This document shows, piece by piece, positions 1 through 64,000 of a stretch of DNA of 64,000 bases (the first letter of the stretch is position 1; each line of letters opens with the position of its first letter). The notes beneath the pieces were generated by a model. It was not told the DNA's origin and ran no database searches. It was given only the letters and a program-made list of their open reading frames with translations. Origin of the DNA: Streptomyces sp. I6. Its GTDB lineage: Bacteria; Actinomycetota; Actinomycetes; Streptomycetales; Streptomycetaceae. Position numbers and translations under genes: made by a program. The stretch covers positions 1,147,501-1,211,500 of the forward strand of contig RHDP01000001.1 in the NCBI GenBank assembly GCA_003725745.1. The letters run 5' to 3'.

Positions 1-50
1 AGTCCCTGCTTATGCGGCTCGGGCTACGTTAGGCGTCCGCCGGCGCCAAG

Positions 51-686
51 TCAAGTCGCCCTGCGGCGTGGCGAGTGGGCCCGGTCCGGGCTCTCGGCTC
101 GGGGGCTCAGCCGGTACGCCGAGACGGTCGGATCGCCGGCGAGGTAGAAGCGGTGCTGCCAGTCATGGGCCCGGCTCACACCGACCCGAGGACCGACACG
201 GATGTCCGCTGCGGGGACCGGCTCGCCCCCGGACAGCGTGACCGCGGCGCCCGTCAGCAGGTCGGCGCCGTTGTGCTCCGCGGTGATGCCGAGCGCCTGG
301 CAGAAGTTCCCCGGACCCCGCGCAAGGCGCGGGCCCTCGACCTTCGGCCCTCGCCACCTGCGTGCCAGGTCCTCCCCTGCGATCACCCTCCCTGCGCGGA
401 TGAGGACGGCGGAGGCGATGCCGTCTGCTCCGGTGACGATGTTGGCACACCAGTGGAGGCCGTGGGACCGGTAGACGTAGAGGTGTCCCGCGGGACCGAA
501 CATGACGGCGTTTCGGGGCGTCCGGCCCCGGTAGGCGTGGGAGGCGGGGTCGGCCGTGCCGGAGTACGCCTCGGTCTCCGTGATGAGGGCGCTCACGGTT
601 CCCTCGGCGGTCTCGTGGGTGAGGACGGCACCGAGGAGTTCGGGGGCGACCTCTTCGGCAGGGCGGGCGAGGTGGCCGGAGTTCAT
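51..686 (-). CDS. DNA-3-methyladenine glycosylase (AAG/MPG family)
   Basis: A 211-aa protein that excises alkylated purines such as 3-methyladenine as the first step of base excision repair. The AAG hallmarks are visible: VAPELLG near the N terminus, ETEAY with the catalytic Glu and the nucleotide-flipping Tyr, SHAYRGRTPRN, MFGPAGHLYVY, and RGPGNFCQALGI in the C-terminal half. Length fits bacterial members. The start ATG at 686 overlaps the stop of the upstream frame at 683-970 (ATGA), so translation may be coupled to it. The family assignment is secure; the exact start is less so because the usual residues before VAPELLG are divergent. Confidence 0.9.
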   Translation of the reverse strand: MNSGHLARPAEEVAPELLGAVLTHETAEGTVSALITETEAYSGTADPASHAYRGRTPRNAVMFGPAGHLYVYRSHGLHWCANIVTGADGIASAVLIRAGRVIAGEDLARRWRGPKVEGPRLARGPGNFCQALGITAEHNGADLLTGAAVTLSGGEPVPAADIRVGPRVGVSRAHDWQHRFYLAGDPTVSAYRLSPRAESPDRAHSPRRRAT

Positions 687-970
687 GCTGCCCGCCTCGA
701 CATGCCGTGGGGGAAGCGGGCACGAACGTGTCCGGGCGGCCCGAACACGGCTTCGCTGCGGGCGGTGCGGCCGCGGACGGCGTGCGGACCGGCGGCGGTC
801 TCGCCCGCGTGGGCCGCCGCCTCGGTGAGCCGCGGCTCGGCGGGGCCGTCCTCGGTGCGGCGCAGCGCGCTGTGGCCGGGGAGGCCGGGCTCGACCGGCG
901 GCGTGGGCCTCGGGACGGGCCGCTCGAGGAAGGCCCGGGAGGGCGGCGTACGGTCGGGGCTGCCGATCAT
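683..970 (-). pseudogene. Decayed N-terminal copy of an AAG glycosylase
   Basis: This 95-codon frame aligns along its length with the N-terminal part of AAG proteins. PSRAFLERPV, RRTEDGP, RLTEAAAHAGE, VRGRTAR and VFGPPGHV match the family in order. The catalytic Glu of the TEAY motif is Ala, the following Tyr is His, and the YVY after GPPGH is RAR, so it cannot be an active glycosylase. It ends where the intact AAG gene starts, with a 4-base overlap. It could be a degenerate partial duplicate, or an eroded original N terminus beside a replacement copy. The family resemblance is seen directly; its history is inference. Confidence 0.6.
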
Positions 971-1055
971 GCCGTACGAGGGTACTCGTCCCGTCCGGGG
1001 AACCGGCTACCGTCATCGCGCGTATGTAGGGGTCAGTGGAGAGGAAGGATGGAAC

Positions 1056-1838
1056 ATGGGCTTCAAGAAGCTGCTCGCGAGCCTCGGAGCCGGCGGGGCC
1101 TCGGTCGAGACGGTTCTGACCGAGGACAACGTCGTGCCGGGCGGGGTCGTCCAGGGCGAAGTGCGCGTCCAGGGCGGTTCGGTGAACCAGCAGATCGAGG
1201 GGCTGTCCGTCGGTCTGCAGGCGCGGGTCGAGGTCGAGGGCGGCGACCATGAGGTCAAGCAGGACATCGAGTTCGTCAAGCAGCGCCTCGGAGGTGCCTT
1301 CGAGGTGCAGGCCGGCGCCGTGCACGTGGTGCCGTTCGGGCTGGAGATCCCCTGGGAGACGCCGATCACGTCGATCGCCGGCCAGCGGCTGCGCGGTATG
1401 GACATCGGCGTGACGACCGAACTGGAGATCGCACGCGCGGTGGACTCGGGCGACCTGGACCCGATCCATGTGCACCCGCTGGCGGCGCAGCAGGCCGTCC
1501 TTGACGCGTTCATCCAGCTGGGCTTCCGCTTCAAGAGCGCGGACATGGAGCGCGGCCACATCCGCGGGACGCGCCAGCGGCTGCCCTTCTACCAGGAGAT
1601 CGAGTTCTTCGCGCCGCAGCAGTACCGGGGGCTCAACCAGGTCGAGGTCACCTTCATCGCCGACGACCGCGAGATGGACGTCGTGCTGGAGATGGACAAG
1701 AAGCCGGGACTGTTCAGCGAGGGCAGCGACTCGTACCGGGCGTTCACGGTCAGCCTGCACGACTTCCAGGCGACGGACCACGCCGCCTACCTCAACCAGT
1801 GGCTCGCTGAGGTCGGCGGCCGTCGTAACTGGCTGTAG
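1056..1838 (+). CDS. Spo0M-like sporulation control protein
   Basis: A 260-aa arrestin-like protein of the Spo0M family. In Bacillus, Spo0M affects sporulation and cell shape; the Streptomyces role is not established. Typical features are the start MGFKKLLASLG, the EDNVVPGG loop, VPFGLEIPWETPIT in the middle, and a C-terminal half with EIEFFAP and EMDVVLEMDKK. There is no signal peptide or membrane segment, so it is cytoplasmic. The ATG at 1056 follows a clear GAGAGGAAGG ribosome-binding site. It stands alone on the plus strand, divergent from the glycosylase pair. Confidence 0.88.
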   Translation: MGFKKLLASLGAGGASVETVLTEDNVVPGGVVQGEVRVQGGSVNQQIEGLSVGLQARVEVEGGDHEVKQDIEFVKQRLGGAFEVQAGAVHVVPFGLEIPWETPITSIAGQRLRGMDIGVTTELEIARAVDSGDLDPIHVHPLAAQQAVLDAFIQLGFRFKSADMERGHIRGTRQRLPFYQEIEFFAPQQYRGLNQVEVTFIADDREMDVVLEMDKKPGLFSEGSDSYRAFTVSLHDFQATDHAAYLNQWLAEVGGRRNWL

Positions 1839-1905
1839 GGCTCTAGTCTCGGAGCCGTAAGCGCGCGATCGCAAGCGCAGGACTCCCGAGTACGGAGGTT
1901 CAGAC

Positions 1906-2439
1906 GTGTCCGAGGCGAAGAGGGCTCCGCTGCCTCATGACTTCCATCCGCAGGTGCCGTCGTTCACCGTGGCGAGTGCCGACGTCGAGGACGGCGGTGT
2001 CCTGCGGGACGCCCAGGTCCACTCGGCGGGCAACACGTCCCCGCAACTGCGGTGGGAGGGCTTCCCGGCGGAGACGAAGAGCTTCGCCGTGACGTGCTTC
2101 GACCCCGACGCCCCGACGGGCAGCGGGTTCTGGCACTGGGTGCTGTTCGACATCCCGGCGTCGGTGACCGAGCTGCCGGCGGGTGCGGGGAGCGGGAAGT
2201 TCGAGGGGCTGCCCGAGGGCGCCGTGCACGTCCGCAACGACTACGGGACGAGGGACTTCGGCGGCGCGGCCCCACCGCCCGGTGACGGTCCGCACCGCTA
2301 TGTGTTCACCGTGTACGCGGTGGACTCCGGGAAGCTGGGTCCCGGTGAGGACGCGTCGCCCGCGGTGGTGGGCTTCCATCTGCGGTTCCACACACTGGCC
2401 CGTGCCCAGCTGATCGGCGAGTACGAGAACCGCGGCTAG
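1906..2439 (+). CDS. YbhB/YbcL family Raf-kinase-inhibitor-like (PEBP) protein
   Basis: A 177-aa phosphatidylethanolamine-binding-protein-like fold. The PEBP signatures are [25 protein letters not shown], the [10 protein letters not shown] loop and [18 protein letters not shown]. Bacterial members are small cytoplasmic ligand-binding proteins of unclear substrate. The GTG start at 1906 fits the N-terminal [15 protein letters not shown]. It lies 67 bases behind the Spo0M-like gene, and a hairpin followed by TCTTT closes the unit. Confidence 0.93.
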
Positions 2440-2463
2440 CCCCACCGGCGTTCGCCTGTTGTT

Positions 2464-2505
2464 TGCCCGCTCCTGGTCTTGGAGAGATCAGGAGCGGGCA
2501 TCTTT
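2464..2505 (+). terminator. Intrinsic terminator after the PEBP gene
   Basis: A 12-base perfect stem (TGCCCGCTCCTG with CAGGAGCGGGCA) around a 13-base loop is followed at once by TCTTT. It sits 25 bases after the PEBP stop codon. Confidence 0.8.
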
Positions 2506-2611
2506 CGTGATGCGCGGATATTGCGTTGTCCATCGCGGCGTGCCCGGCCAGAGTTGATCCAGGCCCAGAGCCCGGCACGAGGGCCGGCCGGCACACGGGA
2601 AGTGGGGCACC

Positions 2612-3154
2612 ATGCGGGACACACTGGTACTGAATGCGAGCTTCGAGCCGCTGTCGACGGTGACGCTGAACCGGGCGGTGGTGCTGGTCCTGCAGGACAA
2701 GGCCGTCGTCGAGCAGTCCCACCCCGCGCTCCGGGTGCGTGCGGCCGCGGTGGAGCTACCGGTGCCGCGGGTGATCAGGCTCTGCAGGTACGTACGGGTG
2801 CCGTTCCGAAGACAGGCTCCGTGGTCGAGACGCGGTGTGCTGGTACGGGACCAGCACCGGTGCGCCTACTGCGGGAGGCGGGCGACGACCGTGGACCATC
2901 TGGTGCCGCGGTCGCAGGGCGGTGCGGACAACTGGCTGAACACGGTCGCGTCCTGCGCCGAGGACAATCACCGCAAGGCGGACCGCACCCCGGAGCAGGC
3001 CGGGATGCCGCTGCTGCACGAGCCGTTCGTGCCGACGCCGGCGGACGCGATGCTGCTCGCGCTCCGGGCGGGTGAGCGGTCGTCGCTGCCGGAGTGGCTC
3101 GGGCAGCAGGGCGGTCACGCGGTGGAGCGCGCCCCGCTGACGTCGGCGGCCTGA
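2612..3154 (+). CDS. HNH endonuclease
   Basis: A 180-aa protein with a complete HNH fold in its second half: CAYCG zinc knuckle, VDHLVPRSQGG, NW.N.V..C and N..KADRTP. The N-terminal 60 residues (LVLNASFEPLSTV) are the conserved leader of the short actinobacterial HNH proteins. The physiological DNA target is unknown. ATG at 2612 follows GGAAGTGGGG. It is a single-gene unit between two hairpins and carries no sign of a restriction or homing context. Confidence 0.88.
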   Translation: MRDTLVLNASFEPLSTVTLNRAVVLVLQDKAVVEQSHPALRVRAAAVELPVPRVIRLCRYVRVPFRRQAPWSRRGVLVRDQHRCAYCGRRATTVDHLVPRSQGGADNWLNTVASCAEDNHRKADRTPEQAGMPLLHEPFVPTPADAMLLALRAGERSSLPEWLGQQGGHAVERAPLTSAA

Positions 3155-3240
3155 GACGGCACCCGAAACGGCAGGAGCCGGTGCGGAGAGTACCGGGCCG
3201 GCGCGGAGGCCCCCGGCCGCGGGTGGCTCACCGGTGAGCG

Positions 3241-3275
3241 CGGAAGCCCGCCTCCCTCGTGGGGGCGGGCTTCCG
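3241..3275. terminator. Bidirectional terminator between HNH and TSUP genes
   Basis: A 12-base perfect stem (CGGAAGCCCGCC with GGCGGGCTTCCG) surrounds TCCCTCGTGGG. It lies between convergent genes and would serve both. Confidence 0.75.
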
Positions 3276-3282
3276 TGTGCCG

Positions 3283-4053
3283 TCAGCGGAGGACGAGCTG
3301 GACGACGGCTGCCGTTCCCACGATCACGATGAAGGTCCGCAGCACCACGGGCGAGAGCCGACGGCCGATCCCCGCGCCGATCTGGCCGCCGATGGCGGAA
3401 CCGACCGCGATGAGCAGGACGGCGGTCCAGTCGAAGTGGGCGACGAAGAGGAAGAAGAGCGCGGCCACGGAGTTGACGATGGCCGCGAGGACGTTCTTGG
3501 TGGCGTTGATCCGCTGCAGGCTGTCGTCGATCAGGATGCCCATGAGGGAGAGGTAGATGATCCCCTGGGCGGCGGTGAAGTAGCCGCCGTAGACGCTGGC
3601 GGCCAGCAGGGAGGTGAGGAGGAGGGGGCCGCCGTCGGAGTGCGGCGCCCCGGTTCCGCGGCGTTCACGGCGGCGCTGGACGGCGGCGGAGATCCGGGGC
3701 TGGAGGACGACGAGCACCAGGGCGAGCGTCACGAGGACCGGGACGATGGTCTCGAAGGCCGTCGGCGGCAGCAGGGTCAGCAGCATCGCGCCGGCGAGGC
3801 CGCCCACGAGGGCGGCGAGGCCGAGGCGGAGGATGCGGCGCCGCTGGCCGGCGAGCTCGGCGCGGTAGCCGATGGCTCCGCTGATCGATCCCGGTATCAG
3901 GCCGAGGGCGTTCGAGACGGTGGCGGTGACGGGCGGGAGCCCGGTGGCCAGCAGTACCGGGAACGTGATGAGGGTTCCCGAGCCGACGATCGTGTTGATC
4001 GTGCCCGCCGCCGTGCCCGCCACGAAGATCGCGACCGCTTCCCAGATGGACAA
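3283..4053 (-). CDS. TSUP (TauE/SafE) family membrane permease
   Basis: A protein of about 256 aa with eight or so hydrophobic segments. It belongs to the TSUP family, which exports sulfite, sulfonates or related organosulfur anions. TSUP signatures are AGTINTIVGSGTLITFPVLL at the N terminus, LPPVTATVSNALGLIPG, and the internal second half with INATKNVLAAIVN. I chose TTG at 4053 because GAGGAGA lies at the right distance and the protein then begins MSIWEAVAIF; an upstream ATG at 4113 would add a hydrophilic stretch. The substrate cannot be read from sequence. Confidence 0.88.
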   Translation of the reverse strand: MSIWEAVAIFVAGTAAGTINTIVGSGTLITFPVLLATGLPPVTATVSNALGLIPGSISGAIGYRAELAGQRRRILRLGLAALVGGLAGAMLLTLLPPTAFETIVPVLVTLALVLVVLQPRISAAVQRRRERRGTGAPHSDGGPLLLTSLLAASVYGGYFTAAQGIIYLSLMGILIDDSLQRINATKNVLAAIVNSVAALFFLFVAHFDWTAVLLIAVGSAIGGQIGAGIGRRLSPVVLRTFIVIVGTAAVVQLVLR

Positions 4054-4138
4054 GGCCGTCTCCTCACATGCTCGGTGCGTCGCCTCCCCGCCGTCGAGGT
4101 CGAGGGGCCGCACCGATCATGCACGACCGGCCGGGCGG

Positions 4139-5119
4139 TCAGTCGATCGGGGGCTGCTCGCGCCGCTCCGTGCCACCGCTCTGGCGGGGTACGCCGTTGC
4201 CGCCGGAGCCTCCCGCGCCGTTCCCGCCGCCGTTGCCGGACAGGGGTCCGCCGAAGCTGCCGATGGCGCCGGAGAGGCCCTTGAGCGCGTCGCCGATCTC
4301 GCTGGGCACGATCCAGAGCTTGTTGGCGTCGCCCTCCGCGATCTTCGGGAGCATCTGGAGGTACTGGTACGAGAGCAGCTTCTGGTCCGGGTCGCCGGCG
4401 TGGATGGACTCGAAGACCGTGCGGATCGCCTGGGCCTCGCCCTCGGCGCGCAGGGCCGCGGCCTTGGCCTCGCCCTCGGCGCGGAGGATGGCGGACTGCT
4501 TCTCGCCCTCGGCGGTGAGGATCTGCGACTGGCGGATGCCCTCGGCGGTGAGGATGGCGGCGCGCTTGTCGCGGTCCGCGCGCATCTGCTTCTCCATCGA
4601 GTCCTGGATGGAGGTGGGGGGTTCGATGGCCTTGAGTTCCACGCGGTTGACGCGGATGCCCCACTTGCCGGTGGCCTCGTCGAGGACGCCGCGGAGGGCG
4701 GCGTTGATCTCCTCGCGGGAGGTGAGGGTGCGCTCGAGGTCCATGCCGCCGATGATGTTGCGGAGGGTGGTGACGGTCAGCTGCTCGATCGCCTGGATGT
4801 AGCTGGCCACCTCGTAGGTCGCCGCGCGGGCGTCGGTCACCTGGTAGTAGATGACGGTGTCGATGTTGACGACGAGGTTGTCCTGGGTGATCACCGGCTG
4901 GGGCGGGAACGGGACGACCTGTTCACGCAGGTCGATCCGGTTGCGGATCGAGTCGATGAACGGCACCACGATGTTCAGCCCCGCGTTGAGGGTGCGCGTG
5001 TAGCGGCCGAACCGCTCCACGATGGCGGCACTGGCCTGCGGGATGACCTGGATCGTCTTGATCAGGGCGATGAAGACCAGCACCACCAGAATGACCAGAA
5101 CGATGATGATCGATGGCAT
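4139..5119 (-). CDS. SPFH/Band 7 (stomatin-like) membrane protein
   Basis: A 326-aa flotillin/stomatin-type protein. One N-terminal membrane anchor (IIIVLVILVVLVFIALI) precedes the SPFH domain (ERFGRYTRTL, GLNIVVPFID, VVNIDTVIYYQV). A charged helical stretch with four AEGE-type repeats (about residues 195-240) and a Gly-rich tail follow. Such proteins assemble membrane microdomain scaffolds and act with NfeD proteins, and an NfeD gene lies 115 bases upstream on the same strand. The ATG at 5119 places the anchor at the very N terminus. Confidence 0.92.
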   Translation of the reverse strand: MPSIIIVLVILVVLVFIALIKTIQVIPQASAAIVERFGRYTRTLNAGLNIVVPFIDSIRNRIDLREQVVPFPPQPVITQDNLVVNIDTVIYYQVTDARAATYEVASYIQAIEQLTVTTLRNIIGGMDLERTLTSREEINAALRGVLDEATGKWGIRVNRVELKAIEPPTSIQDSMEKQMRADRDKRAAILTAEGIRQSQILTAEGEKQSAILRAEGEAKAAALRAEGEAQAIRTVFESIHAGDPDQKLLSYQYLQMLPKIAEGDANKLWIVPSEIGDALKGLSGAIGSFGGPLSGNGGGNGAGGSGGNGVPRQSGGTERREQPPID

Positions 5120-5234
5120 CGTGCTTCCCGTGCCCTTCGCTGCCGGATGAGTCTCTGATGATCGAGTTTCCCAGACCGCTGGCGGTCATGGGTGAGGTTA
5201 CGTCACATGATCATGATGAACCGTCACCCGGGTG

Positions 5235-5663
5235 TCACATCACCACGGCCGTCGCACCGTCGATCTCGACCACGTCCACCTGCTCCCCCGGCTCGAAGGC
5301 CCGGGAGGCGTCGAGGGCCCTCGCCGACCACACCTCGCCGGCGAGCTTGATCCGGCCGCCGTCTCCGTCGACCCGCTCCAGCACGACCGCCTGACGGCCT
5401 CTCAGCGCGTCGACTCCGCTGGCGAGCTGGGGGCGCTGTGCGCCGTGGCGCGCGGCGATGGGCCGTACGACGGCGATCAGCGCGACCGACACGGCCGCGA
5501 ACACCACCACCTGCGCCACCACGCCGAAGCCGAGGCCAGCGGTGACGGCTCCCGCGACCGCGCCGACGGAGAGCATCCCGAGTTCCGGCATGGCGGTGAT
5601 CACGAGGGGGATACCGAGCCCGACCGCCGCGACGAGCCACCACACCCATGCGTCGATGTCCAC
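5235..5663 (-). CDS. NfeD family membrane protein
   Basis: A 142-aa short NfeD protein. An N-terminal membrane region of two to three helices (WVWWLVAAVGLGIPLVI, VAQVVVFAAVSVALIAVV) is followed by an OB-fold domain (GRQAVVLERVDGDGGRIKLAGEVW through GEQVDVVEIDGATAVV). It lacks the serine-protease domain of long NfeD proteins. It is transcribed ahead of the stomatin-like gene, the standard NfeD-SPFH pair, and probably modulates that scaffold. Confidence 0.9.
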   Translation of the reverse strand: MDIDAWVWWLVAAVGLGIPLVITAMPELGMLSVGAVAGAVTAGLGFGVVAQVVVFAAVSVALIAVVRPIAARHGAQRPQLASGVDALRGRQAVVLERVDGDGGRIKLAGEVWSARALDASRAFEPGEQVDVVEIDGATAVVM

Positions 5664-5717
5664 GGTGCCATGGTAGGGGGGCGAACGCCGCCCCGACAGG
5701 GCGCTGTCGGGGCGCTG

Positions 5718-6509
5718 TCAGGAAAGCGGCAGGCCCTGGGCGGTCCAGCGCTCGCCGTTGCGCTCGACGAGGAGCGGCAGCCCGAAGCAGAGGGAGAGGT
5801 TGCGGGAGGTCAGCTCGGTCTCCATCGGGCCCGCGGTGAGCACCTTCCCCTGACGGATCATCAGGACGTGGGTGAAGCCCGGCGCGATCTCCTCGACGTG
5901 GTGGGTCACCATGATCATGGAGGGGGCGTACGGGTCGCGGGCGAGCCGGCCGAGGCGGCGGACCAGGTCCTCGCGGCCGCCGAGGTCGAGGCCGGCGGCG
6001 GGCTCGTCGAGCAGCAGCAGTTCGGGGTCGGTCATCATCGCGCGGGCGATGAGCGTGCGCTTGCGCTCGCCCTCGGACAGGGTGCCGAACGTGCGGTCCA
6101 GGTAACCGGACATGCCGAGGCGGTCGAGGAAGGCCCGGGCGCGCTGCTCGTCGACGGCGTCGTAGTCCTCGTGCCAGGTGGCGGTCATGCCGTACGCGGC
6201 GGTGAGGACGGTCTGCAGGACGGTCTGGCGCTTGGGGAGCTTGTCGGCCATGGCGATGCCGGCCATGCCGATGCGGGGGCGGAGCTCGAACACGTCGACG
6301 CCGCCGAGCCGGTCACCGAGGACGGTGGCGGTGCCGGTGGTGGGGAACAGGTAGCTGGAGGCGAGGTTGAGGAGCGTGGTCTTGCCGGCGCCGTTCGGGC
6401 CGAGGATCACCCAGCGCTCGCCCTCCTTGACCGACCAGGAGACGTCGTCCACCAGAGCACGTCCTCCGCGGACCACGGATACGTCCACCAGCTCCAGTAC
6501 ATCGCTCAT
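5718..6509 (-). CDS. ABC transporter ATP-binding protein
   Basis: A 263-aa single ABC ATPase. Walker A is GPNGAGKTT, the Q-loop region is LRPRIGMAG, the signature is LSEGERKR instead of LSGGQ, Walker B is LLLLDEPAAGLD, and the switch is VTHHVEE. The EGERKR signature and HHVEEI are typical of the YlmA/ModF-like group with no adjacent permease; none is encoded here. It may be a soluble ATPase or may pair with a distant permease. ATG 6509 is supported by the conserved MSDVLELVDVSV start. Confidence 0.85.
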   Translation of the reverse strand: MSDVLELVDVSVVRGGRALVDDVSWSVKEGERWVILGPNGAGKTTLLNLASSYLFPTTGTATVLGDRLGGVDVFELRPRIGMAGIAMADKLPKRQTVLQTVLTAAYGMTATWHEDYDAVDEQRARAFLDRLGMSGYLDRTFGTLSEGERKRTLIARAMMTDPELLLLDEPAAGLDLGGREDLVRRLGRLARDPYAPSMIMVTHHVEEIAPGFTHVLMIRQGKVLTAGPMETELTSRNLSLCFGLPLLVERNGERWTAQGLPLS

Positions 6510-6636
6510 GAGCGCGTTGTCTCCCCATTCGGTCGTCGGGTCTCGGGCTCTGCCCGCCTGTGGGCACGGCTCCCCAGGTAAACCTACGCCACCCGCCCGG
6601 TGCTCCTGCCCCGGGTCCGGTACCTAGGCTGGGTCC

Positions 6637-7433
6637 ATGCTCTCGGAACCACGTTCAGGACGCCTGGCCGCCTGGGGGAACGCCCTCTCGGCCGGATTCG
6701 TATCGCCGGACGACGCGGTGACCGCGATCGTCGGGGAGGACGCGGTGCACCGCGTGGCAGGACTCCCCGGCGAGAACGGGCCGGTGGGGCTCACGCTGGC
6801 GCTGGGGCGGCTGCGCGCGGCCGGGGTGCGGGGGTTCCGGGTGGCCCTGCCCGCGCCCGGGCATCCGCTGGGGCTGAGCGGGCCGCCGGAGTTCAACGCG
6901 CGGGCGCTGGAGGCGCGGGAGGCGGTGGTCTGCCACGGGGCGGCGTACGGCCTGGTGCCCGAGGTGCGCGAGACGGGTCCGGACGGCGATGTGCACGTCG
7001 GTGTCGTCTGGCACTGCCTGCCGGTGCGGGAGGGAGTGCCCGCCGACGTCCCCTCCCTCGGCGAGGCGGAACGGGAGCTCGCCGAGGGGCTGCGGGAGGC
7101 GACGGAGGTGCTGTCGCGGCTGGACGTGGCGGCCTCCGGGCCGGTGGCCGAGGCGGCGCTGGGCGCGTACCGGGCGCGGGCGGAGCCGAAGGCGGCCCGC
7201 GAGGTACTCGCGCCCGGGTACCCGCCCCGGGCGGCACGTGTCCTGGAACTGGCCCGGCGGATCGGACTCCTGCTGTCCCTGGCGTACGAGAACGGGCACG
7301 GCGGGGCGATGAGCGCGTCGGAGATGGCGGCCCGGGGGCGGCTCTGCGTCCGGTGGAGCGCGTGGCGCGGCGGGCGCAGGTGGCGGCGTACAACGCCTAT
7401 GTGGAGGACCTGGAGCGCCGGGCGGATCGCTGA
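6637..7433 (+). CDS. Conserved hypothetical protein (one frameshift)
   Basis: I do not recognise a function. From ATG 6637 the protein reads MLSEPRSGRLAAWGNALSAG, then a Val/Ala/Leu-rich domain of about 230 residues with no membrane segment or catalytic motif I can name. Near 7331-7339, in a CCCGGGGG run, the coding frame jumps by one missing base. The natural C terminus (ALRPVERVARRAQVAAYNAYVEDLERRADR region) continues in another frame to the stop at 7433. Without the shift the frame runs on into a repeat-rich, arginine-rich tail, which is the sign that the shift is an error. Confidence 0.65.
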
Positions 7434-7438
7434 CGGGC

Positions 7439-7522
7439 GCGGAGGGGCGAGGCGCGGGCAGGGCCCGGGGTCTCCGGGTCCGGGCGAGGCGCGGAGGGGC
7501 GAGGCGCGGGCAGGGCCCGGGG
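7439..7522. repeat. 32-bp direct repeat, 52-bp period
   Basis: The 32-base block that starts GCGGAGGGGCGAGGCGCGGG occurs at 7439-7470 and again, identical, at 7491-7522. This is a tandem duplication of about 52 bases in the space after the unknown gene. Confidence 0.85.
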
Positions 7523-7552
7523 GCGGTCGACCGGTGGCGGGGGCGCGGCCGG

Positions 7553-7595
7553 GCGCCCGACGGACCCCGGGCACGGTCCGGGGTCCGTCGGGCGC
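7553..7595. terminator. Bidirectional terminator near the chaplin gene
   Basis: An 18-base perfect stem (left arm GCGCCCGACGGACCCCGG) with a 7-base loop lies between the convergent unknown gene and the chaplin gene, 24 bases beyond the chaplin stop. Confidence 0.8.
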
Positions 7596-7618
7596 TGCCG
7601 GAGAGCCGGGCGGCTCGC

Positions 7619-7861
7619 TCAGCCGTTGACGCCCGTGTTGCCGAAGGCCGGGTTCAGGGCGCCGATGACGTTGACCGTGTTGCCGACGGCGTTGACCGGG
7701 ACGTGGATCGGCGCCTGGATCAGGTTGCCGGAGCCGACGCCCGGGGAGTGCGTGGCGTGGCCGTCCGCGTGCGCGCTGGTGGCGGACGCGACACCGGCGC
7801 CTGCGGCGACGATGCCGCCGGCGACCATGGAGACGGCGAGGGCCTTCTTCAGGTTCTTCAC
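7619..7861 (-). CDS. chpE: Short chaplin lacking both cysteines (ChpE-like)
   Basis: An 80-aa secreted chaplin, one of the amyloid surfactant proteins that coat aerial hyphae. A Sec signal peptide (MKNLKKALAVSMVAGGIVAAG to about ASA/TSA) is followed by a single chaplin domain: GNLIQAPIHVPVN, VGNTVNVIGALNPAFGN, TGVNG. The two cysteines that most chaplins form into a disulfide are Ala and Gly here. In S. coelicolor the cysteine-free short chaplin is ChpE, so the symbol is given on that basis and on neighbouring genes. It forms its own unit on the minus strand. Confidence 0.88.
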   Translation of the reverse strand: MKNLKKALAVSMVAGGIVAAGAGVASATSAHADGHATHSPGVGSGNLIQAPIHVPVNAVGNTVNVIGALNPAFGNTGVNG

Positions 7862-8056
7862 TTCGGGATCCTCCTAGGCGTCACCGCGGCGGGACCGCCG
7901 CGGCTCGCCCTGGAGAACGCCCGGGGCGCACCCGGGATACGCCGTGTGGGCGACATACACACGACGGTATGAACCTCACACCGGCAGGAACCGGTCCGCT
8001 TTCCTGCCCGGATGACCTGCCGAGTGACCTGCCGAAACGTTCCGATCAGCCCGGAG

Positions 8057-8755
8057 TCAGCCGGAGAGGCCATGCCGGACGGCCCAGAGCGCCGCCTGGG
8101 TCCGGTCCGCGAGATCGAGCTTCATCAGGATGTTCGACACATGGGTCTTCACCGTCTTCTCCGACAGGACCAGGGTCCGGGCGATCTCCCGGTTGGAGCG
8201 GCCGTCGGCGATGAGCCCGAGCACCTCCCGCTCCCGTTCGGTGAGCGATGTGCCCCTCCCCTGCCCGCCGCCCGGCTCGTCCTGGGCCAGGAGCACTCCC
8301 GCCACCTCCGGCTGGAGGAGCACATGCCCCGCGTGCACGGAGCGGATCGCCGCGGCGAGCGCGTCGGGGTCGACGTCCTTGTACACATAGCCCGAGGCGC
8401 CGGCGCGCAGCGCGGGGACGACCGTGCGCCGCTCGGTGAAGCTCGTGACGACCAGCACCTTCGCGGCGCTGTCGAGCGCGCGCAGCTTGCGCAGCGCATC
8501 GATGCCGTCGGTGCCGGGCATCCGCACGTCCATCAGGACGACATCGGGCAGCAGTTCCCCGGCTCGGGCCACCCCCTCGTCCCCGTCCCCCGCCTCGCCG
8601 ACGACCTCCAGGTCGTCCTGCACCTCGAGGAAGGTGCGCAGCCCCCTGCGCACCACCTGGTGGTCGTCCACCAGCAGCACGCGGATCGCCCGTCCGTCTC
8701 CCGGCACCGCCCCGCCGCCGGGACGCACCGCGTCTCCGCTCTCCCGCTCAGCCAC
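8057..8755 (-). CDS. LuxR/NarL-family response regulator
   Basis: A 232-aa two-component regulator. The receiver domain has the DD acidic pair (VLLVDDHQVV), the phosphoacceptor Asp76 in VVLMDVRMPG and the Lys in YVYKDVD. The C-terminal LuxR-type helix-turn-helix reads LTEREREVLGLIADGRSNREIA, then LVLSEKTVKTHVSNI. GTG at 8755 overlaps the kinase stop, which makes kinase and regulator one coupled unit. An N-terminal flexible extension of about 23 residues precedes the receiver; an internal start is possible. Confidence 0.93.
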   Translation of the reverse strand: MAERESGDAVRPGGGAVPGDGRAIRVLLVDDHQVVRRGLRTFLEVQDDLEVVGEAGDGDEGVARAGELLPDVVLMDVRMPGTDGIDALRKLRALDSAAKVLVVTSFTERRTVVPALRAGASGYVYKDVDPDALAAAIRSVHAGHVLLQPEVAGVLLAQDEPGGGQGRGTSLTEREREVLGLIADGRSNREIARTLVLSEKTVKTHVSNILMKLDLADRTQAALWAVRHGLSG

Positions 8756-9893
8756 CGGGGACCTCCATCTCGACCGTGGTGCCCTTGCCGGGCGCCGATT
8801 CCACCGTGAGTCTTCCGCCGACGCCGCTCGCCCGGTCGCGCATGGAGACCAGGCCGAGGTGGCGTCCCGCCGTGCGGACCGCCTCGGGCTCGAAGCCGCT
8901 TCCGTCGTCGGTGACGCTGAGGACCGCGCCCGGGCCGCGGCGGGCGAGGCTGACCGCGACCCGTCGTGCGCCCGAGTGCCGCAGCGCGTTGTGCAGGGCT
9001 TCCTGGGCGACCCGGAGCAGGGCCTCCTCCTGGGCGGCCGGCAGGGCGCGGACCCCGCGGCTGTCGAAGGTGACATGTGCGCTGTGGGCGCGGTCGAGCA
9101 CCTGGATCTGGGTGCGGAGGGTCTCGGCCAGGCCGTCCTCGTCCAGGGCGGCGGGGCGCAGTTCGACGACCGCGGCACGCAGTTCGTCGGCGGCCTCGGC
9201 GGCGAGTGCGGCCACCTGCTGCAGCTCGCCCTTGGCCCGGCCCGGGTCGCGGTCCACCAGGCGGGCCGCGGCCTGTGCGGTCAGCCGGAGGGAGAACAGC
9301 TTCTGGCTGACCGCGTCGTGGAGTTCGTGCGCGAGGCGGGAGCGCTCCTCGGCGATGGTGAGTTCGCGGCTGCGCTCGTACAGCCGGGCGTTGGTGAGGG
9401 CGATGGCCGCGTGCTGCGCGAGGATCGACAGCAGCTCCTCGTCCTCCTCGGTGAACCCGCAGACGCCCTCGGGCTTGGGACACCGCTTGTTGGCGAGGAA
9501 CAGCGCGCCGATCGTCTCGTCGCCGTCCCTGACGGGCAGGCCCAGGAAATCGGCCATCTCGGGGTGGGCGGCGGGCCAGCCCTCGAAGCGGGGGTCCTTG
9601 CGCACGTCCGCGAGGCGCTCGGTCCTGGCGTCCCTCAGCATCGCGGCGAGGATGCCGTGCTGGCGCGGGAGCGGCCCGATCGCCCGCCACTGCTCGTCGC
9701 TCACGCCGTCGACGACGAACTGGGCGAAGCCTCCGTGGTCGTCCGGGACGCCGAGGGCCGCGTACTCCGCGCCGAGCAGCTCCCGGGCCGACGCGACGAT
9801 CGTCTTGAGGACGTCGCGGACCTCGAGGTGCCTGCTCATCGCGAGCAGGGCGGTGCTCACGGCGGCCAGGCCGGAGCTCGGTCGATGGCTCAT
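8748..9893 (-). CDS. GAF-domain sensor histidine kinase (HisKA_3)
   Basis: A 381-aa soluble kinase with no membrane segment. A GAF sensor domain spans about residues 25-165. The HisKA_3 dimerisation box follows, with the phospho-His at about 192 (RLAHELHDAVSQKLF). Then comes a HATPase domain with N box EALHNALRHS, DDGSGFE and GHLGLVSM. It phosphorylates the coupled LuxR-type regulator directly downstream. The GAF ligand cannot be inferred. Start MSHRPSSGLAAVSTALLAMS matches related actinobacterial kinases. Confidence 0.93.
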   Translation of the reverse strand: MSHRPSSGLAAVSTALLAMSRHLEVRDVLKTIVASARELLGAEYAALGVPDDHGGFAQFVVDGVSDEQWRAIGPLPRQHGILAAMLRDARTERLADVRKDPRFEGWPAAHPEMADFLGLPVRDGDETIGALFLANKRCPKPEGVCGFTEEDEELLSILAQHAAIALTNARLYERSRELTIAEERSRLAHELHDAVSQKLFSLRLTAQAAARLVDRDPGRAKGELQQVAALAAEAADELRAAVVELRPAALDEDGLAETLRTQIQVLDRAHSAHVTFDSRGVRALPAAQEEALLRVAQEALHNALRHSGARRVAVSLARRGPGAVLSVTDDGSGFEPEAVRTAGRHLGLVSMRDRASGVGGRLTVESAPGKGTTVEMEVPGG

Positions 9894-10097
9894 GGGATCA
9901 CCGTACCCGGGTGCCGTGACGGTGCGTATCGGCCTGTGGACGGCGGCGGAACCGGTCCCTGGGCCTAGGTCGAAGTGCCCTGGGCGGTAGGGGCGCTGGG
10001 ACGAGGCGGCGGGGCCGGCGTCGGGGCCAGCCTGGACGGCATACGGAAGGGCGGCGCGGTACGGGAACGGCGTCGCGGTACGAGTGAGGGGTGTGCC

Positions 10098-10792
10098 ATG
10101 CCGGTCGCGATCATCACGGGGCCTCGAAGGGGCTCGGGTACGCGCTGGGGGCCGCGCTCGCGCGGCGCGGCTGGGATCTGGTGCTGGACGCGCGGACGGC
10201 GCCGGTCCTGGAGGCGTCGGCCGGGGAGCTGCGCCGGTACGGGACGCGGGTGACGGCGGTGCCCGGGGACGTCACGGACCCGCGGCACCGCGCCGGGCTG
10301 GTGTCCGCGGCCCGCGAGCTGGGCGGTTCCCTCGACCTGCTGGTGAGCAACGCGAGTGCGCTGGGTGCCGAGCCGCTGGTGCGGCTGGAGGAGCTGCGGC
10401 CGGACGCTCTGCGGTCGGCGCTGGAGACCAACGTGGTGGCGGCGCTGGGGCTGGTACAGGAGGCGCTTCCGCTGCTGCGTGCCGGTGCGCCGGGCGCGGT
10501 GGTCGCGGTCTCTTCGGACGCCGCGGCCGGGGCGTATGAGACCTGGGGCGGTTACGGGGCGTCGAAGGCGGCGCTCGACCAGCTGGCGGCCGTGCTGGCG
10601 GTGGAGGAGCCGGAGCTGCGGGTGTGGGCGGTCGACCCGGGCGACATGCGCACGGATCTGTACGCGGCGGCGGTGCCGGACGACGACGGCCCGAGGCCGG
10701 AGCCGGACGAGGTGGTGCCGGGGTTCCTGCGGCTGCTGGACGAGCGGCCGCCGAGCGGCCGCTACACCGCCGCGGTGGCGGCCCGGCGATGA
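10098..10792 (+). CDS. Short-chain dehydrogenase/reductase (one frameshift)
   Basis: An SDR of about 231 aa. MPVAIITG begins at ATG 10098. One base is missing in the GGGG at 10118-10121, after which the other frame continues ASKGLGYALGAALARRGWDL, completing the TGxxxGxG cofactor motif across the shift. Later motifs are VSNAS, the catalytic Ser in VSSDAA, YGASK, and DPGDMRTDL. The substrate is unknown. The stop overlaps the ATG of the QueA-like gene (ATGA), so the two are a coupled pair. Confidence 0.82.
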
Positions 10793-11892
10793 GCGTGCCG
10801 GAGGACCTGCGGGTGCCGGACGGGCTGTCGGCGCGGGTCCCGGCGGAGGAGCGCGGGGCGGGGCGGGACGACGTGCGGCTGATGGTGTCGCGCGGTACGG
10901 CCGTGGCGCACCACGCGTTCCGCGAGCTGCCCGGGCTGCTGCGGGCCGGGGACGTGCTGGTGGTGAACACCTCCACGACCCTGCCCGCGGCTGTGAACGC
11001 GCGGCTGGGCGGGGAGCGCCTGGTCGTCCACTTCTCCACGCGGGGGGACACGGGCCCTCCGGGGCGGTCCCGGAGGGAGGGCTGTGGGCGGTGGAGCTGC
11101 GGTCGCCGGACGGGGCGGGCAGCACGCTGCCGAGGGCGGGAGGCCCGGCGGGTGCGCGGGTACGGCTCCCCGGGGGCGGGGTGCTCGTGCCGCTGGAGCC
11201 GCTGCTGGAGGGATCGCCCCGGCTGTGGTGGGCCGCGGTGTCGGTGGACGTGCCCGCGCTGCTGGCGCGGTACGGCAGGCCGATCCGGTACCGCTACACC
11301 GAGCGGGACCAGCCGCTCTCCGCGTATCGGACGGTGTTCGCCCTGCCGGCGCCGGACGGGTCGGGCTCGGCCGAGATGCCGAGCGCGGCGCGTCCCTTCA
11401 CCGAGCCGCTGGTGGCGGAGCTGGTGCGGCGGGGGGTGCAGTTCGCCCCGGTCACGCTGCACACGGGGGTGGCTTCGGCGGAGGCGCACGAGCCGCCGTA
11501 CCCGGAGCGCTTCGAGGTGCCGGCGGCCACGGCGTGGCTGGTGAACGCGGCCCGTGCGAGTCGGCGGGCCGGTGGGGCGGGCGCGTCGTGGCGGTCGGGA
11601 CGACGGCGGTGCGTGCGCTGGAGTCGGCGGCGGGGCCGGACGGTGCGGTGCGTCCGGCGGCGGGCTGGACGGATCTCGTCGTCACGCCCGCTCGGGGGTG
11701 CGCGTGGTGGAGGGCCTGCTGACCGGCCTGCACGAGCCCGCGGCGTCCCATCTGCTGATGCTCGAGGCGGTCGCCGGACGCGCGGCGCTCACCCGGAGCT
11801 ACGCGGAGGCGCTGCGGCGCCGCTATCTCTGGCACGAGTTCGGCGACGTCCATCTCCTCCTCCCGGGCGAGGACGCCCACGGAGCACATTGA
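10789..11892 (+). CDS. S-adenosylmethionine:tRNA ribosyltransferase-isomerase-like protein (three frameshifts)
   Basis: The reconstructed product of about 368 aa is QueA-like. N-terminal [29 protein letters not shown] and [19 protein letters not shown] are followed by [31 protein letters not shown] and [10 protein letters not shown]. The frame moves by one missing base near 11042-11060, 11566-11582 and 11694-11698. Classical QueA makes epoxyqueuosine in tRNA, but no other queuosine gene lies here and actinobacteria usually lack the pathway, so the true role is open. It is coupled to the SDR gene. Confidence 0.8.
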
Positions 11893-12201
11893 CGCTCACG
11901 GAGAGCATTGCGGAAGCAACGGAAGGTGAGAGCACCCGGGGTGCGGTGTGAGCCCGCACATAGGACCCACATCACTTACGAAGCACGCTAGTGGCTACAT
12001 AAAGGACATGTGAGCAGGCCAGGGTGTGCAGAGTGTGCAACTTGTCCGAATTTGGGGCTTCCCGCCCCACTACCCGGGATCGTATGTCACACCTTTGCCA
12101 CAGCATTTTGCTGCCGCTAAGAATTGCGTCCGTCGCCGCCGAGCAGGCGCTGCGCCGCCCAGGCCGAAGCGACTCCCGCTATTCGAAGAGGTACGTCTCG
12201 C
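11893..12201. other. Intergenic region upstream of the SLT-type gene
   Basis: About 310 bases with lower GC than the genes around it. It holds a short GGGGCTTCCCGCCCC hairpin at about 12052-12066 and presumably the promoter and 5' leader of the secreted protein. I looked for a c-di-AMP (ydaO-type) riboswitch, which often precedes such cell-wall genes, and could not find its conserved boxes. Confidence 0.4.
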
Positions 12202-12939
12202 ATGTCCGCGTCCCGCACCCCCGGTTTCCGCCGTATGTCCAAGACCTACAAGTTCTCGATCGCCGGTATCGCCGCCGCAGGCGCCTCCGCCCTCGCGTTC
12301 TCGCTCGTCCCGGGCAGCGCCGTCGCCGGTACCGGGACGCAGGCCGCGCCGGCCTCCGAGGTCGCCTGGTCCGCGACCGTCGACACCGCCAAGGCCGCCG
12401 CGCTGCAGACCAGCATCGCCGAGCAGAACGCCTTCACCGCGGCCCAGGCGAAGGCCGCCGCCCAGGCCAAGGCCCAGGCCGTCGCGAACGCCAAGACCGC
12501 CCAGGTCAAGGCCGCCGCCCAGGTCAAGGCCGTCGGCGCCGCCAAGGCCGAGGCCGCCGCCAAGGCCCGTGCCCTGGAGCAGGCCGCCAGCCGCGCCGCC
12601 GACCGCAAGCCGGTCTACGCCAACAACCTGGACGGCTGGATCCGCGAGGCCCTGGACATCATGAAGAAGCACAACATCCCGGGCACCTACCACGGCATCC
12701 ACAAGAACGTGATGCGTGAGTCGAGCGGCAACCCGCGCGCGATCAACAACTGGGACATCAACGCCGTCAACGGCGTCCCGTCGAAGGGACTGCTCCAGGT
12801 CATCAAGCCGACCTTCGACGCGTACCACGTCCCCGGCACCGTCAAGGACCAGTACGACCCGGTGGCCAACATCGTCGCCGCCTGCAACTACGCGGCCGAC
12901 CGCTACGGCTCGATCGACAACGTCAACAGCGCCTACTGA
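12202..12939 (+). CDS. Secreted transglycosylase (SLT/lysozyme-like domain)
   Basis: A 245-aa exported protein. The signal region runs from RMSKTYKFSIAGIAAAGASA to about GSAVAG. An Ala/Lys/Gln-rich coiled stretch with repeated AKAAAQAKA units follows (about residues 75-135). The C-terminal SLT-type domain has KNVMRESSGNPRAINNWDIN, with the Glu of VMRESSGN as candidate catalytic acid, then GLLQVIKPTF and YDPVANIVAACNYAADRYGS. It likely cleaves or remodels peptidoglycan at the surface. ATG 12202 follows GAAGAGG. Confidence 0.87.
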   Translation: MSASRTPGFRRMSKTYKFSIAGIAAAGASALAFSLVPGSAVAGTGTQAAPASEVAWSATVDTAKAAALQTSIAEQNAFTAAQAKAAAQAKAQAVANAKTAQVKAAAQVKAVGAAKAEAAAKARALEQAASRAADRKPVYANNLDGWIREALDIMKKHNIPGTYHGIHKNVMRESSGNPRAINNWDINAVNGVPSKGLLQVIKPTFDAYHVPGTVKDQYDPVANIVAACNYAADRYGSIDNVNSAY

Positions 12940-12957
12940 CGGACGCGGGTCACACCG

Positions 12958-13016
12958 CACGGACGGCACCGGAGGGCGGCACCCGCATCGGGTGCCGCCC
13001 TCCGGTGCCGTCCGTG
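12958..13016. terminator. Very strong 27-bp hairpin terminator
   Basis: A 27-base perfect stem with a 5-base loop begins 19 bases after the SLT stop. Left arm starts CACGGACGGCACCGGAGGGC. It could stop transcription from both sides. Confidence 0.85.
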
Positions 13017-13021
13017 TCGTC

Positions 13022-13125
13022 CGTGCCGCCGGTACGGCCCGTGCCACGCGTACCGCACATACCGCGTACCGCCAGTGCTGCGCGTGCCGCCGGTACGGCC
13101 CGTTCCGACGGTGCCGCACATACCG
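13022..13125. repeat. 61-bp imperfect tandem duplication
   Basis: CGTGCCGCCGGTACGGCCCG occurs at 13022 and 13083, and CCGCACATACCG at 13053 and 13114. Both recur with a 61-base period, giving a two-unit duplication rich in CGGTAC-type words in the space before the ABC transporter gene end. Confidence 0.75.
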
Positions 13126-13161
13126 CCGGTACCGCGTGGACGCCCGGGTGGCGGGAGCCCG

Positions 13162-15709
13162 CTACTTGCGCATGACCTCCGGCTCATGGCGGCGCAGGAA
13201 GCGGGCCACGAGGAAGCCGCACAGCGCGCCGAGCGCCAGCAGAGCCGCCATGTCCAGGCCCCACGCCCCGGCCTCGTGGTCCCAGAGCGGGTCGGTGTTG
13301 CCCGGGTCGTCCTGGTCGGGCCTGATCCTGTTGAGGTCCAGGGTGGCGCCGGCCGCCGCGACCGCCCAGCGGGACGGCATCAGATACGAGAACTCGTTCA
13401 CGCCGATGGTGCCGTTGAGGGTGAACAGGCAGCCGGTGAACACGAGCTGGACGACAGCGAACATCACCAGCAGCGGCATGGCCTTCTCGGCGGTCTTCAC
13501 CAGCGCCGAGATGACCAGGCCGAACATCATCGAGGCGAATCCGAGCGCCATGATCGGCAGCGAGAGTTCCAGCAGCGTCGCCGAGCCGAGGACCAGCCCC
13601 TGCTCGGGGATCTCCCGGGCGGCGAAGCCGATGGCGCCGACCAGGGCACCCTGGAACACGGTGATCATGCCGAGGACGATCACCTTGGACATCAGATAGG
13701 CGGAGCGCGACAGGCCGGTCGCCCGCTCCCGCTCGTAGATCACCCGTTCCTTGATCAGCTCGCGGATCGAGTTGGCGGCGCCGGCGAAGCAGGCGCCGGC
13801 CGCGAGGATCAGCAGCACCGTGGTCGCCGTGCCGTTGGGGACGATCCTGCCGGTCTGCGGGTTCACACCGTTGGGCAGCAGCCCCTTGTCCAGATCGATG
13901 AGCAGGCTCACCGCGCCGATGACGGCCGGCACGAGCACCGACAGCGCGAGGAAGCCCCGGTCGGAGGAGATCACCGAGACATAGCGCCGCATCAGGGTGC
14001 CGAGCTGGGAGAACCACCCCTGCGGCTTCGGCGGCCTGATCGCCTGGGGCGGCGGCATGTGCACCGACTGCGCGGCGACGGCGTCGATGTCCGCGGCGTA
14101 CATCTGGAAGTGCTGCGAGCCCTTCCAGCGGCCCGCCCAGTCGTAGTCGCGGTAGTTCTCGAAGGCGGAGAACACGTCGGCCCAGGTCTCGTAGCCGAAG
14201 AAGTTCAGCGCCTCCTCCGGCGGGCCGAAGTACGCCACCGAGCCGCCGGGCGCCATCACCAGCAGCTTGTCGCACAGCGCCAGCTCGGCCACCGAGTGGG
14301 TGACCACGAGGACGGTGCGTCCGTCGTCGGCGAGTCCGCGCAGCAACTGCATGACGTCGCGGTCCATGCCCGGGTCGAGGCCGGAGGTCGGCTCGTCGAG
14401 GAAGATCAGCGACGGTTTGGTCAGCAGCTCCAGGGCGACGGAGACGCGCTTGCGCTGGCCCCGGAGAGGGAGGTGACCTTCTTGCCCTTGTGGATGTCGA
14501 GCTTCAGCTCGCGCAGCACCTCGTCGATGCGGGCCTCGCGCTCGGCCGCCGTGGTGTCCGCCGGGAAGCGCAGCTTGGCCGCGTAGGTGAGCGCCTTCTT
14601 GACGGTCAGCTCCTTGTGCAGGATGTCGTCCTGCGGGACCAGACCGATGCGCTGGCGCAGCTCGGCGAACTGCTTGTACAGGTTCCGGTTGTCGTAGAGC
14701 ACATCGCCCCGGTCGGCGGGGCGGTAGCCGGTGAGCGCCTTGAGCAGGGTCGACTTGCCGGACCCGGAGGGGCCGATGACCGCGATGAGCGACTTCTCCG
14801 GGACGCCGAAGGAGACGTCCTTGAGGATCTGCTTGCCGCCGTCGACCGTGACCGTGAGATGGCGGGCGGAGAAGGACACCTCACCGGTGTCGACGAACTC
14901 CTCGAGGCGGTCGCCGACGAGCCGGAACGTCGAGTGGCCGACGCCGACGGTGTCGTTCGGGCCGATGAGCGCGGTGCCGGACTTGGCCAGCGGCTGGCCG
15001 TTGACGTAGGTGCCGTTGTGCGAGCCGAGGTCGCGGATCTCGAAACGGCCGTCGGGCGTCGCGTGGAACTCGGCGTGGTGGCGGGAGACCTGGAGGTCGG
15101 AGACCACCAGGTCGTTCTCCAGCGCACGGCCGATGCGCACCACCCGGCCCAGGGGCAGCTGGTGGAACGTGGTGGGGCTGCGGTCGCCGTGCACCGGCGG
15201 GGCCCCGCGGGGCCGGAGGGCGTCTCGCTGGCCTGGTGGCCGTGCGGGGCCTGCTGGTGCGGTACCCGGGCGGCGGGCGGCTGCTGCCCCTGCTCCCGGG
15301 GCGCCTGCTGCCGGGCCCAGCCCTGGTGGGCGGGGCCCTGCTGCCCCGACGGGACGGTGCCGGCCTGCTGCGGAGCGGTTCCCTGTGCGCTGTACGCGCC
15401 GGCCTCGGCGCCGGACAGGCTCAGCCGCGGGCCGTCGCTGGCGTTGCCGAGGTGCACCGCGGAGCCGGGGCCGAGCTCCAGCTGGTGGACGCGCCGGCCC
15501 TGCACATACGTGCCGTTGGTGCTGCCGTGGTCCTCGAGGACCCAACTCCAACCGCTCCAGCTGATCGTGGCGTGCCGCCACGACACCCGGGCGTCGTCGA
15601 TCACCACGTCACCCTGGGGGTCCCGCCCCAGGGTGTACGACCTGGACGGATCGAGGGTCCAAGTCCTTCCGTTCAATTCCAGTACGAGTTCCGGCACTCC
15701 ATGCCCCAC
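13162..15709 (-). CDS. FHA-ABC transporter fusion, Rv1747-like (two frameshifts)
   Basis: A protein of about 848 aa once two missing bases are restored (about 15195-15213 and the CCCC at 14459-14462). Domain order: FHA1 (YTLGRDPQGD, WRHA, GSTNGTYV), Gln/Pro-rich linker, FHA2 (VRIGRALEND, SRHHAEF, GSHNGTYV), ABC ATPase (GPSGSGKST, LSGGQRKRVS spanning the second shift, LDEPTSGLD), and an ABC-2 permease with about six helices. This matches mycobacterial Rv1747, whose FHA domains read phospho-threonines set by a Ser/Thr kinase. It likely exports a cell-envelope component under kinase control. Confidence 0.85.
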
Positions 15710-16292
15710 CTAGTTGTCCCCCGAGCTACCCCCGTCGACGGGCATCCGGGGATGGCGAACGTCGTGGGGAACTATTCCAGGCACGGACGCGTATCCGAAA
15801 GCCGGGCCTGGTGAAGGCGGCCTCGGCTCCCCGATCGGCGGGGTGTTGGTGAGGCGGACGCGTCCCCGGTGTGCGGTGTGCGGTGTGCGGCGTGTGTCCA
15901 TGTACGGCACGGGGGGCGAGGGGCACGAGGGGCGAGGGGCACGGGCGCCTCGTTGCCGATCCGTCCGGCCCCGGCCGTCCGGGGGGGGCGCGGGAGGAGG
16001 CGCGGACCGGGGAGCCCTAGGGTGGCAGGCCACCGGCGACCGGAGGAGCCCCGCCAGCGGCCGCGGGGCACCGGCGCCCGCGCCTGGGGCCGGAGGAGAC
16101 CGTCCGGCAAGCCGCTCGGTGCCCGTCTCACCCGCGTGGTCCCGCACGCCATCCCCCGTACGGCGGCAGCCGGCCCCGCGGCGGCACCCCGGCGCCGACC
16201 CGCACCGCGCCTCGGCCGGGAGGGCCGCCGGCTGTCCGGTACGCGGGACGGGGCGGCGCATGGCACGGAGTGCCCGATACCGTGGGAGCACC
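15710..16292. other. Intergenic region between FHA-ABC and serB
   Basis: Divergent promoter space of 580 bases with no supportable gene. It contains a 7-base GGTGTGC unit repeated three times at 15868-15888 and a 16-base GGGGCGAGGGGCACGA unit repeated twice at 15913-15944. Confidence 0.5.
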
Positions 16293-17507
16293 ATGAGCGC
16301 ATCGCAGCCCCCGCAGACGTCCGAGGTCCCCACCCTGCTGGTGAAGATCTTCGGGAAGGACCGTCCCGGCATCACCGCCGGGCTCTTCGACACCCTCGCC
16401 GCCTTCTCCGTCGACGTGGTCGACATCGAGCAGGTCGTCACGCGGGGGCGCATCACCCTGTGCGCACTCGTCACCGAGCCGACCGCCGGCGCCGAGGGCG
16501 AGCTGCGGGCCACCGTGCACGGCTGGGCCGAGTCGCTGAAACTGCAGGCCGAGATCATCTCGGGCCTCGGCGACAACCGGCCCCGTGGCAGCGGCCGCTC
16601 GCATGTGACCGTACTCGGGCATCCGCTGACCGCGGAGTGCACGGCCGCCATAGCGGCCCGGATCACCGGGACGGGCGGCAACATCGACCGTATCCACCGG
16701 CTCGCCAAGTACCCCGTGACCGCCGTGGAGTTCGCGGTGTCGGGCTGTGAGACCGAGCCGCTGCGGACCGCACTGGCGACCGAGGCGGCGGAGATCGGGG
16801 TGGACGTCGCGGTCGTCTCCGCCGGACTGCACCGCCGGGCGCAGCGTCTGGTGGTGATGGACGTCGACTCCACGCTGATCACCGACGAGGTCATCGAGCT
16901 GTTCGCCGCTCACGCGGGCTGCGAGGCCGAGGTCGCCGAGGTCACGGCCGCCGCGATGCGCGGAGAGCTGGATTTCGAGCAGTCGCTGCACGCCCGGGTC
17001 GCGCTGCTGGCGGGCCTGGACGCGTCGGTGGTGGACAAGGTGCGCACGGAGGTACGGCTCACCCCGGGCGCGCGCACGCTGATCCGTACGCTGAAGCGGC
17101 TGGGCTTCCAAGTCGGCGTGGTGTCGGGCGGGTTCACCCAGGTCACCGACGACCTGAAGGAGCGCCTGGGCCTCGACTTCGCCTCGGCCAACACCCTGGA
17201 GATCGTGGACGGCAGGCTCACCGGCCGCGTCACCGGCGAGATCGTGGACCGGGCGGGGAAGGCGCGGCTGCTGCGGCGTTTCGCGGCGGAGGCCGGGGTG
17301 CCGCTCGCGCAGACCGTGGCGATCGGCGACGGTGCCAACGACCTGGACATGCTGAACGCGGCCGGGCTGGGCGTGGCTTTCAACGCCAAGCCCGTGGTGC
17401 GCAAGGCCGCCGACACGGCCGTCAACGTGCCCTTCCTGGACGCGGTGCTCTATCTGCTCGGGATCACCCGCGAGGAGGTCGAGACCGCGGACGCCCACGA
17501 GGGCTGA
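16293..17507 (+). CDS. serB: Phosphoserine phosphatase SerB with ACT domains
   Basis: A 404-aa enzyme that makes L-serine from phosphoserine, the last step of serine synthesis. The N-terminal half has two ACT-type regulatory modules (LLVKIFGKDRPGITAGLF, then SHVTVLGHPLTAECTAAIAA). The C-terminal HAD domain shows MDVDSTLITDEVIE (nucleophile and acid Asp), VSGGFT, the Lys of DRAGKA and IGDGANDLDML. ATG 16293 lies just ahead of the first ACT domain. It is followed by a strong hairpin. Confidence 0.95.
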   Translation: MSASQPPQTSEVPTLLVKIFGKDRPGITAGLFDTLAAFSVDVVDIEQVVTRGRITLCALVTEPTAGAEGELRATVHGWAESLKLQAEIISGLGDNRPRGSGRSHVTVLGHPLTAECTAAIAARITGTGGNIDRIHRLAKYPVTAVEFAVSGCETEPLRTALATEAAEIGVDVAVVSAGLHRRAQRLVVMDVDSTLITDEVIELFAAHAGCEAEVAEVTAAAMRGELDFEQSLHARVALLAGLDASVVDKVRTEVRLTPGARTLIRTLKRLGFQVGVVSGGFTQVTDDLKERLGLDFASANTLEIVDGRLTGRVTGEIVDRAGKARLLRRFAAEAGVPLAQTVAIGDGANDLDMLNAAGLGVAFNAKPVVRKAADTAVNVPFLDAVLYLLGITREEVETADAHEG

Positions 17508-17571
17508 GCGGGCGGGCGGCGGCATCCGCCCTTGCGTCGTGCCGGCGTGGGCGGGTCGGAGCCGCGGTGGC

Positions 17572-17613
17572 GGGAGTGGCCTGGTGCGCCCCTGTGCGCA
17601 CCAGGCCGCTCCC
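17572..17613. terminator. Bidirectional terminator between serB and the SixA-like gene
   Basis: An 18-base stem with one G-T wobble, with left arm core GGCCTGGTGCGC and right arm core GCGCACCAGGCC, around CCCTGT. It separates convergent genes. Confidence 0.82.
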
Positions 17614-17628
17614 GGCGTCGAGCGCCGG

Positions 17629-18147
17629 TCAGTCGTGCGGGGCCCAGTAGTCGAGGAGCGTGCCCACGCCGTGCTCGACGGACTTCCAGGAACCGGAGAA
17701 GCCGACCACGGCGAACGCCGCGGTCGGGAAGCCGCCGCGGCTCATCCGCCGCAGGGTGTCGCCCTCCGCGCGGCCCGAGAGGGCGTCGGCGAGGGCGTGC
17801 ATCCCGGGGTTGTGACCGATGAGCAGCAGATCGCCGACCTCGTCCGGGGTCTCGTTGAGCAGCGCGAGAAGGTCGCCGAGGGAGGCCTCGTAGAGCCGCT
17901 CCTCGTACACGGTCCTGGGCCGCTCGGGCAACTCCTGCACCGCGAGCTTCCAGGTCTCGCGGGTCCTCGTGGCGGTCGAGCACAGGGCGAGGTCGAAGGG
18001 GATTCCGGTGTCGGCGAGCTTGCGGCCGGCGGCGGGGGCATCCATGCGGCCCCGGTCGGCGAGCGGCCGCTCGTGGTCGGACACCTGAGGCCAGTCGGCC
18101 TTCGCATGGCGGAGTAGGGCGATCCTTCGCGGTGTATCGGCGCTCAT
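17629..18147 (-). CDS. SixA-like histidine phosphatase
   Basis: A 172-aa histidine-phosphatase-superfamily protein. The RHG-type motif is LLRHAKADW, with the catalytic His, and the second essential His lies in IGHNPGMH. A conserved Arg lies in STATRTRETW. Family members remove phosphate from phosphohistidine proteins or small molecules; the substrate here is unknown. ATG at 18147. It is convergent with serB. Confidence 0.88.
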   Translation of the reverse strand: MSADTPRRIALLRHAKADWPQVSDHERPLADRGRMDAPAAGRKLADTGIPFDLALCSTATRTRETWKLAVQELPERPRTVYEERLYEASLGDLLALLNETPDEVGDLLLIGHNPGMHALADALSGRAEGDTLRRMSRGGFPTAAFAVVGFSGSWKSVEHGVGTLLDYWAPHD

Positions 18148-18255
18148 GCTCCCCAGCTTCGCATGAAATCAGCCAGCGGGCGCAGGGTGTTGAGGGGTGA
18201 CGGCACGAAGGGGAGCAGGCTGCCTCGGCCCGGTGGGGGCAGGCGAGGCGCCGGT

Positions 18256-18639
18256 TCAGAAGCCGCTCAGGACCGGCTGGATCCAGCCGAGGAACGCCAC
18301 CGGCGAAGGGGGAGCGGCCGCCTGCGCCTGCCCCGCCCCGGTCATGATCAGGAACAGTACGGAGAAGCCGATCACCGGCAGGACGACGGACCACCACCGC
18401 AGTCCGGTGCCGCCTGCCCTCGGTGCGGCAGCCCTCAGCCCGCCTGCCCTCAGCCCGGCAGCCGCACCCGGCTCCAGGGTGGCGACGGCTCTCGGCACGG
18501 TGGCCGCACCGGGCGGCAGAGTGGCGGCACCGTGCGGCACAGTGGCCACGGCCCTCGGTCCGCCACCGCCGTCCCTCGCCCCGGCGTCGCCGCCGCCGGC
18601 GTCCGGAGCGTGGTGCCGGGGGTGCGTACGGGCCGACAT
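18256..18639 (-). CDS. Small membrane protein with Ala/Pro/Gly repeats
   Basis: A 127-aa protein of unknown function. The first 75 residues are low-complexity repeats of the type GAATLPPGAATVPRAVATLEPGA, and the DNA is visibly repetitive at about 18426-18560. One membrane helix (WWSVVLPVIGFSVLFLIMTG) and a short tail ending WIQPVLSGF follow. ATG 18639 is the only plausible start. The helix and tail look conserved, while the repeat part is probably length-variable. Confidence 0.6.
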   Translation of the reverse strand: MSARTHPRHHAPDAGGGDAGARDGGGGPRAVATVPHGAATLPPGAATVPRAVATLEPGAAAGLRAGGLRAAAPRAGGTGLRWWSVVLPVIGFSVLFLIMTGAGQAQAAAPPSPVAFLGWIQPVLSGF

Positions 18640-18785
18640 GGCCGCCTCCGTGAGGTCCGAAGCTGGGCTCCCGCTGAGCTGCCTCCAACCTACGGATCAT
18701 GGACCCGGCCGCACATCCGTCGGTCCACCCACTTCCCCCTGACACCCACCCCCTAGGGGACGGTGGGGACGGTCCGACTCGGCGG

Positions 18786-18902
18786 TCAGGGCGAGGCGAT
18801 CGAGGCGATGATTCCGATGACCACCGTGATGCCGATCATCGCGCCGAAGACGAGCAGGAGCTTCTTCTGGCCGTTCGGGGGGTTCGGGTCGAGCACAGGC
18901 AT
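18786..18902 (-). CDS. 38-aa SGM_5486-type transporter-associated membrane peptide
   Basis: A tiny protein: MPVLDPNPPNGQKKLLLVFG, then AMIGITVVIGIIASIASP. One membrane helix follows a PNPPNGQKK head. From memory this matches the SGM_5486 family of Streptomyces small membrane proteins. ATG 18902, stop 18786-18788. Its partner transporter is not evident. Confidence 0.75.
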   Translation of the reverse strand: MPVLDPNPPNGQKKLLLVFGAMIGITVVIGIIASIASP

Positions 18903-19012
18903 GGGGTCAGTGTCGCATCCCGGCCTCGTCCCCGATCGCGCGGTCCCGGCCCGCGAGGACGCCCCCGCCGTTCAGCAGCCCGGCCAGCCCCGCAGTCCGG
19001 CAGCCCGGCCAC

Positions 19013-19351
19013 TCAGCGCCGCAGATGGCTCACCCGTACGCTGTGGATCTCCTTCCAGCAGCGTTCGGTGAGTGTGGCGCGGCCGGTCGGGCCGAGGTCC
19101 ACGGGTGCGCTGTCCGCGTCCACGTCCCACCAGCGTTCGCATTCGACGTGCAGTTGCACCCGGTCGGTGTCCAGATACGGGTTGTGGCAGTGTGCCGTGG
19201 CCCTGGAGCCCTCGACGTAGACGCTGCAGGCGGCCCCGAAGGGCCGGGACGGGGGCTCGTGCGGCTCGGAGACGGCCGCCGTGGGGGCGGCGGGCCACAC
19301 CAGCGACCCGAGCACCCCGAGCACCGATGCGCATCGCCACGGCATACCCAC
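19013..19351 (-). CDS. Small secreted protein of unknown function
   Basis: About 112 aa with a signal peptide (PWRCASVLGVLGSLVWPAAP to about TAA) and a mature part with Cys residues in AACSVYVEG, AHCHNPYLD, HVECERWWD and RCWKEIHSV that could form two disulfides. The GTG at 19351 lies at a good distance from GAGGAGG; the ATG at 19345 is the alternative. I recognise no family. Confidence 0.6.
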   Translation of the reverse strand: MGMPWRCASVLGVLGSLVWPAAPTAAVSEPHEPPSRPFGAACSVYVEGSRATAHCHNPYLDTDRVQLHVECERWWDVDADSAPVDLGPTGRATLTERCWKEIHSVRVSHLRR

Positions 19352-19551
19352 AACCAGGACCTCCTCGGCCGTACTGCGGCATGCGCCGCTGCTGCACCAC
19401 AAGGGAGGGATTGCCTTCCCAGGGTCACCCGGCCGGGTGCCGGTCCGCCCGCTGCATTGACCCGAACGGGCGACGCCCCGGCCGCCCGCACACAGCGGGT
19501 GACCGGGGCGTCGGCAGCGACCAGGTGACGGCCGTCAGGGGTGACGCTGCG

Positions 19552-20322
19552 TTACGCGCCCATCATGTGCACGCCACCGTCGACGTGGATGATCTCGCCC
19601 GTGGTCTTCGGGAACCAGTCGGACAGCAGCGCGACGATGCCGCGGCCGGCCGGCTCCGGGTCGGCCATGTCCCACTCCAGCGGGGAACGGTGGTTCCAGA
19701 CGTCCGCCAGTTCGGTGAAGCCCGGGATGGACTTGGCGGCCATGGAACCGATCGGTCCGGCGGAGATCAGGTTGCAGCGGACGTTCTGCTTGCCGAGGTC
19801 ACGCGCCATGTAGCGGCTGGTGGCCTCCAGCGCCGCCTTGGCCGGGCCCATCCAGTCGTACTGCGGCCAGGCGAACTGGGCGTCGAAGGTCAGACCGACC
19901 ACCGAGCCGCCCTCGTGCGGGAACAGCGGCAGGCAGGCCATGGTGAGCGACTTCAGCGAGAACGCCGAGACGTGCATCGCGGTCGAGACGGACTCGAACG
20001 GCGTGTTCAGGAAATTGCCGCCGAGGGCGTCCTGCGGGGCGAAGCCGATGGAGTGGACGACGCCGTCCAGGCCGCCGAGCTCTGCCCGGACGATCTCCTC
20101 CAGCCGCCCCAGGTGCTCGTCGTTGGTGACGTCGAGTTCGACGACCTTGGTCGGCTCGGGAAGCTTCCTGGCGATGCGCTCGGTCAGCGTGGGCCGGGGG
20201 AACGCGGTCAGGATGATCTCCGCACCCTGCTCCTGGGCCAGCTTCGCGGCGTGGAAGGCGATGGAGGACTCCATCAGCACACCGGTGATGAGAATGCGCT
20301 TGCCGGCGAGGATTCCACTCAT
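19552..20322 (-). CDS. fabI: Enoyl-[acyl-carrier-protein] reductase FabI/InhA
   Basis: A 256-aa NADH-dependent enoyl-ACP reductase, the last step of the fatty-acid elongation cycle. ILITGVLMESSIAFHAAKLA is the InhA-type cofactor loop (TGVxxxxSIA). VVHSIGFAP and the catalytic YDWMGPAKAAL (Tyr and Lys) are present, with GEIIHVDGG near the end. It is 4 bases behind fabG on the same strand, the standard actinobacterial fabG-inhA pair and target of isoniazid/triclosan-type inhibitors in relatives. Confidence 0.95.
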   Translation of the reverse strand: MSGILAGKRILITGVLMESSIAFHAAKLAQEQGAEIILTAFPRPTLTERIARKLPEPTKVVELDVTNDEHLGRLEEIVRAELGGLDGVVHSIGFAPQDALGGNFLNTPFESVSTAMHVSAFSLKSLTMACLPLFPHEGGSVVGLTFDAQFAWPQYDWMGPAKAALEATSRYMARDLGKQNVRCNLISAGPIGSMAAKSIPGFTELADVWNHRSPLEWDMADPEPAGRGIVALLSDWFPKTTGEIIHVDGGVHMMGA

Positions 20323-20326
20323 GTGA

Positions 20327-21046
20327 TCAGTGACCCATGCCCAATCCGCCGTCAACCGGGATGACGGCTCCAGTGATGTACGAGGCGTCGTCGGAGGCGA
20401 GGAACCGCACGGCGGCGGCGATCTCCTCCGGCTGCGCGTAACGGCCGAGCGGGACCTGCGAGACGATGCCCGCACGCTGCTCGTCGCTGAGCACCTTGGT
20501 CATGTCGGTGTCGACGAAGCCGGGCGTGACGACGTTGAAGGTGATGTTCCGCGAGCCGAGTTCCCGGGCGAGGGACCGGGCGAAGCCCACCAGCCCGGCC
20601 TTGGAGGCGGCGTAGTTGGCCTGACCCGCCGAGCCGAGCAGCCCGACCACGGAGGAGATCAGGACGACACGGCCCTTCTTCGCGCGCAGCATGCCGCGGT
20701 TGGCGCGCTTCACGACACGGAACGCGCCGGTGAGGTTGGTGTCGAGGACGGAGACGAAGTCCTCCTCGGACATCCGCATCAGCAGCTGGTCCCGGGTGAC
20801 GCCGGCGTTCGCGACGAGCACCTCCACGGGGCCGTGCTTCTCCTCGATCTCCTTGTAGGCCTGCTCCACTTGTTCGGCGTCGGTGATGTCGCAGCGGACG
20901 GGCAGGCAGCCCAGCTCGGTGAGCTCCGCCGGCGGCTCGCCGGACCGGTACGTGATCGCGACCTTGTCTCCGGCCTCGGCGAAAGCGCGGGCGATGGCGA
21001 GGCCGATGCCCCGGTTTCCTCCGGTGACGAGAACCGAGCGGCTCAA
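20327..21046 (-). CDS. fabG: 3-oxoacyl-[acyl-carrier-protein] reductase FabG
   Basis: A 239-aa SDR reductase of the fatty-acid cycle. VLVTGGNRGIGLAIA (cofactor), LVANAGVTRDQLL, SSVVGLLGSAGQANYAASKAG (Ser, Tyr, Lys) and PGFVDTDMT are all typical of FabG. The start is TTG at 21046 with AAAGGG upstream. It lies directly before fabI; the two should be one operon. Confidence 0.95.
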   Translation of the reverse strand: MSRSVLVTGGNRGIGLAIARAFAEAGDKVAITYRSGEPPAELTELGCLPVRCDITDAEQVEQAYKEIEEKHGPVEVLVANAGVTRDQLLMRMSEEDFVSVLDTNLTGAFRVVKRANRGMLRAKKGRVVLISSVVGLLGSAGQANYAASKAGLVGFARSLARELGSRNITFNVVTPGFVDTDMTKVLSDEQRAGIVSQVPLGRYAQPEEIAAAVRFLASDDASYITGAVIPVDGGLGMGH

Positions 21047-21224
21047 CGGATCACCCTTTCGATAGCGGTCTGATACTGCGAGAACCTATCGGTACCGGCC
21101 CCTGTGCAGAGGGATCGACCCCTGACAGTGGCGTCGCGGCTGCACTGTCGGGTCTCTACAGTCGCCCTGGTTCTCCGGTGTCCGTGCGACCGGCGCCCGC
21201 GGGGCAGCGGAAGACGATCTTCGA

Positions 21225-21707
21225 CTAGGCCCGGACCGGGCATGCCTGACGCGGATCACCCGGGACGGGGACCGCGCACTCCGCCCACACCGTCTTGCCC
21301 GGCCCCTGCCGGTCGTCGACGCCCCAGCGCGCGGCGACGGCCGCGACCACGAGCAGTCCTCGGCCGCTGTCCGCATCCGCGGGGCCCCGAGCCACCGTCC
21401 CGCAGAGCCCGGGCCGCCCGGGGTGGGTGTCGGACACCTCGACGCGGACGACGCCGGCCGAGCGGTCGTAGCCGAGCCGCAGTTCGAAGTCGCGCCCGGG
21501 GACGCGGCCGTGCAGGACCGCGTTGGCCGCGAGTTCGGCGACGACGAGGGCGACGGTGTCGGACGCGGTACCGCCGTACGGCAGGTGCCACAGGTCCAGG
21601 TGGTGCGTGGCGAGCCGGCGGGCGAGACGGGCCCCACGGCGCGTGGCGGAGAAGCGCTGCACGAACACACCTACGGTAACGGCCTCTTGGGCGGGTGACG
21701 CTGGCAT
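21225..21707 (-). CDS. HATPase-domain regulatory protein (anti-sigma-type)
   Basis: A 160-aa protein consisting of one HATPase_c fold: LVVAELAANAVLHG (N box), VSDTHPG and SGRGLLVV (G box). Hundreds of such RsbW-like proteins occur in Streptomyces, often beside XRE and DUF397 genes as here, and are thought to act as anti-sigma or signalling partners. ATG at 21707. It is divergent from the XRE gene, with 168 bases between the starts. Confidence 0.85.
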   Translation of the reverse strand: MPASPAQEAVTVGVFVQRFSATRRGARLARRLATHHLDLWHLPYGGTASDTVALVVAELAANAVLHGRVPGRDFELRLGYDRSAGVVRVEVSDTHPGRPGLCGTVARGPADADSGRGLLVVAAVAARWGVDDRQGPGKTVWAECAVPVPGDPRQACPVRA

Positions 21708-21875
21708 GCGCCCAGCGTTCCCGGCCCGCCGCCCGCCCCAACAGGCACGACACCCATACACGTGTCGCTGTGCCAGTGCACACTCTGGACCGGGTGGGTC
21801 ACCGTGCGTGACCCTGGACGGGTTGGGCGGGGTCGGGCGGGGCGCGAAAGCGTGGGCACGGGAGGCGCGGCGGCG

Positions 21876-22732
21876 ATGAGGACGGACCACGGCGGAGGCG
21901 GCGGCGGTACGAACGGCGGTGAGGCGGAGCTCTCCGACAGCCTGAGGACCTTCGGCGTCGTCCTGAAGGCACTGCGGGAGGAGTCCGGCCTGACGCAGGA
22001 GGAGTTCGCGCGACGGGTGCGGTACTCGGCCGCGTATGTCGCCAAGATCGAGCAGGGCAAGCGGTTCCCCCGGCGGACCTGCCCGCACGGGCGGAAGAGG
22101 TACTGGGACCGGTCGCGCTCAAGGTCCTCACCGCGGCGGCGAAGAGCCTGACGCGGAGGGCGGGGCTGGCATCGTGGTTCCGGCAGTGGGCGGGGGTCGA
22201 GGAGGAGGCGATCTCCCTGTACGCGTACGAGTGCCGGGCGGTACCGGGGTTGCTGCAGCCGGAGGGGTACATCCGGGCGGTGTTCGAGCGCAATCTGCCG
22301 CCGCTCTCACAGGAGCAGGTCGAGCGGCAGGTATGCGCGAGGCTGGAGAGGCAGGACCTCCTGGCGATTCGGCCGAACACCGCCTTCAGCTTCATCATCG
22401 AACAAGGCATTCTGGAACGGCGTGTTGGAGGGTCCACCATCGTGAGAGAAGTCATCGATCACCTTCTCCACGTTGGGCAGCGGCACAACATCGAGATCCA
22501 GGTCATGCCGCTTCGGCAAGAGGACCACTGTGGTGTGGAGGGACAGATGTACCTGGCCGAGACGCCGTCCCACCAGTGGATCGGCTACACCGAGGGGCAG
22601 CGGTCTAGCAACCTGATCACTGCCCCGAACGACCTGAGTGTCCTCCTCCAGCGCTATGGCACACTGCGTTCCCAGGCCTTGGACTGCCGGGCTACCGCGA
22701 GCCTGCTGAAACGGATGCGAGGAGCACTATGA
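21876..22732 (+). CDS. XRE-family regulator, WhiJ-like (one frameshift)
   Basis: A regulator of about 285 aa. The N-terminal helix-turn-helix reads LRTFGVVLKALREESGLTQE, then EEFARRVRYSAAYVAKIEQG. One base is missing in the CCCCC at 22067-22071. The other frame continues ADLPARAEEVLG and then the DUF5753-type domain: SWFRQWAGVEEEAISLYAYE, VPGLLQPEGYIRAV and HNIEIQVMPL. It overlaps the first DUF397 gene (ATGA), the usual whiJ-type arrangement that controls development or antibiotic onset in relatives. Confidence 0.85.
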
Positions 22733-22929
22733 GCACCACTGATCAGCCGCGCTGGTTCAAGAGCAGCTACAGCGGCGGCGAGGGCGACAACTGCGTCGAG
22801 ATCGCCCTGCGTCCCCAGGCGGTCCACATCCGCGACTCCAAGGACACGCGCATCCACCCCCTCGTCGTCACGCCGACGGCGTGGACGGCGTTCACCGCAC
22901 ACACGGCGGGCGCCTACCCGGCCCACTGA
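22729..22929 (+). CDS. DUF397 protein, copy 1
   Basis: A 66-aa acidic protein with the DUF397 core: WFKSSYSGGEGDNCVEIA, then VHIRDSKD. Its start overlaps the XRE stop, so it is coupled to that regulator. DUF397 proteins are the usual partner of WhiJ-like regulators and are proposed to antagonise them. The C-terminal extension LVVTPTAWTAFTAHTAGAYP is intact in this copy. Confidence 0.9.
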   Translation: MSTTDQPRWFKSSYSGGEGDNCVEIALRPQAVHIRDSKDTRIHPLVVTPTAWTAFTAHTAGAYPAH

Positions 22930-23154
22930 GCCGGCGCCGAACTGATCAGACGCCATGAGCACCGAACTGGCCTGGTTCAAGAGCAGCTACAGCGGCAGCG
23001 AGGGCGACAACTGCGTCGAGATCGCCCTGCGTCCCGACGCGGTCCACATCCGCGACTCCAAGGACACGCGCATCCACCCCTCGTCGTCACGCCGACGGCG
23101 TGGACGGCGTTCACCGCACACACGGCGGGCGCCTACCCGGCCCGCTGAGCCGGC
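22753..23154 (+). repeat. Near-identical tandem duplication of a DUF397 gene
   Basis: 22753-22935 and 22973-23154 differ at only a handful of positions plus one deleted C. The homology continues past the stop codons (GAGCCGGC), so DNA rather than protein similarity is being shared. This points to recent duplication or conversion. Confidence 0.9.
22955..23148 (+). CDS. DUF397 protein, copy 2 (one frameshift)
   Basis: The start is MSTELAWFKSSYSGSEGDNC, then the same DUF397 core as copy 1. At 23077-23080 there are four Cs where copy 1 has five. The frame moves by one missing base and the shared C terminus (VVTPTAWTAFTAHTAGAYPA) is read only in the next frame, ending at 23148. Read literally it would extend as an Arg/Ser-rich tail to 23281. 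This is the cleanest internal proof that the shifts in this window come from lost homopolymer bases. Confidence 0.82.
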
Positions 23155-23180
23155 TGGGCAGGCGCGGAGCCGATCGCACG

Positions 23181-23220
23181 CGGGCGGGCACGGAGGAAGC
23201 TTCCGTGCCCGCCCGTTTCG
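23181..23220 (+). terminator. Terminator after the DUF397 pair
   Basis: A 14-base perfect stem (CGGGCGGGCACGGA with TCCGTGCCCGCCCG) and 7-base loop, followed by TTTCGT. Confidence 0.8.
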
Positions 23221-23344
23221 TGCTGCCGCTCGCGGATTTTCCGGCGATCAGGCCCCCGGGTCCGTGATTCACTTCCGCTGACAGTGCCAGTGACGGTGAC
23301 GGCGAAAACCCGTCGCCACTGAGCTTCCCGAAGGGACCCCGGTC

Positions 23345-24867
23345 GTGGCCCATGAGATCGATCAGTCATTCCTGGCGCTGCCGCTGCGGGCGCTCGCCGA
23401 CGCGGCGCTGGCGCGGGCGCGTTCCCTCGGCGCCCAGCACGCCGACTTCCGGCTGGAGCGGGTGCGCAGCGGCTCGTGGCGGTTGCGGGACGCGAAGCCG
23501 GCCGGCTCGTCCGACACCACCGATCTGGGGTACGCGGTGCGGGTGGTGCACGGCGGGGCCTGGGGGTTCGCGTCCGGTGTCGATCTGACCCGGACGCCGC
23601 CGCCAGGGTGGCGGGGCAGGCCGTGGCGATGGCCAGGCTGTCGGCGAAGGTGATCGCGGCCGCCGGCTCGGACGAGAGGGTCGAGCTGGCCGACGAGCCG
23701 GTGCACGCGGACCGCACCTGGATCTCCTCGTACGAGACCGACCCGTTCGACGTCCCGGACGAGGAGAAGTCCGCGCTGCTCGCGGACTGGAGCGCGCGGC
23801 TGCTGCGGGCGGACGGCGTGGCCCACGTGGACGCCTCGCTGCTGACCGTGCACGAGAACAAGTTCTACGCCGACACCGCGGGCACGGTCACCACTCAGCA
23901 GCGGGTGCGGCTGCATCCGCAGCTCACGGCGGTCGCGGTGGACCAGACGACCGGCGAGTTCGACTCCATGCGCACCATCGCGCCGCCGGTGGGACGCGGC
24001 TGGGAGTACCTGACCGGCACCGGCTGGAACTGGGACGCGGAGCTGGAGGAGATCCCTGAGCTGCTGGCCGCCAAGATGCGCGCGCCGAGTGTCGAGGCGG
24101 GGACGTACGACCTGGTCGTGGACCCGTCGAACCTGTGGCTGACGATCCACGAGTCGATCGGGCACGCCACCGAGCTGGACCGGGCGCTGGGCTACGAGGC
24201 GGCGTACGCGGGCACCTCCTTCGCCACCTTCGACCAGCTCGGGAAGCTGCGCTACGGCTCGGCGGTGATGAACGTGACCGGGGACCGGACCGCGGAGCAC
24301 GGGCTGGCGACGGTCGGGTACGACGACGAGGGCGTGCAGGCGCAGAGCTGGGACCTGGTGCGCGACGGCACGCTGGTCGGCTACCAGCTCGACCGCCGGA
24401 TCGCGCGGCTGACGGGCCTCGGCCGCTCCAACGGCTGCGCCTTCGCCGACTCGCCGTCGCACGTCCCGGTGCAGCGGATGGCGAACGTGTCGCTCCGTCC
24501 GGAACCGGGCGGACTGTCGACGGAGGACCTGATCGGCGGGGTGGAGCGCGGCGTCTACGTCGTCGGGGACCGGTCCTGGTCGATCGACATGCAGCGGTAC
24601 AACTTCCAGTTCACCGGCCAGCGCTTCTACCGCATCGAGAACGGCCGGCTGGCCGGGCAGCTGCGCGATGTCGCCTACCAGGCGACGACGACCGATTTCT
24701 GGGGGTCGCTGGAGAAGGTCGGGGGCCCGCAGACGTATGTCCTGGGAGGCGCCTTCAACTGCGGCAAGGCCCAGCCGGGCCAGGTCGCGGCCGTCTCGCA
24801 CGGCTGCCCGTCCGCGCTGTTCCGCGGCGTCAACATTTTGAACACCACCCAGGAGGCCGGTCGATGA
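23345..24867 (+). CDS. tldD: TldD family metalloprotease (one frameshift)
   Basis: A subunit of about 507 aa of the TldD/TldE protease, which degrades unfolded peptides and matures some peptide natural products. N terminus: GTG 23345, MAHEIDQSFLALPLRALADA. One base is lost in CCC at 23589-23591, after which VDLTPDAAARVAGQ continues in the next frame. The zinc site HESIGHATELD (HExxxH) marks the active subunit. Other motifs are GLATVGYDDEGV, RTNG-like GRSNGCAF, and NFQFTGQRFYRIENG. The stop overlaps the tldE start (ATGA). Confidence 0.9.
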
Positions 24868-26255
24868 GCCCCGTCAGCAAGCCGCACGAGATCGTCGAGC
24901 GTGCACTCGAACTGTCCACGGCGGACGGCTGTGTCGTCATCGCCGACGAGCACTCCTCGGCCAATCTCCGCTGGGCCGGGAACACCCTCACCACGAACGG
25001 CGTGACCCGGGGCCGCACCCTCACCGTGATCGCGACCGTGCACGGGACGCAGGGCACCGCGTCCGGTGTGGTGTCCCGGTCGGCGGTGACGGCCGCGGAC
25101 CTGGAGCCGCTGGTGCGGGCGGCCGAGGCCGCCGCACGGGCCGCGGGCCCCGCCGAGGACGCGCAGCCGCTGGTCAGCGGCGTCCCGGTGGCGGGTGACT
25201 TCACCGACGCCCCGGCGGAGACCTCCTCGGCCGTGTTCGCCGACTTCGCGCCCGCGCTGGGCGAGTCCTTCGCGCGGGCCCGCTCGGGCGGCCGTGAGCT
25301 GTACGGCTTCGCCCACCACGAGCTGACCTCCACGTACCTCGGGACGTCCACGGGGGTGCGGCTGCGCCACGACCAGCCCAACGGGACGCTGGAACTCAAC
25401 GCCAAGTCACCGGACCGCAGCCGCTCGGCCTGGTCGGGGCGCTCGACCCGGGACTTCAAGGACGTCGACCCGGCGGCCCTGGACGCCGAACTCGCGACCC
25501 GGCTGGGCTGGGCGCAGCGCCGGATCGACCTGCCGGCGGGCCGGTACGAGACGCTGCTGCCGCCGACCGCCGTCGCGGACCTGCTGATCTACCAGCTGTG
25601 GTCGTCCTCGGGCCGGGACGCGGTCGAGGGCCGCACGGTCTTCTCCAAGCCGGGCGGCGGCACCCGCATCGGCGAGCGGCTGTCGGAGCTGCCGCTCACC
25701 CTCCGCAGCGACCCGGACGAGCCGGGTCTCGAGTGCGCTCCGTTCGTGATCGCGCACTCCTCGGGCGGCGACGCCTCGGTGTTCGACAACGGCCTGGCGG
25801 TGCCCGCGGCCGAGTGGGTGCGCGACGGCAACCTGGAGCGGCTCACCACCACGCGGCACAGCGCGGGGCTGACCGGGCTGCCGGTCTCCCCCGCCGCGGA
25901 CAACCTGATCGTGGACGCGGGCGGTGAGCGCTCGCTGGAGGAGATGGTGGCGTCGACCGGGCGCGGCCTGCTGCTGACCTGCCTGTGGTACATCCGGGAG
26001 GTCGACCCGGCCACGCTGCTGCTGACGGGGCTGACCAGGGACGGTGTCTATCTCGTGGAGAACGGCGAGGTCACCGGGGAGGTCAACAACTTCCGCTTCA
26101 ACGAGTCGCCCGTCGACCTGCTGTCGCGGGCCCAGGAGGCCGGGCGGACGGAGAAGACGCTGCCGCGGGAGTGGGGCGACTGGTTCACCAGGGCGGCCAT
26201 GCCGGCGCTGCGCGTCCCGGACTTCCATATGAGCTCGGTCAGCCGGGGCGTCTGA
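24864..26255 (+). CDS. TldE/PmbA family metallopeptidase partner
   Basis: A 463-aa partner of TldD. It has the same overall fold but no HExxxH, as expected for TldE/PmbA. Visible motifs are SSANLRWAGNTLTTNGV, LYGFAHHELTSTYLGTSTGV, LLTCLWYIREVDPATLLLTG, VENGEVTGEVNNFRFNESPV. It overlaps tldD by 4 bases, so the two subunits should be made together. A hairpin follows the gene. Confidence 0.92.
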   Translation: MSPVSKPHEIVERALELSTADGCVVIADEHSSANLRWAGNTLTTNGVTRGRTLTVIATVHGTQGTASGVVSRSAVTAADLEPLVRAAEAAARAAGPAEDAQPLVSGVPVAGDFTDAPAETSSAVFADFAPALGESFARARSGGRELYGFAHHELTSTYLGTSTGVRLRHDQPNGTLELNAKSPDRSRSAWSGRSTRDFKDVDPAALDAELATRLGWAQRRIDLPAGRYETLLPPTAVADLLIYQLWSSSGRDAVEGRTVFSKPGGGTRIGERLSELPLTLRSDPDEPGLECAPFVIAHSSGGDASVFDNGLAVPAAEWVRDGNLERLTTTRHSAGLTGLPVSPAADNLIVDAGGERSLEEMVASTGRGLLLTCLWYIREVDPATLLLTGLTRDGVYLVENGEVTGEVNNFRFNESPVDLLSRAQEAGRTEKTLPREWGDWFTRAAMPALRVPDFHMSSVSRGV

Positions 26256-26280
26256 GACCGGCCCGGACGCCCCGAGCGCG

Positions 26281-26300
26281 GACGCCCCACGCGGGGCGTC
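26281..26300. terminator. Hairpin after tldE
   Basis: GACGCCCC and GGGGCGTC pair around ACGC, 26 bases after the stop. There is no T run, as is common in Streptomyces. Confidence 0.6.
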
Positions 26301-26387
26301 CGGGGCTTCGGGCGAAACCCATAGACTGCTGGGTGCCGCCCCGGGGCGGCACCACCTTCTTTCCCCTGTTCGAGGAGAACCGGAACC

Positions 26388-27656
26388 GTGACGGACATCG
26401 TCGACGAGCTGAAGTGGCGCGGGCTGTTCGCCCTGTCCACCGACGAGGACGCTTTGCGCAAGGCGCTCGCGGACGGTCCCGTCACGTTCTATTGCGGTTT
26501 CGACCCGACCGCGCCCAGCCTGCACGTCGGTCATCTGGTGCAGGCACTCACCATGCGCCGGCTCCAGCAGGCGGGACACCGCCCGCTGGCGCTGGTCGGC
26601 GGGGCGACCGGCCAGATCGGCGATCCCAAGCCGACGGCCGAGCGCACCCTGAACGCCCCGGAGACCGTCGCGGCCTGGGTGGACCGGGTCCGCGCCCAGA
26701 TCGAGCCGTTCCTGTCCTTCGAGGGCGACAACGCCGCGGTCATGGTCAACAACCTGGACTGGACGGCGGGCATGTCCGCCATCGAGTTCCTCCGGGACAT
26801 CGGCAAGCACTTCCGCGTCAACAAGATGCTGACGAAGGACTCGGTCGCCCGCCGGCTCGAGTCCGACCAGGGCATCAGCTACACGGAGTTCAGCTACCAG
26901 CTGCTGCAGGGCATGGACTTCCTGGAGCTGTACCGGCGCCACGGCTGCACCCTGCAGCAGGGCGGCAGCGACCAGTGGGGCAACCTGACCGCCGGTCTGG
27001 ACCTGATCCACCGCCTGGAGCCGCACGCGAACGTGCACGCGCTCGCCACGCCGCTGATGACCAAGGCGGACGGCAGCAAGTTCGGCAAGACCGAGGGCGG
27101 CGCGGTCTGGCTGGACCCGGAGATGACGACGCCGTACGCGTTCTACCAGTTCTGGCTGAACGTGGACGACCGCGATGTCTCCCGGTACATGCGGATCCTC
27201 AGCTTCCGCAGCCGTGCGGAACTGGAGGAGCTGGAGCGGCTCACCGAGGAGCGGCCTCAGGCCCGCGCCGCGCAGCGGGCGCTGGCCGAGGAGCTGACGA
27301 CCCTGGTGCACGGCGCCGGCCAGTGCGCCGCGGTCATCGCCGCGTCGAAGGCGCTGTTCGGCCAGGGCGACCTGGGGGAGCTGGACGAGGCGACCCTCGC
27401 GGCGGCGCTCTCGGAGCTGCCGCACGCGCGGGTGGCGGAGCCGGTCGCGGTGGCGGACCTCTTCGCGGAGGTGGGGCTGGTGGCGAGCAAGTCGGCGGCC
27501 CGCCGCACCATCAAGGAGGGCGGGGCCTACGTGAACAATGTGAAGGTGGCGGCCGAGGACGCGGTGCCGGCCGCCGGCGAACTGCTGCACGGGCGCTGGC
27601 TGGTGCTGCGCCGCGGCAAGAAGAACCTGGCCGCGATCGAGGTCTCGGGCGGCTGA
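26388..27656 (+). CDS. tyrS: Tyrosyl-tRNA synthetase
   Basis: A 422-aa class I synthetase charging tRNA-Tyr. The HIGH motif is HVGH in [16 protein letters not shown] is KFGKT in [11 protein letters not shown], and tyrosine-pocket motifs are [10 protein letters not shown] and [14 protein letters not shown]. The C-terminal S4-like RNA-binding domain contains [23 protein letters not shown] at 26388 follows GAGGAGAAC. No T-box is visible in the 130-base leader. Confidence 0.97.
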
Positions 27657-27693
27657 GGCCGCGCCCGGGGCACGCCCCCGGTGTCACACGGTC

Positions 27694-27730
27694 CGGCGGC
27701 CGGGCGGGAGCGCGTCCCGCCCGGCCGCCG
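27694..27730. terminator. Terminator between tyrS and the YeaQ-type gene
   Basis: A 16-base perfect stem (left arm CGGCGGCCGGGCGGGA) around GCGCG, lying between convergent genes. Confidence 0.82.
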
Positions 27731-27781
27731 CGGGCCGCTCACTTCGGGGCCGGAGGGTGCGGCGGGCGCACGGCGCGTCCG

Positions 27782-28057
27782 TCAGGCCACCTTCTTCCTG
27801 CCTCGGACGGCGATGTACAGCATGTCGCCCACGGCGACGACGACCAGGGCGGCGATGATCTGCAGGACATGGCGGCCCCAGTCGATTCCGGGGGTCGCCG
27901 CGATCCCGAACGCTCCCGCGAGGGCGTTTCCGATGATGCCGCCGATGATGCCGAAGATCGTGATGAGCCAGAGCGGACTGTGCTGCCTTCCCGGCAGGAT
28001 CGCCTTGGCGATCAAACCCAGCACGAATCCGACGATGATCGCCCACAACCAGCCCAT
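27782..28057 (-). CDS. GlsB/YeaQ/YmgE family stress membrane protein
   Basis: A 91-aa protein with three hydrophobic segments: MGWLWAIIVGFVLGLIAK, LWLITIFGIIGGIIGNAL (glycine-zipper type) and LQIIAALVVVAVGDMLYIAV. This is the transglycosylase-associated/GlsB family, linked to general stress. I chose ATG 28057, with GGGAGG upstream, over the earlier ATG at 28072. Confidence 0.88.
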   Translation of the reverse strand: MGWLWAIIVGFVLGLIAKAILPGRQHSPLWLITIFGIIGGIIGNALAGAFGIAATPGIDWGRHVLQIIAALVVVAVGDMLYIAVRGRKKVA

Positions 28058-28271
28058 TGCTGCCTCCCGCATCCGGATCGACGTGAGCAGTTACGGACAG
28101 TTTCGACGCATCCGCCACACGGCGCATGTCGGACCGTGGTGCGTGCGGTGCGGGACGCGGCCGGAGGCCGGACACGGGGGCCCGGCCTCGAATGCGGCGG
28201 AACCGCGGCGTACGGTGGAAGAAGGTGCGCGCCGGGGAGGGCCCGGCGCGGCGGCTGAGCGGCGGAACGAC

Positions 28272-28694
28272 ATGCGGAAGCACAAGGAGACCGAGGTCTT
28301 CCGGATCACCGGCGCACGGCAGGGGCTGGCCGATGACGTGCGCGGCCGCCAGCGCCGGTACGTGATCTCCATGTCGGTCCGCACCCTCGCGGTGATCCTG
28401 GCCGCGGTCCTGTGGAACGTCGAACGCCATGTGGCGATCGTGGCGCTCGTCCTGGGAGCCACCCTGCCCTACATCGCCGTGGTGATCGCCAACGCGGGCC
28501 GGGAGAGCGCCCCGAAGCCCCTTGCCACGTTCGTACCGGCGCCCACCCGGCCGGCGCTCGGGAGCGGCACACCCGCGCCGCGGCCGGCGCCGGAGGAGGC
28601 GGAGCAGCCCGGGCACGCGGAGCGGGCGCCCGCCGAGGACGGTAACGAGGGCCGGGCGCAGGACGCGCCGGAACGTGAGTACCGGCGCGGGTGA
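28272..28694 (+). CDS. DUF3099-type membrane protein
   Basis: A 140-aa protein. VFRITGARQGLADDVRGRQR is the conserved head, two membrane helices follow (MSVRTLAVILAAVLWNV and VAIVALVLGATLPYIAVVIA), then a charged Pro/Ala/Glu-rich tail. From memory this fits the DUF3099 family of actinobacteria; function unknown. ATG 28272. Confidence 0.75.
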   Translation: MRKHKETEVFRITGARQGLADDVRGRQRRYVISMSVRTLAVILAAVLWNVERHVAIVALVLGATLPYIAVVIANAGRESAPKPLATFVPAPTRPALGSGTPAPRPAPEEAEQPGHAERAPAEDGNEGRAQDAPEREYRRG

Positions 28695-28887
28695 GCGGCG
28701 CGGCCGCCGGCACGCGCGCCGAGAAGCCCGGGAAAAGCTCAGATCAATCATGAAGTTCCGGTGCACCACGGACCGTTCCGCGTGACATACTGCCAGTGCG
28801 CTCCGCATCCCCCGTCGGAGCGACGGACCGACGCCGGGCAGCTCCCCCGTGGCTGCTCGGCGTCGCGGCGTTGTGGACAATGATCCG

Positions 28888-29148
28888 GTGACGATCGACC
28901 CGGTGAGCGCCGAGACCCCCGTCTGCTCCGCGAAGGGCTGCCGAGCCACCGCCGTGTGGGTGCTGGCCTGGAACAACCCGAAGCTGCATGCGCCCGAGCG
29001 CCGCAAGACGTGGCTGGCCTGCGAGGAGCACCGCGAGCATCTGTCCGCGTTCCTCGGGGTGCGCGGCTTCCTCAAGGACGTCGTGACGCTCGCCGAGTGG
29101 GAGAGTCCGCCGCCCGGTGAAGGGCCCGGCTCAGCCGCCGATCGCTGA
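28888..29148 (+). CDS. Small Cys/His-rich conserved protein
   Basis: An 86-aa protein. VCSAKGCRATAVWVLAWNNP and TWLACEEHREHLSAFL hold a CxxxxC and CxxH pattern that could bind zinc. It is conserved in streptomycetes in my recollection, without a known role. GTG 28888 is taken as start; an upstream TTG is possible. Its 3' end overlaps the moaA 3' end by 18 bases on the opposite strand. Confidence 0.75.
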   Translation: MTIDPVSAETPVCSAKGCRATAVWVLAWNNPKLHAPERRKTWLACEEHREHLSAFLGVRGFLKDVVTLAEWESPPPGEGPGSAADR

Positions 29149-30120
29149 CATCGGGCGCTGCGGCTGAAGGAACTCCGGGTCGTCCAGCCCCGACCCCGCC
29201 TTCTTGCCCCACATGGCGGCCTTCCAGATCCGTGCGATCTCCTCGTCCGGTGCGCCGGAGCGCAGCGCGCCGCGGAGATCGGTCTCCTCTCGTGCGAACA
29301 GACAGGTGCGGACCTGCCCGTCGGCGGTGAGGCGGGTGCGGTCGCAGGCGCTGCAGAAGGGGCGGGTGACGGATGCGATGACGCCGACCTTGTGCGGGCC
29401 GCCGTCCACCAGCCAGCGCTCAGCGGGTGCGGAGCCACGGGCCTGGTCGCCCTCGGGTGCGAGGTCGAAGCGGGTGCGCAGCGACTCCAGGATGTCGTCC
29501 GCGGTGATCATCCCGTCGCGCTTCCAGCCGTGCTGGGCGTCCAGCGGCATCTGCTCGATGAAGCGCAGTTCGTAGGCGTGCTCGACGGCCCAGGCCAGCA
29601 GTTCGGGTGCCTCGTCCTCGTTGAGCCCCGGCATCAGCACCGTGTTGACCTTGACCGGGGTGAGGCCGGCGTCCCGGGCGGCCCGCAGGCCGTCGATGAC
29701 GTCGTGGTGGCGGTCGCGCCGGGTGAGCGTCTTGAAGACGTCGGGGCGGAGCGTGTCCAGCGAGACGTTGACCCGGTCCAGCCCCGCGGCCTTCAGGGCC
29801 GGCGCGGTGCGCTTCAGGCCGATGCCGTTGGTGGTGAGCGACAGCCTGGGGCGGGGCCGCAGCGCGGCGCAGCGCTCAACTATCCCCACGAGCCCCGGCC
29901 GCAGCAGCGGCTCGCCGCCGGTGAAGCGGACCTCGGTGATCCCGAGCATGGTCACCGCGACGCGGACGAGCCGGGCGATCTCGTCGTCCGTCAGCAGGGT
30001 GGACTTCGTGAGCCACTGCAGGCCCTCTTCCGGCATGCAGTACGAGCAGCGGAGATTGCAGCGGTCGGTGAGCGAGACCCGCAGGTCGGTGGCCGCTCGG
30101 CCGTAGGTGTCGATGAGCAC
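29131..30120 (-). CDS. moaA: GTP 3',8-cyclase MoaA
   Basis: A 329-aa radical-SAM enzyme that starts molybdenum-cofactor synthesis from GTP. The N-terminal cluster is CNLRCSYC in TDRCNLRCSYCMPEEG. GGEPLLRPG and LTTNGIGL follow. The C-terminal cluster is CSACDRTRLTADGQVRTC, and the essential C-terminal Gly-Gly is present (SAIGG). GTG at 30120 begins MLIDTYGRAATDLRVSLTD. The 3' end overlaps the convergent small gene. Confidence 0.96.
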   Translation of the reverse strand: MLIDTYGRAATDLRVSLTDRCNLRCSYCMPEEGLQWLTKSTLLTDDEIARLVRVAVTMLGITEVRFTGGEPLLRPGLVGIVERCAALRPRPRLSLTTNGIGLKRTAPALKAAGLDRVNVSLDTLRPDVFKTLTRRDRHHDVIDGLRAARDAGLTPVKVNTVLMPGLNEDEAPELLAWAVEHAYELRFIEQMPLDAQHGWKRDGMITADDILESLRTRFDLAPEGDQARGSAPAERWLVDGGPHKVGVIASVTRPFCSACDRTRLTADGQVRTCLFAREETDLRGALRSGAPDEEIARIWKAAMWGKKAGSGLDDPEFLQPQRPMSAIGG

Positions 30121-30245
30121 TGTGGGCCCCCTCCCCCGTGTCCGGAAGTCGTACCGGCACTCGTCCGGCGAGTGATGACGTGTACGAGAGGCGAGCCTAC
30201 GCGAGACCTCCGACAACGGCAGGGGCCGTTTGCCACGAGGTACGG

Positions 30246-30281
30246 CGCGGCCGCGTCGTAGGAGCCTACGACGCGGCCGCG
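30246..30281 (-). terminator. Terminator after the acetate symporter
   Basis: A 16-17-base stem (left arm CGCGGCCGCGTCGTAGG) with a tiny loop, 25 bases beyond the symporter stop. Confidence 0.75.
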
Positions 30282-30305
30282 TACGGGCGTACGGCGGCTT
30301 CGTCC

Positions 30306-31940
30306 TCAGTGGGCGCCGACGCCCGTGAGGGACTTGACCTCCAGCTCCGCGTACTTGCCGCGGTCCGGCTCGTCCTTCGACAGCAGGGAGCCGGCCCAGC
30401 CGAGCAGGAAGCCCAGCGGGATGGAGACGAGTCCGGGGTTCTCCAGCGGGAACCAGGCGAAGTCCGCCGAGGGGAACATGGACGTGGGCTTGCCGGACAC
30501 GACCGGGGAGAACAGCACGAGCACCACCGAGGAGACCAGGCCGCCGTAGATCGACCACAGGGCGCCGGAGGTCGTGAACCTCCTCCAGAACAGGCTGTAG
30601 AGGATCGTCGGCAGGTTCGCCGAGGCGGCGACCGCGAAGGCGAGCGCCACCAGGCCGGCCACGTTCAGGTCGCGGGCCATGGCCCCCAGGGCGATGGACA
30701 CGACGCCGATGAGCACGGTCGCCCAGCGGGCCGCGCGGACCTCCTCCTTCTCGGTGGCCCGGCCCCTTCGGATGACGTTGGCGTAGATGTCGTGCGCGAA
30801 CGACGAGGAGGAGGCCAGGGTGAGCCCGGCGACGACGGCGAGGATGGTGGCGAACGCGACCGCCGAGATCACGGCCAGCAGGATCGCGCCGCCGGCGGTG
30901 TCGGTACCGCCGATGTGCAGGGCGAGCAGCGGTGCCGCCGTGTTGCCGGCCTTGTTGGAGGCCGTGATCTCCTCCGGGCCGACCAGTGCGGCCGCGCCGA
31001 AGCCCAGCGCGATCGTCATCAGGTAGAAGGAGCCGATGATGCCGATGGCCCAGATGACCGACTTACGGGCGGCCCTGGCGGTGGGCACGGTGTAGAAGCG
31101 GATCAGGATGTGCGGCAGGCCGGCGGTGCCGAGCACCAGGGCGATGCCGAGCGACAGGAAGTCCAGCTTGGAGGTGCCGGTGGCGCCGTACTTGAGGCCG
31201 GGTTCCAGGAAGGCCGCGCCCTTGCCGCTCTGCTCGGCCGCGGTGCCGAGCAGAGCGGAGACGTCGAAGTCGAACTTCCACAGCACCAGGAAGGTGATGA
31301 GCAGAGTGCCCGCGATCAGCAGGACGGCCTTGACCATCTGCACCCAGGTGGTGCCCTTCATGCCGCCGATGGTGACGTAGAGGATCATCAGCACCCCGAC
31401 GAGGCCGACGATGGCGATCTTCCCCGTGTCGCTGGTGATGCCGAGCAGCAGGGAGACCAGCACGCCGGCGCCCGCCATCTGGGCGAGCAGGTAGAAGATC
31501 GAGACGACGATCGTGGACGTGCCGGCCGCGGTGCGGACGGGCCGCTGCCGCATGCGGTAGGCGAGGACGTCGCCCATGGTGAACCGGCCGGAGTTGCGCA
31601 GGGGTTCGGCCACCAGCAGCAGGGCTACCAGCCAGGCCACCAGGAAGCCGATGGAGTACAGGAAGCCGTCGTACCCGAAGAGGGCGATCGCGCCGGCGAT
31701 GCCGAGGAAGGACGCGGCCGACATGTAGTCGCCGGAGATGGCGAGTCCGTTCTGGAAGCCGGTGAACTGGCGTCCGCCGGCGTAGAAGTCGGCGGCGTCC
31801 TTGGTCTGCCGTCCGGCCCAGACCGTGATGAACAGCGTCGCGACGACGAAGGCCGCGAACAGGGTGATGATCAGCGGGCGGTGCGCACCGGCGTCGCCCG
31901 CCGCGGCGAGCCCGGTGGCCTGGAGTGCCGTTCCGCTCAT
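30306..31940 (-). CDS. Cation/acetate symporter (SSS family, ActP-like)
   Basis: A 544-aa sodium:solute symporter with about 13 membrane helices. Signatures: DFYAGGRQFTGFQNGLAISGD, ASFLGIAGAIALFGYDG, GVLMILYVTIGGMKGTTWVQ and GTAGLPHILIRFYTVPTAR. The last two are typical of ActP/MctC carriers for acetate, propionate or pyruvate. It is translationally coupled to the DUF485 gene (ATGA), the standard actP partner. Confidence 0.93.
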   Translation of the reverse strand: MSGTALQATGLAAAGDAGAHRPLIITLFAAFVVATLFITVWAGRQTKDAADFYAGGRQFTGFQNGLAISGDYMSAASFLGIAGAIALFGYDGFLYSIGFLVAWLVALLLVAEPLRNSGRFTMGDVLAYRMRQRPVRTAAGTSTIVVSIFYLLAQMAGAGVLVSLLLGITSDTGKIAIVGLVGVLMILYVTIGGMKGTTWVQMVKAVLLIAGTLLITFLVLWKFDFDVSALLGTAAEQSGKGAAFLEPGLKYGATGTSKLDFLSLGIALVLGTAGLPHILIRFYTVPTARAARKSVIWAIGIIGSFYLMTIALGFGAAALVGPEEITASNKAGNTAAPLLALHIGGTDTAGGAILLAVISAVAFATILAVVAGLTLASSSSFAHDIYANVIRRGRATEKEEVRAARWATVLIGVVSIALGAMARDLNVAGLVALAFAVAASANLPTILYSLFWRRFTTSGALWSIYGGLVSSVVLVLFSPVVSGKPTSMFPSADFAWFPLENPGLVSIPLGFLLGWAGSLLSKDEPDRGKYAELEVKSLTGVGAH

Positions 31941-32302
31941 GCGCCTGCCTCCATACGGGACTTGATCGCGTCCGCCCCGGGGTCGAGCTTCCCGGCCGCG
32001 TGCCGGGCGTAGAACCAGGCGATGAGGAAGGTGGTGGCGAACTGGGCGAGGCCGAGGGCGAAGGCCACGTTGACGTTGCCGAAGAGCCGGGTGCCCATGA
32101 AGCCGCCCGCGTAGTTGGACAGCAGGACGTACAGCAGGTACCAGAGGATGAAGGCGACGGTCAGCGGGAAGGCGAAGGACCGGTGTGCGCGGCGCAGTTC
32201 GGCGAACTCCGCGCTCTCCTGCACCTCGACGAATCGTTCGGTCGTGAGCCGGTCGGGACCGAGGTCCCTGCTCCCGGTGGGCGGCGGTGCGTCGGTGGTC
32301 AC
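31937..32302 (-). CDS. DUF485 membrane protein (symporter partner)
   Basis: A 121-aa protein with the DUF485 pattern: SAEFAELRRAHRSFAFPLTV, two helices (VAFILWYLLYVLLSNYAGGF and VAFALGLAQFATTFLIAWFY), and YARHAAGKLDP. The YjcH/DUF485 protein is nearly always encoded ahead of ActP. GTG start at 32302. Confidence 0.92.
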   Translation of the reverse strand: MTTDAPPPTGSRDLGPDRLTTERFVEVQESAEFAELRRAHRSFAFPLTVAFILWYLLYVLLSNYAGGFMGTRLFGNVNVAFALGLAQFATTFLIAWFYARHAAGKLDPGADAIKSRMEAGA

Positions 32303-32623
32303 GGGCTCTCCTCGCGCCGCGGGTGCGGCGAAACATCGACCGGACGGTCGGGACGGGACGGGGGTCGGGGCGGGTGGCCGGGTCGGGAAGGGATCGCGTA
32401 CGGGAGCGGGGCGGCTCGCCCCTCTCCTGCCACAGAGGCACGGCGCGCACCGCGGAGCGGTTCACCTCCCGGCGTTGTTCGCGCTCCCCGTTCTGCCCGG
32501 TTTCCGGAACCGGGTTCCCGAAATCGTTGATGTGCCCGTGTGATCGGCGATAGCTTCACTCGTCATGTACCCGCCCATAGGCACCGGGTGCCTGGGCGGC
32601 CGACCGGATGATGTGGAGATCCC

Positions 32624-34160
32624 ATGGCTCATCTGCGATCCAGACGAACGCGCGCGATAGCACTGCCCGCGGGTCTGGCGCTCACGGCCTCGCTCGGATT
32701 CCTGCCCGCGGGTGCGGCGACCGCCGCGCCCGCCGACGACACGCCCGCCGCCGTCTCGGCCGACGGTCCGACGCTCTCGTACGTCGTCAACGTGGACGGC
32801 GGCCGATCGGCCGTCGCCAAGGTGAAGCGGGCGGTGGCGAAGGCCGGCGGCACGGTGGTGATCGCCTACGACAGGATCGGCGTCATCGTCGTCCATGCGC
32901 AGAACCCCGACTTCGCCGGGCAGATGAGGACGGTGAAGGGCGTCGCCTCGGCGGGCGCCACACGCACCAACCCGCTGGTCCCCAGCGGGACGACGCCATC
33001 GACGCCGAGCAGCCGCTGACGGCCGAGCAGGCGGAGGCCGCGGCGGCCAGGGCGACCGACGAGCAGGACCCGCTGGAGCCCCTGCAGTGGGACCTGCCGG
33101 CCATCAAGGCCGACAAGGCCCACCAGCGCTCGCTGGGCAGCAGCAAGGTCACGGTCGCCGTCCTGGACTCGGGGATCGACGACACCCACCCCGACATCGC
33201 GCAGAACTTCGACCGCCGGGCGTCCGCGAACTGCGTCAGCGGCGTACCGGTCACCGAGAACGACGCATGGCGTCCCGCGGCGGGCGAGAGCGACCACGGC
33301 ATGCACGTGGCGGGCACCATCGCCGCCGCGAAGAACGGTTTCGGCGTCACCGGCGTCGCACCCGGGGTGAAGGTGTCCAGCCTCAAGGTGGCGAACCCGG
33401 ACGGGTTCTTCTACACCGAGGCGGTCCTCTGCGGCTTCATGTGGGCCGCGGACCACGGCGCCGACGTCACCAACAACAGCTACTACGTCGACCCGTGGCT
33501 GTACAACTGCAAGGCCGACGACGACCAGAAGGCCCTGGTCGAGACCCTCACCCGGGCCACCCGGTACGCGGAGCGCAAGGGCGTGGTGAACGTCGCCTCG
33601 GCCGGCAACTCGCGGACCGACCTCACCTCCGAGGAGGTCACCGACACGACGAGCCCGAACGACACCACACCGGTCACACGGGTCGTCAGCCCGCGCGAGT
33701 GCCCGGACATCCCGGCCATGCTGCCGGGTGTGGTCACGGTGTCGGCGACCGGGGCGAAGGGCCTGAAGTCCTCGTACTCGAACTACGGCCTCGGGGTCGT
33801 CGACATCGCGGCGCCGGGTGGCGACTCCACCTCCCTCCAGCCCCGGAGGCGCCCGCCACCAGCGGGCTCATCCTCTCGACCACGTTCAGGGGCGGCCACA
33901 CCTGGAGCTACAAGGCGGGCACGTCCATGGCCGCCCCGCATGTGGCGGGTGTCGCCGCGCTGATCAAGTCGAAGCACCCGTACCTGCCGGCGGCCGGGGT
34001 GAAGGCGCTCCTGTACGCACAGGCCGACGACCGCGCCTGCACCAACCCGTACGACATCAACGGCGACGGCACGGTCGACGCGGTCTGCGAGGGCGGCAAG
34101 AGCAAGAACGGCTTCTACGGGGCCGGGATGGTCGACGCACTGGACGCGGTGCGCTGGTAG
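32624..34160 (+). CDS. Secreted subtilisin-like serine protease (two frameshifts)
   Basis: An exported S8 peptidase of about 512 aa. Signal peptide: RRTRAIALPAGLALTASLGF to about ATAAPA. A pro-domain follows, then the catalytic triad: Asp in VAVLDSGIDDTHPD, His in DHGMHVAGT and Ser in GTSMAAPHVAG. Single bases are missing in the C runs at 32980-32983 (LVPQRDDAID restored) and 33841-33844 (PEAPATSG restored). The C-terminal part carries YDINGDGTVDAVCEGG, a calcium-loop-like stretch. A strong hairpin follows. Confidence 0.88.
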
Positions 34161-34165
34161 CCGGA

Positions 34166-34206
34166 CGCCCCCGCCCGGCAGGCGGCCCGCCTGCCGGGCG
34201 GGGGCG
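34166..34206 (+). terminator. Terminator after the subtilase
   Basis: A 20-base perfect stem (left arm CGCCCCCGCCCGGCAGGCGG) with a minimal loop, 6 bases after the stop codon. Confidence 0.85.
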
Positions 34207-34288
34207 AGCACCGGTGAGCGGCCCGGGTGTGAGGGATCACGCCCGGGCCCCGGTGCGTACGCGGGCACCGCGGGTACAGACTGGGGCC

Positions 34289-35661
34289 ATGACCGACGCC
34301 CCCTCAAGCGCGGTAGCCGGACCGGCCGGTGGCCCGGGCGCCCCGGCGGCACGGAGGCGCTCTGGGCGGCCCTGGGCGGGGACCCCGCGCTCACCGCGCG
34401 GGTCGCCCACGGCGGCCCGCCGGGCGTGCTCCCGGCGCGGCTGCCCGTCAGGGAACTCGCCCGGGCCGCGGTCGCGGTGTGCTCGCTCGCGGCGGCGGAA
34501 CGGGCGGCCCGCGGGACCGGCGGCCCGGTGCCCGCGGTCCGGGTCGACGACGGCGCGGTGGCCACGGCGTTCGTCAGCGAGCGGCATCTGACGGTGGGCG
34601 GCCGGGCGCCGGTGGCGTTCGCCCCGCTGTCGGGGTTCTGGCGCGCGGCCGACGGCTGGGTGCGCACCCACGCCAACTACCCGCACCACCGCGCCGCCCT
34701 GCTGGCGGCGCTGGACACGGACGAGGGCGGGATGGCGGCCGCGCTCGCGGAGCGGCCGGCGAGGGCCGTGGAGGAGGAGGTGTACGCGGCCGGGGGCCTG
34801 GCGGTCGCGGTGCGGACCCCCCGGGAGTGGGCGGCGCATCCGCAGGGCGTCGCCGCGGGGGAACTGCCCTTGGTGGTGCGGGAGCGGCTCGACGACGCCC
34901 CTCCCCCGGACCGTTCGGGCCGCCCGCTGCGGGTCCTGGACCTGACACGGGTCATCGCGGGCCCGGTCGCCACCCGGACCCTCGCCCTGTTCGGCGCCGA
35001 CGTGCTGCGCCTCGATCCGCCGCGGCTGCCCGAACTGCCGGACCAGCACGCCGACACCGGCTTCGGCAAGCGGTCGGCCACGCTGGACCTGGCGCGCGCC
35101 GGGGACCGGCGGGTGTTCGGCGAACTCCTCGACCGGGCCGACGTCCTGGTCACCGGCTACCGGCCCGGCGCGCTGGAGCGCTTCGGGCCGGTCCGGCCCG
35201 GGCTGGTGGTCGCCCGGCTCTCGGCGTGGGGGGACGGGGGCCCTTGGGACGCGCGGCGCGGGTTCGACAGCCTGGTCCAGGCGGCGAGCGGGATCGCCGT
35301 ACTGGAGGGCACCCCGGAGCGGCCGGGCGCCCTGCCCGCACAGGCACTGGACCACGCCACGGGCTATCTGCTCGCGGCGGCGGTGCTGCGCGCGGTCACC
35401 GACCAGGACGACGACGGCGGCACCCGTCTCGTGCGGCTGGCGCTGGCCCGTACCGCGCACTTCCTGGTACACGGGCTGCCGCGCGCCCCCGAGGGGGACG
35501 GGGGCCGGTACGAGCCGGGCCGCTGGCTGGCGGAGCGGGACGGCCCGCTCGGCCGGCTCCGTTACGCGCTGCCCCCGGTCGGGTACGCCGGCGGTCCGGC
35601 GGACTGGGCGCGCCCGCCGGGTGTGTGGGGCGCGGACGCCCCTGTCTGGCGGACGGACTGA
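34289..35661 (+). CDS. CaiB/BaiF family CoA transferase (one frameshift)
   Basis: A protein of about 457 aa. From ATG 34289 (MTDAPSSAVAG) one base is missing around 34333-34346, and the frame then continues GTEALWAALGGDPALTARVA. Class III CoA-transferase signatures: RVLDLTRVIAGPVATRTLAL, GFGKRSATLDL, GYRPGALERFG, and RRGFDSLVQAASGIA with the candidate nucleophilic Asp. It would swap CoA between carboxylic acids; substrate unknown. Confidence 0.85.
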
Positions 35662-36126
35662 CAGCACCGGGGGCGCCTGGGGGTGTGCCGGGACGCCGGG
35701 GGGGGTGAGCCGGACCGTTCCGAAGGTCGGCCGGATCGGTCCGTACTCCCGCACCGCCGCGGCGGCCGAGGCCGCGGTCCGGGCCGCCGAGGCACAGGCT
35801 CCGGCGGCGCGGCTTCCCCGTGGCCCCGCGCGGCCCGCGGGCGTGATGCCGCGGTTCGGGGCCGCCGGGGCACACGGCGCGCGTTCCGTGCGTGCCCGAG
35901 ACCGGGCGGGCCGAGACCGGGCGGGCGCCGGGGGCAGGAGCCGACGCCGTGGGCAAGCGCCGACGCCGTGGGCAGGAGCGGCCCGGCGCCACCCCGGGGA
36001 CCGGGCCGATGGACGTCGCGCGTCGCCCGGGGCGGTCATCCGGTCATCCGGTCGCCTGGCGGCGGCACCCGGTGGTCGTGCGGATCGGTGGCGGCAGGGC
36101 CTCGCCGGCCGCCGCCCGTTCACCCG
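35662..36126. other. Intergenic region with short tandem duplications
   Basis: 465 bases between convergent genes, with no supportable gene. CCGAGACCGGGCGGG is repeated in tandem at 35896-35925. GCCGACGCCGTGGGCA occurs at 35940-35955 and again with a 19-base period. Confidence 0.55.
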
Positions 36127-36561
36127 TCAGGCGCCGGGCCGGGAGACGAAGACCCGTTCCAGCAGGGCGTAGAGGCGCTCGCGGTCCTCGTCGCCGAGCC
36201 TTTCCAGACCGTCCCGCGTGGTGCGCATCTTCGCGCGGATCGCGTCCGTGACGTGTTCCCCCTCGGCCGTGAGGACGACGTTCTTGACGCGCCGGTCGGA
36301 TGCGCCGGCCTCGCGGCGCACCAGGCCGCGCTTCTCCAGCCGGTCGACGATCCCGGTCACGTTGGAAGCGTCGCAGGCCATGGTCTCGGCCAGGGCACGC
36401 ATCGCGGCGGGCCCCTGGCGCAGCACGGTGAGCGTCTTACCCTGGCTCGCCGTGAGGTTCTCGCTCGCCGCCGCGGCGGTGAAGTCGCCGTAGAAGGCGC
36501 CGAGCGACACCGAGAGCAGCTCCATGAGCTGGGCCGTGTCGACGCGGGGGGCTTCTGCCAT
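36127..36561 (-). CDS. MarR-family transcriptional regulator
   Basis: A 144-aa winged-helix repressor. SENLTASQGKTLTVL, MACDASNVTGIVDRLEKRGL (recognition helix and wing), REAGASDRRVKNVVLTAEG are typical. It is divergent from an Old Yellow Enzyme gene with a palindrome between them, so it most likely represses that gene and itself. ATG 36561. Confidence 0.92.
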   Translation of the reverse strand: MAEAPRVDTAQLMELLSVSLGAFYGDFTAAAASENLTASQGKTLTVLRQGPAAMRALAETMACDASNVTGIVDRLEKRGLVRREAGASDRRVKNVVLTAEGEHVTDAIRAKMRTTRDGLERLGDEDRERLYALLERVFVSRPGA

Positions 36562-36583
36562 GAGGAACACATTAGCCAGAGAA

Positions 36584-36600
36584 GCTTGACTATTTCAAGC
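36584..36600. promoter_or_regulatory. Probable MarR operator
   Basis: A palindrome, GCTTGA-CTATT-TCAAGC, lies in the 114-base divergent space close to the marR start. TCAAG/CTTGA half-sites recur near 36636 and 36651, so two operators are possible. Confidence 0.65.
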
Positions 36601-36675
36601 AATGGCCTCTACCGTCTCCCATTGCCTGAAGTTCTCAAGCATCAAGGTTGTCAAGTAACCACGAGGAGTGTTCCC

Positions 36676-37799
36676 GTGATCACCGCGCCCCCCGCCTCCC
36701 GTGCGGCCGAGATCCTGTCCCGGCCCGTCGCGCTGAACGGCCTGACCGTCCCGAACCGCATCGTGATGGCGCCGATGACGCGCATGTTCTCCCCCGACGG
36801 CGTTCCCGGTGAGGACGTGCGGTCGTACTACGCCCGCCGCGCCGCCGCCGGCGTGGGCCTGATCGTCACCGAGGGGACCTACGTCGGCCACGAGTCGGCC
36901 GGGCAGAGCGATCGGGTACCGCGCTTCCACGGCGAGGAGCAGCTGGCGGGATGGGCGAAGGTCGCCGCGGCCGTGCACGAGGCGGGTGGCACGATCGTGC
37001 CGCAGCTGTGGCACATCGGCATGGTGCGCAAGCAGGGCGACGCGCCCTACGCCGACGCCCCCGCCGTCGGCCCCTCCGGTATCCGCGTCGACGGCACCGA
37101 GGGCGCCGGCAAGGCGATGACCCGGAGCGACCTCGACGACGTGATCGGCGCCTTCGCCGAGGCCGCCGCGGCGGCCGAGCGGATCGGCTTCGACGGCGTC
37201 GAACTCCACGGGGCCCACGGCTACCTCCTGGACCAGTTCCTGTGGGCGCGGACCAACCGCCGTACCGACGCCTACGGCGGCGACCCCGTGGCCCGTACGA
37301 GGTTCGCGGCCGAGATCGTGGCCGCGGTCCGCGCCGCCGTCTCCCCCGGATTCCCGGTGATCTTCCGCTACTCGCAGTGGAAGCAGGAGGCCTACGACGC
37401 CCGGCTCGCCGACACCCCGCAGGAGCTGGAGGCGATCCTCGCCCCGCTCGCCGCGGCCGGCGTCGACGCCTTCCACGCCTCCACCCGCCGCTACTGGCTC
37501 CCGGAGTTCGACGGCTCGGAACTGAACCTGGCCGGCTGGACCAGGAAGCTCACCGGCAGGCCCGCCATCACCGTCGGTTCGGTCGGCCTCGACGGCGACT
37601 TCATCCGCGCGTTCATGGGCGAGGGCGCCGAACTCGGCAGCCTCGACAACCTCCTCGACCGCCTGGAGCGCGACGAGTTCGACCTGGTCGCCGTCGGCCG
37701 GGCCCTGCTCCAGGACCCGGACTGGGCCGCCAAGGTCCTGGGGGCCGCACCGGCGAGCTGAAGCCGTACGACGCGGCGGCGCTGAACACGCTCAGCTGA
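36676..37799 (+). CDS. NADH:flavin oxidoreductase, Old Yellow Enzyme family (one frameshift)
   Basis: An FMN-dependent ene-reductase-like TIM barrel of about 374 aa. LTVPNRIVMAPMTR (N-terminal FMN loop), GTIVPQLWHIGM, FDGVELHGAHGYLLDQFL and ARTNRRTDAYGG are present. A base is missing in the G run at 37740-37744. The literal frame stops at 37761, but the shifted frame gives GRTGELKPYDAAALNTLS ending at 37799, the normal family tail. It is divergent from and probably repressed by the MarR protein, a pairing common for electrophile detoxification. Confidence 0.88.
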
Positions 37800-37806
37800 G
37801 GGCCTG

Positions 37807-37836
37807 CCGGAAGGCGGCGACGTGATCGCCTTCCGG
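37807..37836 (+). terminator. Hairpin after the Old Yellow Enzyme gene
   Basis: CCGGAAGGCG pairs with CGCCTTCCGG across a 10-base loop, 8 bases after the restored stop, which also supports the stop at 37799. Confidence 0.65.
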
Positions 37837-38218
37837 GTCTCGGGGCGCTGACCGGTCCCGCGCCGGTCCACGCCGGTCCACGCCGGTCCGCGGCCGCGCC
37901 CGACCGGACCACGACCGCCCGGGTCGCCGGCCACCGCTTGGGGTTGCTCTTCTCCGCAGTGGTGGCCTGGCAGCGGTAGGACCCGGTGCCGGTCCGGACG
38001 AGCGGGGCGCGGAAGGCGATCCGGTCGGCGACGGCCGCGCAGAGCCCCGATCCCCGCAGATCGCGTCCGGCTCCGCGCACGGGGAGTTCGTCGCCACCGC
38101 TGTCGCCCTGGGTTCCGCCCGCTCGGTCGGCGGGCCGTCCGGCCGGCCGCCGGCGGGTTCGCGGGACGGGTCCCCGGTGCGCCTGCCGGGTGCCCCTCCG
38201 GTGCGCGGACGGGGGACG
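37837..38218. other. Intergenic region, no supported gene
   Basis: About 380 bases. A 10-base CGCCGGTCCA unit is repeated three times at about 37861-37890. A minus-strand stretch (around 37920-38060) reads AFRAPLVRTGTGSYRCQATT and looks like it could be a coding relic, but I cannot name a family. Confidence 0.4.
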
Positions 38219-38929
38219 TCAGACGCCCGCGGCCCCCAGCAGCGAGCCGGCCGCGTACGTCACCCCCATGGCCAGCGCGCCCCCGCACACGTTGCGCATC
38301 ATCGCCCGGCCGGCCGGTGCCGTGCCGAGGCGGGCACTCCACCAGCCGGTGAAGGCGAGGGCGACCAGCACGGACACGACGGTCACCGGCAGCCGGGCCG
38401 TGGGCGGCGGCAGGACGATGGCCAGCAGCGGCAGCAGCGCGCCCACGGTGAAGGCCAGGAAGCTGGCACCGGCCGCGTGCCAGGGGTTGGCGAGTTCGTC
38501 GGGATCGATGCCGAGTTCGACCCGGGCGTGGGCGCGGAGCGCGTCACGCGCGGTGAACTGCTCCGCTGCCGCTCGGGCCACCTCGCGGGAGAGGCCGCCG
38601 GCGGCCAGCAGGGAGGTCAGTTCCTCGAGTTCGGCCGCGGGCTCCTCCTTGAGCTCCCGCTTCTCCACCGCCAGCGCCGCCTTCTCCGAGTCGCGCTGGG
38701 TCGAGACCGAGACGTACTCGCCCGCGGCCATCGACATGGATCCGGCGAGCAGCCCGGCGAGACCGGCCGTGAGCAGCGCCGCGCTGTCGCTCGTCGCGCC
38801 CGCCACACCCACCACGATGCCCGCGGTCGACACGATGCCGTCGTTGGCGCCGAGGACCGCGGCGCGGAGCCAGTTGAGCCGGGTGCCCATGGCGACGTGC
38901 GGCTCGTGATGGGGCGTCGGTTGCGTCAC
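38219..38929 (-). CDS. VIT1/CCC1-family iron/manganese transporter
   Basis: A 236-aa membrane protein. LNWLRAAVLGANDGIVSTAG and SMAAGEYVSVSTQRD are the family hallmarks. A charged cytosolic loop (KRELKEEPAAELEELTSLLA) lies between helices, and three C-terminal helices follow. Members move Fe2+ or Mn2+ out of the cytosol. GTG 38929 gives MTQPTPHHEPHVAMG, with a His-rich head that could bind metal. Confidence 0.92.
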   Translation of the reverse strand: MTQPTPHHEPHVAMGTRLNWLRAAVLGANDGIVSTAGIVVGVAGATSDSAALLTAGLAGLLAGSMSMAAGEYVSVSTQRDSEKAALAVEKRELKEEPAAELEELTSLLAAGGLSREVARAAAEQFTARDALRAHARVELGIDPDELANPWHAAGASFLAFTVGALLPLLAIVLPPPTARLPVTVVSVLVALAFTGWWSARLGTAPAGRAMMRNVCGGALAMGVTYAAGSLLGAAGV

Positions 38930-39097
38930 CCCGGGAGCGTCCCACTCCCGACGCCCCTGGCACAGCCGCCACACGGGCATGGGAGAAGACCCGTGCGGGT
39001 GTGCGACCCGGCACCGCCTGTAACGTAGTTACACTGCTGGCCGATGGAGATCCAAGGTCCGCTCCTCACAGGGGAGTTGACCGGAGATGGGGGTTTC

Positions 39098-39742
39098 ATG
39101 TCCCGGACCGTGCTGACCCGCGAGCAGGTGCTGGAGGCCGCGGACGACCTCGTGCGGCAGCACGGCCCCGACGCACTCACCATGCGAGGGCTCGCCGCCC
39201 GGCTCGGTACGGCCGTGACCTCCATCTACTGGCACGTCGGCAACCGCGAGTCGCTGCTCGACGCGCTCGTGGAGCGGACCGTGGAGGAGATGGGGGCGAT
39301 ACAGCCGACCGGCCGCACCCCGGCCACCCGGATCGTCTCGGTCGCCCGCAGGCTCCGCGGTGAGCTGCACGCGCGCCCGCACCTGATCGCCATGGTCCAT
39401 GAACGCGGCCTGACCGAACGGGTGTTCCTGCCCGCGCAGCGCGCGCTGGTCCGGGAGGCGCACACCGCCGGACTGCGGGGAGCGCGCGCCGCCGAGGCGG
39501 TGCGCGCGGTGCAGTTCCAGGTGGTCGGCTTCGTCCTGGTCGAGTGCGCACGCGAGCTCGCCCCGGCCGAGACGCCCGGGCGGGAGCGGCCGCGGAAGAC
39601 CACGAGCGCGCCGAAGACCGCGAGCGCGAGGAAGGACCCGGCCCTGGCCCGCGCGCTGGCGCGCCCCGCCGACCCGGAGCGGCTGTTCACCGCGTCCATG
39701 CGGGCGCTGGTCAAGTCCCTGCTGGCGCAGGGGAACACCTGA
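39098..39742 (+). CDS. TetR-family transcriptional regulator
   Basis: A 214-aa regulator. The helix-turn-helix is ALTMRGLAARLGTAVTSIYW, then HVGNRESLLDALVERTVEEM. The C-terminal ligand domain is helical, with a Lys/Ala/Ser-rich linker (ERPRKTTSAPKTASARK). ATG 39098 has GGAGATGG upstream; an in-frame ATG at 39044 is the alternative. Its target is not obvious; the divergent VIT transporter gene 169 bases away is the first candidate. Confidence 0.9.
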   Translation: MSRTVLTREQVLEAADDLVRQHGPDALTMRGLAARLGTAVTSIYWHVGNRESLLDALVERTVEEMGAIQPTGRTPATRIVSVARRLRGELHARPHLIAMVHERGLTERVFLPAQRALVREAHTAGLRGARAAEAVRAVQFQVVGFVLVECARELAPAETPGRERPRKTTSAPKTASARKDPALARALARPADPERLFTASMRALVKSLLAQGNT

Positions 39743-39939
39743 CGCGGGGCGCACGACCGCTCCCGTGGCGTCAGGGAATTCCGGACCTATCAGGCAAGAT
39801 CCGCGCCAGTCGGCCGGGGTGAATTGCGGGGTTTCCGTACGGGGCTGACGAGGGCCCAGCGACGCGGCCCGCCGCCGGGACCCGGGCCCGCCGGCGCACG
39901 GGTCCCCGGCAGCCGTGTCAGTGGCGGCCCGTAAGCTCT

Positions 39940-40923
39940 GTGACCATGCTCGACGACCGTACGACAGCACCGGCGTGGCCGGCCGCGTATCCACAGGGGT
40001 ACGCGGTCGTCGACGTGGAGACCACCGGCCTCGCCCGTGACGACCGGATAGTGTCGGCTGCCGTCTACCGCCTCGACGCGCAGGGGAACGTCGAGGACCA
40101 CTGGTACTCCCTGGTCAACCCCGAGCGGGATCCCGGTCCGGTGTGGATCCACGGGCTGACGAGCGGGATGCTGGAGGGCGCGCCGCTCTTCGGCGACATC
40201 GCCCATGAGTTCGCGCACCGGCTGGACGGCCGGGTCCTCGTCGCACACAACGCCGTCTTCGACTGGTCCATGATCGCCAGGGAGTACGCACGGGCCGAGC
40301 ACCTCGCGCCCGTGCGCCAGCGGCTGTGCACCATCGCACTGTCCAAGGAGCTGTCGCTGCCACTGCCCAACCACAAGCTGGAGTCGCTCGCGGCGCACTT
40401 CGGCGTGGTCCAGCGCCATGCGCACAACGCCCTGGACGACGCCCGGGTGCTGGCGGAGGTGTTCCGGCCGAGTCTGCACACCGCGGCCGCGCGGGGTGTG
40501 CGGCTGCCGCTGCTGGAGTGCCGCCCGCTCACCGAGTGGTCCACGGCGCCCCCGGCACCGCGGATCGGCCGGCAGGCGCCGGGCTCCTCGTACCGGCCGA
40601 ACGGCTGGCGCCCGTCGCGCAAGCGGCCTCCGTGCCCGTATCCGAATCCGGGACGCTACGACTCGGACAAACGACTCAAACAGGGCATGCGGGTGGCCTT
40701 TTCGGGCGACACCTCGATCGAGCGGGAGCTGCTGGAGGACCGTGCCGTCGAGGCCGGCCTCCATGTCGCGACCAGCGTCTCCCGGCTGACCAGCCTCCTT
40801 GTCACCAACGATCCGGACGCGCCCACCTCGAAGACGCTCAGGGCCAGGTCGTACGGGACACCGATCATCGACGAGGCCGCGTTCACCCAGTTGCTCAGGG
40901 ACGTGGCACCGGCCGAGGAGTGA
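39940..40923 (+). CDS. DEDDh 3'-5' exonuclease with BRCT domain
   Basis: A 327-aa protein. The epsilon-type exonuclease domain has VVDVETTGL (DxE), HNAVFDWSMI (second Asp) and HAHNALDDARVLAEVF (HxxxxD). After a Pro/Arg linker a BRCT domain follows (MRVAFSGDTSIERELLEDRA, LVTNDPDAPTSKTLRAR). The combination is typical of actinobacterial DnaQ-like proteins in DNA repair or proofreading. Start is GTG 39940 or ATG 39946. Confidence 0.92.
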   Translation: MTMLDDRTTAPAWPAAYPQGYAVVDVETTGLARDDRIVSAAVYRLDAQGNVEDHWYSLVNPERDPGPVWIHGLTSGMLEGAPLFGDIAHEFAHRLDGRVLVAHNAVFDWSMIAREYARAEHLAPVRQRLCTIALSKELSLPLPNHKLESLAAHFGVVQRHAHNALDDARVLAEVFRPSLHTAAARGVRLPLLECRPLTEWSTAPPAPRIGRQAPGSSYRPNGWRPSRKRPPCPYPNPGRYDSDKRLKQGMRVAFSGDTSIERELLEDRAVEAGLHVATSVSRLTSLLVTNDPDAPTSKTLRARSYGTPIIDEAAFTQLLRDVAPAEE

Positions 40924-41229
40924 CGGGGCCACCGAGCCCCGCAGAGACCACCGCGCGCCCCTGGATGGCCCCGGATGACCCCGGACGACCCCGGACGACC
41001 CCGCAGAGACCCGAGGCCTTCGGCGGCGAACGGCGGCCCGGGAGCAGGACGGGCCCCGGCCCGGCGGGCGCAGGGCGGCCCGGGATCCACGGCCGCACGG
41101 CGACCCGGCCCGGTCGGCGCAGGGCGGCCTCGGCGGGCGAACGGCGGGGTCGGGGCGTCTGAGCCGGTCGGGTGCAGCAGCCCCGACCCGCCCCGCCGGG
41201 CCTTGCCCCGGTCCGCCCTCCCGCGGACC
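40924..41229. other. Intergenic region with 10-bp tandem repeats
   Basis: 306 bases. At about 40963-41003 a GGATGACCCC/GGACGACCCC decamer is repeated about four times. I see no gene; the rest is GC-rich filler with GCGGCCCGG-type words. Confidence 0.5.
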
Positions 41230-41238
41230 ATGCGGCGC

Positions 41239-41472
41239 ATGGCACGTTGCGAGGTCTGCGGAAACGACTACGGCATGTCCTTCGAGGTGCACGCGCAGGG
41301 CGCGGTGCACGTCTTCGACTGCTTCTCCTGCGCCATCCACCGGATGGCCCCCCTCTGCGAGCACTGCAGGGTCCAGATCATCGGCCAGGGCGTCGAGGCC
41401 CAGGGCCACTGGTACTGCGGCGGGCACTGCGCCCGCGCCGAGGGCAAGACGGGCATCGTCGACAAGGTGTGA
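41239..41472 (+). CDS. Small zinc-binding (metallothionein-like) protein
   Basis: A 77-aa protein with four cysteine pairs: MARCEVCGNDYG, FDCFSCAIHRM, LCEHCRVQIIG and WYCGGHCARAEG. The arrangement is of the kind annotated as prokaryotic metallothionein/zinc ribbon in actinobacteria. It probably binds two zinc ions. ATG 41239 is preferred; ATG 41230 adds three residues. Confidence 0.82.
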   Translation: MARCEVCGNDYGMSFEVHAQGAVHVFDCFSCAIHRMAPLCEHCRVQIIGQGVEAQGHWYCGGHCARAEGKTGIVDKV

Positions 41473-41609
41473 TCCGGCCCGGCCCCGTCAGATCCCCCGT
41501 CCGGCCCCCCGGACCGCGCACCACCGCCGCGCCGCCACCGGGCCCGCTTCCGGCCCACGCCCGGGACCCTGCCGCCGGGCATCCCGCGACCGAGTTGTAC
41601 CGTCGTGGG

Positions 41610-42413
41610 GTGTACCGCTTCCTGTTGTCCCGGCAGTGGGTGATCCTCACCCTCGTCAGCCTCGTCCTCATCCCCGTGATGGCCGAGCTGGGCTTCTGGC
41701 AGCTGCACCGGCACGAGCGCCGCGTCGCGCAGAACAGGCTGATAGAGGACAACCTCGCGGCGCGCCCCGTGCCCGTCACCGAGCTGACCTCCCCGGGGCA
41801 CACGGTCCCGCGCGCCGACTACTGGCGGCACGTCACGGCCACGGGCACCTACGACCCCGCCCAGGAGGTCATCGTGCGCCGCCGTACCGACAACGACGAG
41901 CGGGTGGGGGTGCACGTCCTCACCCCTCTGGTCCTCGCCGACGGCCGCGCCGTCCTGGTCAACCGCGGCTGGGTGCCCGCCGCGGCCGACCAGGCCGCGT
42001 ACCCCGCCGTACCGCCGGCGCCCCGGGGCGAGGTGACCGTCACGGGCCGGCTCATGGCCGACGAGACGACCGAAGCGAGCGGGATCAAGAACCTCAGCGG
42101 GCTGCCGCCGCGTCAGATCATGCTGATCGACAGCGAGCAGCAGGCCAGGCGCCTCGGCCGGCCCGTGCTGGGCGGCTACCTCCAGCAGACCGCCCCCGAG
42201 CCGGCGGACGGCACCCCCGAGCTGATCGCGGAGCCCGACCACGAGTCCATCGGCGCGCACATGGCGTACGCGGTGCAGTGGTGGCTCTTCGCGGCAGGTG
42301 TGCCGGTGGGCTGGGTGGTTCTGGTACGCCGCGAGAAGCGCGACCGGGCCGAGCGGGCCGCCGCGCCCGCCGCCGAGGAGACACCCGCCGCGGCCGGTGC
42401 GCCGGTGGGCTGA
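41610..42413 (+). CDS. SURF1 family protein
   Basis: A 267-aa membrane protein with two helices flanking a soluble domain, as in SURF1, which helps assemble cytochrome c oxidase. GFWQLHRHERR, DYWRHVTATGTYDPAQEV, VHVLTPLVLADGRAVLVNRG and HMAYAVQWWLFA are the conserved elements. GTG 41610 gives MYRFLLSRQWVILTLVSLVL. A Glu/Ala-rich tail follows the last helix. Confidence 0.93.
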   Translation: MYRFLLSRQWVILTLVSLVLIPVMAELGFWQLHRHERRVAQNRLIEDNLAARPVPVTELTSPGHTVPRADYWRHVTATGTYDPAQEVIVRRRTDNDERVGVHVLTPLVLADGRAVLVNRGWVPAAADQAAYPAVPPAPRGEVTVTGRLMADETTEASGIKNLSGLPPRQIMLIDSEQQARRLGRPVLGGYLQQTAPEPADGTPELIAEPDHESIGAHMAYAVQWWLFAAGVPVGWVVLVRREKRDRAERAAAPAAEETPAAAGAPVG

Positions 42414-42598
42414 GCCGCCGGCCCGCCCCGGGCCGGAGCGGGTGCCCCCGCAGCAGCGGATGCTCCGCGGCAGGAGACCCGCCACGGCCGCCGAGGCCCC
42501 TCGGGGGACCCCCGGACCGTCTCCGCAGCGCGACACCCGTCGCCGGCGTGCGCAACACGACCGCATAGGCGGCCTCCCGCAAGGGAAAACGGCATGTC

Positions 42599-44395
42599 GT
42601 GACCCAACGCATCGAGGACTACGCCCTGATCGGCGATCTGCAGACCGCGGGTCTGGTGGGCAGGGACGGCTCGGTCGACTGGCTGTGCCTGCCGCGCTTC
42701 GACTCCGGCGCCTGCTTCGCGGCACTGCTCGGCGACGAGGACAACGGACAGTGGCGGCTCGCCCCCAGGGGCGCGGGGAACTGCACCCGCCGCCGGTACA
42801 TCCCGGGCACACTCGTCCTCGAGTCGTTCTGGGAGACCCGGACCGGCACGGTCAAGGTCACCGACTTCATGCCGCAGCGCGACAAGGCCCCCGACGTCGT
42901 CAGGATCGTGGAGGGCGTCAGCGGCAGCGTCGAGATGGCCGCCTCCCTCCGGCTGCGCTTCGACTACGGCTCGGTCGTCCCGTGGATGCGGAGGACGAAC
43001 GGCCACCGGGTCGCGGTCGCCGGCCCCGACTCCGTGTGGCTGCGGCTGGAGAACCCGGACTCCGTGCCGGTGAAGACCTGGGGGCAGCAGTTCAGCACGC
43101 TCTCGTCGTTCACCGTCGGCGCGGGCCAGACCGTCGCGTTCGTCCTCACCTGGCACCCCTCGCACGAACCGGCCCCCCGGCTCATCGACCCCTTCGAGGC
43201 GCTGGCGACGAGCGTGGACGGCTGGCGGGAGTGGTCGGGGCGATGCACCTACGAGGGGCCGTACCGGGACGACGTGGTCCGTTCGCTGATCACCCTGAAG
43301 GCGCTGACGTACGCTCCGACGGGCGGCATCGTCGCCGCTCCCACCACCTCCCTCCCCGAGGACCCGGGCGGCGTACGGAACTGGGACTACCGCTACTGCT
43401 GGCTGCGCGACTCCACACTGACCCTCGGCGCGCTCCTGTCCACCGGTTACCTCGAGGAGGCGGCCGCCTGGCGCGACTGGCTGGTGCGCGCGGTGGCCGG
43501 CGACCCTTCCGATCTCCAGATCATGTACGGGGTTGCCGGGGAGCGCAGGCTGCCCGAGGCGGAACTGCCGTGGCTGCGCGGCTACGAGAACTCCGCCCCG
43601 GTGCGGATCGGGAACCGCGCCGTCGACCAGCTCCAGCTCGACGTCTACGGCGGGGTCATGGACTCGCTGCGGCTGGGCCGCGAGGCAGGTCTGGAGTCCG
43701 CGCCGCACGCCTGGAACCTCCAGCTGAGTCTGCTGGGCTTCCTGGAGTCGACCTGGCGGGAGCCCGACGAGGGCCTGTGGGAAGTGCGGGGGCCGCGGCG
43801 CCACTTCGTGCACTCCAAGGTGATGGCCTGGGTCGCGGCCGACCGGGCCGTACGGACGCTGGAGGACGACCCGTCCCTCCCGGGCGATGTGACCAGGTGG
43901 CGGGCGATGCGGGACGCCGTGCACCGGGAGGTGTGCGAGAAGGGCTTCGACGCGGAGCGCAACACCTTCACCCAGTACTACGGTTCGGACGAGCTGGACG
44001 CCGCGGCGCTGCTCATTCCCCGGGTGGGCTTCCTCCCGCCCGGCGACCCCCGGGTCGTGGGCACGGTCGACGCGGTGCGGACGGGGCTGAGCCGCGACGG
44101 GCTGGTCAACCGCTACAGCACCAAGGGGCCGTCCGTGGACGGGCTGCCCGGCCGTGAAGGAACGTTCCTTGTCTGCTCGTTCTGGATGGTCGACGCCCTG
44201 CGCGCGACCGGCCGGACGGAGGAGGCCAAGGACCTGTTCGAGCGTCTGCTGGAACTGCGCAACGACGTGGGGCTGCTGGCGGAGGAGTACGACCCGGTGG
44301 CGCGGCGGCAGCTCGGCAACTTCCCGCAGGCGTTCAGCCATGTGGGACTGGTGGGCTCCGCCCTGGCTCTGGCCGCACGCGGCGCGGCAGGATAG
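42599..44395 (+). CDS. GH15 family glycoside hydrolase
   Basis: A 598-aa intracellular glucoamylase-like enzyme with no signal peptide. The start IEDYALIGDLQTAGLVGRDG and SVDWLCLPRFDSGACFA are typical of the actinobacterial GH15 group that includes mycobacterial trehalases. RNWDYRYCWLRDSTLTL forms the substrate pocket. PDEGLWEVRG holds the candidate catalytic acid and LLAEEYDPV the base. It releases glucose from alpha-glucosides, perhaps trehalose. It is 4 bases ahead of an SDR gene. Confidence 0.92.
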   Translation: MTQRIEDYALIGDLQTAGLVGRDGSVDWLCLPRFDSGACFAALLGDEDNGQWRLAPRGAGNCTRRRYIPGTLVLESFWETRTGTVKVTDFMPQRDKAPDVVRIVEGVSGSVEMAASLRLRFDYGSVVPWMRRTNGHRVAVAGPDSVWLRLENPDSVPVKTWGQQFSTLSSFTVGAGQTVAFVLTWHPSHEPAPRLIDPFEALATSVDGWREWSGRCTYEGPYRDDVVRSLITLKALTYAPTGGIVAAPTTSLPEDPGGVRNWDYRYCWLRDSTLTLGALLSTGYLEEAAAWRDWLVRAVAGDPSDLQIMYGVAGERRLPEAELPWLRGYENSAPVRIGNRAVDQLQLDVYGGVMDSLRLGREAGLESAPHAWNLQLSLLGFLESTWREPDEGLWEVRGPRRHFVHSKVMAWVAADRAVRTLEDDPSLPGDVTRWRAMRDAVHREVCEKGFDAERNTFTQYYGSDELDAAALLIPRVGFLPPGDPRVVGTVDAVRTGLSRDGLVNRYSTKGPSVDGLPGREGTFLVCSFWMVDALRATGRTEEAKDLFERLLELRNDVGLLAEEYDPVARRQLGNFPQAFSHVGLVGSALALAARGAAG

Positions 44396-44399
44396 GGCC

Positions 44400-45155
44400 A
44401 TGGATCTTGGACTGAAGGACCGTGTCTACGTCGTGACGGGCGCGACCCGCGGGCTGGGCAACGCCGCCGCCCGGGCACTCGCCGCCGAGGGCGCGAAGCT
44501 GATCATCACCGGGCGGGACGAGAAGGCGGCCGCGGACGCGGCGGCGGAGATCGGCCCGGACGCCGTCGGTGTCGCGGCCGACAACGCGGCCCCCGGGACG
44601 GCCGAGCGGCTGATCGGGGCCGCCAGGGCGCACTTCGGCCGCTTCGACGGCGTGCTGATCAGCGTCGGCGGTCCGCCGCCGGGGTTCGTCGCCGACAACA
44701 CGGACGAGCAGTGGCAGGCGGCGTTCGAGTCGGTTTTCCTGGGCGCGGTCAGGCTGGCCCGGGGCGCGGCGGCGGAGCTGGGTGAGGGCGGCGTCGTCGG
44801 TTTCGTGCTGTCCGGCTCGGTCCACGAGCCGATTCCCGGCCTGACCATCTCGAACGGCCTGCGCCCCGGCCTTGCCGGTTTCGCCAAGTCGCTCTCCGAC
44901 GAGCTGGGCCCGCGCGGGATCCGCGTGGTGGGGCTGCTGCCCGCGCGTATCGACACCGACCGGGTGCGCGAACTCGACGCGCTGTCGGGCGACGCGGACG
45001 CCGCCCGTGCCGCCAACGAGTCCCGAATCCCGCTGCGGCGCTACGGCACCCCGGAGGAGTTCGGACGCACGGCGGCGTTCATGCTCTCGCCGGCGGCGTC
45101 GTACCTCACGGGGGTGATGCTGCCGGTGGACGGCGGGGCCCGGTCCGGTTTCTGA
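44400..45155 (+). CDS. SDR family oxidoreductase
   Basis: A 251-aa dehydrogenase. VVTGATRGLGNAAARAL (NAD(P) site), SVGGPPPG in place of NNAG, and RIPLRRYGTPEEFGRTAAFM, ending YLTGVMLPVDGG. The usual catalytic YxxxK is not obvious: after the Ser of VLSGSVHEP the expected position reads TISNGLRPGLAG. It may therefore belong to the atypical SDRs lacking Tyr/Lys. It forms an operon with the GH15 gene. Confidence 0.88.
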   Translation: MDLGLKDRVYVVTGATRGLGNAAARALAAEGAKLIITGRDEKAAADAAAEIGPDAVGVAADNAAPGTAERLIGAARAHFGRFDGVLISVGGPPPGFVADNTDEQWQAAFESVFLGAVRLARGAAAELGEGGVVGFVLSGSVHEPIPGLTISNGLRPGLAGFAKSLSDELGPRGIRVVGLLPARIDTDRVRELDALSGDADAARAANESRIPLRRYGTPEEFGRTAAFMLSPAASYLTGVMLPVDGGARSGF

Positions 45156-45250
45156 CGCGGGCCGTACAACCGATGGACAGCGCGACCGGATCCGACCTCT
45201 GACACAGGCCGCACCACCGAAGGACAGCGCGACCGGATCCGACCTCTGAC
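45151..45250. repeat. 47-bp tandem repeat at the SDR 3' end
   Basis: Two units of 47 bases (45151-45197 and 45198-45244) plus the start of a third, each opening TCTGAC and holding GGACAGCGCGACCGGATCCG. The first unit begins inside the SDR stop codon, so the gene end itself has been copied outward. Confidence 0.85.
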
Positions 45251-45804
45251 GCGGATGTACGCGGGACCGTGTCTTGGCACCGGCGTCGTCCGCCCGCGGG
45301 GCGGGGACTTCGCGGACCCGGCGCGGGAGCCGCGGCCGGGCTTCCGGGCGCGGCTCCCGCGCCGGGCGCCCGGCCCGGCCCGGGACGCCAGGCCGGGCAG
45401 CGAGCGCCATGGAGGGCGGGGCACCGTCGTTCACGGCGTCCGGGACGGCGCCGGGAACGCCTGCTAAGGATCCCGCACCGAGGGACCCGCCGGACCGAGC
45501 GGCTCCCGGCACGTGGTGGGCCGACCCGCCCACACGTCCGAACGGCAGCGGCGGTCGGATTCGGCCCACCCACCATGTCCCCTTCCTGTCCTCCTGTCTC
45601 CTCTTGCCTCCTTCCTGTCCTCCTGTCTCCTTCTGTCTCCTGTCACTCCCTGCCGGTCCCTGCCAGTCCCTGTCACCTCCTCTCGTCCCGGTTCGCGACG
45701 GGACGGGACGGGCTGCCGTCCGGCCACCCGGGGGATGCACCACCCTCCGCATTGGCGCTTCGCACACAGATGGACAAGTGTGACGAGCAAGGAGGAGGTG
45801 CACC
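45251..45804. other. Intergenic region with a long polypyrimidine tract
   Basis: About 550 bases with no gene. From about 45570 to 45690 the plus strand is almost purely C and T. A 21-base unit, CTTCCTGTCCTCCTGTCTCC plus T, occurs at 45582 and 45611. Just before the next ORF, AAGGAGGAGGTG forms an exceptionally strong ribosome-binding site. Confidence 0.6.
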
Positions 45805-45930
45805 ATGGTGATCGCTGGTGGTGCCGCAGGGCCGGCCGCCCGGCAAGTCGGCACGGTGTGCCGGGCGTGGACCGACAGCACCTCCCACGGCGGACGCGAG
45901 CCGTGGCGGGAGACAGGGGGCCGGCTGTGA
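45805..45930 (+). CDS. 41-aa leader ORF coupled to the stress protein gene
   Basis: ATG 45805 is preceded by AAGGAGGAGGTG. The product MVIAGGAAGPAARQVGTVCR (then about 21 more residues ending ETGGRL) matches nothing I know. Its stop overlaps the GTG of the universal stress gene (GTGA), which suggests translational coupling. It may be a true small protein, a leader peptide, or a truncated gene start. Confidence 0.5.
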   Translation: MVIAGGAAGPAARQVGTVCRAWTDSTSHGGREPWRETGGRL

Positions 45931-46827
45931 GCGGGCCTGTTGCGCGCGGGCCGGTCGTGGTCGGCGTGGACGGCTCACCGTCGAGTCTGGACGCGGTCTC
46001 GGCGGCGGCTCGTGAAGCGCGGCTGCGTGGGTGCGGGCTGAAGGTGGTGCACGCGTTCGTCTGGCCTGCGATGCATGTGCCGCTCGGGCCGTCGCCGCTC
46101 GGGCCGGCCGACGGCGGGATGCGGAACATGGTCGGACGGCTGGTGGCGCAGGCGGTGGAGCGTGCGCGGTCCGCGGCCCCCGATGTGGAGGTCGGCAATG
46201 CGGTGGTGCCGGGTGAGGCGCTGTCGGTGCTGGAGGCCGAGTCGCACACGGCACGGCTGGTGGTGGTAGGCAGCCGGGGGCTGGGCGGGTTCGGCGCGCT
46301 TCTGCTGGGTTCGACGGCGGTGCACCTGGCCACGCACGGCCGCTGCCCGGTCATGGTGGTGAGGGGCCGGGTCGACGGCACCCGCCCGCTCCTGCTGGGA
46401 GCCGATGGCTCACCGTCCGGTCGGGGGCGGTCGAGTTCGCCTTCCAGGAAGCGTTCCTTCGCGAGACAGGCGTGGTCGCCCTGCACGCGTGGACGCCGTG
46501 GAGTGTGGCCGTCACCCCGCCGCAGGATCCGTCGATGCCCAATGCGCTGGAGCCGGACGTACTCGCGGCAGGTGAGGAGCGCGTACTGGCCGAGACCCTC
46601 GCCGGCCAGCGGGAAAGGTACCCGGATGTCGCGGTCGAGCACTCCGTCGTACGGGGTGGTGCTCGCGAGGCGCTGATCGAGGCGAGCAGGAACGCCGGAC
46701 TGATCGTCGTCGGTGCCCGCGGCCGCGGGGGTTCACCGGTCTGCTCCTCGGATCCGTCAGCCAGGCCCTCCTCCATCACGCGCACTGCCCGGTCGTCGTC
46801 GTCCGGGCCGCCGATGTCCGGCGGTGA
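45927..46827 (+). CDS. Tandem universal stress protein (two frameshifts)
   Basis: A double-UspA protein of about 300 aa. The first domain has VVVGVDGSPSSLDAV and the ATP-binding VVGSRGLGGFGALLLGST. The second domain restarts at LLLGADGSPS and ends VVGARGRGG, then FTGLLLGSVSQALLHHAHCP. One base is missing in each of 46415-46427 and the G run at 46727-46731. Such proteins bind ATP and support hypoxia or dormancy survival in actinobacteria. GTG 45927 overlaps the leader stop. Confidence 0.85.
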
Positions 46828-47007
46828 GGCTCCCGGTGCGCCGCCCCGACGAGCCGACGGCCCCGCGGGCAACGCGCGCCGCGGACCACGTGCCCATCAC
46901 CACCCCGTTGCCCCGCCCCGGGGGGCACCGGACCACTCGCCCCGCACCACGGTCGCGGTCGTCGCGTCAGGCGCGACCAGCCGCCCCTTCACCGTCTGGA
47001 AGCCGCC

Positions 47008-47649
47008 ATGAGTGATCTCGCTTTCGTCCTCGTCGTCGTGGGAGCCTGGATCGCCATCGGCCTCGTCACCGCCTGGTGGATGGCCCGGCGCGGCTACCAC
47101 CACTGGGGATGGCTGCTCATGGGTGCTGTTTTCGGGCCGATCCTGGCCCTCGTCGCCAGTGAGCGCATCCAGCCGCGCCGTGGGGGACCGCTCGCACGGA
47201 TGGAAGTCGGTGCGCCCGGGCCGGGCGGCCTGCGGGTGCTGGTGGGCGTGGACGGCTCCGCAGCATCGCAGGCCGCACTGGACCTGGCCGTCGAACTGCT
47301 GGGGCCGTACGCGAAGGCGCTCGTCGCGGTCGAGGTGGTGGGGTACGACGCGGCCGACGATGCTGGGGATCCGAGCATCGCCGCAGCCAGGAGCCGACTG
47401 GCGGCCGTCGCCGAGCGGAGCGGCGGGCGGGTGACCGAATGCGACATCATCTCTGGCCCGCCGGCGCAGGCTCTGGTGAACTACGCCGGAGAACAGGGCT
47501 TCGACCTCATCGTGGTCGGCACACACGGGAGTGGCCTGTCGCGTCGTCTGCTCGGCAACGTGGCCCGGGAACTGGTGCGTCAGCACACCGTTCCCGTACT
47601 CGTGACCGGCGAGCAGCGACACGAGTCCCCCGAGGAGACCCCCGGGTGA
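47008..47649 (+). CDS. Membrane-anchored universal stress protein
   Basis: A 213-aa protein with an unusual layout. Two N-terminal helices (LAFVLVVVGAWIAIGLVTAW and WGWLLMGAVFGPILALVAS) precede a UspA domain (VLVGVDGSAASQAALDLAV, and VVGTHGSGLSRRLLGNVARE with GN in place of the usual GS). The membrane part tethers an ATP-binding stress sensor to the envelope. It lies behind the tandem USP on the same strand. Confidence 0.88.
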   Translation: MSDLAFVLVVVGAWIAIGLVTAWWMARRGYHHWGWLLMGAVFGPILALVASERIQPRRGGPLARMEVGAPGPGGLRVLVGVDGSAASQAALDLAVELLGPYAKALVAVEVVGYDAADDAGDPSIAAARSRLAAVAERSGGRVTECDIISGPPAQALVNYAGEQGFDLIVVGTHGSGLSRRLLGNVARELVRQHTVPVLVTGEQRHESPEETPG

Positions 47650-47816
47650 AACGCTGACGCGCACCCGGTGGGGCACCGCCACACGGTCCCGGAGGCCCGG
47701 GGCACGGCCCCTCCCGGACCTGGCGCGGCGACTCCTCCCCCATGCCCTCACGGCGCCGGCGCCCTCCTGCCCCCGGGCCGGACCACCCGGCACCGGGCCG
47801 CCCGGCGCGGGGCCGG

Positions 47817-47861
47817 GCACGCTCCGGCCGGTGACAGAGACCGTCACCGGCCGGAGCGTGC
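47817..47861. terminator. Bidirectional terminator after the USP genes
   Basis: A 19-base perfect stem (left arm GCACGCTCCGGCCGGTGAC) with a 7-base loop, between convergent genes. Confidence 0.85.
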
Positions 47862-47873
47862 GGGCGCGGAGTG

Positions 47874-48065
47874 TCACTCCATGGGGTAGACGTCCCCCGA
47901 CCCCATCGCACTCTCCTGCTCGCTCTGCTCCTGGAGCCTGCGCGCCTTCTCCTTGAGCCGCCGGCTCTCCTCGGGATCGTTCACGCGTTCCGCGGCCTGC
48001 TTCAGTTCCTCGGCCTTCTGCCGCATCTGCCGGACCCGGCCGCCGACCTCGTCTGACATGCTCAT
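47874..48065 (-). CDS. Small coiled-coil protein (DUF6381-type)
   Basis: A 63-aa, highly charged, helical protein: SDEVGGRVRQMRQKAEELKQ, AAERVNDPEESRRLKEKARR, LQEQSEQESAMG. The heptad-like pattern suggests a coiled coil. From memory it fits the DUF6381 family, often near stress genes. ATG 48065 or 48059. Confidence 0.75.
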   Translation of the reverse strand: MSMSDEVGGRVRQMRQKAEELKQAAERVNDPEESRRLKEKARRLQEQSEQESAMGSGDVYPME

Positions 48066-48418
48066 GACCTCCTCGGTGTCGCTTCCAGCGGACCACTCTC
48101 AGCGAACCAGTGCCCCCGGCAACGCGCATCCGGAACACCTCAAGCACTCGATACGGAGGGCATCTCAAACACCGATCGAAGGGGTTTCATCCATATATGC
48201 ACCCGTCGACACGCTGGCGGAGATTTCGCCGCACCAAGCGGGCGGTTAGGTGGGCAGGTGGGTGGGCCAAGCGAATCACCCCTTGCGGCACGCTCGCGGA
48301 ACCGGAACCGGAACCAGAACCGGAACCAGAACTGATCAAGAACCGGAACCAGAACCGCACTGGCGTGCGCGGCCGCACTCTGCCGGAAGGCTTCCCGCTC
48401 CGCGACCGCCGGCCCCGC
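48066..48418. other. Intergenic region with hexamer repeat
   Basis: About 350 bases that hold the GGAACC-type hexamer array described separately and a short AT-richer stretch near 48160-48200. No gene is supported. Confidence 0.5.
48298..48357. repeat. CGGAAC/CAGAAC hexamer array
   Basis: About nine hexamers CGGAAC or CAGAAC, interrupted once by TGATCAAG, span 60 bases. In frame it would encode Pro-Glu repeats on one strand and Gly-Ser on the other, but it lies outside any supported gene. Confidence 0.85.
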
Positions 48419-49006
48419 TCACGTCACCCGCTTCGCCCGGTGCTTCCGGGCCCGCAGCCGTACCTCCGCCGGCAGCGACACCAGCCCCGCCGAGTCCCGC
48501 GCGTGGGCGAGTGCCTCGGCCGAGAAGCGGTGCAGCGTCCGGCCGGGTGACGCGAAGGGCTCGAGCAGGAGACGTACACGGGCCGCCGGGGCGGTGCGGC
48601 GGCCGTACAGGGCGACCTGGGCCCGGGCCACTCCGTCCAGGTCCTCGGCCTCTCGCTCGAGTACGGCCTCCATGGCGCGGCCCCGCAGCAGCACCCCCTC
48701 CCCGTCACCGCTGTCCACCAGCACCTCGCCCAGCCTCGAGCGGCGGAACTGCGCCAGCAGCCACCAGAGGGCGAGGAGGACGACGACCGCCAGCGAGGCG
48801 ATCACCAGCGGCCACCACCAGCCCTGGCCCTCCCACCGCTGCCGGCGCACCTCGCCGAGCAGTACGGCTTCGGGTCCCCGCCACGGCCACCAGGACGGCA
48901 CCGGCAGCCCGAGCCCCGCCGCCAGCACCGCTCCCCCCAGCAGGAAGAGCAGCAGACCGGCCAGCCCGGCCAGTACCCGGTTGACGACCCGGAGCATTCC
49001 CCTCAC
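48419..49006 (-). CDS. amaP: AmaP-type alkaline shock membrane anchor
   Basis: A 195-aa protein with two N-terminal helices (VLAGLAGLLLFLLGGAVLAA and WPLVIASLAVVVLLALWWLL) and a cytosolic domain (LEREAEDLDGVARAQVALYG). AmaP anchors Asp23 to the membrane in firmicutes, and here it ends an Asp23 operon. GTG 49006 overlaps the previous stop (GTGA); ATG 48997 is the alternative. Confidence 0.82.
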   Translation of the reverse strand: MRGMLRVVNRVLAGLAGLLLFLLGGAVLAAGLGLPVPSWWPWRGPEAVLLGEVRRQRWEGQGWWWPLVIASLAVVVLLALWWLLAQFRRSRLGEVLVDSGDGEGVLLRGRAMEAVLEREAEDLDGVARAQVALYGRRTAPAARVRLLLEPFASPGRTLHRFSAEALAHARDSAGLVSLPAEVRLRARKHRAKRVT

Positions 49007-49677
49007 CCCTTCTTCGCCGGGCGGCGGACCTGCACGGACAGGGCCGGCCGCCGCACCAGCCCGAGCTCGCGGATGCCCTCGCCCAGCGCGGTGTCCAGAT
49101 CGGACCGGACCTCGTCGAGCTCACGGAAATGGGACACCGCCCGCACCGCGACCCGGGACCGCCTCACCCGCACGCGTACGGACTGGACCCCGGATACCTC
49201 CACCGCCCGGTCCCGCAGCACCAGTTCCGCCGCGTCCCGGTCGAGCCCGGCGCGTACATCGGCGTCGTCCGCCCGGCGCCGCATGGGCAGCAGATGCCGC
49301 AGCCCCGGTGTCACCGCGAGCGCCACCAGCCACACTCCGACCAGGGCGACCGCAGCGGCGCCGGCCAGCACCCACACGTCGTCCACCGGTCTGCTCGCCA
49401 GCTCGTCGGCGAGCGACCGCCGCCAGCGCATCCCGGGCCGGCCGGCGCGTACCGAGGCGAGGTCGAACAGCAGCAGTCCCGCACCGGCCGCCACCACCAG
49501 TGCGAGCAGCCCGGCGGGAACCCGCCGCCGAGACCAGAAGCGTCCGTCGGCACCGTCGTCCTCGGCGGTCTCGGGCAGCGGCCGGAACGCCGCGCCGGAG
49601 GCCGGCTGGTCCGGTTCCCGTTCGGGTGGGCCGACCGGTTCGCCCTCCTGCACGGACTCCTTCACCGGTTCGCTCAT
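49003..49677 (-). CDS. DUF6286-type membrane protein
   Basis: A 224-aa protein. A charged N terminus (SEPVKESVQEGEPVGPPERE) is followed by two helices (VPAGLLALVVAAGAGLLLFD and VWVLAGAAAVALVGVWLVAL) and an alpha/beta domain (AAELVLRDRAVEVSGVQSVR, VRVRRSRVAVRA) that itself resembles the Asp23 fold. From memory it fits DUF6286, found next to Asp23 genes. ATGA overlap on its 5' side and GTGA on its 3' side. Confidence 0.78.
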   Translation of the reverse strand: MSEPVKESVQEGEPVGPPEREPDQPASGAAFRPLPETAEDDGADGRFWSRRRVPAGLLALVVAAGAGLLLFDLASVRAGRPGMRWRRSLADELASRPVDDVWVLAGAAAVALVGVWLVALAVTPGLRHLLPMRRRADDADVRAGLDRDAAELVLRDRAVEVSGVQSVRVRVRRSRVAVRAVSHFRELDEVRSDLDTALGEGIRELGLVRRPALSVQVRRPAKKG

Positions 49678-50093
49678 CGGAGCCTCCCCTGGGCGGCCCG
49701 GCGCGTGTGGACGGAGTGCAGCCGCTCGACCCGTACGGCGACCTCCGGCACCACCATTCCCGCCAGCGCCTCTACCCGCTCGGCCACCCGGCGGCGCACG
49801 GCCCGGCACTGGCCGCCGATGTCGCACGGGTAGTCCAGTTCGAGGCTGATCCTCACCCGGGCGTGACCGTGGTGCACGGCGACCGCCGCATGCGGGGCGG
49901 AACCGCCCTCCGGCACCTGGGCGAGTGCCTCACGGGCCGCCTGGGCGGCGATCTTCGCGACCACGCGGTCGGCGATGACGGTCGCCCCGCGCTCGGACGC
50001 GGGAATCCCCTCCCCCTCGGGGTACGCGATCGCTCCGGGCTCCGGGGGTGCCACCGCGGCCGGCACCGGGGGCGGGGGTGTCTGGGCGGCCAC
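49674..50093 (-). CDS. Asp23/Gls24 family envelope stress protein (short)
   Basis: A 139-aa protein. A Pro-rich start (AAQTPPPPVPAAVAPPEPGA) precedes the Asp23 domain: GATVIADRVVAKIAAQAARE, ALAQVPEGG, VRISLELDYPCDIGGQCRAV, RRRVAERVEALAGMVVPEVA. Asp23 proteins form a layer under the membrane that helps withstand envelope stress. GTG start at 50093. Confidence 0.85.
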   Translation of the reverse strand: MAAQTPPPPVPAAVAPPEPGAIAYPEGEGIPASERGATVIADRVVAKIAAQAAREALAQVPEGGSAPHAAVAVHHGHARVRISLELDYPCDIGGQCRAVRRRVAERVEALAGMVVPEVAVRVERLHSVHTRRAAQGRLR

Positions 50094-50099
50094 GCCAGG

Positions 50100-50291
50100 T
50101 CACCCCCGCCGGTCGCCGCGCTGGCGGCCCCGGAAGAAGTCGCCCGGTTCGAGGTCGCCGTCAAGGATGCGCCCGACGACGAACCCGACCGCCCCCAACG
50201 CCGCCACCAGCAGGAACGCCGCGAACCCGCCGAAGTATCCGGCGAATCCGAGCGCCATCCCGGCCAGCAGACCGGCAACCGCCATGCTCAT
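50100..50291 (-). CDS. Small DUF2273-like membrane protein
   Basis: A 63-aa protein with two helices (AVAGLLAGMALGFAGYFGGF and FLLVAALGAVGFVVGRILDG) and a basic tail GDFFRGRQRGDRRG. Small two-helix DUF2273 proteins are standard members of Asp23 operons. ATG 50291 or 50285. Confidence 0.82.
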   Translation of the reverse strand: MSMAVAGLLAGMALGFAGYFGGFAAFLLVAALGAVGFVVGRILDGDLEPGDFFRGRQRGDRRG

Positions 50292-50315
50292 CCCGGGCTC
50301 CTCTCGTGAGCTCCG

Positions 50316-50774
50316 CTACTGGATCCGCGGTTCCGTCTCTTCGTCTTCCTCGTCCGGCAGCTTCACATCGCCGACGGCAATGTTGACCTCGACGACTTGG
50401 AGACCGGCCATCCGCTCCACCGCGGCGACGACGTTCTCCCGCACGGCGCGGGCCACGTCCGCGATCGCGACCCCGTAGTCGACGACGATCTCCAGGTCGA
50501 GCGCGGTCTGCTTCTCACCCACCTCGGCCTTCACCCCTCGGGTGACGGGCGGTTTGCCTCCGGGCACCCGATCGCGCACCGCGCCGAAGGTGCGGGAGAG
50601 GCCGCTGCCCATCGCATGCACACCGACCACGTCGCGGGCCGCGAGTGCGGCGATCTTCTCGACGACGCCGTCCGCGATGGTGGTACGGCCCCGGGTACCC
50701 GGGTCGCCGCCGCCCCGCCGTACCGCGGCGGCCGATTCCTTGGTCACACTGACATCCGTGTCGGTCATCGCCAT
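50316..50774 (-). CDS. Asp23/Gls24 family envelope stress protein
   Basis: A 152-aa protein. RGRTTIADGVVEKIAALAAR, DVVGVHAMGSG, TALDLEIVVDYGVAIADVAR and MAGLQVVEVNIAVGDVKLPD give a full Asp23 domain. An acidic tail (DEEDEETEPRIQ) closes it. It is first in the operon; ATG 50774 follows GGAAAGG. Confidence 0.92.
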   Translation of the reverse strand: MAMTDTDVSVTKESAAAVRRGGGDPGTRGRTTIADGVVEKIAALAARDVVGVHAMGSGLSRTFGAVRDRVPGGKPPVTRGVKAEVGEKQTALDLEIVVDYGVAIADVARAVRENVVAAVERMAGLQVVEVNIAVGDVKLPDEEDEETEPRIQ

Positions 50775-50887
50775 GCGTACCTTTCCGAGCGGTGGTGAAC
50801 TCCCGACTACGTTGACCACACTAAGTCCCCTTGCCCGCTCCCGCGCCGGAGAATGCGGCAGGCTGGAGCAATGACGAGGCGACACCG

Positions 50888-51826
50888 ATGACGGCGGCCG
50901 AGGGCTGGACCGAGGCCGTACGGGCCCGGCTGCGACCGGGCAGACTGCTACCGCTCGGCACTCCGGAGGACGGCGCCTGGCTCGCGGAACAGGCCGCCGA
51001 AAAGGTGCTGCGGCAAGCCGCCATGAGGGTGCCGGGCGTGGTACCCGGCCTTATCCGGGTGGGGCTCGCCGACCCCGGCCGGGCCGGGGCTCCGACCGTC
51101 CCGCCTCCCCCTGCCGCGCTGCCGCCGGGCCCCCTCCGGATCGAGGCCGAGTTCGCGGCCGTCGGCGCGGTGCCCCTGGCCGAGCCGGCGGGGCTGCTGC
51201 GCAGGGCGCTGTTCGCCGCCGCCGGGGAGCGGCTCGGGCTGCGGGTCGCGGCAGTGGATCTCCGGATCACGGCCCTGCTGGACGTGCCTCCGGAACCGGA
51301 CGGGGAGCGGACGCCGGCGGACGCCGGCACACCCCCGGTCGCCGGTCCGGCCGCCGCCGGGCCGCGCAATGCGGGTACGGACGACACGGGTACGGACAGG
51401 GCGGGTACGGACGACACGGGTACGGACAGGGCGGGTACGGACGACACGGACAGGGATGACACGGACAGGGACGGGGCGCGGGCCATCGATCGCGGGCGGC
51501 AGCCGAGGCAGGCGGCCGCCACTGAGCCGGACGGCACGGAAGGCACCGGGGACCGGCTCCCGGGAGCCCATCCCGGAGCGGGTTCCATGACTCCGGCGGG
51601 TGCCGTCGCCGCCGCGGCGGCCGCCGTTCCGGGCGTCGCCCGGCTCACCGGCACGCTCGGGACGGCCTTGTGGGCCGACGAGCCGTCCGTCCGGGTCGAA
51701 TGCGCGACGGCGCCGGGCCATCGTCCCGTGGAGGTGGCCCGCGCGGTCCGCGCCGCGGTCGTCTCGGTGCTGCCGTCGCCGCTTCCCGTGACGGTCCTCG
51801 TCATGGAGGTCGGCCTCGGCGAATGA
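50888..51826 (+). CDS. Two-module Asp23-like protein with repeat linker
   Basis: About 312 aa, divergent from the Asp23 operon. An N-terminal Asp23-like module (AAEKVLRQAAMRVPGVVPGL, LRIEAEFAAVGAVPLAEPAG) and a C-terminal one (AAAAAVPGVARLTGTLGTAL, VRVECATAPGHRPVEVARAV) flank a low-complexity Gly-Thr-Asp linker encoded by a 30-base tandem repeat. ATG 50888 ends a 6-codon mini-ORF (ATG 50871 to TGA 50889-50891) in CGATGA. TTG 50831 in frame is a longer alternative. Confidence 0.7.
   Translation: MTAAEGWTEAVRARLRPGRLLPLGTPEDGAWLAEQAAEKVLRQAAMRVPGVVPGLIRVGLADPGRAGAPTVPPPPAALPPGPLRIEAEFAAVGAVPLAEPAGLLRRALFAAAGERLGLRVAAVDLRITALLDVPPEPDGERTPADAGTPPVAGPAAAGPRNAGTDDTGTDRAGTDDTGTDRAGTDDTDRDDTDRDGARAIDRGRQPRQAAATEPDGTEGTGDRLPGAHPGAGSMTPAGAVAAAAAAVPGVARLTGTLGTALWADEPSVRVECATAPGHRPVEVARAVRAAVVSVLPSPLPVTVLVMEVGLGE
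51371..51460 (+). repeat. 30-bp tandem repeat inside the Asp23-like gene
   Basis: The unit GCGGGTACGGACGACACGGG plus TACGGACAGG is repeated exactly at 51371-51400 and 51401-51430, with a partial third. It encodes AGTDDTGTDR repeats and keeps the reading frame. Confidence 0.9.
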
Positions 51827-51994
51827 GCGCCGACCCGGCCACCGGATACGCGACGTACCGGGGGGCCGAGCCGGGGCGTGCCGAGCCGGGGGCGGCGAAC
51901 GCCGTTCGCGTCTCCGCGCGCCGCTGCCCCTGGTCCCGTTCCGCCCCTCACCCGGGCCCCGGCGGGGCCGGCCGCGCCCCGCAGCCCGAGCCGG

Positions 51995-52786
51995 TCAGTC
52001 CGCGAGGCCCGCCAGGTCGCGCAGGCGGCGTGCCTGCGCGGCGCGTTCGGCGGTGCGCTGGTCCTCGTACGTGCGAGACCCGGCACCGCCCAGCAGCACC
52101 TTGGTCTCGATCACCGCGTCACGCGGCGCGGCGAGCAGCGCGGCGGTCAGGTCCCGAACCGACGCGTCGAGTTCCTCCGCCGGCACGGCGAGGTTCGCGA
52201 GTCCGGTCCGCTCCGCCTCGTCGGCCTGGACGTAGCGGCCCGTGGCGCAGATCTCCAGCGCACGGGCATATCCCACGAGCGAGACGAGCGGGTGCGTCCC
52301 GGTGAGGTCGGGAACCAGGCCCAGGCTGGTCTCACGCATGGCGAACTGCACGTCCTGCGCGACGACCCGCAGGTCGCAGGCGAGGGCGAGCTGGAACCCG
52401 GCACCGATGGCATGCCCCTGGACAGCCGCGATGGACACGATGTCGTTGCGGCGCCACCAGGTGAACGCCTCCTGGTACTCGGCGATGACGGCGTCGAGCT
52501 CGGCGTCCGAGCCGCGTGCGAGATCGATGAACGACGGCTCGCCGTCGAATCCCTCCGGCGTGAAGGCCTGCCGGTCGAGCCCCGCGGAGAAGGACTTGCC
52601 CTCGCCGCGCAGCACGACCACCCGCACGGTACCCGGCAGCGACCGCCCGGCCTCGGCCAACGCCCGCCAGAGAGCGGGAGATTGGGCATTGCGCTTGGCC
52701 GGGTTGGTGAGAGTCACCGTGGCCACCGCGTCTTCGACGGTGAGCCGTACGCCGTCCTTGTCGAGCACAGAGTCCAGCGAAGTCAT
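51995..52786 (-). CDS. Enoyl-CoA hydratase/isomerase family protein
   Basis: A 263-aa crotonase-fold protein. SFSAGLDRQAF is the first oxyanion loop and VQGHAIGAGFQLALACDLRV the second. At the first catalytic position of enoyl-CoA hydratase (the Glu in GGGCEL) this protein has Gln (GAGFQL); the second Glu is kept (RETSLG). It may thus be an isomerase, hydrolase or other crotonase rather than a true hydratase. ATG at 52786. Confidence 0.9.
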   Translation of the reverse strand: MTSLDSVLDKDGVRLTVEDAVATVTLTNPAKRNAQSPALWRALAEAGRSLPGTVRVVVLRGEGKSFSAGLDRQAFTPEGFDGEPSFIDLARGSDAELDAVIAEYQEAFTWWRRNDIVSIAAVQGHAIGAGFQLALACDLRVVAQDVQFAMRETSLGLVPDLTGTHPLVSLVGYARALEICATGRYVQADEAERTGLANLAVPAEELDASVRDLTAALLAAPRDAVIETKVLLGGAGSRTYEDQRTAERAAQARRLRDLAGLAD

Positions 52787-52925
52787 GAGGTGCCTCCGGT
52801 TCCGGTGCGGTGAGTGCAGCGAGAGTCAAGTGACTGCACAGTAACCACCCGGTCGACCGCGAGATCAGCCGGGTGGCCGGCACCGGAGACCGGTCGGCCT
52901 CAGACCACGCTCGGGAACGGGGACG

Positions 52926-53147
52926 TCAGGTCGAAGCGGCCTTCTTGCCCCGCGTCGCCCCGCCGCGTCCACGCAGCGTGACTCCGGACTCGCTGAGCAT
53001 CCGATGGACGAATCCGTAGGAGCGGCCGGTCTCCTCGGCCAACGCCCGGATGCTCGCACCGGAGTCGTACTTCTTCTTCAGGTCTGCCGCGAGCTTGTCG
53101 CGCGCGGCGCCGGTTACCCGGCTGCCCTTCTTCAGAGTCTCGGCCAC
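52926..53147 (-). CDS. 73-aa helix-turn-helix protein
   Basis: MAETLKKGSRVTGAARDKLA leads into a helix-turn-helix: SGASIRALAEETGRSYGFVH, RMLSESGV. A basic tail (RGRGGATRGKKAAST) follows. GTG at 53147 has GAGGAGG upstream. The protein is short, basic and probably binds DNA alone. From memory, very similar 70-80-aa proteins are widespread in actinobacteria. The ORF can extend upstream but lacks a ribosome-binding site there. Confidence 0.8.
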   Translation of the reverse strand: MAETLKKGSRVTGAARDKLAADLKKKYDSGASIRALAEETGRSYGFVHRMLSESGVTLRGRGGATRGKKAAST

Positions 53148-53833
53148 CCGTGCCTCCTCATGGGAAGTGCGCTCTGGACTCTCATGATCACCCCTACCGG
53201 GCTTCATGGCCACCCATTCGACAAGGTCCGTGCGACGAGCTTCGGCGGCGGCACATGCCCGAGCGCCACCGGAATACAATATTCCGATGATCGCCGGCAG
53301 GGGGTTTCAGCGGTCCGGAGGCCGAAATTCCAGGTCAGAGGCGCCCTCGTCGACATTGCTGGGCAATGGGGGTGACGCACCGTCGCCGCGGACCGCCACG
53401 CCGGGGTACGAGACGCACTCACTCAGATGAAGGATCAGAGCTGAGCCGAATGATCCATACGGAGTGGATCAGTCCGGATGAATCCTCCCGGCTCCCGTCC
53501 CTACCCGGACGTGCCCCCGGGTCCCTGCTTCCCCGCGGCCCCTCTGGGCGACCCCCTCGGCGGTCCGGGGCGGCGGCCCCTCGCGTCGGGGTGGGGCAGG
53601 AAGCCCGCCCGGGCCCCGGGGCCCGGGCATGGGGCCTTCCCCGGAGCCCGGGGCTCCGGGGAAGCGTCGCACCCGGAGGCTCGCCCTCGTACCGGGGAAG
53701 CACCAGGGCGCCTCGACCGCGCGGCGAGGAGCCGTCCGGGGCGTCGCGAGCCGGTGGCCTCCAGGCCGCGGCGCCAGGTCTACCGCCCGGGAACGTGGGA
53801 ACGGTGATCCACCAGGCTGGGCAGTACAGCCGG
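53148..53833. other. Intergenic region with large palindromes
   Basis: About 690 bases without a supported gene; long open frames here are GC-bias artefacts. It holds AT-richer sequence near 53270-53290 and 53430-53480 (probable promoters) and two strong palindromes at 53607-53628 and 53636-53664. Confidence 0.5.
53607..53664. terminator. Adjacent palindrome and hairpin, possible terminator
   Basis: A perfect 22-base palindrome built from GCCCGGGCCCC is followed 7 bases later by a 13-base stem (CTTCCCCGGAGCC with GGCTCCGGGGAAG) around CGG. It lies 170 bases after the ABC-F stop; it may end that transcript or have another role. Confidence 0.6.
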
Positions 53834-55432
53834 CTAGGCCAGCGCGACGAGATCCGCGTAGTCCTTGCCCCACAGGTCCTCGACCCCGTCCGGCAGCAGA
53901 ATGATCCGCTCCGGCTGCAGGGCCTCGACCGCGCCCTCGTCGTGGGTCACCAGGACGACCGCTCCCTTGTACGTGCGCAGCGCGCCGAGGATCTCCTCGC
54001 GGCTGGCCGGGTCGAGGTTGTTGGTCGGCTCGTCGAGCAGCAGGACGTTCGCCGAGGAGACCACCAGGGTGGCCAGCGCCAGCCGCGTCTTCTCCCCGCC
54101 CGAGAGCACCCCGGCCGGCTTGTCGACGTCGTCGCCGGAGAACAGGAAGGACCCCAGCACCTTGCGGACCTCGACGAGGTCGAGATCGGGCGCGGCGGAG
54201 CGCATGTTCTCCAGGACCGTGCGGTCCGGGTCGAGCGTCTCGTGCTCCTGGGCGTAGTAGCCGAGCTTCAGTCCGTGGCCCTCCAGGACCTCGCCGGTGT
54301 CGGGCTTCTCCACCCCGCCGAGAAGCCGCAGCAGGGTGGTCTTGCCGGCGCCGTTGAGGCCGAGGACGACCACCCGGGAGCCCTTGTCGATGGCCAGGTC
54401 GACGTCGGTGAAGATCTCGAGCGAGCCGTAGGACTTGGACAGCCCCTCCGCCGTCAGCGGGGTCTTCCCGCAGGGCGCCGGCTCGGGGAAGCGCAGCTTC
54501 GCGACCTTGTCGGAGAGGCGCACCTCCTCCAGACCGGCCAGCAGCCGCTCGGCACGGCGGGCCATGTTCTGGGCGGCGACGGTCTTGGTGGCCTTGGCCC
54601 GCATCTTGTCGGCCTGGGCGTTGAGCGCCGCGGCCTTCTTCTCCGCGTTCTGGCGCTCGCGCCTGCGGCGCTTCTCGTCGGCCTCGCGCTGCTGCTGGTA
54701 GAGCTTCCATCCCATGTTGTAGACGTCGATCGTGGAGCGGTTGGCGTCCAGGTAGAAGACCTTGTTGACGACGGTCTCCACGAGGTCGACGTCGTGGGAG
54801 ATGACCACGAAGCCGCCGCGGTAGGTCTTGAGGTACTCGCGCAGCCAGACGATCGAGTCGGCGTCGAGGTGGTTCGTGGGCTCGTCGAGCAGGAGCGTGT
54901 CGGCGTCCGAGAACAGGATCCGCGCGAGTTCGACACGGCGCCGCTGGCCGCCGGAGAGGGTGTGCAGCGGCTGTCCGAGTACCCGGTCGGGCAGGTTGAG
55001 CGCGGCGGCGATGGTGGCCGCCTCGGACTCGGCCGCGTACCCGCCCTTGGTCAGGAACTCGGTCTCCTGGCGCTCGTACTGGCGGAGCGCCTTCTCGCGG
55101 GTGGTGCCCTTGCCGGTGGCGATGCGGTGCTCGTTCTCCCGCATCTTGCGGATCAGGACGTCGAGGCCGCGGGCGGAGAGGATGCGGTCCCGGGCGAACA
55201 CGTCGAGGTCGCCGGTGCGCGGGTCCTGCGGCAGATAGCCGACCTGGCCCGATCGGGCGATCTGGCCGCCGGCGGGGATGCCCTCGCCGGCGAGGCACTT
55301 GGTGAGGGTCGTCTTGCCCGCTCCGTTGCGGCCCACCAGGCCGATGCGGTCGCCCTTGGCGATACGGAAGGTGGCGGACTCGATGAGGACGCGGGCGCCG
55401 GCACGCAGCTCGATGCCGGAAGCGGTGATCAC
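53834..55432 (-). CDS. ABC-F family ATPase (ribosome-associated)
   Basis: A 532-aa protein of two ABC domains and no membrane segment. First domain: GRNGAGKTT, LSGGQRRRVELARILF, LLLDEPTNHLDADS. Then the charged P-site-tRNA-interaction linker (READEKRRRRERQNAEKKAA). Second domain: GLNGAGKTT, LSGGEKTRLALATLVV, DEPTNNLDPAS. ABC-F proteins act on ribosomes in translation or antibiotic protection. GTG at 55432 opens MITASGIELRAGARVLIESA. Confidence 0.94.
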   Translation of the reverse strand: MITASGIELRAGARVLIESATFRIAKGDRIGLVGRNGAGKTTLTKCLAGEGIPAGGQIARSGQVGYLPQDPRTGDLDVFARDRILSARGLDVLIRKMRENEHRIATGKGTTREKALRQYERQETEFLTKGGYAAESEAATIAAALNLPDRVLGQPLHTLSGGQRRRVELARILFSDADTLLLDEPTNHLDADSIVWLREYLKTYRGGFVVISHDVDLVETVVNKVFYLDANRSTIDVYNMGWKLYQQQREADEKRRRRERQNAEKKAAALNAQADKMRAKATKTVAAQNMARRAERLLAGLEEVRLSDKVAKLRFPEPAPCGKTPLTAEGLSKSYGSLEIFTDVDLAIDKGSRVVVLGLNGAGKTTLLRLLGGVEKPDTGEVLEGHGLKLGYYAQEHETLDPDRTVLENMRSAAPDLDLVEVRKVLGSFLFSGDDVDKPAGVLSGGEKTRLALATLVVSSANVLLLDEPTNNLDPASREEILGALRTYKGAVVLVTHDEGAVEALQPERIILLPDGVEDLWGKDYADLVALA

Positions 55433-55953
55433 GGAAAGACTCCAGGACGGATGGACGGCGGAAGGACGACGGGCGCGCGGAGGCTTCGACGCCGTCTAAT
55501 CCATGAGGAGAATTGCCATGCGGCCAGTCTACCGGGACCGGGCAACCGGATTTCTGTGGCGCTGACCACGGCGCCCGGGCGCCCGCGGCGCGGAAGGTCC
55601 CGGCGCAGCGGAGTGGGAGCGGCCGGGACACCGCGACCGGGGCAGGCCCGGGTCCGGTCCCGGGGCCGAGGGGCCGGAAGTCCGGTGGGCGCGACGGGGG
55701 TTCGGCCCGGGGCGCGGGCAGCCGGGCGGAAGCCCGGGCAGGCCGGCACGTGGTTCCACCAGGGCTCCCGCACCAGGTGGCGTGACCTGGTGCGACACCT
55801 TCCGCGGAACCGCCGCGGCGGCCGCAGGGCGGTGTCCGTACCCCCTGCCGGACCGGGACGCGGGTCACCCGTCATCGCGCGGAGAGTACGCACGTCCGCA
55901 GCACCCGGAACACGGAGTCCGGAACACCCGGAACACGGAGTGGAGATCCTGGA
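55433..55953. other. Intergenic region with short tandem duplications
   Basis: No gene is supported. ACCCGGAACACGGAGT occurs at 55903-55918 and 55926-55941. GGAGTGGAGATCCT is exactly duplicated at 55937-55964, running into the glyoxalase remnant. Confidence 0.6.
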
Positions 55954-56070
55954 GTGGAGATCCTGATGCCGCCCACCGACCGGGACTACGGCGCCCGGGA
56001 CCACACGGCCGGCGATCCGGAGGGGAACGTCTGGAGCTTCGGCACGTACCGGCCGCGACCGCGGGCGGGC
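55954..56070 (+). pseudogene. C-terminal remnant of a glyoxalase-like (VOC) protein
   Basis: The frame reads MEILMPPTDRDYGARDHTAG, then DPEGNVWSFGTYRP. The RDYGAR...DPEGNVWSFGTYRP tail is the characteristic end of VOC/glyoxalase-family proteins. No matching N-terminal three quarters exists upstream, and the frame continues past the usual end. A tandem 14-base duplication lies at its left edge. It is best read as a relic left by a deletion. Confidence 0.6.
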
Positions 56071-56141
56071 CCGATGTCCTGTGCCGTGAGCCCATGGGCA
56101 CGGGTGGGTGACGGCCCGCGGGCGGAGCCGGTCTCGCGCGG

Positions 56142-57658
56142 TCAGGAGCCTCCGGTGTGCACCTGGAACGCCGCCCGCCTGACGGCCTTCGCCAGGGCCG
56201 GGTCGGGGTGCGCGGCCGCGAGGGCGACCAGGACCTGCACGGTGCGCGGATGGCCGACGGCCCTGACCTCGTCGAGCAGGGCGGGTACGGTCCCCTGCAC
56301 CGCGGAGTCCAGATGGCGCACCAGCAGGGCGCTCTCGCCGTGGTCGGCGACGGCGGCTGCGGTGTCCACCCAGAGCCAGGTCGCCTCCTCCCGGGTGAGC
56401 ACCTCGGCGGCGTCGTCGGGATCGGCTCCCTCGTACTCGGCCAGCCACAGCAGGGCGTAGGGGCGCAGCGAGGGCTCGTCGGCCGCGGCGCGGACATCGG
56501 CCTCGGCGGCCGCTCCGACGACCCGGAGGGCGTCGAACGCCAGGCCGCGCAGCAGGGCGTCCTCACCGCGGGCGGCGGCCACGAGTTCGGTGACCGCGCT
56601 GGACACGGTACGGGCGGCGAGCCAGGCCCGGTACTCGGCACGGGCGGGGCCGGGGCTCAGCCGGGCGCAGCCCCGCAGCATCTCTTCGGCGGACTGCTCG
56701 ATGTGGCCCGCGGGGCTCTGGGCGGCGACGCAGATCTGCTCGAGCTTGACCCACACGGCCCAGTTGCCGAGCGGGGTGAGGGTGGCGTGGCCCTCGCCGA
56801 GGGTCAGTGCGCCGACGGCGGCGAGGCCCTCCAGGGCCCAGTCCAGCAGGGCAGGGAGTACGGCTTCGGGCGGGTCGGCGAGGACGGCGGCCCCCGTGGC
56901 GGCGTCCTCATCGACGCCCGCATCGACGCCCGCATCGGCTTCGGCAGGGGCTGCCGCGTCGGCGGGGACGGGGAAGGGGACGGGGACGGCTTCGGTGGCG
57001 GCGGTCGCGTCGGCTGCGGCAACTTCGGCAGGGGCGGCTTCGGCAGGGGCGGGGAGGGGTCCGTAGGGCACCTCGCAGCGTTCCTCGCGCAGTTCCGCCA
57101 CCCGCTGCCGGAGCAGATCGAGCAGCGCCGGCAGGAGCACGGGCCCGGCGGACAGCTGGAGGAGCGAGAGCACCTGGGGGACGGCCTCCACCGCCTCGGC
57201 GACGGCGCCGGGCGCCACGTCGGCGGGGGCCGGGTGCACGAGGGGCCAGGCGTCGAAGAGGGCGACCCAGCCGCGCAGTACGGCGGCGTCGTCCCGGTCC
57301 CAGGCGTTCAGCCGCCAGCCGGGGCGTGCCGTGCCTCCGTGCAGTTCCACGAGCCCGGCGAGCCGGGCGCGGTCCCAGCCCGCGTGGACCTGTCCCGGTG
57401 TCAGGCGCAGTTCCCCGGCGGCCCGGTCCCGGTCGGCGGCGCTGCCCTCGGCGTGCTGGGCGGCCGCCCAGTGGGCGACGCGCACCGCGTCGGCGAGGAC
57501 CTCGCGTGCCTGGCCGGCCAGCTCCGCGATCGGTGGGGTTCCCTCGGGGGGCGCGGAGCGGGGCGCGTGCGCCTGTTCGTCGCGGCGCGGCGGGCCGTGG
57601 CGGTGGGCCGTGGGCGGACAAGACGGAGCCTGGAGTCGCGCAGGTTACGGGACGTCAC
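56142..57658 (-). CDS. Conserved hypothetical protein (probable frameshift near N terminus)
   Basis: An Ala-rich protein of at least 447 aa (from GTG 57485). The N-terminal part looks helix-turn-helix-like (LTPGQVHAGWDRARLAGLVE). The middle has a low-complexity Ala/Pro/Glu/Val linker (about residues 148-205), and the C terminus has HEAT-like helices (LLRHLDS-type, VPALLDEVRAVGHPRTVQVL). An upstream frame from GTG 57658 (MTSRNLRDSRLRLVRPRPTA) could be the true start, joined by one missing base near the G run at 57546-57551. I recognise no function. Confidence 0.6.
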
Positions 57659-57836
57659 GGGAAGCAGTCTCCCCGCTGTCGGCCCGAAAGCCCAATCGGA
57701 ACGGGGGAGCTCGGGCCGAGGGGCCGTCAGAAGGCCTGCCGAGCTGCTGCGGAGGGCCCTCCGGCGGGCGCCGGACCGGGCGGCGCGTGCCGGTGGCGGC
57801 CGGCTCCGGGGGCCGGCCGGGGACCGCGGCCGGCCG

Positions 57837-58962
57837 TCACACCAGGGGGGTGAGGAAGCGCCGGAGGGCCTCCTCGTAGCGGGCCGGGTCGGCGTTCCAC
57901 ATGGCCGCGTGCGGGGCGTGCGCCACGGTCTGCAGGCTGACCAGGTCGGGCCGGCGGGCCGCCAGCTCCCGGGACGGGCCCCAGGGGGCGATGGTGTCGT
58001 CCGGGCCGTGGAAGACCAGGATGGGCACCCGCAGGGCGTCCGGATCGGCGGCCGCCCTCAGCCGGTCGCCGTGGAGTCCGGTGCGCCCCTGCGCGGCGCG
58101 TACGGCGAGCGGGAGCAGGGCGGCCGGCATCCGGCGGGCGGCGGCGAGGGAGCGCAGGGTGGTCTCCCACTCCAGGATCGGGGAGTCCAGCACGAGTCCC
58201 GCGATCCGCTCGCGCAGCGCGGAGTGGGCGGCGGCGTGCAGCGCCATCGACGCGCCGGTGGACCAGCCGTGCAGGATCACGCGGTCCGCGCCGCCGCGGA
58301 CCGCGAAGCGTACCGCCGCGTCGAGGTCGCGCCATTCGGAGTCGCCGAGGTGCCCGAGGCCGTCGGGGGGCGGGGGCGCGCCGGGGTCGCCGCGGTAGGC
58401 GGGCGCCAGCACGGGGAGGCGCTGCTCGGTGAGGAACGGCATCAGGTTCATCGTGAGTTCGCGCGTGGTGCCCAGGCCGTGCACCACGATGACCCAGGTC
58501 GAGCGGGGCCGGGGACGAACCAGCCGGGCAGGGAGCCGAGTTCGCCGGGAATGTCGACGTCCTCGTGGTCGATGCCGAGTGCGCTGCCCGGGTCGCCGAC
58601 GTGCAGCTGGGGGTGAGCCGCACCTTGACGCCGGGGTCGAGGCTGCCGAGCTCGACCCGCTCCAGCCGGCGGACCACGGTGTCGGCGGCGTGCGGCACCT
58701 GGTCCAGCACCGGACCGGCGACCGCGTGCACACCGTGCCCGCAGAGCCCGTAGGTGCCGGGGCGCCGGGAGACGAGGCTGCGGGTGAGGGTGACCCGGCC
58801 GGGGCCGGTGGCGTGCACGGTGAGCCGCCCCTCGCCGGGCAGGGGCCGTCCGGTGGGGGCCTTCAGCGCGGCGTCGCTGGCGTACCGGCCGGCGGCGAAC
58901 GCCGCCACGCCGAGGCCGATGAGGGTGGTGACGGCCGCTGCCGTCGCTGTTGCCGGGCGCAC
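57837..58962 (-). CDS. Membrane-anchored alpha/beta hydrolase (two frameshifts)
   Basis: A protein of about 376 aa. One N-terminal helix (AAAVTTLIGLGVAAFAAGRY) is followed by a long non-catalytic region, then the hydrolase fold: VIVVHGLGTT (oxyanion), ILHGWSTGASMAL with the nucleophile Ser in GWSTG, HGPDDTIAPWG (Asp), and VAHAPHAAMW (His). Missing bases at the G runs 58609-58613 and 58505-58508 split the middle (LHVGDPGSALGIDHEDVDIP lies between). Substrate unknown. Confidence 0.82.
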
Positions 58963-59021
58963 CGTTCCAGTGTGGTGAGGTCCGTGCCGGGGTGCCAGTG
59001 GGCCGGGCGGCGGGAGTGACG

Positions 59022-59693
59022 TCAGCGGTGCCGGCCGTAGCCGCGGAGCTTCTCGGCGGCCTCGCGGACCTGCGGTTCGGTGAGCAGGGCGGGAGTGTGC
59101 CCGGGGACGCAGCGGGCGGCGAGCCACAGACGGCACATCCACTCCAGCTGGGCGGTGCGGTCGAAGGCCTGGTCGAGCGAGGCTCCGTAGGTGACCGTGC
59201 CGTGGTTGCGCAGCAGGGCGCCGGTGCGGTCCTCCAGGGCGCGGAGCAGGTTGCCGGCCAGCTCGTCGGTCCCGTACAGGGCGTAGGGGGCGACGCGGAC
59301 GGGGCCGCCGAGGGCCGCCGTCATGTAGTGGATCGGCGGCAGTTCGCCGACGAGGGTGGAGACGGCGGTGGCGTGCACGGCGTGGGTGTGGACGACGGCC
59401 ACCGCGTCGGTGGCGCGGTGGACGGCGAGGTGCATCGGGAGCTCGCTGGTGGGCGTGAGTTCGCCGAGGACCTGCCGGCCGTCGAGCCGGACGCCGACGG
59501 CGTCCGCGGCGGTGAGCCGGTCGTAGTGCACCCCGGTGGGGGTGACCAGCACGATGTCGCCGGCGCCGGTGGGGACGCGTACGGAGACGTTGCCCGAGGT
59601 CCCGACGACGAGGCCGTCAGCGACGGTTCTGCGGGCGGTGGCCACGAGGTCCGACCAGGCCCGGGATATCGCTTCCTGCTCCGGTTCGGTCAT
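59022..59693 (-). CDS. Class II aldolase/adducin family protein
   Basis: A 223-aa fuculose-phosphate-aldolase-like protein. GLVVGTSGNVSVRV (phosphate loop), TPTSELPMHLAVHR (catalytic Glu region) and VVHTHAVHATA and LRNHGTVTYG, which supply the zinc His ligands. It likely cleaves a 1-phosphate ketose or an analogue such as methylthioribulose phosphate; it is unclear which. ATG at 59693. Confidence 0.92.
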   Translation of the reverse strand: MTEPEQEAISRAWSDLVATARRTVADGLVVGTSGNVSVRVPTGAGDIVLVTPTGVHYDRLTAADAVGVRLDGRQVLGELTPTSELPMHLAVHRATDAVAVVHTHAVHATAVSTLVGELPPIHYMTAALGGPVRVAPYALYGTDELAGNLLRALEDRTGALLRNHGTVTYGASLDQAFDRTAQLEWMCRLWLAARCVPGHTPALLTEPQVREAAEKLRGYGRHR

Positions 59694-60110
59694 GTGGGCG
59701 ATTTTGTCAGCCGGGGCCGGTGGGAGCGACGGCGGGTGGGGGTGCCGACCGCAGCGGGCACGGCGGCACGGGCGCCGCGGGCCGGTCGGTCGGCCGGTCG
59801 GCCGGAACTAGCCGTCGACGGGTCCAAAGTGACCAGAATCTCTTCTGCCGTTCATCCGCACGACGCCGCAGGATCATGCGGCGGTCACCGTAGGGCCGCC
59901 GGAGACCGCTACAGGCCCGCAGTTCGGGGCGATCGGAGGCGGCGCGCACCCGGCCCGGAGGCTCCGGGGCGTGGCAGCGGACACAAGCGGAGGGACCTCA
60001 ACCCACTTGGGGACACTCCTCAGCCCATCCCAGTTCACCTTCCGTTCACTCGATAACCCTACGTTCACCCGCGCCACTGCCATCCGAACGATTGCCTGGG
60101 TACCCGGTTC
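59694..60110. other. Intergenic region upstream of the PiT operon
   Basis: About 417 bases with no supported gene. It includes a GGTCGGTCGGCCGGTCGGCC low-complexity run at 59783-59804 and, near its right end, the PHO box described separately. Confidence 0.5.
60033..60073 (+). promoter_or_regulatory. PHO box (PhoP-binding direct repeats)
   Basis: GTTCACCTTCC (60033) and GTTCACTCGAT (60044) are two 11-base units in exact register; a third GTTCACCCGCG is at 60063. This is the Streptomyces PhoP consensus GTTCACC with 11-base spacing. It lies about 40-75 bases ahead of the phosphate permease start. It predicts phosphate-dependent control by PhoRP. Confidence 0.82.
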
Positions 60111-61413
60111 ATGGAGCACATCACCCTGCTGCTCGCGATTGTCGTCGTGACAGCACTCGTGTTCGATTTCACGAACGGCTTCCACGACACCGCCAACGCC
60201 ATGGCGACGACCATCTCGACGGGTGCGATGAGACCGAAGGCGGCAGTGGCGATGTCCGCCGTGCTGAACCTGGTCGGCGCGTTCCTCTCCGTCGAGGTCG
60301 CCAAGACGATCTCGGGCGGCATCATCAACGAGGAGGGCATCCGCCCAGAAGTGATCTTCGCCGCACTGGTCGGCGCGATCCTCTGGAACCTGCTGACCTG
60401 GCTGCTGGGCCTGCCCTCCAGCTCCTCCCACGCCCTCTTCGGCGGCCTCATCGGCGCGGCCGTGATGTCCGCCGGTTTCTCGGCCGTCAACGGCGGCACG
60501 ATCGTCACCAAGGTCCTGATCCCGGCCGTCGCGGCTCCGCTCGTCGCCGGTCTCGCGGCCCTGGTCGCCACCAGGCTGACGTACCGGATCGGCGGCACCA
60601 CCGAGGACCGGTCCACCTCCAAGGGCTACCGCGCCGGCCAGATCGCCTCGGCCGGCCTGGTGTCCCTCGCCCACGGCACCAACGACGCGCAGAAGACCAT
60701 GGGCGTCATCACCCTGGCCCTGGTCACCGGCGGCGTCCTCGCGCCCGGCTCGAACCCCCGATGTGGGTCATCGTCTCCGCCGGTGTCGCGATCGCGCTCG
60801 GCACCTACCTCGGCGGCTGGCGCATCATCCGCACCATGGGCAAGGGCCTGACCGACCTCCAGCCGCAGCAGGGCTTCGCCGCGCAGACCAGCGCCGCGAC
60901 GGTCATCCTGGCCTCCTCGCACCTCGGCTTCTCGCTCTCCACCACCCAGTCCTGCTCGGGTGCCGTGATGGGCGCGGGCCTCGGCCGCAAGGGCGGTGTG
61001 GTCCGGTGGTCCACCGCCACCCGGATGTTCGTCGCCTGGGGGCTGACCCTGCCCGCCGCCGGCCTCGTCGCCGCGGCCGCGGAGTTCCTGACCAAGCAGG
61101 GCACCTGGGGCATCGCCGCCGTGGCCGTACTGCTCGTCGCGGGCTCCGGGGCCATCTGGGTGATCTCGCGCCGCAAGCCGGTCGACCACACCAACGTCAC
61201 GGACGACGAGATCGAGCCCGCGGGCGTCGTCACCACCGCCATCGCGGCCGTCTCCCCGCCCCGGCCGGCGCCCCCGCGCCCCAGGCGACCGAACCCGGCG
61301 CCGCGGCGCCGAACGCCGCCGCCGGGACCGCGGCGACCGAGCCCGGGACGCCGAGAACCACCGTCCCCGCCCAGTCCTCCGAGTCCGCTCCGGCGCCCGC
61401 CGCCACGGTGTAA
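60111..61413 (+). CDS. pitH2: Low-affinity inorganic phosphate permease PitH2-like (two frameshifts)
   Basis: A PiT-family symporter of about 434 aa. The repeated PiT signatures are FTNGFHDTANAMATTISTGA and LAHGTNDAQKTMGVITLALV. About ten helices are visible. Bases are missing in the CCCCC at 60755-60759 (APGSNPPMWVIVSAG restored) and around 61252-61275, after which the tail TEPGAAAPNAAAGTAATEPG ends at 61413. A PHO box lies upstream. The symbol rests on resemblance to S. coelicolor pitH2, also PHO-regulated. Confidence 0.88.
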
Positions 61414-61425
61414 GGAAAGAACGAC

Positions 61426-61646
61426 ATGAAGATCGACTGGGCAGCTCTGGGCTCCGTCTTCGGCGTGAGCCTCGTCGTGACCGTCGCCCTGGTGGGCCTG
61501 TTCACCCTGGCATCGCGGGCCTCTCCAAGCAGGAGGCGGCGGCCGCGCGGGGAGGCTCGGCCGGCCTCGCCCGCACGGGCGCGTACGCCTGCTTCGCGCT
61601 CTGCGCGGCGGCGGTGGCCTTCGGGATCTACCTGATCGTGGTCTGA
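61426..61646 (+). CDS. Small two-helix membrane protein behind the PiT gene (one frameshift)
   Basis: Starts MKIDWAALGSVFGVSLVVTV, ALVGLFTL. A base is missing near GG at 61509-61510, and the other frame continues GIAGLSKQEAAAARGGSAGL, ARTGAYACFALCAAAVAFGI, YLIVV, stopping at 61646. Two helices face a short Lys/Gln/Arg-containing loop. It follows the permease by 12 bases and is a constant neighbour of it in streptomycetes, as far as I recall. Confidence 0.78.
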
Positions 61647-61710
61647 CGCCGCACGACCTCGTACCGGGGCCGGGCACACCTACCGGGTGGGCCCGGCCCC
61701 GGCCGTGTGC

Positions 61711-61743
61711 GCGCACCGCCCCCGCGCCGCGGGGGCGGTGCGC
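61711..61743. terminator. Hairpin between the PiT operon and the cob region
   Basis: A 15-base perfect stem (left arm GCGCACCGCCCCCGC) around GCC, 64 bases after the small-protein stop. A weaker GGGGCCGGGC stem precedes it. Confidence 0.72.
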
Positions 61744-61789
61744 CCCGTCCCGTCGCAGGTCAAGGGCGAGTTGACGGGCGTTCGGGGCC

Positions 61790-61960
61790 CGTGGTGGACT
61801 TCCGGGGCCACTTACGGCGGCAGAAGAGGAAGCCGGTGCGAATCCGGCGCGGTCCCGCCACTGTCACGGGTGCGCTCCCCTCGCGGAGCACCAGGGAGCA
61901 CCCCGGAGCCAGGAACTCCTCGCCGCCGGTCACGTCGAGCCAGGGCGCGGACCCTGAGTG
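61790..61960 (+). promoter_or_regulatory. Cobalamin (B12) riboswitch
   Basis: The conserved core is evident: GGAAGCCGGTGCGAATCCGG, then GCGGTCCCGCCACTGT (B12 box). GAGCCAGGAACTCCT and a closing GCCAGGGC follow downstream. It lies directly before cobD and should lower expression of the cob operon when adenosylcobalamin is plentiful. Borders are approximate. Confidence 0.9.
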
Positions 61961-61969
61961 AGGACGAAC

Positions 61970-62952
61970 ATGCCTGCCGAAGCAGGGGGCCGGCTCCGCC
62001 GCGCCCGGACATCACGTTCGCGTACGGCGCCGCCGCCGGGCTGGCCGGTGACCTGCTCCTCGGCGATCCACGCCGCGGGCACCCGGTCGCGGGCTTCGGC
62101 CGGGCGGCCGCCGCGGTCGAACGGGGACTCTGGCACGACCACCGCGGCTGGGGCGCCCTGCACACCGCGGTGTGCGCCGGCGCCGCGGTCGCCGCGGGCG
62201 CGCTGGCCGCGGCATCCGCGCGCCGGTCGCGCGGCGCCTCCGTCGCCCTGACCGCGGCCGCCACCTGGGCCGTCGTCGGCGGCACCTCGCTGGGCCGGGA
62301 GGCACGCGCGGTCGGCGCGGCGCTGGCGTCCGGGGACCTCGACGACGCCAGGGAGCGGCTGCCGCGTCTGTGCGGGCGCGACCCGCAGGCGCTGGACGGC
62401 CCCGGCATCGCCCGCGCCGTCGTCGAGTCCGTCGCCGAGAACACCTCGGACGCCGTGGTGGGCGCCCTCGTCTGGGGCGCGATCGGCGGGGTTCCGGGCC
62501 TGCTCGGGTTCCGCGCCGTCAACACCCTGGACGCGATGGTCGGTCACCGGTCCCCCCGCTACCGGCGGTACGGCTGGGCCTCGGCCCGGCTCGACGACCT
62601 CGCGGGCTGGCCCGGGGCCAGGCTCACCGCGGCGCTGGCGACCGTCGCGGGCGGCGACCCGCGCGGCGCGGCCCGCGCCTGGCGCCGGGACGCCGCGAAG
62701 CACCCGAGCCCGAACGCAGGCCCCGTGGAGGCCGCGTTCGCCGGGGCCCTCGGCGTACGGCTCGGCGGGACGCTGTCGTACGGCGGACGGGTCGAGCACC
62801 GGCCCGTACTCAACGGCGGCGGCGGACGGGCCGTCGGGACCGCCGACATCGAGCGGGCGGTGCGGCTCTCGACGCGCGTGGGGGTGCTGGCGCTCGCGGT
62901 GTGCGCGGGCGGGCGCCTGGCGGCCGGGGCCCTGCGGCGGAGGCGCGCATGA
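61970..62952 (+). CDS. cobD: Adenosylcobinamide-phosphate synthase CobD/CbiB (one frameshift)
   Basis: A membrane enzyme of about 327 aa adding aminopropanol to adenosylcobyric acid. ATG 61970 (MPAEAGG) leads by one missing base in the G run at 61985-61989 to the frame [40 protein letters not shown]. Family motifs: [33 protein letters not shown] and [20 protein letters not shown]. It follows the B12 riboswitch and overlaps cobQ (ATGA). Confidence 0.9.
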
Positions 62953-64000
62953 GCGGGGGCGGACTGCTGGTCGCCGGCACCACGTCGGACGCCGGCAAGA
63001 GCGTCGTGACGGCGGGGATCTGCCGCTGGCTGGTGCGCCGGGGCGTGAAGGTCGCCCCCTTCAAGGGGCAGAACATGTCCCTCAACTCCTTCGTCACCCG
63101 TGAGGGCGCCGAGATCGGCCGGGCGCAGGCCATGCAGGCGCAGGCCGCCCGGGTGGAGCCGACGGCGCTGATGAACCCGGTGCTGCTCAAGCCCGGCGGG
63201 GACCGCTCCAGCCAGGTCGTGCTGATGGGCAGGCCGGTGGGCGAGCTGAGCGCGCGCGGGTTCTTCGGGAGGCCGGGACCCGCGACGAGGCCGGAACGGG
63301 GCGCCCGGGCCCCCGGAAGCCTGCCGGACGGGCCCGGGGGCACCCCCGTGGGGATGCTGCGCGGAGGGCGCCAGGAGGCGCTGCTCGAACCGGTGATGGC
63401 CTGCCTCGAGGAGCTCCGCGGCTCCCATGACGTGGTGATCTGCGAGGGCGCGGGCAGTCCCGCGGAGATCAATCTGCGGCGCACGGACATCGTCAACATG
63501 GGCATCGCCCGCGCCGCGCGGCTCCCCGTGCTCGTCGTGGGCGACATCGACCGGGGCGGGGTCTTCGCCCAGTTCTTCGGTACGACGGCGCTGCTGGCCC
63601 CCGAGGACCAGGAGCTGGTCGCCGGCTACCTCGTCAACAAGTTCCGCGGCGACGTCTCGCTGCTGGAGCCGGGGCTGGAGATGCTGCGCGGGCTCACCGG
63701 GCGGCGGACGTACGGCGTGCTGCCGTACGCGCACGGGCTCGGCATCGACGAGGAGGACGGGCTGCGGGTCTCCCTGCGCGGCGCCGTGCGCGAGTCGGCG
63801 GTGGCGCCGCCGGTCGGCGAGGACGTGCTGCGCGTGGCCGTCTGCGCCGTGCCGCTGATGTCCAACTTCACCGACGTGGACGCGCTGGCGGCCGAACCGG
63901 GCGTGATCGTGCGCTTCGTCGACCGCCCCGAGGAGCTGGCCGACGCCGATCTGGTGATCGTGCCGGGCACGCGGGGCACGGTGCGCGCCCTGGAGTGGCT
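62949..64000 (+). CDS. cobQ: Cobyric acid synthase CobQ (partial, runs off the window)
   Basis: 350 codons are visible and the frame is intact. The N-terminal P-loop-like amidotransferase domain reads [40 protein letters not shown] and [40 protein letters not shown] and [16 protein letters not shown] follow. The glutaminase domain would start near the window edge ([18 protein letters not shown]). Between SARG and GGRQEAL, where relatives have a couple of residues, about 33 extra Gly/Pro/Arg-rich residues are inserted. Confidence 0.94.

Follow-up and report, generated by a model that had tools for sequence, protein, structure and literature searches.

Frame breaks in the window

The stretch analysed here (the window, 64,000 nucleotides) belongs to the assembly of Streptomyces sp. 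I6, which consists of two contigs totalling 7.05 Mb with a G+C content of ~73% and a listed completeness of 87.42%. An earlier note on this DNA had reported about 23 frame breaks in sixteen genes, every one a missing base and mostly at G/C runs. Comparison with S. pacificus, S. wuyuanensis and other relatives supports 20 breaks, distributed over 13 of these genes. At each of them the window is one base short, and all 20 lie within three bases of a G or C run of length 3–5, so that both the missing base and its position at G/C runs were correctly described. Both strands are affected.

The gene at 6637–7430 (+), to which no Pfam family was assigned, is broken in a G run at 7333, where it is one base short of all five covering references. 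Close to the start of a gene earlier termed SDR there is a break at 10118 (+), again in a G run, as judged from S. wuyuanensis and G006. The QueA-like gene (PF02547, + strand) is broken three times, each time in a G run. At 11054 S. wuyuanensis gives −1 and three other references +23 or +26, an equal change of frame; at 11576 the evidence comes from two of four covering references (S. wuyuanensis, −1; G006, +2, again the same frame change), and at 11698 from three of four. The FHA-ABC transporter gene, on the minus strand, carries breaks at 14462 (G run on the coding strand, five of five covering references) and 15206 (G/C runs; S. pacificus and S. wuyuanensis, an isolated event in one of five covering references). 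These are followed on the plus strand by breaks in C runs of the XRE/DUF5753 regulator at 22067, where S. pacificus is the sole covering reference, of a gene earlier termed DUF397 copy 2 at 23078 (S. pacificus only), of the TldD gene at 23590 (five of five covering references) and of the subtilase gene at 32980 (two of four covering references, S. pacificus and S. wuyuanensis) and 33843 (three of four). The gene of the old-yellow-enzyme (OYE) family (PF00724) is broken in a G run at 37740 (+; S. pacificus only), and that of the universal stress protein (USP) in G runs at 46423 and 46727 (+), with S. pacificus as the sole covering reference at both.

The alpha/beta hydrolase gene (−) is broken in C runs of the coding strand at 58508, relative to all five syntenic relatives (isolated in 12 of 30 covering references), and at 58613, relative to four of the five (17 of 30). 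In the gene of the PiT phosphate transporter (PF01384, +) a C run is short at 60755 (25 of 28 covering references) and, late in the gene, at 61259. The small gene 3’ of it is broken in a C run at 61509 (+; seven of ten). The break at 61259 is the weakest of those listed: it is an isolated −1 in two of 28 covering references (S. pacificus and L013), S. wuyuanensis has +47, an equal frame change, and the protein ends diverge past this point.

At 22067, 23078, 37740, 46423 and 46727 the comparison is with S. pacificus, the sole syntenic relative, of five, with matching ORFs there. Should a few breaks be genuine, either as pseudogenes or as variable G/C tracts masked by the errors, these five (XRE, DUF397, OYE and the two in USP) would be the likeliest candidates; we consider this improbable.

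Genes read in a single frame and sites left out of the count

For two of the genes named in the earlier note a break is not supported, and a third is ambiguous. The CoA-transferase III gene (34426..35661, +) is read in a single frame and stops exactly as in S. pacificus. CobD (62002..62946, +) likewise keeps one frame when compared with all five relatives; the switch of frame seen at 62936 marks its boundary with the following gene. A base may be missing at 61984, upstream of the conserved part of CobD, relative to S. wuyuanensis. The ORF at 56142..57485 (−), tentatively listed, stays in a single frame from 57485 onwards when set against four relatives, with a lone +1 relative to G005. At 57548 (−), at a G/C run that precedes the start of this ORF by 63 bases, the window is one base short of seven of seven relatives; this site may lie within the gene or ahead of it.

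The sites not counted in the five-relative comparison are 2604, 3102, 16287, 26065, 30137, 48077, 53159, 53180, 56568, 57552 (the 57548 site) and 61984; each of those set aside showed up against only one or two of these relatives and, in addition, lay near an end or before the conserved start or was not found against both close relatives. Those from the wider reference comparison are 26065, 40068, 41225, 56568, 56866, 57548, 63262 and 63356. Among these sites are the cases of extra bases: an isolated +1 at 2604, 30137 and 56568, each relative to one only of the five syntenic relatives, and larger differences relative to one or two references each at 40068 (+29), 41225 (+2) and 56866 (+17), as well as at 63262 (+92) and 63356 (+4), which cancel out.

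The ORF at 53366–55966 (+) is a shadow ORF; the real gene there lies on the opposite strand and encodes an ATPase with two ABC domains. The shadow ORF served as an early query, and the loci found with it remain usable. Of the ORFs scanned at the outset, one or more others may also be shadows.

Frame scan and gene junctions

A codon-model frame scan of the window gave 20 switches of the “lost” and two of the “gained” type. The same scan of the five relatives (75–80 kb each) gave 59 “lost” against 14 “gained”, or 8–15 “lost” apiece. Comparison with the relatives identifies nine of the 22 window switches as gene junctions, seven of them “lost” (701, 10785, 24860, 31942, 49008, 49688 and 62936) and two “gained” (8755 and 44366). 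At 24864, 31940, 49006 and 49677 the end of a relative’s protein and the start of the next share the same window base, which is a 4-base overlap, and the S. wuyuanensis genes at 10785 also overlap by four bases. Overlapping matches suggest that 701 is the junction of two similar adjacent genes.

The direction of the shift, said earlier to be always that of one lost base on both strands, is confirmed, but carries less weight as proof, since gene overlaps of 1 and 4 bases produce the same sign and seven of the 20 “lost” switches are junctions. Counting the signs of frame shifts is misleading unless junctions are taken out beforehand. With relatives also showing many “lost” switches and nine of 22 being junctions, the scan was not accepted as sole evidence. 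That junctions of neighbouring or overlapping genes have been misread as lost bases, which could be a partial explanation only, holds for those nine scan switches; at each of the 20 listed breaks one or more relatives have an intact ORF that spans the site, and as an account of the breaks this reading is very unlikely.

One-sidedness of indels in matched coding DNA

The comparison was extended to 512 kb of coding DNA matched with S. pacificus. Indels were kept if isolated by 90 bases, with no fewer than 36 identical bases among the 48 flanking ones, more than 24 bases from an end and in genes of at least 0.75 identity, the rest being dropped before counting. Of the 107 isolated frame-shifting indels 104 are −1 in this assembly (80 of 82 in the first region and 24 of 25 in the second) and none is +1. 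Equal numbers of inserted and deleted bases, named in the earlier note as an outcome that would speak against undercalling, were not what was found. The 80 events of the first region represent 79 distinct places, 295530/295531 of the joined stretch having been counted on both strands. These filters, together with a more stringent cut-off for matches, leave 12 events in the window instead of 20.

The result is the same from the other side. When ORFs of this assembly were used as queries, a single base was missing from S. pacificus in one of 54 events in the first region and in none of 21 in the second. With S. wuyuanensis ORFs against the window, ten of ten events are −1. As controls, S. pacificus against S. 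wuyuanensis gave one event in 57 genes (51 kb), and S. wuyuanensis against G006 none in 52–53 genes (48 kb).

Raw blastn indels over all DNA aligned with S. pacificus, coding and intergenic, are nearly balanced (60 single bases lacking, 50 extra), which we take to be due to intergenic and poorly aligned stretches. These counts were discarded as a test; it is the coding comparison, with isolated and well-flanked events, that separates the possibilities.

Dependence on homopolymer runs

Of the 80 events, which lie on both strands, 79 fall within three bases of a G/C run of at least three (random coding positions, 32%) and 58 at runs of at least four (8.6%). The proportion of coding runs that are one base shorter here climbs with length, from 1/7169 for runs of three to 13/1480 (four), 20/326 (five) and 12/40 (six). 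The corresponding values for runs shorter in S. pacificus instead are 0/7155, 1/1489, 0/315 and 0/29. One three-base coding run is one base longer here. Non-coding DNA has lost bases too, in 10/710, 7/223, 9/58 and 4/10 runs of three to six, and is less one-sided: 30 runs are one base shorter here and ten are so in S. pacificus, and the first tabulation also has seven that are one base longer here. The density of G/C runs of six or more is below that of S. pacificus and not below that of S. wuyuanensis; because the latter is equally low, this measure is not decisive.

Slippery sites are often found at homopolymers, and the position of the breaks would suit programmed frameshifting or transcriptional slippage that restores the proteins from truly shorter runs. 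The losses in non-coding DNA, the intact state of most runs of equal length (28 of 40 six-base coding runs) and the lack of conservation of the breaks, which are crossed by intact ORFs in the relatives, argue against it, and we give this explanation a negligible probability.

Core genes and extent of the problem

Only one rpoB locus was found in the genome, and it is broken twice, at about 4011467 and 4012067 on contig C1, and spread over three frames. The rplC gene is broken once, and purH, alr, folD, sucD and trpS are broken as well. No break is present in rpoC or in the main dnaE, as would be expected with only some genes affected. A 16S rRNA search of the genome gave no match, in a test which matched in only nine of 14 control genomes. 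The rpoB and rplC products are needed by a living cell. Real pseudogene decay, with many genes lost by frameshift in this strain, would agree with frames that are truly broken in the file; it would also have to break the sole rpoB locus and rplC, and to do so with no single-base insertion among the 107 events, while two relatives compared with each other differ by one event over ~51 kb. We regard it as most improbable.

When compared with S. pacificus, 85 genes out of 510 (64 of 378 in the first region, 21 of 132 in the second) carry one or more isolated frame-shifting indels, nearly every one a lost base, and the two matched regions in which these one-base losses are seen lie 2.3 Mb apart. 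At 3.50–3.62 and 5.60–5.68 Mb, which have no matched relative, the frame scan gave 20.0 and 16.2 “lost” switches per 100 kb, close to the values of 12.4–18.8 for the relatives.

Homopolymer undercalling as the most likely cause, and comparison with known systems

The two-way comparison, the run-length-dependent rate, the non-coding losses and the fact that rpoB and a gene for a ribosomal protein are broken uphold the earlier preference for sequencing or assembly undercalling over biology. To judge from the sequence comparisons there can be hardly any doubt that a fraction of the G/C homopolymers in this assembly lack one base, and that the breaks would exist only in the file. Homopolymer undercalling is an ordinary, known artefact. 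The low completeness despite only two contigs also counts in its favour. Most likely, a long-read consensus would have undercalled G/C runs of about 4–6 bases and would then have been incompletely polished with accurate reads, while the organism itself would have normal genes. The long-read technology is what we infer; the comparisons show the bases missing relative to relatives, the dependence of the losses on run length and their one-sidedness in coding DNA, the non-coding losses and the core-gene breaks. Apparent pseudogenes in this sequence are not to be trusted, as the genes are almost certainly unbroken in the living organism. Gene content derived from this assembly is unreliable, and its pseudogene counts, claims of missing genes and completeness scores should be discounted.

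Overlaps between genes, by 1 or 4 bases, change the frame with the same sign as the breaks do. They differ in being found, in the relatives as well, at the point where a gene stops and its neighbour starts, whereas the 20 breaks lie inside genes. The closer parallel is with homopolymer deletion errors of long-read sequencing (PMC12007338, Kastor; PMC9262707, Nanopore R9.4.1 versus R10.4), which in the extracts of these papers are likewise false single-base deletions, often in runs of 4–5, that fragment gene calls. In the extract of PMC12007338, indel errors of a published long-read draft were mostly false deletions, most often after 4–5 equal bases, and in one draft 23.3% of genes were called pseudogenes. 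A/T runs are commoner in the Kastor example as extracted (PMC12007338), whereas in Streptomyces sp. I6 it is the G/C runs that are affected, as expected at its base composition.

Assembly and relatives compared

The genome of Streptomyces sp. I6 consists of 7,054,598 bases in two contigs, and its completeness is listed as 87.42; the window occupies positions 1147501–1211500 of the first contig. The value is at least 93 for 28 of the 30 other genomes in the set of relatives, the remaining two (79 and 77) being split into 630 and 330 contigs. The closest relatives used were S. pacificus CWH03 (94% identity over a 2160-base test piece) and S. wuyuanensis (92%), to which G005, G006 and G013, at a greater distance within the genus, were added. 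The second contig (119,031 bases), which may be a plasmid, was sampled with a 4-kb piece, of which only ca. 1.2 kb closely matches S. pacificus (89%).

Frame breaks in the window

Base-by-base alignment of the window with the intact ORFs of the relatives supports 20 breaks in 13 genes. At all 20 one base is absent from the window, and a G or C run of 3–5 lies within 3 bases. The breaks at 7333, 14462, 23590, 58508 and 60755 recur in the comparison with each of the five syntenic relatives, and those at 22067, 23078, 37740, 46423 and 46727 show in that with S. pacificus alone; the weakest of the remaining sites is 61259 (2 of 28 covering references). Scans of the relatives' intact copies confirmed PiT (PF01384), hydrolase, universal stress protein, old yellow enzyme (PF00724), subtilase, TldD, XRE/DUF5753, FHA-ABC and QueA (PF02547), and gave no Pfam family for the 6637 gene; SDR and DUF397 are labels of the earlier note. 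The region of the SDR and QueA-like genes (9999–11893) has a counterpart in S. wuyuanensis and no aligned one in the S. pacificus DNA compared.

The earlier note had claimed about 23 lost bases in 16 genes. The nature of the breaks is as it described, and the tally is smaller. The CoA transferase (PF02515) was rejected as a broken gene on account of its single frame, with a stop shared with S. pacificus, as was CobD, which is in one frame against all five relatives. The 56142 gene, listed tentatively, falls outside the supported 13: from 57485 on it is in one frame against four relatives, with a lone extra base against G005. At 57548, 63 bases before this ORF start, the window is one base short against 7 of 7 relatives, a 21st missing base beyond the 20, which may lie either within the gene or ahead of it.

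Low-complexity stretches within ORFs at 51300–51590 and 57000–57060 do not have the length seen in either of the two close relatives. The long ORF at 53366–55966 (+) shadows a gene on the other strand, which encodes an ATPase with two ABC domains (53834–55432, −); as a search query it nonetheless found 49 loci.

Gene junctions

The earlier note argued in part from the constancy of the shift direction. This does hold for the supported breaks, but where genes overlap by 1 or 4 bases the frame moves just as it would after the loss of one base. Scanning the reading frames with a codon model gave 20 'lost' and 2 'gained' switches in the window, and 59 and 14 in the pooled stretches of five relatives. 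For stretches at 3.50 Mb, at 5.60 Mb and on the second contig, where the frame scan was the one test applied, undercalling is no more than a possibility. Gene junctions account for 9 of the 22 window switches (701, 8755, 10785, 24860, 31942, 44366, 49008, 49688 and 62936). At four of these (24864, 31940, 49006 and 49677) the end of one protein and the start of the next fall on a single base, and the S. wuyuanensis genes at 10785 have exactly 4 bases in common. Since such overlaps give the lost-base sign in the relatives also, the sign alone is no proof of undercalling.

Two-way comparison and run length

Comparison of the matching 544 kb of the I6 genome with S. pacificus ORFs that are intact (378 ORFs, 393 kb) gave 82 isolated frame-shifting indels in 64 genes. 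Of these, 80 were single bases missing here, at 79 distinct sites since one entered the count from each strand; the other two were −7 and +35. In the reverse direction (430 I6 ORFs) 52 of 54 events were a single extra base in S. pacificus, with one +7 and one base missing from S. pacificus. A second region, ca. 2.3 Mb from the first, was compared through 132 ORFs (119 kb) and gave 24 of 25 single losses and one −7 in 21 genes, and in reverse 20 of 21 single gains and one +7. Insertions as frequent as deletions, which the earlier note held would speak against undercalling, were not found: neither forward test contains a single-base gain. All 10 events between S. wuyuanensis ORFs and the window were single losses. 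By the same procedure S. pacificus against S. wuyuanensis yielded one event in 57 genes, and S. wuyuanensis against G006 none. The window is not exceptional: its 45.4 kb of compared coding DNA hold 12 filtered events, and the ca. 347 kb compared elsewhere in the matched region hold 68.

All but one of the 80 coding events are at most 3 bases away from a G/C run of 3 or longer (random coding positions, 32%). Among coding G/C runs with equal flanks, those one base shorter here than in S. pacificus number 1/7169, 13/1480, 20/326 and 12/40 for runs of 3, 4, 5 and 6, against 0/7155, 1/1489, 0/315 and 0/29 shorter in S. pacificus; one run of 3 is a base longer here. In DNA called non-coding by the model the corresponding values are 10/710, 7/223, 9/58 and 4/10 against 3/734, 3/225, 1/52 and 3/6. 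The bias is thus present there too, though weaker, as expected because natural indels are tolerated in such DNA.

Essential genes

The genes rpoB and that for ribosomal protein L3 are indispensable to the cell. A search of the I6 genome found a single rpoB locus, spread over three frames, with bases missing at about 4011467 and 4012067. Among the other gene copies that are broken here, as named by NCBIfam from their intact S. pacificus counterparts, are those for ribosomal protein L3, bifunctional PurH, alanine racemase, FolD, succinate-CoA ligase alpha, tryptophan-tRNA ligase and TruA. Neither rpoC nor the main dnaE is broken; a second dnaE-like gene, outside the window (1060438–1063762 of the first contig, at 1.06 Mb), is split into three, probably through the same error.

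Cause of the breaks and precedents

Where the shift sign alone fails, the two-way comparison, the dependence on run length and the breakage of rpoB and other needed genes together establish undercalling rather than biology, so that the interpretation in the earlier note is right, given fewer genes and the caveat on gene junctions. The platform used for this genome was probably a long-read one. The breaks are an ordinary assembly artefact. In the long-read drafts described in PMC12007338, false deletions make up the majority of indel errors, most often after 4–5 equal bases, and in one draft 23.3% of the genes were called pseudogenes. PMC9262707 describes homopolymer indels in Nanopore consensus sequences, often causing frameshifts, and attributes the gain from R9.4.1 to R10.4 largely to homopolymers.
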